A stretch of DNA of 32,522 nt from Candidatus Uhrbacteria bacterium RIFCSPLOWO2_01_FULL_47_25 (GTDB lineage Bacteria > Patescibacteriota > Patescibacteriia > GWA2-46-9), in NCBI GenBank assembly GCA_001791325.1, contig MGEK01000011.1, positions 1-32,522 on the forward strand. Reading direction: 5' to 3'. Positions 1 through 32,522 of this stretch are shown piece after piece (within the stretch, counting starts at the first letter, position 1; every line of letters starts with the position of its first letter). A program made the translations under genes and the position numbers. The notes under the pieces were generated by a model. That model saw only the letters and a program-made list of their open reading frames with translations. It was not told where the DNA came from and did not search any database.

Positions 1-110
1 ATCGCCAATCCAATTTTTATCCATTCATAATCAGGAGTGCAATATATGGTGGCCTAATACATGCCCTTGCTAATTTTATGAATTTCATGCTATTGTCTAG
101 ATGAGACTTT

Positions 111-461
111 ATGCAGTGGCATGATCAACAAGAAGAATCACCTTTGTCGTTTTTTCAAGCGGGGCTTCGTTTAATGGCGAGATGTCCTTTATGTCAGGCG
201 CGATATCAGCCCAGTTCAGTCAAGGTAATTGCCGAGAGAGAAGACGCCTATTTAGTTCACGTGCTGTGCGCGAAGTGCCGCAGCGCGGTGGTTGCTTTGG
301 TGTTTGCGAATTTATTTGGCGTGAGTTCTGTTGGTGTTCTCACTGATTTAGGCAGCGATGAAGTCTTGAAGGCCCAAGAACGTATCGTTGAGGCGGATGA
401 CGTTCTGGCGTTGTATGCAGCTTGCCGAGATGGATCGCTGATAGAAAGGATAAAAAAATAA
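111..461 (+). CDS. Small putative zinc-ribbon protein, function unknown
   Basis: ORF with CPLC...CAKC cysteine pairs; stop overlaps the rplY ATG (TAATG). True start may be ATG at 174. Confidence 0.55.
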   Translation: MQWHDQQEESPLSFFQAGLRLMARCPLCQARYQPSSVKVIAEREDAYLVHVLCAKCRSAVVALVFANLFGVSSVGVLTDLGSDEVLKAQERIVEADDVLALYAACRDGSLIERIKK

Positions 462-1153
462 TGACTTATTCACTTCAAGTAGCCACACGAACACTAGTGG
501 GAAAAAAGAATAAATTACTTCGCGGCCAGGGTTTGATACCCGGGGTTGTTTATGGGCATGGGGAAACCAACCGTTCAGTGGAGATTAAGAAGGTTCCTTT
601 TGAGAAATTGTTTCAGTCTGCCGGTGAGAGCAGTTTGGTTGATTTAAATATTGACGAGGATGCTAGTTTGAAAGTTTTGATTCACGACATACAGCGTCAT
701 CCAGTGACCGGTCAAATAATTCATGTTGATTTTTATCAGGTCAAAATGACCGAGAAATTAACGGCTGATGTGCCCTTGGTATTTATCGGCGAGGCCAAGG
801 CGGTAAAAGAATTAGGCGGTGTTCTGGTGAAGACGCTTGATCATGTAAAGGTAGAATGTTTACCTCAAGATTTAGTTCACGAATTAAAGGTTAATCTTTC
901 CAGTTTAGAGACATTTGACGATGCTATCCATGTAAAAGATATTGTTGTGCCTACAGGAATTAATGTTTTGAGCTCCATTGATGATATGGTAGTAAGTGTC
1001 CAGCCACCGCGTACTGAAGAAGAGGCTAAGATTGAAGGGGCAGAGGCACCGGTTGATGTGAGCGAGGTTGAGGTAGAAAAAGAGAAGAAGGATAAGGAGG
1101 TAAAGGGAAGCGGAGAAGAGGTAAGGGCAGAGGGGAAGAAGGAAAAAAGCTAG
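461..1153 (+). CDS. rplY: 50S ribosomal protein L25 (general stress protein Ctc form)
   Basis: L25/TL5-like sequence (RTLVGKKNKLLRGQGLIPGVVYGHGETNRSVEI..., HDIQRHPVTGQIIHVDFYQV) with acidic/lysine-rich tail. ATG at 461 is preferred over the 422 start in the ORF track. Confidence 0.93.
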   Translation: MTYSLQVATRTLVGKKNKLLRGQGLIPGVVYGHGETNRSVEIKKVPFEKLFQSAGESSLVDLNIDEDASLKVLIHDIQRHPVTGQIIHVDFYQVKMTEKLTADVPLVFIGEAKAVKELGGVLVKTLDHVKVECLPQDLVHELKVNLSSLETFDDAIHVKDIVVPTGINVLSSIDDMVVSVQPPRTEEEAKIEGAEAPVDVSEVEVEKEKKDKEVKGSGEEVRAEGKKEKS

Positions 1154-1201
1154 TCTCAGATTGCATAGATGAGCCTCGCTTCACGGCGGGTCGTTATACG
1201 C

Positions 1202-2077
1202 TTAGGGTGTGATCGTCGCGGTTAGGTAACGGTCAAGATTGTTGTAGTCTTTATAGAGTTGTGGTCGTGACTTGGGAAATGTTTTTTGCACCAACTTTTT
1301 TAATTTTTGACTGTGACAAGGGTCAATTTCCCAAATGCAGCGGAATTCAATGTTAATAAATTTTGATAGCTGTTTGACGAGGCGGCGGTAGTATTTGAGA
1401 CCATCTTGACCGGCCGCTAGAGCATTTTTTGGTTCAAATTTTTTCACCGAGGGCGATGCCCGGCGGTAGTCATCAGTGGTCAGGTAGGGGAGATTAGCGA
1501 GGAGGATGATTGGTTGAGCCGTAAGCCGTAAGCCGTAAGCCATAAGCTTTGGTTCGAGAGGTTTGAGGAGATCGCCGTGAAGAAATTTGATTTGAGTTAC
1601 GTTATGCAGTTTGGCATTGCGTTTGGCTACGATAAGCGCGGTGGACGAGATATCGGTGCCATAGGCAATTATTTGCCGCTTCTTGGCAGGGGTTTGGTTT
1701 TTTAAAATAGAAATTATAAGGCAGCCGCCGCCTGTGCCGACGTCAACAATCATAGTGATGTCGCGGTGGCGTCGTAATATCTCAATAGATTTTTCCACTA
1801 ACCATTCTGACTCTGGGCGAGGGATAAGGACATGGCGATTGACGGTGAAGGTGAGCCCGTAAAAAGGATGATAACCCAAAAGATAGGCCAGCGGTTCGCC
1901 TACTCTTCTGCGTTTTATGAAATTGTCAAAACGTCGTTTGGTGGCATTGTCAATCGTTTTTTCACCATGACTGACGACAAAAGAATGATCTTTTTTAAGA
2001 AGATGAGCCAATAGTATTTCTGCCTCACGCACCTCATCTGATTTTAATTCGCGCAGCAGCTCTTTGATGGCGATCAT
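1202..2077 (-). CDS. prmC: Peptide chain release factor N5-glutamine methyltransferase
   Basis: HemK/PrmC features: YLLGYHPFYGLTFTVNRHVLIPRPESEWLVE, VDVGTGGGCLIISI, NLPYL (NPPY-type motif). Lies directly downstream of prfA. Confidence 0.93.
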   Translation of the reverse strand: MIAIKELLRELKSDEVREAEILLAHLLKKDHSFVVSHGEKTIDNATKRRFDNFIKRRRVGEPLAYLLGYHPFYGLTFTVNRHVLIPRPESEWLVEKSIEILRRHRDITMIVDVGTGGGCLIISILKNQTPAKKRQIIAYGTDISSTALIVAKRNAKLHNVTQIKFLHGDLLKPLEPKLMAYGLRLTAQPIILLANLPYLTTDDYRRASPSVKKFEPKNALAAGQDGLKYYRRLVKQLSKFINIEFRCIWEIDPCHSQKLKKLVQKTFPKSRPQLYKDYNNLDRYLTATITP

Positions 2078-2093
2078 TTATTGCATGGACGAC

Positions 2094-3149
2094 TTATGCG
2101 GCTGCCGTTGCAGTTCTAAGGCGATCAATAATTTGGTCAAGGTCGCCGTCAATTATGTAGGTGATATGGTGGAAGTTTTCATTCAGGCGGTGGTCAGTGA
2201 TTCTATCTTGCGGAAAATTGTACGTGCGAATTTTTTCCGAGCGGTCGCCAGTGCCGATTTGTTCAAGTCTTTTCACTGAACGAGTCTCTTGCTGTTTCTG
2301 TCTTTCCATATCAAACAAGCGCGCACGTAATACTTGCATCGCCCGTAGTTTATTTTGTTGGAAATTACGTTCATCTTGGCACTGCACGACCAAACCGGTT
2401 GGCAGGTGAGTAATTCGCACGGCGGAATAGGTGGTGTTGACTGATTGCCCTCCGTGTCCGCCTGAAGTGGAGGCTTCTATTTTTAGGTCTTTTGGGGCGA
2501 TGGAAATTTCCACTTCTTCTGCTTCAGGCATGACTACGACGGTTACTGTGGAAGTGTGTACTCGTCCACTTTTTTCGGTTTCTGGTATGCGCTGTACGCG
2601 ATGAACGCCGCTTTCAAACTTCAGGCGGCTGTACACTCGTTCGCCCTCAATGGTGAAAATGACTTCTTTGAATCCGCCAATATCGCTGCGACTGGTATTT
2701 AAGAGATGAACTTTCCAGCCCTTATTTTCCGCATAACGAGTATACATTCTAAACAGCTCGGCCGCGAACAGCGAAGCTTCGTCACCCCCTGCGCCTGACC
2801 TAATTTCCACGACAATATTTTTTGCGTCTAGGGGATCAGCCGGGTGTGCGATTTCCTCAATTTGTGCTTCCACGGCGCTTAGGCGATCGCTAATCTTTAG
2901 GCGGTCGTCTTCTGCCAAGGCAATGAGTTCAGCGTCCTGCTCTGTTTTCAATAACTCGTTAAGTTTATCGCTCTCCTCGCTGAGACGCTTATATTTATTA
3001 ACAAGATCAATGATTCCCACAACGCCGTGATATTCGGTTGATAATTGTTTTAATCTCTCGGGATTTTTCGTTGTAGCTGGGCGCGACAACTCCTCCTCAA
3101 GCGCTTTCTGGCGCTCAATTAATTTTTCTTTTTCTGTTTGAGTAAGCAC
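2094..3149 (-). CDS. prfA: Peptide chain release factor 1
   Basis: [20 protein letters not shown] (GGQ motif), [23 protein letters not shown] (PxT anticodon-like motif of RF1). Confidence 0.95.
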
Positions 3150-3269
3150 GTTAGTTTTGATTAGTTTATAATTAGTGTCAATTGGTGGGTTATGTCGGTC
3201 GCAATAAAAGATTCCGAATAAACAAAACCGGCCGCTATTGCTTGAATGGCGGTTGGGTAAATAATCTAT

Positions 3270-3593
3270 CTAAGCGGCTGTCAATCTGTGCTTTGAGGTA
3301 ACCTTTTTTGATTCGTCAATTTTGAGCTGGCGCTTGGCGCTTCTGGCGGCAAGTTTAACGCGTCGGCCGCGTCTTGTTTCCGCGACGCTGGCCTTAGCCT
3401 CAACGCGCTTCTGGAATTTATCAACACGCCTCGCCGTGTCCACTAGTTTTTGCTGGCCGGTATAGAACGGATGGCAATTACTGCACAGCTCAATATGCAG
3501 TTCTTCTTGCGTGGAACCGATAGTAAAGGTCTGTCCGCAGGCGCACTTAATAGTGGCCGTTGGGTAATATGTTGGATGTATTGCTGTTTTCAT
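3270..3593 (-). CDS. rpmE: 50S ribosomal protein L31
   Basis: [63 protein letters not shown] is typical L31. The internal Met (MKTAIHP) is preferred over the ORF-track start at 3614. Confidence 0.93.
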
Positions 3594-3614
3594 AGCTAAA
3601 GTTAAGATGAACAA

Positions 3615-3643
3615 AGTTTAACAAATGAAACATCATTTGTAAA
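3615..3643 (-). promoter_or_regulatory. Candidate sigma70-type promoter for rpmE
   Basis: Minus strand TTTACA-N17-TAAACT immediately upstream of rpmE. Confidence 0.45.
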
Positions 3644-3662
3644 GGATTATGCTTTAAAGAAG

Positions 3663-3690
3663 GCCGCCCGGGCACAAGTGCTCGGGCGGC
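3663..3690 (-). terminator. Strong GC hairpin, candidate terminator for a transcript leaving the IS110-like locus
   Basis: GCCGCCCGGGCAC-AA-GTGCTCGGGCGGC (13-bp arms, one G:U), followed on the minus strand by CTTCTTTAAAG. Confidence 0.5.
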
Positions 3691-3694
3691 GGGT

Positions 3695-3803
3695 AGTGGG
3701 CAGATCAATCAACGCGCATGAAGCGCATCCTACGCTTCGCCCACTGTTTGGAAGGTACAACACAAACGTCGTCCTTGCGGACACATTCCTGATCGTACCT
3801 CCC
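3695..3803 (-). ncRNA. Candidate structured RNA downstream of the IS110-like gene
   Basis: Minus strand: stem GGGAGGTAC/GTACCTTCC (3795-3803 with 3750-3758) enclosing GTCC-GCAA-GGAC (GNRA-type loop, 3771-3782). Then stem AGTGGGC/GCCCACT (3739-3745 with 3695-3701) enclosing GAAGCG/CGCTTC (3720-3738). Then the terminator-like hairpin. Confidence 0.4.
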
Positions 3804-3953
3804 TTGAACTCCAAACTTAACATGATTTAGTACTCAAGGGGAAGGGGCGAGGCATGTTGTCGTGTGTCTTTATTGGACAACTCCAACATTGCCTCGTCCC
3901 TATGGTGGACACGCCAACTGTCGCGCCGTAGCGCACCTCGCCACTCATCCACC
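3798..3953. repeat. Three-hairpin module, copy 1
   Basis: Hairpin A CCTCCCTTGA(3798)...TCAAGGGGAAGG(3845); hairpin B GGGGCGAGGCATGTTG(3844)...TGCCTCGTCCC(3900); hairpin C GGTGGA(3904)...TCCACC(3953). Confidence 0.6.
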
Positions 3954-4006
3954 GAATTGGAGGGACAGTTTCACGGTCGCTCTGGAAGGAGCAAACTTGG
4001 CTACGT

Positions 4007-4181
4007 CCCTCCCCGCGACTTTGAGGCTTACAGCTTATAGCTTACGGCTCTCAACAACCGCGGGGAGGGGGCGAGGGATGGATTCTATCTTTGTTTACAG
4101 AGATAGATTTCCAATCGCCTCGCCCCTTTGCGACGAACAAAAACGAGGTCGTTCTAATAGAACACTTTTTTTGTCGTTCGC
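4007..4181. repeat. Three-hairpin module, copy 2
   Basis: Hairpin A CCCTCCCCGCG(4007-4017)/CGCGGGGAGGG(4059-4069); hairpin B GGGGGCGAGG(4067)...CCTCGCCCC(4126) with inner TCTATCT/AGATAGA; hairpin C GCGACGAACAAAAA(4130)...TTTTTGTCGTTCGC(4181), imperfect. Confidence 0.6.
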
Positions 4182-4316
4182 CGCCGCGGATAACGCAACG
4201 CACGCCACGCGCCGTGAGCGCATCTTAATCATCGCGTTATTCGCATATTAACCTCTTGTTAGGTCACGAAGATCGTGAACTCGGCGGCACCTTGTTTTCG
4301 TCTCCACCGGATCAGC

Positions 4317-5756
4317 TTAAGGCACTGGCGCTTTCGTGGTCGCGGTCCCCGACACTTCGAGTTTCAGCCACTGCTTCACTAGCCACTCCACAAACTTCGT
4401 CAAGGTACGCCAGCGAGCCATCTTAAGGATATGGCCATTGGTGTACCGTTTGATCGTGCGACCATTCGCTCCAGTTACTTCAATGATCGTTGGATGTTTG
4501 TCATGCAACCGCTGTTTGTACTCGCGGAGTTTTTGGCCCCAATCGCTTTTTGGCCGATAGTTCCACTGGTCGGCCAGCTGGTAGAGGGACTGCCGACCAA
4601 GCGTTTCGTCCCAGTTAGCGACTAATCCACGACGCTTGCGTGGAAACTGTTTGTCGGGTGGCACGTCCGCGTGTTGGCCGCCCTGGAGAACATGTACGCC
4701 GAGATAGGCCTTCACGCGATTTGCGGTGCGACGCCAGTCGCCATCATCTCCAGGACGCTGAAAGCGCCGAATGTCGCCCACAGCCGCGATGATGCCGGCG
4801 GCGATAGTTGGACCGCAGCCAATAATTTCCTTGAGGATGCTCCAAACCGGCACTTCGGCAACGGCCTTAGCAATTTCATCATTCGCACTTTCTTCCGTCC
4901 TGACAAGAAGCTTCAGCGTTTGATCCGAGGCCTTCAGGGCATCGTAGCCATCCTCAATGGTACCCTCGGGATAGCCACCCTCTTCAGTGAGGAAGAGAGA
5001 GCGTTCGTATCGTTGCCGCAAGCGTTGTGAGCAAGTGATGCGGTCGCCTTGGCACTTCTTGCGATAGATCAACGCCTCGCGAACCCTAATGACTCGTCGC
5101 TCGCGCGGACCGACGACATAGAAGAGTTCGGGATCTTCTTTGAAGAGCTCAATCAGCGTGCGGTTGTCTTGGTCCTTGTCGCGGTTCGGTCGTGCTTGGT
5201 CAAGAACAAATGGGGGAGTGCCGAAGATCGTGGAACCCAGACTCTTGCGCTCGCCAATGTTTGACAGAGCGTGGAGGAATGTCCCGCCACTGCCACCAAG
5301 AATACTCACCACGCGGTCCCCAAGCCGAAGACCATCGTAGGCAACCGGCACATGGGTGACGAGCCGAGGCGTCTTACCGTCATAGACGATGAGCTCATGA
5401 TCAAAATTCGTTACCTGCTCGTCGTCAGCCAAGCGACGGGTTCTGCGGTGGTGTGGCTTCACCTGACTGATGTCGCTGGCGCTTGCAACAACCCGCCACC
5501 GTACCGGAAAAATTCCATAGACAAAGTCAAGTTCTGCCTGTCGGTCATCGAGTGTGAGTGTTGAGACCTCTTTCCCGTCATCAATGGCCACCTGCGTTGG
5601 CCGCGCCTCGCCCTTCGTCGTTTTCTTGACGCGATGGCGAATGCCAATAATCCGGCCTGTTGCTGTTTCCATTACCTCTCTCCTTTTGAGCCGTTTGGCG
5701 GCTTGGTTGTTGGTTCGTCCCTTGCGGGACACGTTGGTTTTTAAGGAGCGTACCAC
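4317..5756 (-). CDS. Divergent IS110-family-like transposase/recombinase
   Basis: C-terminal Transposase_20-like region IIGCGPTIAAGIIAAVGDIRRF...NRVKAYLGV...PRKRRGLVAN...KMARWRTLTKFVEWLV; upstream DKDQDNRTLIELFKEDPELFYVVGPRERRVIRVREAL resembles the KTDxxDAR...L..L.R.R segment of the DEDD part. The N-terminus is divergent. Confidence 0.65.
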   Translation of the reverse strand: MVRSLKTNVSRKGRTNNQAAKRLKRREVMETATGRIIGIRHRVKKTTKGEARPTQVAIDDGKEVSTLTLDDRQAELDFVYGIFPVRWRVVASASDISQVKPHHRRTRRLADDEQVTNFDHELIVYDGKTPRLVTHVPVAYDGLRLGDRVVSILGGSGGTFLHALSNIGERKSLGSTIFGTPPFVLDQARPNRDKDQDNRTLIELFKEDPELFYVVGPRERRVIRVREALIYRKKCQGDRITCSQRLRQRYERSLFLTEEGGYPEGTIEDGYDALKASDQTLKLLVRTEESANDEIAKAVAEVPVWSILKEIIGCGPTIAAGIIAAVGDIRRFQRPGDDGDWRRTANRVKAYLGVHVLQGGQHADVPPDKQFPRKRRGLVANWDETLGRQSLYQLADQWNYRPKSDWGQKLREYKQRLHDKHPTIIEVTGANGRTIKRYTNGHILKMARWRTLTKFVEWLVKQWLKLEVSGTATTKAPVP

Positions 5757-5798
5757 AATACATCCTTCGTCCTTAAAGACACGCCGCGTGTCGTGTCA

Positions 5799-5961
5799 CC
5801 CTCCCCGCTGGCACCCAGCTTATGGCTTAAGGCCTACAGCTTGATACCACTGGGGAAGGGGCGAGACATTGCGCATTACGCATATTGCACGCGTCGTCTC
5901 GTCTCGCCCCGGGCGGACACACGGACAATCGCTTTGGCAAGCAATTGCCCCCTCGTCCGCC
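5799..5961. repeat. Three-hairpin module, copy 3
   Basis: Hairpin A CCCTCCCC(5799-5806)/GGGGAAGGG(5852-5860); hairpin B GGGGCGAGAC(5858-5867)/GTCTCGCCCC(5901-5910); hairpin C GGCGGAC(5912-5918)/GTCCGCC(5955-5961). Confidence 0.6.
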
Positions 5962-6046
5962 GTTGCCAGTTGACACGCCACTTCTCGTCGTTTGGGCGAC
6001 AGAGCCATCTGCGTCAACCAGCCCTGTAGTCTAGTCAAAAACTCCC

Positions 6047-6075
6047 TTGACGTCAAGGTACTTAACTGATATGCT
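6047..6075 (+). promoter_or_regulatory. Candidate sigma70-type promoter for rpsB-tsf
   Basis: TTGACG-N17-TATGCT, 15 nt before the rpsB ATG. Confidence 0.55.
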
Positions 6076-6089
6076 CATCCCACTTTAAT

Positions 6090-6923
6090 ATGGTTAATCT
6101 AAAAGCACAATCAAAGTCAACTATTGGCGTGCCTAGCTTGTTGGACATGCTGAAGGCTGGCGTTCATTTTGGCCATTTGACCTCGCGCTGGCATCCTAAA
6201 ATGGCGCCATTCATTTTTACGGCAAGATCCGGCGTCCATATTATCAATTTAGAGGTTACTCGCCAACAGCTGGAAACAGCTTTTCGGGCAGTGAGCGATG
6301 TGGTAGCGGCGGGTGGAATTATTCTGTATGTGGGCACGAAAAAGCAGGCCCAAGAAATGATTAAGCGCAAAGCTCAATCAGTGGAAATGCCCTATGTTCA
6401 TGAACGGTGGATTGGCGGATTGTTAACCAATTTTGGTGTTATCAAAAAAATGCTTACCCGTCATGCCGAGCTTGGTCGTTTACTGACCGAGGGCGGCATG
6501 GAGCATCTTACCAAGAAAGAACGCCTTGAACGTGAGCGCGAGCACCGGCGTCTGGAAGGAGTTATTGGCGGTATCTCTAAACTGGAAAAGATTCCTAACC
6601 TGATTTTTATTATTGACCTCAAGCGAGAAAAAACAGCCCTTCGCGAAGCGCGCAAAGCGGGTGTTCCAATCGTGGCTTTGTGCGATACCAATGTTAATCC
6701 AGAGCTGGTTACATATCCAATCGTGGCCAACGATGATGCTATTGGTTCACTGGAACTTATGACTGATTTAATTACGGAAGCTGTTAAAGAAGGATTATCA
6801 CGCCGCAGTGTTGAAGGTGTTGAACCTTCTTCTCCGGAAATTGTTCAAGAAAACGTGGAAGCTCCAGTGACCGTGATTGATGAAGAAGTCTTACTGGCCG
6901 AAGGTATTCCAGCGGATGTTTAA
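6090..6923 (+). CDS. rpsB: 30S ribosomal protein S2
   Basis: LLKAGVHFGHLTSRWHPKM-type S2 start, FVGTKKQAQ-like, RWIGGLLTNF, VPIVALCDTNVNPELVTYPIVANDDAIGS. Confidence 0.97.
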   Translation: MVNLKAQSKSTIGVPSLLDMLKAGVHFGHLTSRWHPKMAPFIFTARSGVHIINLEVTRQQLETAFRAVSDVVAAGGIILYVGTKKQAQEMIKRKAQSVEMPYVHERWIGGLLTNFGVIKKMLTRHAELGRLLTEGGMEHLTKKERLEREREHRRLEGVIGGISKLEKIPNLIFIIDLKREKTALREARKAGVPIVALCDTNVNPELVTYPIVANDDAIGSLELMTDLITEAVKEGLSRRSVEGVEPSSPEIVQENVEAPVTVIDEEVLLAEGIPADV

Positions 6924-6924
6924 A

Positions 6925-7524
6925 ATGTCAAAAGAAATTATCATTTCACTGCGTCAGGCAACAGGCGCTGGTATTGTGGAAATTAAAAAATCCTTGGAAG
7001 AAGCTGGTGGCGATAAAACAAAAGCAGTTGAAATTCTGCGTAAGCGCGGTCAAGCCAAAGCTGTAAAAAAGCAGGAGCGAGAAACTCACGATGGCATCGT
7101 TCATGCCTACGTTCACTCCAACGACAGGGTAGGCGTCTTGGTGGAGGTGGCCTGCGAAACTGATTTTGTGGCGAGGAACGAAGATTTTAAAAACTTTGTT
7201 CACCATGTGGCTATGCAGGTGGCCGCCGCCAATCCATTATATTTGAAAATTGAAGACATTCCCGAAGAAGTAAAGGAAAAAGAACTCCAGCTTTATCGCG
7301 AAGAAATGGAGAACGCGGGTAAGCTTAAGGGTAAGGATGAAGAAATGGTAAAAAAGATTTTGGAGGGCAAGTTGTCAAAGTATTACGCCGATGCTTGCTT
7401 GCTGGAACAGGTTTCAATTAAAGATGACAACATGACAATTCGCGAAATGGTTGATGAAATTACGGCAAAGACCGGAGAGAAGATTGAGATTAAAAGATTT
7501 GTGAGATACGCGATAGGGGAGTGA
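6925..7524 (+). CDS. tsf: Elongation factor Ts
   Basis: LRQATGAGIVEIKKSLEEAGGDKTKAVEILRKRG, VGVLVEVACETDFVARNEDFKNFVHHVAMQVAAANP. Start taken as ATG 6925, just after the rpsB stop. Confidence 0.97.
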   Translation: MSKEIIISLRQATGAGIVEIKKSLEEAGGDKTKAVEILRKRGQAKAVKKQERETHDGIVHAYVHSNDRVGVLVEVACETDFVARNEDFKNFVHHVAMQVAAANPLYLKIEDIPEEVKEKELQLYREEMENAGKLKGKDEEMVKKILEGKLSKYYADACLLEQVSIKDDNMTIREMVDEITAKTGEKIEIKRFVRYAIGE

Positions 7525-7614
7525 AGAGGAGCCGTAGAGCTATAAGGATGTAACGCTGGCCATGTCTTACATCGGGCTGGCAAAAACCCGGCTATTCCGT
7601 TATACTCTAATCAT

Positions 7615-8640
7615 ATGAAACCTCTTCACATCGCTATCAACGGTTTTGGCCGCATTGGCCGGGCGGCGTTTCGCGTTGCTTTAAATCATAAAGATATAGA
7701 AGTGGCCGCCATAAACGATCTTACCGATACCGGCACGCTTGCTCATCTTTTGAAATACGACTCGGTGTATCGCCGTTTTGAAGGGGAGATTTCTTTTGAC
7801 GAAAAAAATTTGGTTGTCAATGGAAAAAAATATCCAGTGAGCGCGGAGAAGGAGCCGACCAAATTGCCGTGGCGCGATCATAGGGTTGATGTGGTCTTGG
7901 AATGCACCGGCCGGTTTACCAAAGAGGATGCGGCTCGCGCGCATTTGGATGCTGGCGCCAAACGCATTGTCGTCTCCGCGCCAACCAAAGGGGGAGAGAC
8001 CAAAACGTTTATTCTTGGTGTGAACGCTGGAGATTATAAAAACGAAGCAGTGATCTCTAATGCTTCTTGCACGACCAATTGCGTCTCGCCAGTCTTAGCT
8101 GTTATGGAATCAGCATTTGGTATACTGAAATCTGCGATGACCACTATCCATTCTTATACGGCCGAGCAGAATTTGGTTGATGGCCCGCCACCGCCTCTGC
8201 ACAGGGATTTACGCCGGGCGCGCGCTGCGGCAATCAATATCGTACCTACCACTACTGGAGCCACAAGCGCGGTGACAGCAACCTTGCCAGAGCTTGAAGG
8301 GATTTTTGACGGATTGGCCATTCGCGTGCCTACCCCAGTTGGTTCGCTTTCTGATTTTACGCTTTTGGTTAAGAAATCAACAAACGTAGAGGAAGTGAAC
8401 AATGTTTTTCGCGCGGCCGCCAAAGACAAGAAATTTCAAGGCATTCTTAGTGTAACTGACGAACCATTAGTTTCATCTGACATTATTGGTGATTCGCATT
8501 CGGCCATCGTTGATCTTTCTATGACTAACGTGATTGACGGAGATTTAGTGAAGGTCGTCGCCTGGTATGACAACGAGTGGGGATACGCGAACAGGTTAGT
8601 GGAATTGGCTGTGTTGGTTGGCAAAACTATTGCTTCATGA
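7615..8640 (+). CDS. gap: Glyceraldehyde-3-phosphate dehydrogenase, type I
   Basis: INGFGRIGRAAFR, SNASCTTNC, active-site Cys, SYTAEQNLVDGP, WYDNEWGYANRLVEL. Confidence 0.97.
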   Translation: MKPLHIAINGFGRIGRAAFRVALNHKDIEVAAINDLTDTGTLAHLLKYDSVYRRFEGEISFDEKNLVVNGKKYPVSAEKEPTKLPWRDHRVDVVLECTGRFTKEDAARAHLDAGAKRIVVSAPTKGGETKTFILGVNAGDYKNEAVISNASCTTNCVSPVLAVMESAFGILKSAMTTIHSYTAEQNLVDGPPPPLHRDLRRARAAAINIVPTTTGATSAVTATLPELEGIFDGLAIRVPTPVGSLSDFTLLVKKSTNVEEVNNVFRAAAKDKKFQGILSVTDEPLVSSDIIGDSHSAIVDLSMTNVIDGDLVKVVAWYDNEWGYANRLVELAVLVGKTIAS

Positions 8641-9326
8641 ATTTTAAAAATAAGATTGTCGTTATCACGGGTGGCAGTAAAGGATTGGGGCGCTGTATAG
8701 CTGAAGTGTTTATTCAGCGTGGCGCGCGGGTTGTTATTAGTTCCCGTGACAAAAATGAATTAACCAAAACTGCCGCGGAGATTGGGGCTACACCAATTGT
8801 TTGTGATGTCACTCAAGAGAATCAAGTGCAAAATTTAGTAGCGGAGACAGTAAAAGAGTTTGGGCAGCTTGATGTAATGGTAAATAATGCCGGTCTTCTC
8901 GCCCCCCGCGTCCCTGTTGTGGAGCTAGATAGCGAGTGGGTGCATAAGATGATGGAGGTGAATTTTTTTGGGGTACTGTATGGATCGAAGTATGTGCTAC
9001 GGCATATGATAAAGCAGAATAGCGGGGTAATTATAAATATAGTTTCAACAAGCGGGCTGGAGCCTCGGAGTGGAAGCGCGGGTTATGCCGCGACAAAATT
9101 TGCCGCTTCTGGATTTACGCGTGGGCTTACCCTTGAAGCCTCTGGCGATAACATTTTTGTGCTTGGCGTCTACCCGGGAGGAATGAGGACTTTGCTTTTT
9201 AACCTTCAGCCGACATTGCCTTCTGACTACGATGCCTATATGGACCCCATGGCAGTAGCCGAGAAAATCGTAGCGCATTTAGAAAAGGATAATCCCGAAA
9301 ATGAATTGGTTATTAGAAGGAATTAG
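8637..9326 (+). CDS. Short-chain dehydrogenase/reductase family protein
   Basis: VVITGGSKGLGRCIAEVF, NNAGLLAP, YAATKFA (YxxxK). ATG 8637 overlaps the gap stop (ATGA). Confidence 0.93.
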   Translation: MNFKNKIVVITGGSKGLGRCIAEVFIQRGARVVISSRDKNELTKTAAEIGATPIVCDVTQENQVQNLVAETVKEFGQLDVMVNNAGLLAPRVPVVELDSEWVHKMMEVNFFGVLYGSKYVLRHMIKQNSGVIINIVSTSGLEPRSGSAGYAATKFAASGFTRGLTLEASGDNIFVLGVYPGGMRTLLFNLQPTLPSDYDAYMDPMAVAEKIVAHLEKDNPENELVIRRN

Positions 9327-9389
9327 CTGTTTTGGTATTACATACGTTTCATCTGGATTGATGTGGCATAAGGTGCTAAAATAGTTTCC

Positions 9390-10676
9390 ATGCGGGGGAA
9401 GTTAAAAACAATTCCAAAAAATTTTAAATTAAAGGGCAAAAAGGTATTATTGCGCGTGGATTTTAACGTGCCCCTAGAGAAGTTTGGCAATAAATATCGG
9501 GTTATGGATACAGCCCGGTTGGAATACGCCATTCCAACAATTGTGCGCCTAAGCAAGGCCGGAGCCAGAGTCATTTTGCTGACACATATTGGCGAGCCAG
9601 ATGGGAAAATCATTACCGCTCTTAGGGTAAAACCAATTATTGAAAAATTAAAACATTTATTGCCCAAAGAAGTGCCACAGCCGCGCTCTATATATCACTG
9701 GCGTTTTAAACAGTTGCGATCTTTAGTCAATGAGCTGGAAGATGGAGAAATTTTTTGTTTAGAGAACGTTAGATTCCATAAGGGCGAAGAACCAAATGAT
9801 CGTACTTTTGCCAAAGAGCTGTCAACGCTCGCCGATCTTTATGTGAATGAGGCGTTTTCAGTTTCCCATCGCACCCATGCCTCGCTTGTAGGCATCTGTA
9901 ATTATTTACCGCACTATGCCGGTTGGCGTTTCGCCGAAGAAGTGGCCGCGCTTGATCGTGTTAGTGTTCGTCCGCGTCGTCCATTCGTGTTGGTGCTTGG
10001 TGGAGCAAAAGCGCACGATAAAATCGCCTTGATGATTAAGCTTGTGCCGCGCGTTACGGTGATTCTGTTGGCCGGCGTAGTCGCTAATACATTATTAAAG
10101 ATGAAAGGTATTGGTATTGGACGTTCGCGATTTGATGAGCACCCGGCAGTTGCTTCGCTTGAAGAATTAATGAAAAAGTTTCAGGCATTTCCCGGTTTCA
10201 AAGAGAAGATTAATCTTTTGGAACTGCCGCTGGATGCAATAGTGGCCAATGGCCCAGATGGCCCAGCGCGAGTGGTTGATTTTTCAGCTGGCGAAAACTT
10301 GAAACCGACGGAGAGTATTTACGACATTGGACCAAAAACAATGCGTCACTTTGCCATGTTTTTGCGTAAAGCCAGAACAATTGTTTGGAATGGCCCTATG
10401 GGCATGATTGAACAGAGACGTTTTCGCCATGGCAGTTTAGTGGTCGCCGAAATGATTGCTGCTCGCTCAAAAGGCAAGGCCTTTGGTGTTGTTGGTGGCG
10501 GTGAGAGCATAGCTGTTTTGAACGAAACCGGCATGGCTAAGCACGTGGACTATATTTCCACTGGCGGTGGTGCTATGCTAGAATATCTGTCTGGACAGGA
10601 ATTGTCGGGGCTGAAGCCATTGTTAATAAACCCCGCGGGAAAGGTGCGGGGTAAATCAAAAGAGAAAACATCTTAA
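9390..10676 (+). CDS. pgk: Phosphoglycerate kinase
   Basis: KKVLLRVDFNVPLE, LLTHIGEPDGK, ENVRFHKGEE, FVLVLGGAKAHDKI, WNGPMGMIE, GGGESIA, STGGGAMLEYLSG. Confidence 0.97.
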   Translation: MRGKLKTIPKNFKLKGKKVLLRVDFNVPLEKFGNKYRVMDTARLEYAIPTIVRLSKAGARVILLTHIGEPDGKIITALRVKPIIEKLKHLLPKEVPQPRSIYHWRFKQLRSLVNELEDGEIFCLENVRFHKGEEPNDRTFAKELSTLADLYVNEAFSVSHRTHASLVGICNYLPHYAGWRFAEEVAALDRVSVRPRRPFVLVLGGAKAHDKIALMIKLVPRVTVILLAGVVANTLLKMKGIGIGRSRFDEHPAVASLEELMKKFQAFPGFKEKINLLELPLDAIVANGPDGPARVVDFSAGENLKPTESIYDIGPKTMRHFAMFLRKARTIVWNGPMGMIEQRRFRHGSLVVAEMIAARSKGKAFGVVGGGESIAVLNETGMAKHVDYISTGGGAMLEYLSGQELSGLKPLLINPAGKVRGKSKEKTS

Positions 10677-10696
10677 TTAACTAATTTTACAAACAT

Positions 10697-11479
10697 ATGC
10701 TAGATAATCATCGCTCCATTTGGCCCAATTTTGATGAAGAGCGTCCATATGCCGCCTTGGTTATGGGGTTGCTTTTCATTGTTTTTTTGAGCTTTGTTGT
10801 CAAGGTCGTGATTGACGCAAAGTCTTATTCGTTTATCGGTCGCGCTCCAGAAACGCCAAATACTATTACTATTGTTGGCGAGGGCAAGGTTATTGGCGCG
10901 CCAGACGTTGCCATGGTTGATTTGGGATTACTGACCACTAGCAAAAAAGTCAGCGAGGCTCAAGCTGATAATACCAAAAAAATGAACGAATTGATCATTC
11001 GTCTGCAGAAATCAGGCATTAACAAAGAGGACATAAAAAGCACGCAGTACTATATTAACCCGCGCTATGATTATATAGAAGGACGGTCAGTACTCGCTGG
11101 TTATGATGTTCAGCAGACACTAAAGGTTAAAATTCGTGATCTGGATAAGGTCGGTTTGGTTCTGGCCACCGCTGGTGAAGTTGGAGCGAATCAGATTGGC
11201 GGCTTGAATATAACAATTGATGATCCGGAGCCATTAAAGGCAGGCGCTCGAGCCAAGGCCGCGGCCAATGCTCGTCTGAAGGCGGAAGCCTTGGCAAAAT
11301 CTATTGGTGTTCGTCTTGGGCGCGTCGTTTCATTTAGCGAAAGTTCACCGGATGAGCAACCACCTTACTTTAAAGAAGGTCTTGGAGTTGGCGGCGGTGG
11401 AGCGGCGCCAGTACCAAACATTCAGAGCGGCAGTTTAGAGATTGTGAGCAGTGTCGCTTTGAGTTACGAGATTCATTAG
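10697..11479 (+). CDS. SIMPL-domain (DUF541) protein with N-terminal membrane anchor
   Basis: TITIVGEGKVIGAPDVAMVDLGL...KMNELIIRLQKSGINKEDIKSTQYYINPRYDY typical of SIMPL/DUF541; hydrophobic segment near the N-terminus. Confidence 0.88.
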   Translation: MLDNHRSIWPNFDEERPYAALVMGLLFIVFLSFVVKVVIDAKSYSFIGRAPETPNTITIVGEGKVIGAPDVAMVDLGLLTTSKKVSEAQADNTKKMNELIIRLQKSGINKEDIKSTQYYINPRYDYIEGRSVLAGYDVQQTLKVKIRDLDKVGLVLATAGEVGANQIGGLNITIDDPEPLKAGARAKAAANARLKAEALAKSIGVRLGRVVSFSESSPDEQPPYFKEGLGVGGGGAAPVPNIQSGSLEIVSSVALSYEIH

Positions 11480-11483
11480 CCTC

Positions 11484-11630
11484 ATTACGAACAGTACTTA
11501 CGAAATTACGAAACAATACGAAAGGTACGAAAATTGCTTGTTTCCACGATCAACTATATTTCGTATATTCGTATGATTTCGTACTTTCGTATGGGTTTAG
11601 AAATTAGTGCTTAGGGTTTAGTAATTTTAC
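11484..11630. repeat. Degenerate short-period repeat tract with inverted halves
   Basis: TACGAAA-type units (TTACGAAATTACGAAACAATACGAAAGGTACGAAAA) followed by the inverse (TTTCGTATATTCGTATGATTTCGTACTTTCGTATGG), then GGGTTTAG-type units. Confidence 0.7.
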
Positions 11631-13211
11631 GTGATGCGTCCTAAATGTTTAGTCCTCGCTATTCTTGATGGTTGGGGAGTAGCTCCGCCATCATCAGGCA
11701 ATGCTATCAGTCAAGCGCAAACACCGCATTTCAATGCGTTTATTCGCGATTATCCAGCCATGACTCTGCAGGCCTCCGGCGAGGCCGTTGGTCTGCCTTG
11801 GGGAGAAGCCGGCAATTCAGAAGTCGGGCATATGGCTGTTGGTTCCGGGTTAATTATATATCGCGCATTTTCACGTATTAATAAAGCAATCAGTGACGAA
11901 TCTTTTTTTCAAAATCCAGTTTTACTGGAAGCCATAAATTATGTCCGTAAAAACAAGAGTCGCCTTCATTTGATTGGGCTCATTGGTTCTGGTGGCGTGC
12001 ATAGTCACCAGGATCATCTCTATGCCCTACTTGAGCTGGCGCGCCGAGAAAGTGTTGAAGAAGTATATGTTCATGCAATTTTAGATGGGCGAGACGCTCC
12101 ATACAATGCTGGTGCCGACGCGATGGTAAAACTTGAAGAAAAAATGTCTGAATTAGGAGTGGGGAAAATAGCTTCGGCCATCGGACGATTCTACGCCATG
12201 GATCGGGATCGTCATTGGGATCGGATTAGTCAGGCTTATGGAGTGATGACGAAAGGCGAAGCTGAAAGTTATGCCGCGACAGCTTCAGAAGCGATTAAGC
12301 AATATTATAAAAATGGAATATACGACGAAGAGATGCCCGGTATTGTTGTCGGAACGCGTTCATCTCCTACTGCGGTTATTAGTTTTGGTGATGCCATAGT
12401 TTTGTTTAATTTTCGAGCTGATCGTATGCGCGAGTTGACAGCGGCGTTGGCAGATCCGGCCTTTGCACAATTTCCTTTGAGTGCCGAGTTCAAGAATGTA
12501 TATTTTGTTACCATGGCAGAATATGACGAAGAATTGCCTGTGCACGTGGCTTTTAAGAGAGAGCATGTTTCTAATCCGGTCGCCAAAGTTGTAAGCGATA
12601 ATGGTTTAAAGCAGTTGCATATAGCCGAAACGGAGAAATACGCGCACGTAACTTATTTTTTTAACTGTGGAATTGAAAAAACTTTCCTCGGAGAAGAGCA
12701 TGTATTAATTCAATCACCGCGCGTAACGTCATATATTGATGCACCAGCCATGTCCGCGGTGGCTATCGCCGAAAGAGTAGTGAAGGAAATTTTGGCCGAA
12801 AGTTACGATTTTATCGTTGTTAATTTTGCCAATGCCGACATGGTTGGACATACCGGCAATATGGACGCCACAATCAAGGCTATTGAGGTGCTTGATCAGT
12901 TATTGGGGCAGATAGCTGATGCGGTCTTGGCCAAGGAAGATATGCTGCTGATAACCTCTGACCATGGCAATGCCGAAATTGTTATTAATCATCAGACCGG
13001 CGAAATTGATAAAGAGCACAATTTGAGTCCCGTGCCGTTTATCGCCATAGCTAATAAGTTGCGTGGAAAGACAGCGGGGCTATCTGACACGGTTGGCGCG
13101 GATTTATCATTGCGTAAACCGGATGGTGTTTTGGCCGATGTCGCGCCAACTATTTTAAAAATTTTGGAATTGCCAATTCCGCCGGAAATGACTGGGAACC
13201 ACTTGCTGTGA
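11631..13211 (+). CDS. gpmI: 2,3-bisphosphoglycerate-independent phosphoglycerate mutase
   Basis: LVLAILDGWGVAP, GEAGNSEVGHMAVGSG, HAILDGRDAPYNA, GRFYAMDRDRHWDR, FNFRADRMRE, VNFANADMVGHTGN, TSDHGNAE. Confidence 0.97.
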   Translation: MMRPKCLVLAILDGWGVAPPSSGNAISQAQTPHFNAFIRDYPAMTLQASGEAVGLPWGEAGNSEVGHMAVGSGLIIYRAFSRINKAISDESFFQNPVLLEAINYVRKNKSRLHLIGLIGSGGVHSHQDHLYALLELARRESVEEVYVHAILDGRDAPYNAGADAMVKLEEKMSELGVGKIASAIGRFYAMDRDRHWDRISQAYGVMTKGEAESYAATASEAIKQYYKNGIYDEEMPGIVVGTRSSPTAVISFGDAIVLFNFRADRMRELTAALADPAFAQFPLSAEFKNVYFVTMAEYDEELPVHVAFKREHVSNPVAKVVSDNGLKQLHIAETEKYAHVTYFFNCGIEKTFLGEEHVLIQSPRVTSYIDAPAMSAVAIAERVVKEILAESYDFIVVNFANADMVGHTGNMDATIKAIEVLDQLLGQIADAVLAKEDMLLITSDHGNAEIVINHQTGEIDKEHNLSPVPFIAIANKLRGKTAGLSDTVGADLSLRKPDGVLADVAPTILKILELPIPPEMTGNHLL

Positions 13212-13321
13212 GGCGTCAGGCGCTAGCTTATTAGGCATTAGCTAATTAAGATGAATACTTGCGAAGAATCGAATACTACTTTTTTAAGAAGCTAATAAGC
13301 TACAAGCTAAGAAGCTAAGAA

Positions 13322-14389
13322 ATGCCCGAGCTCCCAGAAGTAGAAACTATTAGGCGCGACTTGGATGCAAAACTCCGCGGCGCGCGCATTCGCAACGTGG
13401 AAGTGCGCTTGGCCAAAATAGTGTTTCCGCATGGTTCGGCTTTCGCGCGTGCGCTTCGCGGCGTTGTTATACGCGGCATTCGTCGGCGTGGCAAACTGCT
13501 GGTATTTGATATGGAGCGCTACCCCTCTCAACGTCATTTACCTCGGCGGCAAGTCCATTCATCTCACAAAATTAAAACCGTCCAATTCTATGGAATTGGA
13601 CGGTTAGTGATGCTTATTCATCTTAAGATGACCGGCCAGTTGGTGCTCCGTCATCACAAGCAGATTATTTTTGGCGGTCATACTATTGTTGGAGCGCACG
13701 AGCTCCCCAACAAGTACACTCATGTCATTTTTTATTTTACCCCGTTAGAGAATGCTTCGCGTCTTGCCGCGGGGTCTGGTGGTTCAATACGAGTCCCGTT
13801 AGAGACGCAATCTCTAACGGGACGAGCACGGAGATCAATGTCCCGCGCGAGTTCTCTAACGGGGGTTACCAACGGCGACACTCTGTATTTTAATGACTTG
13901 AGACAGTTTGGTTATCTAAAATTGGTGACGAGTGAACAAGCGCAAAAAATTTTAGACGAGTACGGTCTTGAACCGTTGAGCCGCGATTTTACTTTAGAAA
14001 AGTTCGCGGAAATTTTAAAGAAAAGAAAAAGCGGCAAACTAAAAAGTGTTCTTATGGACCAGTCGCTTTTTGCCGGTATTGGCAACATTTATGCTGATGA
14101 ATCTTGTTTTTTGGCTCGGGTGCGGCCCGGTCGCCGCGCGGCGTCCCTTAAGGGGAAAGAATTGCGTACGCTTTGGCGCTCAATTAAATCAGTTCTTAAA
14201 TTGTCAATTAAACACCGCGGCACGTCGTTTAATACTTATGTTGACAGCCAAGGCCAGGCCGGGAATTTTGTGAAATATCTCAAGGTTTACGGCCGCGGCA
14301 ATAAACCATGCAAAGTTTGTGGTACAATACTTAAGAAAACCGTGCTGGCCGGGAGAGGCACTGTTTTTTGTCCTACGTGTCAAAAATAG
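13322..14389 (+). CDS. mutM: Formamidopyrimidine-DNA glycosylase with in-frame palindromic insertions
   Basis: MPELPEVETIRRDL, LIHLKMTGQL, LYFNDLRQFG, DQSLFAGIGNIYADE, C-terminal zinc finger CKVC...CPTC. Confidence 0.95.
   Translation: MPELPEVETIRRDLDAKLRGARIRNVEVRLAKIVFPHGSAFARALRGVVIRGIRRRGKLLVFDMERYPSQRHLPRRQVHSSHKIKTVQFYGIGRLVMLIHLKMTGQLVLRHHKQIIFGGHTIVGAHELPNKYTHVIFYFTPLENASRLAAGSGGSIRVPLETQSLTGRARRSMSRASSLTGVTNGDTLYFNDLRQFGYLKLVTSEQAQKILDEYGLEPLSRDFTLEKFAEILKKRKSGKLKSVLMDQSLFAGIGNIYADESCFLARVRPGRRAASLKGKELRTLWRSIKSVLKLSIKHRGTSFNTYVDSQGQAGNFVKYLKVYGRGNKPCKVCGTILKKTVLAGRGTVFCPTCQK
13576..13605. repeat. Palindromic element inside mutM
   Basis: AACCGTCCAATTC-TATG-GAATTGGACGGTT, perfect 13-bp arms. 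Shares a 20-nt core with 23022-23055. Confidence 0.85.
13739..13866. repeat. Nested inverted repeat inside mutM
   Basis: Outer ACCCCGTTAGAGAA (13739) / TTCTCTAACGGGGGT (13866); inner TCCCGTTAGAGA-CGCAA-TCTCTAACGGGA (13794-13822). Confidence 0.85.
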
Positions 14390-14490
14390 TATAGAATACA
14401 AAATGCAGGGAACCGGTTAGTCCTAAATTCTATATTCTCTATTCTATATTCTTGTTTTTATGTAAGTAAGCTAATGAGTATTAGATTGTT

Positions 14491-15204
14491 ATGGAAAGAA
14501 AGAAAGAGTATCAGTTTAAGAAGAAGGTTGCCGTCTTTGACATTGATGGAACGATTTTTCGCTCTAGTTTATTAATTGAATTTAATAAGGCTCTGCAGAG
14601 AGCAGGCGTTATTGGCGCGGCTGACGCTATGGCGCTTTTAAAACCATACTATGCCTGGGTTGAGCGCCGAGGCAGTTATGACGATTATATAAAAAAGGTG
14701 GTGGATGTTCATGTTAAAGCGATTAAAGGCAAAGAACAGCGTTATGTTTTGGCCGCCGCCGATATTGCTTTTCTTAATCATCGCGATCGTGTCTATCGCT
14801 ATACGCGCGATTTAATTAAAAAGCTCAAACGTTCTCACCTTTTGCTCGCTGTCTCCGGCTCGCCCATTGAAATCGTTGAGCCGTTTGGCAAGTATTTTGG
14901 GTTTGATCATGTGTGGGGTTCAATCTTTGAAGTAAACCGTCGCGGCCGCTACACCGGGCGCGTTTTAGATCGCCGCTCCGTTGATCAAAAGAGAGAAATT
15001 TTGGAAGCATTTATTCAAGAGAATAACCTGACGCTCAAAGGCTCTTGGGGAGTGGGGGATACGGAAACCGATATTAGTTTTTTGGCCATCGTTGATCACC
15101 CCGTGGTTTTTAACCCCACTCAAAAACTTTATAATATCGCCCGTCGCCGTCACTGGTCCATGGTCGTGGAACGTAAGAACGTTATTTATAGGATTCAAAC
15201 CTAA
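14491..15204 (+). CDS. HAD superfamily hydrolase, IB (SerB-like) type
   Basis: VAVFDIDGTIFRSSL (DxDGT), LLAVSGSPIEIV, SWGVGDTETDISFLAIV. Confidence 0.88.
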   Translation: MERKKEYQFKKKVAVFDIDGTIFRSSLLIEFNKALQRAGVIGAADAMALLKPYYAWVERRGSYDDYIKKVVDVHVKAIKGKEQRYVLAAADIAFLNHRDRVYRYTRDLIKKLKRSHLLLAVSGSPIEIVEPFGKYFGFDHVWGSIFEVNRRGRYTGRVLDRRSVDQKREILEAFIQENNLTLKGSWGVGDTETDISFLAIVDHPVVFNPTQKLYNIARRRHWSMVVERKNVIYRIQT

Positions 15205-15210
15205 CAACGC

Positions 15211-16701
15211 ATGGCTATGGTAAGATTTAAGGGCAGAGTGTGGACGCCGAGCATTACTCGGCAGATGTCTTTTTTTCATTCTTGTATGGCAGTTGTTGGT
15301 AGTACCGTTCATGCAAAATTATATGGTCTTCCTAAAAAAGACGAAATCTATGTAACACGTAACGGGAGACTGTCTGTTGTTTTTTGGCCTACAGATGATA
15401 TGGAAAAGTACCAATACTCATTGGGGAATCTTTGTAGTTCGCCAAATCAATTAATGCGTTTATCGTCTACGTACCATCGCTTAGGGAGTAGTTTGTGGCA
15501 TAGCAGTAATGCGCTAGAGAAACAATTGCCGTCAGTCGGTGTTTATAGGCGTTATCGCCTTGCTTACGAACGCCTCACCGCAGGGTTATCCTTAACGTCG
15601 GTTATAGGTCGCCATATACCGGAACTTTTGACCGCACGTTTAATAAAGCTCCATCCAAGTTATAGTAATCAAAAAGTTGAACTTATTATTAGCGAGCTAA
15701 CATATCCTTCTGAACAAACACCTCTAACAAAATCTCAATTGTCATTGCTTGGCATTGGCGCTATTTTGCAAAAAAGACGATTAAAGATTGATGACTTTTT
15801 AAATTATCCAGAAATACGTAGTCAATTGAGGGATTATTTAAAACGCTATGGCGCTATACCCGTCAATTTTTGTGAAGATCCATGGAGCGAAGATGACGTG
15901 GTTCAGCAATTAAGGGACATTCTTAATTACGATTGTGCCGAGGAATGGCGAAAAATAATCAAAAATCACAATAAACAATGTCGACAAACTCGTATGCTAT
16001 TGAGTCGGATTGGTGATACAGAAATTAGACGTTGGGCTAAGGCATTACAAATAGGTACAACATTAAATGAGTATCGCAAGTTCATTTTTTGCCGTGCTAG
16101 CTTGGCTTACCGTCCAATGTTTATATTAATAGCTAAACGATGCGATCTTGCTGACTGGCGGGAGTGTTGGAAGTTTACTCCCGATGAAGTTGAAAGTCTT
16201 TATTTTAAAAAAGATCGTTCTGCCCTTAAGATTTTGCCAAGACGCAAACTTACAGGAGTTATGTATTCTCCCAAACTTAACACATATTGTCTGCTTGCGC
16301 CGCGGGAGTTGCCTGCTTTTTTAAGAGAGAGTGACCATAAACCCAGTATTGAAAATAAAGAAAAGCAAAAGGGGCAAATCAAGGTAAACGGTGTCATTGC
16401 TAATGCCGGCATTATAAGAGGCAGGGCTAAAATTATTATGGGCAGGCCAGATTTCGATAAGTTTAGGGATGGAGATATTATTGTAACCGCCATGACGTCA
16501 GTTGATTTTGTTTCTATAATGAGACGCGCTGCCGCATTCGTTACAAATGAAGGTGGTATAACATCTCACGCTTCGATAGTATCAAGGGAATTAAACAAGC
16601 CTTGCATCATCGGCACCAAAATCGCGACAAAAGTTTTTAAAGACGGTGATCGCATTGAAGTTAATGCTAATAAGGGTATAGTTAGAATTTTAACAAAGTA
16701 A
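15211..16701 (+). CDS. PEP-utilising-enzyme mobile-domain protein, paralog P1
   Basis: C-terminal GDIIVTAMTSVDFVSIMRRAAAFVTNEGGITSHASIVSRELNKPCIIGTKIATKVFKDGDRIEVNANKGIVRIL. Helical N-terminus, no ATP-grasp recognised. Confidence 0.85.
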   Translation: MAMVRFKGRVWTPSITRQMSFFHSCMAVVGSTVHAKLYGLPKKDEIYVTRNGRLSVVFWPTDDMEKYQYSLGNLCSSPNQLMRLSSTYHRLGSSLWHSSNALEKQLPSVGVYRRYRLAYERLTAGLSLTSVIGRHIPELLTARLIKLHPSYSNQKVELIISELTYPSEQTPLTKSQLSLLGIGAILQKRRLKIDDFLNYPEIRSQLRDYLKRYGAIPVNFCEDPWSEDDVVQQLRDILNYDCAEEWRKIIKNHNKQCRQTRMLLSRIGDTEIRRWAKALQIGTTLNEYRKFIFCRASLAYRPMFILIAKRCDLADWRECWKFTPDEVESLYFKKDRSALKILPRRKLTGVMYSPKLNTYCLLAPRELPAFLRESDHKPSIENKEKQKGQIKVNGVIANAGIIRGRAKIIMGRPDFDKFRDGDIIVTAMTSVDFVSIMRRAAAFVTNEGGITSHASIVSRELNKPCIIGTKIATKVFKDGDRIEVNANKGIVRILTK

Positions 16702-16707
16702 AATTAC

Positions 16708-18066
16708 ATGGCAAAACAGAACCTAATAAAAAAGATTTCTGAAAGACGATCAAAGAAATATAAACCAGATTGGGTGGCCAAAGGGCATCTCAATTATGAA
16801 TTTTTTACTTTTTGGGCTGCCGCAAAAAGTTACCAAATCCAAATGCCCAAGGCAATTGGATTTCCTTTTAATTATAAATATGAGAACCTAGACGCTATTT
16901 ATGATCAAAACAATATCAATGAGCACGTTAAGAAATTATCTCATCTTAAGTTTATAAAAAGAAACATTAATTTTATTCAAAGACAGATTGACTATTTAAT
17001 TTTAGCGAGTAAAAAATATGGAGGCAAAAAAGATTTAAACTCTTTTGGGTCATGGTATAAAGTTTTTCAAAAGTTTTTACCCTCATTCGGACTCGTTCTG
17101 GGTTTGGAAGAGGCCCTGGAGAAAAAAGTGAAAAATTTTTTAAGCAATGATGATTTTTATAAAATCGCGTTTGCTGAAGAGACCGCAACATCATATGAGC
17201 AAAAATCAATTTTAAGAATTTCATTATTAAAAAGAAATTCTCGTCAGTTTAATAAAAGTTTAAAAGAACACTTGAAAAAATTTGATTGGATGGGCAATAA
17301 ATTAATGACTTATACGCCATTTACTAAGGCAGATGTAATTTCCCGCACCTGCCCGGCGGGCGAGGCTAAAAGAAAGTTGAAAGAAATGGAAGAGAATAGA
17401 AATAATCTTGGAAAAGGAGCCCTTGAGGTTTATAAAAAATTGAATAAGAAACAATTAGAATTAGTTTCTTTATATAGAAAAGTTTTATCTTTAAGAACCG
17501 ATAGAGCGGATGCGGTTGCGCAGGCCGCATCGTTAACTTATTCATTATTTGATTCTTTAGCCAATGAATTAAATTTGAAACGAGAAGAATTAATGCGTTT
17601 TTCCTTTGATGAAATTATGGAAATGTATAAAACAGAAAAAATTTTGGATTCTAAAAAGAGGTTAAAATATCACGCAGTGTCGTTAAATGAAAAAATTAAA
17701 GTTTTTTGGGGAAATTATGGTGAAGAGGAGAAAAAAATTAATAAAAAAGAGATTAGAGGTGTCGTAGCATGCAAGGGTTATGCTCGAGGACAAGTAAAAG
17801 TAATAATAGACATTCCAGATTTAATTAAAGTTAAAACAGGAGATATTTTAGTTTCTTCTTATACTAATCCTAATATGGTTCCGGCCATGGAAAGAGCCGT
17901 AGCTATTATAACCAATATCGGGGGCCTTACTTCTCATGCCGCTATAGTTGCTCGTGAAATGAATAAGCCCTGTATAATCGGCACTAAGATTGCTACTCAA
18001 GTATTCAAAGACGGAGACCTCGTTGAAGTTGATGCGAATAAAGGGGTGGTGAGAAAATTAAAATAA
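16708..18066 (+). CDS. PEP-utilising-enzyme mobile-domain protein, paralog P2
   Basis: C-terminal GDILVSSYTNPNMVPAMERAVAIITNIGGLTSHAAIVAREMNKPCIIGTKIATQVFKDGDLVEVDANKGVVRKL. Confidence 0.87.
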   Translation: MAKQNLIKKISERRSKKYKPDWVAKGHLNYEFFTFWAAAKSYQIQMPKAIGFPFNYKYENLDAIYDQNNINEHVKKLSHLKFIKRNINFIQRQIDYLILASKKYGGKKDLNSFGSWYKVFQKFLPSFGLVLGLEEALEKKVKNFLSNDDFYKIAFAEETATSYEQKSILRISLLKRNSRQFNKSLKEHLKKFDWMGNKLMTYTPFTKADVISRTCPAGEAKRKLKEMEENRNNLGKGALEVYKKLNKKQLELVSLYRKVLSLRTDRADAVAQAASLTYSLFDSLANELNLKREELMRFSFDEIMEMYKTEKILDSKKRLKYHAVSLNEKIKVFWGNYGEEEKKINKKEIRGVVACKGYARGQVKVIIDIPDLIKVKTGDILVSSYTNPNMVPAMERAVAIITNIGGLTSHAAIVAREMNKPCIIGTKIATQVFKDGDLVEVDANKGVVRKLK

Positions 18067-18082
18067 GCATTTGAAAATAATC

Positions 18083-18128
18083 GAAGGCCGGCACGCGCAT
18101 CCATTTTAAGGATTGCATGCCGGCCTTC
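18083..18128. terminator. Candidate bidirectional terminator between convergent genes
   Basis: GAAGGCCGGCA...TGCCGGCCTTC with 11-bp perfect outer arms between the P2 stop and the minus-strand gene stop. Confidence 0.7.
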
Positions 18129-18137
18129 TGCGTAGTC

Positions 18138-18794
18138 TCAGTCCAAGAACTTCGGCGCCACATGGTCGAGGAGTTGGAACTGGCCGTCCTTGTGGGAAAA
18201 GAACAGCGCTTCCAACTCGGCCATTACGCCGGGGATGCCGAGAGCGGCGTTCATTGGCGGCGAGTTGCCGCAATAGACGATAACGCCGTTTGGTTCCCTA
18301 TCCAGAGCTGTTTTCAGTCCCTCCCGAATACGTGCATGGTTCGCCTCTGGCGTCTCGCCAAGACGCTTGACGCCGTATTTTTTCCAGTCCAGCGCGAAGG
18401 CTTCATTACTGGTGATCCCCAGCTTTGTGGCGAGGCGAGCACATGTTTCTACGTCTTTGTCATGGGGCCCCAAATAGGGGATGTCCAATGATGGCGGTGT
18501 GCTGATGCACCTTTCGGGGTCTCGGAAGAACGGAACGAGACGCACTAAGGTGGTGATGTTCCTTCGCGTGTTGGCGGCCAAGAATTTAAACAGCCTCTTC
18601 ATTGTGAGATCTTGTATGACGACTTGTGTCGCCAACATCATCCGGAACACCTGATCCTCGCCGCGGGACGAAAGCCCACCACGCGGCGTGCTATCCGCCT
18701 TGTTCGCGTGGCGAATGGCGATTAGTGCCAGTCGCGGGTCTTTGCAGAACTGCCCCCATACCTCACTCACCAACCGTTCATTCTTCAGAATCAT
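18138..18794 (-). CDS. Histidine-phosphatase-superfamily-like protein H1, possibly degenerate
   Basis: LALIAIRHANKADSTPRGGLSSRGEDQ resembles the N-terminal RH motif plus LTxxG(R/E)xQ. The distal catalytic His is not obvious (VIVYCGNSPPM). Confidence 0.55.
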   Translation of the reverse strand: MILKNERLVSEVWGQFCKDPRLALIAIRHANKADSTPRGGLSSRGEDQVFRMMLATQVVIQDLTMKRLFKFLAANTRRNITTLVRLVPFFRDPERCISTPPSLDIPYLGPHDKDVETCARLATKLGITSNEAFALDWKKYGVKRLGETPEANHARIREGLKTALDREPNGVIVYCGNSPPMNAALGIPGVMAELEALFFSHKDGQFQLLDHVAPKFLD

Positions 18795-18903
18795 TGCCCT
18801 CCCCCTTTCCGTCAGCGATCCGTCACCGACGGGTTTTTGTGTCTGCTCCTAGTTGTGTTACCACAACACTATTAAAGACCGAACCAGAACCGAATATCTT
18901 GGA

Positions 18904-18932
18904 GGGTATTATAAAATAAGCATTATGTCAAT
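18904..18932 (-). promoter_or_regulatory. Candidate promoter of H1 with a roughly 100-nt leader
   Basis: Minus strand TTGACA-N17-TACCCT. The leader contains GTTGTG-GTAA-CACAAC (18852-18867) and CCGTC..GACGG hairpins. Confidence 0.45.
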
Positions 18933-19013
18933 GTTGGGGCAATTACCTTATTTATCTCGCACTTTCCAGAATGCCCCATGGTGAAGGTGCTGGATTAATT
19001 AATTCAATGAAGT

Positions 19014-20420
19014 TTAGAGTTTTTTGATTGTTCCTTTGTTCGCATCCACGTGAACCAAATCGCCGTTTTTTAATAATCTGGTAACATCTTTTATTCCGAT
19101 AACGCACGGAATCTTCATTTCTCTTGAGACGATGGCCGCATGAACCGTCACTCCGCCTTCGGCGGCGACGATGGCCGCCACCCTGTGTAAATATGAGGCA
19201 AAGGCCGGATTGGTATTGTTTACAACCAGCACTTCTCCTTTTTTAAAAGATTTCATCTCATCCCATTTATAAATAACTCTAACTCTCCCCGTGGCTGTTC
19301 CCGAAGACGCTGGCCGGCCAGTAAATTTTTTCAATTTTGATGAAGAGCGATTTATCAAGAATTGATTCTCAAATTTTTTTGCCTCTTTTCCATATAGAAC
19401 TTTTATTGTTGAGCCAGAAAGGCATACTACATAATCTCCCCTTAGCCTTTTTTCTATCAGCTTTAAGTTTACTTTCTTTTTATTGAGGAAGATATCTTTG
19501 AATTCTTCTACAGTTAAGCTTTTTATTTGCGAGCGATGTAGGCCGCTTCTTTTCTCAAGCTCGTCAAAAATTTTGTCGCTATGATAATAAACTTCGCCAA
19601 GAACTCCGCGGATAAAATCTTTAAGCGTTGCGGATTCGCGAAGAATGTTTGCACACGAAGTAGTTTTTTTGTTCGGCTTGTATTTTTTGAGCAGTTGTTT
19701 TCTTAAGTGTTCATTGTGCTTCAATATATTCGCGAGGTGGATTAATTTATTTTTTTGTTCAGCTTGGGTTGTCCTAGCCAATCTTTTTTTGAAGTCACTC
19801 ATAGTAAGCGCCGGCTCTTCCATGTAGCTTCGGCCCACCCAAGCATAATCATGCAAATGTCGCCTTAAAAATTTGGCTAGCCCCCCTTTTTTTGCCTTTA
19901 AAATACCCTCCCAGAATGTTCTCTCTTCTTTGGCTAAATAACTTTCTTCAGACGATGAGGTTAAGGCAGTAATTGCTGATCCAATATCATTCACTTTTTG
20001 CTTTTGCAATTCATGCCTTAAAATTTGCATGCCATAACGATCAATAAGGCGCGCATAAGCATTGCCTTCCCCTTGATAGTTTTTATAAAACTCAATGTAA
20101 AGTTTATACGCCCTAAATAGATCTTCATCAGTAGTCTTTCGGTCAGAAAAGCCGTCAAAAAAAGCGATCAAATCATTTCTTTTTTGTTCAAAATTTCTCT
20201 TTATTGAGTTTAAAAAGTCTGGGTGTTTCAAGGTGTATTCCCATAGTCGCCCTTGGGCGGTAATATCTTTTTCTTCATAATAAAATTTACTGTCGCTATT
20301 TCTTGTCAGCCAAACAAGATCAGAAGGAAATTTGTTTCTTTTCCATCCTATGGTCGCATAATAAGTTTGAAAAAAATAGAGAGGCCGCTCGCCAATAAGA
20401 ACTAACTTATGTTTTGCCAT
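19014..20420 (-). CDS. PEP-utilising-enzyme mobile-domain protein, paralog P3
   Basis: C-terminal GEVLVVNNTNPAFASYLHRVAAIVAAEGGVTVHAAIVSREMKIPCVIGIKDVTRLLKNGDLVHVDANKGTIKKL. Confidence 0.87.
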   Translation of the reverse strand: MAKHKLVLIGERPLYFFQTYYATIGWKRNKFPSDLVWLTRNSDSKFYYEEKDITAQGRLWEYTLKHPDFLNSIKRNFEQKRNDLIAFFDGFSDRKTTDEDLFRAYKLYIEFYKNYQGEGNAYARLIDRYGMQILRHELQKQKVNDIGSAITALTSSSEESYLAKEERTFWEGILKAKKGGLAKFLRRHLHDYAWVGRSYMEEPALTMSDFKKRLARTTQAEQKNKLIHLANILKHNEHLRKQLLKKYKPNKKTTSCANILRESATLKDFIRGVLGEVYYHSDKIFDELEKRSGLHRSQIKSLTVEEFKDIFLNKKKVNLKLIEKRLRGDYVVCLSGSTIKVLYGKEAKKFENQFLINRSSSKLKKFTGRPASSGTATGRVRVIYKWDEMKSFKKGEVLVVNNTNPAFASYLHRVAAIVAAEGGVTVHAAIVSREMKIPCVIGIKDVTRLLKNGDLVHVDANKGTIKKL

Positions 20421-20462
20421 ATTAATGATTGTTAATTATCATAGGAATTATTTACAGCCAAT

Positions 20463-20470
20463 GCTATAAT
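20463..20470 (+). promoter_or_regulatory. Extended -10 promoter element for P4
   Basis: TGCTATAAT (TGnTATAAT) in the divergent P3/P4 intergenic region, about 30 nt before ATG 20499. Confidence 0.45.
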
Positions 20471-20498
20471 GCTACCATACTTTGTCTTACATTACATT

Positions 20499-21983
20499 AT
20501 GCCAATACCCGCCATCGTTCAAAAGAAAGTTAAGGGAACGACTTGGTATCATCAGCGATTTGATGGCGCTCCGTTGTATATGGTACCTGTCTGTGAGGCC
20601 GAGGTGATGCGGGAGGCTCGGAAACCGGCCGGTACTGAGGCTGACGTCCGGGTTGGCTTTTTTACTGACGGAAAGGCGGATTGGTACTTGGACATGCGCG
20701 ATGTTCGCCGTGGTGCGCGTATAGTAGTTGAGCGAGCCAAACACGATGCCTCAATAAGCACTAAGCTCCTAAGAGCATGGCGAGATGATGAGCATGCTTT
20801 TCAGAAATTTTTTGATAATTTTTCAAAAGTGCGACTAAAAATGTTATCAGATTCGAAACTCCTGTCGTTAGCCGAACGATGGCATACACTCTTCGTACGG
20901 CGCGTTACATCGTCAGCGATAATTGATCACTTTGCCCTAGGCACAGATATGCTTATTGCAAAAATGTTGCGGGCCGAGCTTGGCGGCACTGATAAGGAAT
21001 CAGATTTTACCAAAATTTTCAGCACGGTCACCGCGCCAGCTCATCAGTCATTTATTAATAAGGCCGAAATGGAGTTATTAAAAATTGCTATTAAATTACC
21101 ATCGTCATCAAAGCAACTGGCTAAATACCAACAGCGGTATTTTTGGCTACATAATAATTATTTTCGCGCCCAAGAATTGAGCAAAAAATTTTTTCAGAGA
21201 GAAATTGAACGTTGGCAAAATTCCGGAGCAAATTTACTGGCAAAATACAAGCAACTGCGGGACATGCCAGCGAATAACGTCAGAAAGAAAATACAGTTAT
21301 TGAAAAAACATAAACTCTCTCGCCATTTGCGAACATTGCTCAAAATCTCCGAAGATTTTACTTGGTGGCAAGATGAACGCAAGCGTTCCACTTTTTTAAA
21401 TATTCATCTTGGTTCAAAGATACTCGGAGAAATGGCGCGCCGTCGGAAATACAATCCAGAATTGATGAAGTATTTGATGCCGTTTGAAATAAAATTAATG
21501 TTTCTTAAGGGATCGCCATCCGTAGAAGATTTGCGAAAGCGTCAGCGCGGTTGCGTAATGGTTGTTTGGCGCGGCGGTTATTGTGTTGCCATTGGTCGCG
21601 ATATTGATAGATTGCGGCATTTAATGTTCACTGCTAAAACTCGTGATGCGGTGAGAGATGTGCGCGGTTTATCAGCTTCAGTTGGCAAAGCAGTCGGTCG
21701 CGTGAAGATTGTTGGATCAGTAAAAGAAATCAACAAGGTCAATAAGGGCGACATTCTCGTCGCTGTCATGACTCGTCCGGATTACATAATAGGCATCAAA
21801 AAGGCGGCCGCCATTGTAACAAATGAGGGTGGAATAACCTGTCATGCCGCCATTGTCAGCCGTGAACTCGGCATCCCGTGTATCATTGGCACAAAAATTG
21901 CCACCGAAGTTTTTAAAGATGGCGACCTCGTGGAAGTAAATGCCAATCATGGGGTGGTGAAAAAAATAAGTGTTCATAAATGA
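20499..21983 (+). CDS. PEP-utilising-enzyme mobile-domain protein, paralog P4
   Basis: C-terminal GDILVAVMTRPDYIIGIKKAAAIVTNEGGITCHAAIVSRELGIPCIIGTKIATEVFKDGDLVEVNANHGVVKKI; central KYQQRYFWLHNNYFRAQ and WWQDERK. ATG 20499 preferred because the listed start at 20469 overlaps the TATAAT. Confidence 0.87.
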   Translation: MPIPAIVQKKVKGTTWYHQRFDGAPLYMVPVCEAEVMREARKPAGTEADVRVGFFTDGKADWYLDMRDVRRGARIVVERAKHDASISTKLLRAWRDDEHAFQKFFDNFSKVRLKMLSDSKLLSLAERWHTLFVRRVTSSAIIDHFALGTDMLIAKMLRAELGGTDKESDFTKIFSTVTAPAHQSFINKAEMELLKIAIKLPSSSKQLAKYQQRYFWLHNNYFRAQELSKKFFQREIERWQNSGANLLAKYKQLRDMPANNVRKKIQLLKKHKLSRHLRTLLKISEDFTWWQDERKRSTFLNIHLGSKILGEMARRRKYNPELMKYLMPFEIKLMFLKGSPSVEDLRKRQRGCVMVVWRGGYCVAIGRDIDRLRHLMFTAKTRDAVRDVRGLSASVGKAVGRVKIVGSVKEINKVNKGDILVAVMTRPDYIIGIKKAAAIVTNEGGITCHAAIVSRELGIPCIIGTKIATEVFKDGDLVEVNANHGVVKKISVHK

Positions 21984-21986
21984 TTT

Positions 21987-22976
21987 ATGTTTAAGTATCG
22001 TCGTATTCCAGAAAATCCGAGCAGTGTTGATGCTAATCGAAACGATGAAGTGCAAGAACTAGGAGAGTCGGGAAAAGAAAAAGAACTTGGAGAACGAACA
22101 TGCATAACTTTGCATTTTTTTCGTCATGGCAAGAAGGGCAAGAAGGAGGTGGGAGCCCCCGATGAGCCGGTCGAACTGACTGAACAGGGTCGAGCTGAAG
22201 CATTGGCTACGGGACGTGAACATCCAGCTAACACCGAAGTGGCTTGGGCTGCCGGGAGCCCTCGTATTAGGAGCGCTCACACCGCACTTTTGCGATTAAT
22301 TGGCGCAAGGCAAGACATCGCAGAGAAGATTAAAGATATGTCTTACGCTGATGCTAAGAAAGAAATTAAAAAGATGCTTAAGGCGGGTGAGAAAGTTGCT
22401 ACATTGCCAGAACTTAATTTTGTTACCGATGGAACCCCAGAATTTTCCAATGCTTTTGAGCATGCCTATGAGACCGGTCATGCGCTAGAGTTCATGGCGT
22501 TAGAAAGCGATGATTTAGTAGCTAAACAAAAAGATATGGCCAGTCTTTCTTATTCAAGAATAGCGGCCAATTTTGCTTCACTGATAGCTAGAGAGATGGT
22601 GGTTGGTAATAATTTTAATAAATTAGTTTCGAGCAATCGCGATAAATACATAGAGTACAATAATGCGCTGGAACGTTATTTCGGCACTCACCACACAGTG
22701 CCGGAAAGTTTCTACCTTAAGGCCTTGGAAAAAATAACTGGCCAGCGACCAACTCCTGAATTTATGAAAACGTACTTCTCTGATCAAACGGGCAAGGTGA
22801 ACGGGTTTGACACTCAAGAAGGGTTTACTATTGATATAGTTAATCAAGGTGCAACACAGCAGTTAATTTTACGAGGGTCGCGAGGCATTCCTGATATTAC
22901 ATTAACCCCCAAAATTCTTGCGGAAATTATTGGAGACGCGGAAAGATTGGATGCAAATATTGAAAACCATGAATAG
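21987..22976 (+). CDS. Histidine phosphatase superfamily protein H2
   Basis: ITLHFFRHGKKG, VELTEQGRAEALATG, AAGSPRIRSAHTA, possible distal catalytic His GTHHTVPESFYLKAL. Starts 3 nt after the P4 stop. Confidence 0.8.
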   Translation: MFKYRRIPENPSSVDANRNDEVQELGESGKEKELGERTCITLHFFRHGKKGKKEVGAPDEPVELTEQGRAEALATGREHPANTEVAWAAGSPRIRSAHTALLRLIGARQDIAEKIKDMSYADAKKEIKKMLKAGEKVATLPELNFVTDGTPEFSNAFEHAYETGHALEFMALESDDLVAKQKDMASLSYSRIAANFASLIAREMVVGNNFNKLVSSNRDKYIEYNNALERYFGTHHTVPESFYLKALEKITGQRPTPEFMKTYFSDQTGKVNGFDTQEGFTIDIVNQGATQQLILRGSRGIPDITLTPKILAEIIGDAERLDANIENHE

Positions 22977-23021
22977 CGTGGACAGTACAAAGGGAACAAT
23001 AGTAGGGGAAGTCGCTCAATT

Positions 23022-23055
23022 TTTACTTTCCAATTCTATGGAATTGGAAAGTAAA
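23022..23055. repeat. Intergenic palindrome sharing its core with the mutM palindrome
   Basis: TTTACTTTCCAATTC-TATG-GAATTGGAAAGTAAA, perfect 15-bp arms. The 20-nt core TCCAATTCTATGGAATTGGA is identical to that in 13576-13605. Confidence 0.85.
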
Positions 23056-23079
23056 TAAATTAGTAGAAAATTTTATACT

Positions 23080-23709
23080 ATGGCTCAAACTCTTTACCTT
23101 TGGGATCTTGCCAATACTTTATTTCCCGAGCGCTGGGATAGCGAGCGAAGCGGCGTGCCGAGTTACGACGCATATGTAGAGGCGCTGGGATATGATTTGG
23201 AAACCATTACCCCACATGATTACGAATGGGCATATGAGCGGCCATACAAAGATGGATTGTTTGTTTTGAGTATTGCAGATGGATTCCGTGAGGTGTTGAC
23301 ATGGACCAAAAATAATGCAGTTTTTACTACAGGTAATCGGGAGCAGGTTGATTGGCGGGCAGAACAGTTACATAAAAAATACGATTTTGATATACGCGAT
23401 TATATTAAAGAGATTTGTAGTACGTTTGATTTCGGCAACACCAACCGTAAGACCAAAGATATGCTTGAAAATATTTTGGATAAGAAATATCGCGAGGGGT
23501 TCAGAGTAGCGGTTTATACCGATGACAATCTTGGCAACTGCGAATTTTTCATAGCCGCGGCCACAGATTTTGCTCGCCTGACGCCCGATTTTCACTTTCG
23601 TATCTATCGTATGATGAATGACAACAAAGGATTACGACCAAAAGATGGTTACTGTGAAATCGGCACCTTGTACGATTTACAGAAAAATGAGCAAAAGATA
23701 TTGAATTAA
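23080..23709 (+). CDS. HAD-like protein with atypical motif I (DLANT)
   Basis: LYLWDLANTLFPERW, NAVFTTGNREQ, FRVAVYTDDNLGNCEFFIAA. Confidence 0.6.
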   Translation: MAQTLYLWDLANTLFPERWDSERSGVPSYDAYVEALGYDLETITPHDYEWAYERPYKDGLFVLSIADGFREVLTWTKNNAVFTTGNREQVDWRAEQLHKKYDFDIRDYIKEICSTFDFGNTNRKTKDMLENILDKKYREGFRVAVYTDDNLGNCEFFIAAATDFARLTPDFHFRIYRMMNDNKGLRPKDGYCEIGTLYDLQKNEQKILN

Positions 23710-23734
23710 CTAGCCTCAAAATAGATTCAGTGCC

Positions 23735-25168
23735 ATGAAAAAAAATAAACTTCATAATTTTATAGTTTGGGAGCGTCCTTGTTATCCGGGCTTAATTCAT
23801 ATGGCCGCGGAGTCTCTAGTTTTACCTCAAAAAAAGGAATGGGGTAGGCCATGGGCAAAATCGTATGGTTTTTGGAGCAGAGGTATGGTCAGATTTGCTT
23901 GGCCCAAAAAAGAGTTTTTAGCAAATGCCGTCTATATTGCCAAAAAATCATTGAACGACGCTTATTTTAATCGCAAATTAAAAATCTATTATAAACTGAA
24001 CGCGGTACTTAAAAAGTGAAAGGTCAAAATCGCCAGAACAAAACTTAGCAATTTGTCAGATCAACAATTCCCCCAACTCGTAGCCACATTTAATAAAATC
24101 TATTTAGATTGGTGGGGGTTTACACAAGTCGCTGAACCGGCCGCTGCTGGTCTCGAGCTGTTGCTCAAAAGAAAAGTTAAACTCACCCAAGAAGAGCTAA
24201 GTGTTTTAACTGCGCCAACAAAAAAGTCATATACTCTAGAAGTAGAGGAAGAAATATTCAGGCTGGCGCTTTTATATAAAAAAAATAAGTCTATACCAAA
24301 GTCACAATTAGTAAAACTTGTTCACCGATATTTCTGGCTTAATAATGGATACGCGCATACCTACGTTCTCGATGGTAAATATTTTCGGAAACAAATCATT
24401 GAAGTTGCCTCAAAAATGTCTGTGAAGCAGATTATTGAAGGCCTGAAGGCGAATGTATTGAGATTAGAGTCAGCCCAAAATAATGTTTATCGTCTATCAA
24501 AACAACTTTCTTTGTCAAAAGAAGAATTTAAAATTGTAAAAAGAATTGCTTGGTTTGCTGACTTTCAAGATAAGCGTAAGGCAATCTCTTTGGAGGCAAA
24601 TTATTACATTGATTTATTTATTAAGGAGCTCGCTAGGCGTACGGGTATATCGTATAACCTTGTTAGATACGCTATACCTCTTGAATATTCCAATCTTTTG
24701 CATGGAAAATTTTCTATAACACATCTAAGAGCACGGCAGTATTATTTTGCCATGATAATTGATGAAAACGGAATTAGATTATTTGAAGGGAATGCGGCGC
24801 GCCGTATGGAAAAAAAATTGTTGGGGGAAATATCTGACGAAGTAGTGCGCGAGATTGAGGGTATGCGCGCCATGGGCGGAAGAATTATTGGTAATGCACG
24901 TGTAATATTGAAGACTAAAGATGTATATTTAATGAAACGCGGAGAGATTTTGGTGACCACTATGACTTCTCCTGATTTTATTTCAGCCATGAAAAAAGCA
25001 AAGGCTCTGGTGACTGACGAGGGCGGCCTCACCTGTCATGCGGCGATTATTAGCCGCGAGCTAAACATCCCTTGCGTTGTGGGAACAAAAATAGCTACAA
25101 GAACATTAAAAACAGGCGACAAAATCGAAGTGGACGCGAATCATGGTTTGGTGCGGATAATCAAATAA
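23735..25168 (+). pseudogene. PEP-utilising-enzyme mobile-domain protein, paralog P5, interrupted by one in-frame TGA
   Basis: ORF 23735-24019 and ORF 24053-25168 are in the same frame, separated only by TGA at 24017-24019 (AAA AAG TGA AAG GTC AAA ATC GCC AGA). C-terminal GEILVTTMTSPDFISAMKKAKALVTDEGGLTCHAAIISRELNIPCVVGTKIATRTLKTGDKIEVDANHGLVRII is intact. Confidence 0.7.
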
Positions 25169-25173
25169 GTGAT

Positions 25174-25211
25174 GAGGGCGGGTCAGTTACCATGTGGTAA
25201 CCCCCGCCCTC
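25174..25211 (+). terminator. Strong hairpin terminator after P5
   Basis: GAGGGCGGG-TCA-GTTACC-ATGT-GGTAAC-C-CCCGCCCTC. Confidence 0.7.
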
Positions 25212-25235
25212 TTGACATCTTTGCGCCGTGCGAGA

Positions 25236-25430
25236 TTAGTCACTCGCGTTTCGTTTCTGTTGAGGGAACCCCTTCCTCAATTCACTGATGTCCGATTTGT
25301 GTCGGTCTGGCGAGCTTGCGGAGAAGGTCGTGGGGGTCGTCATTTCTCCCAGACGAAACAAGGGGCGTATTGTGGGGGGACTCCATTTTGTCGGCGCGCC
25401 CTCAAAACTTTTCCAAGCCTTCTCTGTCAT
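25236..25430 (-). CDS. Small hypothetical protein (64 aa)
   Basis: MTEKAWKSFEGAPTKWSPPTIRPLFRLGEM... with an upstream GGAAAGGA Shine-Dalgarno-like sequence and a candidate promoter. Confidence 0.4.
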   Translation of the reverse strand: MTEKAWKSFEGAPTKWSPPTIRPLFRLGEMTTPTTFSASSPDRHKSDISELRKGFPQQKRNASD

Positions 25431-25467
25431 AGTGGGCATCCTTTCCCAGCTATCATCGTTGATACAA

Positions 25468-25496
25468 ATTTTACAATGAAATATGATATAATTCAA
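25468..25496 (-). promoter_or_regulatory. Candidate promoter for the small ORF 25236-25430
   Basis: Minus strand TTGAAT-N17-TAAAAT. Confidence 0.4.
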
Positions 25497-25653
25497 TTAA
25501 TAGTTTGCCACAATACGAGATAAATCCTCAGCACAATCTGTTTGATATACAAAGTAATGAGGATTTATTAAACTTTTCTTACTAAAAGTATTATGTGATC
25601 AGAGTTCTAATGTACTGACACAGCTACTAAACACTTTCTCGTCAGTCGGACTA

Positions 25654-26223
25654 TCATTTAAACTTTGTTACCAAATCTATATCTCCTTGACTTGGCTCCT
25701 CGGTGGCCTCAAACGTCCTGGCTATAGCTTCTCTTACTTTTTCGACCGGCATGTCTTCTCCCCACCCGATCGCAACTTTCGGGTGAAGTATTGTACTTTT
25801 TATATAATATCCTTGTCTGGCGGACAATTGTAAGTCGTAAGAAAATTCAACAACAAACTCCGGGTCTAAGCCCATTTCTTTTGCCTTATAAAAATGATCA
25901 GCTTCGTGCTTTGTTGTTTCTAGCGCCCGTTGATCATTAACGCCCGCTAGTGTTAAGATATGCTGAAAATCGGTTACGTTCTTTAGACGTATAGCTGGTG
26001 CTTTTTTTTCAACATCGCGAATCACATCGTTGAGTTGCTCAATAGATTTTTTTTTGTTTATGAAGTCCAGCAAGGCGTGCTCACGCTTTTGCCATAGCGC
26101 TTGCAACTTTTTGGTTTCTAGAGACCCCTCAAGTGCTTGGGCGAGAAGTTCCTTTAAATGCTCCGTTTTTGCTTCTGAAGAAATCTCCCCAGACTCTTTT
26201 CGCATACCTTTCAGAATAAACAA
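25654..26223 (-). CDS. Hypothetical protein with HEADH (HExxH-type) motif
   Basis: Intact 189-aa ORF; ETTKHEADHFYKAKEMG. Confidence 0.6.
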   Translation of the reverse strand: MFILKGMRKESGEISSEAKTEHLKELLAQALEGSLETKKLQALWQKREHALLDFINKKKSIEQLNDVIRDVEKKAPAIRLKNVTDFQHILTLAGVNDQRALETTKHEADHFYKAKEMGLDPEFVVEFSYDLQLSARQGYYIKSTILHPKVAIGWGEDMPVEKVREAIARTFEATEEPSQGDIDLVTKFK

Positions 26224-26620
26224 ATAATAATTTGTATTGTTGATATTTTACCATTTAATAAAGGATACGCAAGTACGTTGCTTGTCCTTCATTCTTCGTA
26301 CATGGTGTTTATGGTGTAGCCGTGGTGAGGTCATGTGTGAAGAGTTAGGTATCAACGTACCCATGAAATTGTATCACATGGTTTCCGTGCCGGGCACGAA
26401 GACAAGGAGCGTCATGGTCTGCCGGTATATTTGGTATGTCTAGCGGTCCATTTTGCCTTGATTCCTCGGGAGTATCTAATCTTAAGGTGTTTGACTTATC
26501 GCGAGCTTGGAAGTAATATAAAAATAGAAAAATGAAAATAATCGCCTTGTTAATTCAAGAATTTTCGGCGTATAAAAAATTTGAAGAATGTTAGTAATTT
26601 TTAATCTATTTAATTAACAT

Positions 26621-28123
26621 ATGTCCAGTGCCGTTGCATTTTCGGGGAAATGGAGAATTAAGCCATCGGGCCAGTTGCCAATTTTCCTGCGCTTTGTCAT
26701 CAACTCTTCATTCACCAAAGAGAATGCCAGTAAGTCAGGAATTCGCAACACGCTTCCAAATCGTACATACCTCAATCATATGATGTATTGGCCGGCGGTA
26801 GAATATAATAAATTTGAACGAGAGATAATAAATCACATGAAACGAGATGACGGCTGGTATGAAAAATTTTATCAGCAACAGCTAAAAATATCAGAGAAGC
26901 TTTATGCTAAAGGGCCAGAATTAAAACGAATTAACTGGCGGTTCAAGAGTAATACGCAAATTGAACGAGTGTTGGTTGCGTTACTAGCAGAATATAGGAT
27001 TTGTTTATGTGCGTGGTACACGCAGTATCCGCTCGATCAGTATTTTGAAGATACCCTTGAAAAGAATCTAATAAAACGACTCCCAGCCGACGATCCTAAT
27101 TTTCGTAAATACGTTCTTACCTTTACTGACCCACATACCGAAACTAATGTGGCCGAAGAACGCTGGCTGTTAGTAAAAATGGCCAGAGAATTTTTTCAGA
27201 ATAAAGAAAAACTTTCGCGATTGTCGCCACATGGACGTGCAAAAATCGAAAAACATCTTGATAAATTTGCTTACATTCAACGCGGCTTAGCAACTAGTAA
27301 GCCTTATTCTTTTAACGATATCATTAATCGTTTTAAAGAAATTCAATCGCAAGTCCGCAATGGAGCCGATATTAATGACATTGTCTATCAGGCATCGCAG
27401 AAAAAAATCAACGATGATTTTTGTTGGGCCTTGCGTCAGGTTAAGCCTGACAAGAAATTCCGTCGCGTTATTGATCTGGCTCGTAACAATAGCTATTTAC
27501 GCAACCGCCGTGTTGAAGCATGGTTTAATGCGGATTACGGAGCAAGTTTTATCTATGCCGAAGTAGCCCGTCGTGCTCGTTTTAACCCAAATTGGATAAT
27601 GGAAGTCTCTGTGCCGGAGATGCTTGGGGCGCTACATGGTCAGCCGTTGCCAGCAAAAACTGAAATGCAAAAGCGTTTCAAAAATTACGCCATGGTAGTG
27701 CGAAAGGGTGAAACCACACTCATAACTGATCCGAAAAAAATCAAAATGTTTGAACATGCTTATTTTGTTGATGTAGCTCATGCCGATGAGATACAAGGTT
27801 CTATGGCATGTCTTGGGGGAATTATTAGGGGCAGGGCGAAAGTATGCCTTGATAAAAATGAAATCAGAAAAGTTAAACGTGGAGATATTTTAGTAGCCCA
27901 GTATACTACGCCTGATTTCGTTCCGGCCATGGAAAAAGCGGCGGCAATTGTTGCTGATCAAGGAGGCCTTTCATCGCACGCCGCCATAGTTTCTCGAGAG
28001 CTTGGCGTGCCATGCGTTATTGCCACACAAAACGGCACACGTATTATTCACGACAATGACTTGCTTGAAGTGGACGCGCGCAAAGGGGCTGTCAGGATTC
28101 TTAAGCGAGCGCGCAAAAAATAA
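26621..28123 (+). CDS. PEP-utilising-enzyme mobile-domain protein, paralog P6
   Basis: C-terminal GDILVAQYTTPDFVPAMEKAAAIVADQGGLSSHAAIVSRELGVPCVIATQNGTRIIHDNDLLEVDARKGAVRIL. An internal start (MMYWPAVEYNKFE) is possible. Confidence 0.87.
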   Translation: MSSAVAFSGKWRIKPSGQLPIFLRFVINSSFTKENASKSGIRNTLPNRTYLNHMMYWPAVEYNKFEREIINHMKRDDGWYEKFYQQQLKISEKLYAKGPELKRINWRFKSNTQIERVLVALLAEYRICLCAWYTQYPLDQYFEDTLEKNLIKRLPADDPNFRKYVLTFTDPHTETNVAEERWLLVKMAREFFQNKEKLSRLSPHGRAKIEKHLDKFAYIQRGLATSKPYSFNDIINRFKEIQSQVRNGADINDIVYQASQKKINDDFCWALRQVKPDKKFRRVIDLARNNSYLRNRRVEAWFNADYGASFIYAEVARRARFNPNWIMEVSVPEMLGALHGQPLPAKTEMQKRFKNYAMVVRKGETTLITDPKKIKMFEHAYFVDVAHADEIQGSMACLGGIIRGRAKVCLDKNEIRKVKRGDILVAQYTTPDFVPAMEKAAAIVADQGGLSSHAAIVSRELGVPCVIATQNGTRIIHDNDLLEVDARKGAVRILKRARKK

Positions 28124-28710
28124 TGACCAAGGCCATTTTTTTTGACACGGGGGGCGTTCTCCTTAAAGAGGGGCTTGCTCAGTCGATTCGAGAGTACGAG
28201 AGACGTTTTGGAGTTCCCGAAGGATTACTTTATGCGTCAGCGCACGACCGTCCGTATTGGAGAGAGTTTACGCTTGGCAATATCACCGAAGATGAATACT
28301 GGAGACAGTTATCGCAAGACTTCGGTCAAGAAGTGAAACTTGAAGACTGGCACGACATAGTTCGCAAGAGTTTTTCGCCAAATTTACCGTTACTTGATTT
28401 TATCAAAACATTACAAGGTCAGTTTATTTTGGGTGTTATTTCTAATCATCCCAAAGAATGGTTTGATTACTATTGGGATACCTACAAATGGGGTGATCTA
28501 TTTACAGTAAAAGCAATATCTGGCTATGTGCATATTAGAAAACCTGATCCCAAAATTTTTCAGTATGCCCTAAGACAAGCTGGCGTCAATGGGGAAGAGG
28601 CAATTTATGTTGATGATCGTCCGGAGCGCGTTGAAGGCGCAGAAACCTTAGGCATTCGTGTTATTATGTATCAAGATGTCGAACACTTAAAAGCAAATTT
28701 TATTCATTAG
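28123..28710 (+). CDS. HAD superfamily hydrolase, IA type
   Basis: AIFFDTGGVLLKEG, LGVISNHP, IRKPDPKIFQYALRQAGV, AIYVDDRPERVEGAETLGIRVI. Start overlaps the P6 stop (TAATG). Confidence 0.9.
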   Translation: MTKAIFFDTGGVLLKEGLAQSIREYERRFGVPEGLLYASAHDRPYWREFTLGNITEDEYWRQLSQDFGQEVKLEDWHDIVRKSFSPNLPLLDFIKTLQGQFILGVISNHPKEWFDYYWDTYKWGDLFTVKAISGYVHIRKPDPKIFQYALRQAGVNGEEAIYVDDRPERVEGAETLGIRVIMYQDVEHLKANFIH

Positions 28711-28720
28711 CACCAATTTT

Positions 28721-29749
28721 ATGAGCGAACAAAGATACAGTCCGGAGGATGAACGTCAATTTATCGCGACAACGTATATCGATCTCACGCGACACGGTAG
28801 TCGGTTTGGTGGGCCGATGGATGTCATGTTTCCCGACGGCACAAAGTTGACCGTCGACGATGGTACTGACTTAACCCCTCGGGGAAAAGAGGGGGCAAAG
28901 GAATTCGGTGTTTCGGGGTATCCATCAGACGTTACATTGATACATCCGCGTGGAGGCGATGAACCGCGGCATGGCGAGACCGGAGACGATATGATGAGCA
29001 GAAGCGAAAAAATTGGTCTTGCACGAGCAGGATTAGAAGTTGGTCCTGCAGCAGTGCGTAGCAAAGAGGGTAGGGTGAAAGGATCCCGTCGGGGTAAGGG
29101 CACAGATTACAAGAGTGCAGGAGTGAGCGATGCATTAAAAGGAGCAAAGCAGCTTATCAATAAAACACTAAACGATCTCGTTACTGCGGCGAGCCAGAGC
29201 GATCCATTGTTTGAAGAAAGGTTCAAATCTAATCCCGAACTTAGAGCACAATATCGCGAACAGGCGCAGAATGCTGGACTTAGAGCAGCCATGAATAAAG
29301 AAGAGGTAATGGAACTACTAGCCGAAAATGAAGCATATGAGCTTATACATGCAATTGAATTGTCTCGTCGGGGTGTAAAAGGTGGCGAGGCGAAAGCGAT
29401 TCCAATTGTTGGTAGTGGTTTGTTTGCCGAGTCTCTATACAAAAAAGCTATGGTCATTGAAGATGAAAAAACGGGCGAGAGGAAAGTTGGTTTTGATGAT
29501 GTGGACGAAATTGGGGGTTTCACGAAACAAGCTACGGCTTTTCGGATCAAGTTAGAAAGGAATACAAGGTTGGGTGATGCGCGGCAGCTTGAAGATTTTT
29601 TGAAAGATACAAAAGTTGAATTTTCGTTCACCGATCCAGAACGAGCGAATCTACCGCAACTTAAAGATAAGAAAGTATATTTGGATTGGAATTTAGTCAG
29701 AGAACTTGCCGACAAAGCAGAAAAAAGATTATCAACCAAAACTGAATAG
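28721..29749 (+). CDS. Histidine-phosphatase-superfamily-like protein H3
   Basis: TYIDLTRHGSRFGG, GTDLTPRGKEGAKEFGVS. Distal catalytic residues not clearly identified. Confidence 0.6.
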   Translation: MSEQRYSPEDERQFIATTYIDLTRHGSRFGGPMDVMFPDGTKLTVDDGTDLTPRGKEGAKEFGVSGYPSDVTLIHPRGGDEPRHGETGDDMMSRSEKIGLARAGLEVGPAAVRSKEGRVKGSRRGKGTDYKSAGVSDALKGAKQLINKTLNDLVTAASQSDPLFEERFKSNPELRAQYREQAQNAGLRAAMNKEEVMELLAENEAYELIHAIELSRRGVKGGEAKAIPIVGSGLFAESLYKKAMVIEDEKTGERKVGFDDVDEIGGFTKQATAFRIKLERNTRLGDARQLEDFLKDTKVEFSFTDPERANLPQLKDKKVYLDWNLVRELADKAEKRLSTKTE

Positions 29750-29756
29750 TAATTTA

Positions 29757-31211
29757 ATGATAAAATTGCCAATTGACCCTCGCCGCGAACTTTGGCGCTG
29801 GGGGCCAATCAAGTTAAAAGTTCTCTACATGGCCTACTTTATGGAGGACATTTGGCACGGCGTTCCCAAGTGCTACCAGTGGCCATGGCCGCCGATTATT
29901 TTCATTTTCAACAGGGGGTATGGCGTCGGGATGATGGACTATCGAGCGCTCAAAGCGGTTGGCGATAAATATTTTCGGCGGTATTTTTTGAATCCCAAAA
30001 ATTTTGCGCGTCACTGGGTGCGCTACGAGAGTTGGATCAGCGATTATGAATCGTTTGCCGATCAAGTGAACGCACTGAAATTGCGGGAGTTGAGTAACCA
30101 GGCGCTCGCCAAACTTTACCACGAATTCCGTCAGTTAAATTATGATTTTTGGTTGATTGTACACGTGCCAGAGATGGCTAACTGGGGAGGAGAAGCAATG
30201 TTGCTTCGTGCGCTTCGTCAGATTGATCCCTTGCGGGCGGAAACACACCTTGAGGTGCTCGCGGCGCCGACAAAGCCGTCGTTTTTCCAAGAGGAAGAAA
30301 TGGAGTTGTTGCGGCTTGCCGCTAAAACCACACGCGCTAATCTGCCAGAAGCCTTGCGTGAACATGCTCGTCGGTACGCGTGGATTCTCAACAGTTATGC
30401 TGGCAATCGGCGTCTTGGTCCGACATACTTTCTCGTCAAACTCCGAGAGCTCACCCGCGAGCGATCAGCGGCTCGGGTGCTGCAGAGTATTAAAATACGA
30501 CTCAACGCCATCGCATATAGAAAACGAGCGCTCGCACGACAATTACGCATTAGCCCCCAAGTCAGACGCATGGCCGAGATGCTCGGCGAGGCTGTGTTTT
30601 GGCATGACGACCGCAAAGGATACATTTGGCGGCTTCAACACACAGGCGATCCAATCCTGCGTGAGATTGCCCGTCGGCAGGGGTGGAATTTTGAGGAACT
30701 ATTGTGGTGTTTGCCCGAGGAAGTTGCGCGTTTGGCCTTGGGTCATTCTCTTAACAAGAAAGACGTACTGCGTCGTCGAGGCGATTACGTGATGATTTAT
30801 GGTCAAAGAATTGGTCGTGAGCACTATGGGGCGGCAGCGAAAAAAATTTGCGCTATGTATAAGACAAAGACAACTGGTCAGCAAGAGGTGAAAGGTCTTG
30901 TGGTCAGCCGCTCTTTGAAGCTGGTTCGTGGAACCGTCCGCCTAGTTCGCGACCCATTGCGCGAGGTGGGCAAAATGTGGAAAGGAGATATTCTCGTCGC
31001 CGCCATGACTTCACCCGAGTATATTGTAGTCATGCGTAAAGCCGCGGCCATTGTCACCGATCATGGCGGCATGACCTCGCACGCGGCTGTTGTGTCTCGC
31101 GAACTCGGAGTTCCCTGCATTGTGAATACAAAACATGCCACTAGCGTTTTTAAAGACGGTGATCTTGTTGAAGTTGACACAAAGAATAGCATTGTCCGTA
31201 AACTGTCATGA
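29757..31211 (+). CDS. PEP-utilising-enzyme mobile-domain protein, paralog P7
   Basis: C-terminal GDILVAAMTSPEYIVVMRKAAAIVTDHGGMTSHAAVVSRELGVPCIVNTKHATSVFKDGDLVEVDTKNSIVRKL. ATG 29757 (MIKLPIDPRRELW) preferred over 29706, which overlaps H3. Confidence 0.88.
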   Translation: MIKLPIDPRRELWRWGPIKLKVLYMAYFMEDIWHGVPKCYQWPWPPIIFIFNRGYGVGMMDYRALKAVGDKYFRRYFLNPKNFARHWVRYESWISDYESFADQVNALKLRELSNQALAKLYHEFRQLNYDFWLIVHVPEMANWGGEAMLLRALRQIDPLRAETHLEVLAAPTKPSFFQEEEMELLRLAAKTTRANLPEALREHARRYAWILNSYAGNRRLGPTYFLVKLRELTRERSAARVLQSIKIRLNAIAYRKRALARQLRISPQVRRMAEMLGEAVFWHDDRKGYIWRLQHTGDPILREIARRQGWNFEELLWCLPEEVARLALGHSLNKKDVLRRRGDYVMIYGQRIGREHYGAAAKKICAMYKTKTTGQQEVKGLVVSRSLKLVRGTVRLVRDPLREVGKMWKGDILVAAMTSPEYIVVMRKAAAIVTDHGGMTSHAAVVSRELGVPCIVNTKHATSVFKDGDLVEVDTKNSIVRKLS

Positions 31212-32522
31212 AATTTATCAAATCGGAGTTGGCAAAGCAAAAGTGGTATCGTCAAGGAGCGGCCGTGAAGTTTTGGTACATCTCAGTGCCATGGAGTGCT
31301 TCCCACTCCATGACCGCGCATGGGAGGCCGATTAAGCTGCGACAAAAGTTCATCGGATACGTAGCGAAGGATTTTGTCACGCTTTTTCTAGCCCATATGA
31401 ACGCCGAAGAAATCGCGCGTTGGCATCTTGCGCGGCAACGGCGCGATCTCAACACGATGGCCCGACAGCATCGCGCCTGGCAGAAAAAGTTTATGGCTTT
31501 CCGCGATGCAGTTATTGGTGGTCAGTTGACGCAAGGACTGCGGCGGTTATCTGATGGGGAGCTCCTGCGTCGTTTTCGTACGTACGCGACCTCCTACCAC
31601 TCATTGTGGCGAGAGGCAATTTTTCATGACTCATTTGATCTCATGGGAGAGAGATTTTTGGAAACCGCTCTCCGTGATTTCGGTCTCACGTTGACATCCG
31701 ATGAGCTTGAGATGCTTACCACGAACGACGAGGCCATGCCGATCCAGATTGAACGCATAGCGCTGGCGAGGTTAGCGTCGGGCGCGAAGCCCCATCCGGC
31801 CCTTCGTCGCTTAATTAAGCGACGTGCCTTCGCTGTCATTGGTCGTGAATTTCTTCGATTTGCGCAGGAGCTTCATCGCCACTCACAGCGCTACTTCTGG
31901 ATCCATAATGACTATGCGCATGTTAAACGGTTGAATGAAAAGTTTTTCCTCAACGCGGTACGAGAATTGATTGGGCAGCCCAAAAAATTACAGACGGACC
32001 GGCAGTTATTACGAACGATTGCGCGCAATACTCGTCGGAAGAAAGCACTGGAGAAACGACTTAAACTACCCCATGAGGTACTCGCCGTCACCCGGCTTCT
32101 GTCCGTTGTTGGCCAGTGGAGGGATGAGCGGAAAGCCATGAACCAGCTTGGCGACGAACTCATGCGCCGCTACGCTATCGAGTTTAGTCGTCGCAGTACT
32201 ATTCCACTTGCCGACGTCGAGTATGCGTCGTGGTGGGATGCGTGGAAATTGCTTCGTCCGAGCGCTGATTTGCGTCGCCAATTACGAGAGCGACGTCGAG
32301 GTGCCTTCTATGCCTTCAGCGGACCCTTTATCCTTCGCGTTGTTACCGGCCGACGCAGTGAGCAACTACTCGCCTTCATGAATTCACTCATTATGCATAC
32401 CGATTTGGCCGGTCGAACCGCTTACCCCGGCACGGCCCGCGGCGTAGCTCGGCTCATGCTGGGGCAGAAAGACTTCAAGCGATTCCATCGTGGTGACGTA
32501 CTCATTGCCCCAAACACCCGGC
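31208..32522 (+). CDS. PEP-utilising-enzyme mobile-domain protein, paralog P8, truncated by window end
   Basis: Continuous open frame from ATG 31208 (MKFIKSELAKQKWYRQGAAVKFWYISVPW...) through the last base. Contains HSQRYFWIHNDYAHVKRLNEKFF and WRDERK shared with P4, P5 and P7, and the start of the mobile domain GTARGVARLMLGQKDFKRFHRGDVLIAPNTR. Absent from the ORF track because no stop is reached. Confidence 0.85.
   Translation, partial: MKFIKSELAKQKWYRQGAAVKFWYISVPWSASHSMTAHGRPIKLRQKFIGYVAKDFVTLFLAHMNAEEIARWHLARQRRDLNTMARQHRAWQKKFMAFRDAVIGGQLTQGLRRLSDGELLRRFRTYATSYHSLWREAIFHDSFDLMGERFLETALRDFGLTLTSDELEMLTTNDEAMPIQIERIALARLASGAKPHPALRRLIKRRAFAVIGREFLRFAQELHRHSQRYFWIHNDYAHVKRLNEKFFLNAVRELIGQPKKLQTDRQLLRTIARNTRRKKALEKRLKLPHEVLAVTRLLSVVGQWRDERKAMNQLGDELMRRYAIEFSRRSTIPLADVEYASWWDAWKLLRPSADLRRQLRERRRGAFYAFSGPFILRVVTGRRSEQLLAFMNSLIMHTDLAGRTAYPGTARGVARLMLGQKDFKRFHRGDVLIAPNTR

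Follow-up and report, generated by a model that had tools for sequence, protein, structure and literature searches.

A divergent array of acceptor–swivel proteins in a Candidatus Uhrbacteria genome: probable dikinase subunits and a separately encoded candidate ATP-grasp donor

The window analyzed here, 32,522 nucleotides, is the entire contig C11 of Candidatus Uhrbacteria bacterium RIFCSPLOWO2_01_FULL_47_25. It encodes seven proteins, P1–P7, and a cut eighth, P8, in each of which a divergent N-terminal region (hereafter the acceptor domain) is joined to a PF00391 phosphohistidine swivel. A Pfam search placed this swivel at the C terminus of P1–P7 with E-values from 1e-22 to 9e-27, confirming the eight-copy array that an earlier note had described from the DNA alone. 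P1 (15211–16701, plus strand, 496 aa; E 1.4e-22, swivel residues 418–489) is followed by P2 (16708–18066, plus strand, 452 aa; 6.2e-26), P3 (19014–20420, 468 aa; 1.1e-23) and P4 (20469–21983, plus strand, 504 aa; 3.9e-25), whose predicted catalytic His459 is encoded at 21843–21845. P3 lies on the minus strand, opposite to all other copies, a strand that the earlier note had not given. P5 (23735–25168, plus strand), recognized by PF00391 and the acceptor-domain profile, carries an in-frame TGA (24017–24019) and is thus either a two-piece protein of 94 and 371 aa or damaged. P6 (26621–28123, plus strand, 500 aa; 2.9e-24) precedes P7 (29706–31211, plus strand, 501 aa from a TTG; 1.6e-26). Because the TTG start of P7 overlaps the gene upstream, the ATG at 29757, 17 codons later, is the likelier start. 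P8 (31208–32522, plus strand), an open reading frame with blastp matches to the other acceptor domains, is truncated inside its swivel by the contig end, its final residues being RGDVLIAPNTR. Against the acceptor-domain profile, P2, P3, P6 and P7 score 177, 258, 245 and 325 bits, and P1, itself part of the profile alignment, scores 218 bits. Six of the seven copies that the contig end leaves uncut are open frames of 452–504 aa with the catalytic histidine present. As the earlier note had stated, neither an ATP-grasp domain nor a PEP barrel (PF02896) was found when each copy was searched with Pfam.

The array is not contiguous, as phosphatase-like and other genes lie between the copies. A histidine-phosphatase-like gene with an RHA motif (18138–18794, minus strand), recognized by motif with no Pfam match, separates P2 from P3, and a homologue lies beside a decayed locus in a genome of the same genus (G001). 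Three bases after P4, an RHG-motif gene (21987–22976, plus strand) matches PF00300 below the cut-off (E 0.011), and its homologues adjoin arrays on contig C28 of the same genome and at loci L093, L104 and L057; an AlphaFold model of its product, built from three sequences, has a pLDDT of 47.7 and gives no fold support. The 3' end of P6 shares one base with a HAD-family phosphatase gene (28123–28710, plus strand; PF13419, E 2.3e-14), and another genome (G026, L053:9033–11150) encodes an acceptor–swivel protein with a fused HAD domain. A further gene, with the motif LTRHG (28721–29749, plus strand), lies between P6 and P7 and has a weak phmmer link to a phosphatase-like gene on contig C39. The putative histidine-phosphatase identity draws on the RHG-type motif, PF00300 matches in related loci and the one sub-threshold match in the window. 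Genes for phosphatase-like proteins recur next to arrays and span several folds (histidine phosphatase, HAD and LMW-PTP); we class those in the window as array-associated genes of putative function.

The two halves of these proteins have diverged to very different extents. Among the window copies, the acceptor regions are on average 16% identical (maximum 26%) versus 49% for the swivels, in keeping with the proposal of a diversified family with variable N termini and one conserved phosphoryl-carrier module. The motif GGxxxH, located by regular expression, is present in P1–P7 as well as in 163 of the 166 array-type swivels, and its histidine is invariant in a 66-sequence alignment (A3), which agrees with the suggested role of this residue as the phosphate carrier. 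P1, P2 and P6 are very divergent copies. When searched with blastp, most window copies have their nearest N-terminal relative in another genome, sometimes an archaeal one; the P4-type acceptor, for example, is ∼37% identical in Woesearchaeota and 53% identical in G031. We therefore rejected recent tandem duplication as the origin of the array, and the description of it as expanded holds for the number of copies but not for such an origin.

To place the acceptor domain, we turned to profile alignment and structure prediction. P4, the only copy modeled, gave an AlphaFold model with a pLDDT of 91.9 and a pTM of 0.89, and its six best Foldseek matches in the PDB are all crystal structures of the rifampin phosphotransferase RPH-Lm (E 2.7e-12 to 5.6e-15). 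The query TM-score of up to 0.54, with an rmsd of 8.8 Å and ∼15% identity in the structural alignment, points to a common architecture rather than a close match. Residues 89–484 of the family profile align to RPH residues 442–866 with an E-value of about 4e-41. The acceptor region alone retrieved only chance-level matches from PDB sequences at E-values up to 5, so the link to RPH is carried by the joint alignment together with the predicted fold. In that alignment, Arg666-Glu667..Lys670 of RPH falls on [Q/R/K]-D-x-R-K of the acceptor family, although the register is uncertain; in this block (RPH block 9; 66 rows), Asp occurs in 41 rows, Lys in 44 and Arg, Lys or Gln at the Arg position in 58, which would be a conservative change. 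The P4 model thus depicts an RPH-type acceptor domain plus a swivel, its N-terminal half matching the rifampin-binding domain of RPH. The RPH resemblance noticed earlier is borne out by both the profile alignment and the Foldseek matches, whereas the N-terminal half corresponds to the acceptor domain rather than to the linker, and the swivels, each paired with such a domain, are not stand-alone.

A candidate donor is encoded elsewhere in the same genome. The gene C28:26493–27437 specifies a 318-aa ATP-grasp protein (PF01326, E 3.2e-98) and adjoins two further acceptor–swivel copies. The idea of a phosphoryl carrier therefore stands as far as the carrier module goes and was incomplete in that the ATP-grasp donor is encoded separately. 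Lys22, Arg117 and Thr136 of RPH are required for the first phosphate transfer, and their counterparts in the dedicated ATP-grasp proteins are Lys24, the invariant Arg119 and Thr/Ser138. Intact dedicated ATP-grasps score 338–567 bits against their own profile (PEP synthases reach up to 295) and cluster separately from PEP synthases in a tree, with a support of 0.77. The donor gene and P1–P8 lie on different contigs in the present assembly. A check of the ends of C11, C17 and C28 returned as its sole match a 47-base repeat, at the left end of C11 and the right end of C17, in a non-joining orientation, and we rejected the copy at the end of C28 as a continuation of P8.

Across the whole genome, PF00391 occurs in 14 places, comprising one complete PEP synthase (821 aa, on contig C33) and 13 others spread over C11, C28, C39, C17 and C33. 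Given the intact, separate ppsA, we rejected the reading of the array as fragments of an ordinary ppsA/ppdK locus. That reading, and ATP-grasp plus PEP-binding domains within a copy, were the two outcomes by which the earlier note would have been refuted, and neither was borne out. Nor are these parts of a phosphotransferase system or its enzyme I, as the genome search recovered no HPr and no PEP barrel besides that of the PEP synthase. Decay does occur: in addition to the TGA in P5, a break separates the acceptor domain from the swivel in the C17 copy, and broken copies are present in G001 and in G002, a genome of the same family. It is nevertheless highly improbable that the copies are non-functional relics, given the open window copies with their catalytic histidine and a two-domain layout that recurs with its invariant residues in dozens of genomes.

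We next consider how acceptors and donors are distributed. Among 238 related genomes, each at least 90% complete, 62 contain both the dedicated ATP-grasp and the acceptor family, 10 only the acceptor, 13 only the ATP-grasp and 153 neither (p = 2.7e-33, which is not a true probability since the genomes share ancestry). Next to the donor gene, at least 7 of these 13 ATP-grasp-only genomes encode a swivel protein other than PpsA. The two genes lie within 15 kb of each other in 35 of 42 genomes, and they are also naturally fused: one woesearchaeotal open reading frame of 3761 aa (L089) combines one ATP-grasp with eight acceptor–swivel modules, a second protein (L090, 1311 aa) joins an ATP-grasp to two modules and a third (L094, 853 aa) joins an ATP-grasp to one, with more acceptor–swivel genes following. 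The 10 acceptor-bearing genomes with no dedicated ATP-grasp above threshold, of which G178, G226 and G161 have several copies, possibly reflect draft gaps or use of the PEP synthase. These genomes, and the PEP synthase on C33, lend something to the notion that the complete PEP synthase charges the swivels from ATP or PEP with no part for the dedicated ATP-grasp. We regard that notion as very unlikely, because the dedicated ATP-grasp co-occurs with, is linked to and is fused to the acceptors, and because the array swivels group apart from those of PEP synthases (the best split in the tree holds 47 of 47 PpsA swivels and one other).

The family is spread over Patescibacteria and DPANN archaea, and arrays also occur in loci binned as Aminicenantes and Planctomycetota (L080, L093, L103 and L104), taking the binning as given. 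Phage and plasmid collections yielded only partial matches, which were centered on the swivel and in every case fell short of 80% coverage of P4. Among viral predicted structures, the nearest ones resemble the swivel portion only; the family is therefore not evidently mobile-element cargo.

Taken together, these data make it probable that P1–P8 belong to ATP-dependent dikinases of the RPH and HpeHI kind, as acceptor subunits that the separately encoded ATP-grasp protein charges in trans. The C28 ATP-grasp would bind ATP and phosphorylate the swivel histidine of each subunit, the charged swivel would swing to the acceptor domain of its own subunit, and that domain would hand the phosphate to whatever ligand it binds, a single donor thus serving many acceptors. 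Several computed results favor this reading, namely the domains present, the retained catalytic residues, the fold predicted for P4 and the linkage, co-occurrence and natural fusion of the genes, as do the HpeHI precedent, for which the same two-component mode of action has been shown biochemically (PMC12167813), the lack of HPr and the single PEP barrel in the genome. We infer that phosphate flows in trans, that one donor serves all copies and that the substrates, likely small molecules, differ from copy to copy. With somewhat less assurance, we favor the view that Patescibacteria and DPANN share a modular system in which one dedicated ATP-grasp charges a large and exchangeable set of acceptor–swivel proteins with different targets, joined in some archaea into a megasynthase-like chain of one ATP-grasp and eight modules.

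The nature of the acceptor's ligand separates two further readings from this one. Were the ligand a protein, the subunits would be regulatory protein kinases or phosphorelay carriers whose mark the nearby phosphatases reverse. The recurrent phosphatase-like neighbors fit such a role, as does VadK of Mycobacterium tuberculosis, a PPDK-derived dikinase that autophosphorylates His422 and is a proposed regulatory kinase (PMC13400623), but the fold predicted for the acceptor corresponds to the RPH rifampin-binding domain, the characterized RPH and HpeH act on small molecules, and no common protein target gene was seen adjoining the arrays, leaving this reading unlikely. Alternatively, as a chemically special case of trans-charged dikinases, each acceptor might phosphorylate a different inhibitor as part of an antibiotic or xenobiotic inactivation arsenal. 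RPH homology, strong acceptor-domain divergence, a copy number that differs strongly among related genomes and the decay in G001 and G002 would suit an arsenal; however, some acceptor types are conserved in very distant organisms, a pattern more in line with a stable substrate than with an arms race, and adjacent phosphatases would tend to reverse inactivation. We consider an arsenal about as doubtful as the protein-kinase role.

The genome is very small, yet roughly 15–20 kb of it is given to the acceptor family. If the trans-charging reading is true, the one-donor, many-acceptor arrangement is a new way of organizing dikinases. The open-access literature searched yielded no earlier account of arrays of this type. 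The donor would be a handle by which all acceptors of a genome could be charged and screened for substrates; these, once identified, could reveal what the cells import, sequester or alter. The occurrence of the same acceptor types in bacteria and archaea of similar lifestyle points to a common need.

Among known systems, PEP synthase (PpsA) and PPDK share with the array the swivel and a donor of the same ATP-grasp family, and the best NCBIfam matches of P1–P7 are to the PpsA/PPDK swivel, far below the cut-off. These enzymes carry a PF02896 barrel and an ATP-grasp in one chain, a combination absent from P1–P8, and the acceptor domain of the array is a different one. VadK (Rv1127c), like the array, reuses dikinase parts without a role in PEP synthesis, but it is a single chain with ATP-binding and His domains and forms no array. 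RPH-Lm (PDB 5FBS, 5FBT, 5FBU and 5HV1), the best structural match of P4, is alike in its acceptor domain and C-terminal swivel; in the alignment of uncertain register, the Glu667 and Lys670 positions are mostly Asp and Lys in the array and the Arg666 position is Gln, Arg or Lys. RPH has its own ATP-grasp within one chain, which the array copies lack, and clade A of the RPH family is defined by >42% identity to RPH-Lm (PMC4844700), far above the ∼15% of P4. Close parallels are the two-component small-molecule dikinases HpeHI (Rhodococcus rhodochrous GD02), CreHI and phenylphosphate synthase PpsAB. In both the HpeHI type and the array, the ATP-grasp chain is separate, and an RPH-type substrate-binding domain (predicted in the P4 model) shares the other chain with a C-terminal swivel bearing the catalytic histidine of GGxxxH. 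The array differs in scale: HpeHI pairs one ATP-grasp with one acceptor subunit and acts on phenolic compounds, whereas here a single dedicated ATP-grasp, 56–63% identical across families against an average of ∼15% for the acceptor domains, is accompanied by as many as about a dozen very divergent acceptors, sometimes within one polypeptide.

The source genome comprises 1.197 Mb in 40 contigs, of which the window is one complete contig (C11; 32,522 bases), and the coding region of the acceptor-swivel proteins P1–P8 occupies its right half. P1 (15211-16701) and P2 (16708-18066) are followed by P3 on the minus strand (19014-20420), P4 (20469-21983), P5 (23735-25168), which contains an in-frame TGA, P6 (26621-28123), P7 (29706-31211) and P8 (31208 to the window end), which is cut within its swivel. 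The PEP-utiliser mobile (swivel) domain, PF00391, forms the C-terminal end of P1–P7. NCBIfam matches in the window proteins are confined to the swivel and adjoining residues, the families being PEP synthases, rifampin phosphotransferase (RPH) and PRK08296-type proteins, with every score far under the cut-off. PF00391 is found at 14 places in the source genome, one complete PEP synthase (821 aa) and 13 others; the array of swivel proteins described in the earlier note is borne out and extends beyond the window.

Other features of the contig include a 47-base repeat (18-64) that also occurs at the right end of contig C17 (L018) and, in a region of raised G+C (about 0.55), a 479 aa protein (4317-5756, minus strand) with a sub-threshold match to IS110-type transposases (PF02371, E 4.6e-4). 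A 189 aa protein (25654-26223, minus strand) that matches no family convincingly contains HEADH, which is HExxH-like, and a C17 protein adjoining another swivel copy (L018:1741-2406) has HELGH.

Identity among aligned copies is about 15% over the N-terminal 350-400 residues versus 49% in the swivel. The AlphaFold2 model of P4, built with 66 full-length relatives, is confident (pLDDT 91.9, pTM 0.89), and its top six Foldseek matches in the PDB are all RPH structures (E 5.6e-15 to 2.7e-12). The family profile alignment covers RPH residues 442-866, corresponding to the swivel and most of the rifampin-binding domain. Because a sequence search with the acceptor part alone returned no relatives, the relationship to RPH rests on the fold and this joint alignment. 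RPH cannot pass phosphate to rifampin without Glu667 and Arg666, and its Lys670 lies in the same network (PMC4844700); the positions tentatively aligned with these three in the present family are mostly Asp, then Arg, Lys or Gln, and Lys, respectively.

For most window copies, the nearest acceptor-domain relative sits in another genome, which led us to reject a recent tandem expansion. The P4 acceptor is 53% identical to a relative in G031 and about 37% to one in Woesearchaeota, versus 25% to its best neighbour, and the P7 acceptor domain is 38% identical to a Nealsonbacteria relative. The window array is an assemblage of old types.

A PF01326 search of the source genome found two ATP-grasp domains. 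One belongs to the PEP synthase; the other forms a protein of its own, 318 aa long (C28:26493-27437), which has an acceptor-swivel gene, a histidine-phosphatase-like gene and, at the contig end, a second swivel copy in its vicinity. Eight such dedicated ATP-grasp proteins from related genomes, the C28 protein included, align end to end and retain the RPH residues required for the first transfer; the others share 56-63% identity with the C28 protein. Profile scores separate intact dedicated proteins (338-567 bits) from PEP synthases (at most 295). Open frames of 677-1107 aa containing a dedicated-type ATP-grasp in six genomes (G141, G088, G089, G207, G188 and G041) probably encode dikinases of this lineage in single-chain form.

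Among 238 genomes of the same class that are at least 90% complete, the acceptor domain occurs in 72, the dedicated ATP-grasp in 75 and both in 62 (Fisher p 2.7e-33, computed without correction for shared ancestry). Ten genomes have acceptors and no dedicated ATP-grasp; at least 7 of the 13 ATP-grasp-only genomes have an immediately adjacent swivel gene that the acceptor profile missed. The two components lie at most 15 kb apart in 35 of the 42 genomes for which both positions were listed. Both look broken in G001, which belongs to the same genus, and in G002, from the same family, the pattern predicted for components that act jointly.

Across 84,980 species genomes scanned, the family turned up in numerous Patescibacteria (with record names including Taylor-, Moran-, Nealson-, Levy- and Daviesbacteria) as well as DPANN archaea (Woese-, Micr-, Nano- and Aenigmarchaeota); since the best 80 loci were kept, this distribution is a lower bound. 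One woesearchaeotal locus (L073) has nine acceptor-swivel genes with an ATP-grasp gene after them. Fusions make the strongest case that many modules are served by one ATP-grasp: a single 3761 aa ORF (L089) carries one ATP-grasp and eight swivels with acceptor regions between them, L090 encodes an ATP-grasp fused to two modules, and L094 one fused to a single module, followed by further acceptor-swivel genes. The component parts, their residues, the predicted fold of P4, and the linkage and fusion of the components are results of the computational analysis.

A histidine-phosphatase-like motif is enriched beside acceptor-swivel genes (11/224 near versus 1/334 far, p 3e-4), and PF00300 confirmed several of these neighbours. 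By motif, three window genes appear phosphatase-like; a HAD phosphatase gene adjoins the array in the window (28123-28710), and in G026 a HAD domain is fused to an acceptor-swivel protein. LMW-PTP, HD and NYN genes also recur near arrays. A pairing of phosphorylation with dephosphorylation at arrays is a plausible reading of these neighbourhoods.

The source genome holds two copies of a three-gene unit (L019:5441-7801, minus strand; L020:4959-7401, plus strand) comprising a histidine-phosphatase-like gene, a free-standing swivel of 109-111 aa and a protein of 364-375 aa that matches no Pfam family, a layout that looks like acceptor domain and swivel encoded separately. At L104:6896-8554, a 552 aa protein combines a histidine-phosphatase-like domain with an apparent SAM methyltransferase, and a swivel gene adjoins. 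Phosphate acetyltransferase genes lie beside array genes at L073:15237-16211 (identified by eye) and L080:3-650 (Pfam match), acetyl-CoA synthetase and pyruvate:ferredoxin oxidoreductase genes adjoin them in G035 (L061:4313-10679), and NYN-domain (putative RNase) genes do so in two genomes (L055:3766-4284, L055:6703-7386 and L091:693-1346).

In the cycle that we propose, the dedicated ATP-grasp protein would bind ATP, the swivel histidine of an acceptor subunit would take the phosphate, and the swivel would then turn toward its own acceptor domain and pass the phosphate to the bound substrate. The scheme is the cycle established for RPH (PMC4844700), in the two-chain form demonstrated for HpeHI, the two-component dikinase of Rhodococcus rhodochrous GD02 (PMC12167813). 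Transfer would occur in trans, from one donor common to the copies, to a class of substrate that we likewise infer. A shared donor would be expected to leave the swivel conserved and the acceptors variable, although other constraints could yield the same pattern. An open-access literature search found no paper describing such an architecture. Its parts are those of the two-component small-molecule dikinases, whereas their organisation differs, and the architecture is probably a variant of those systems.
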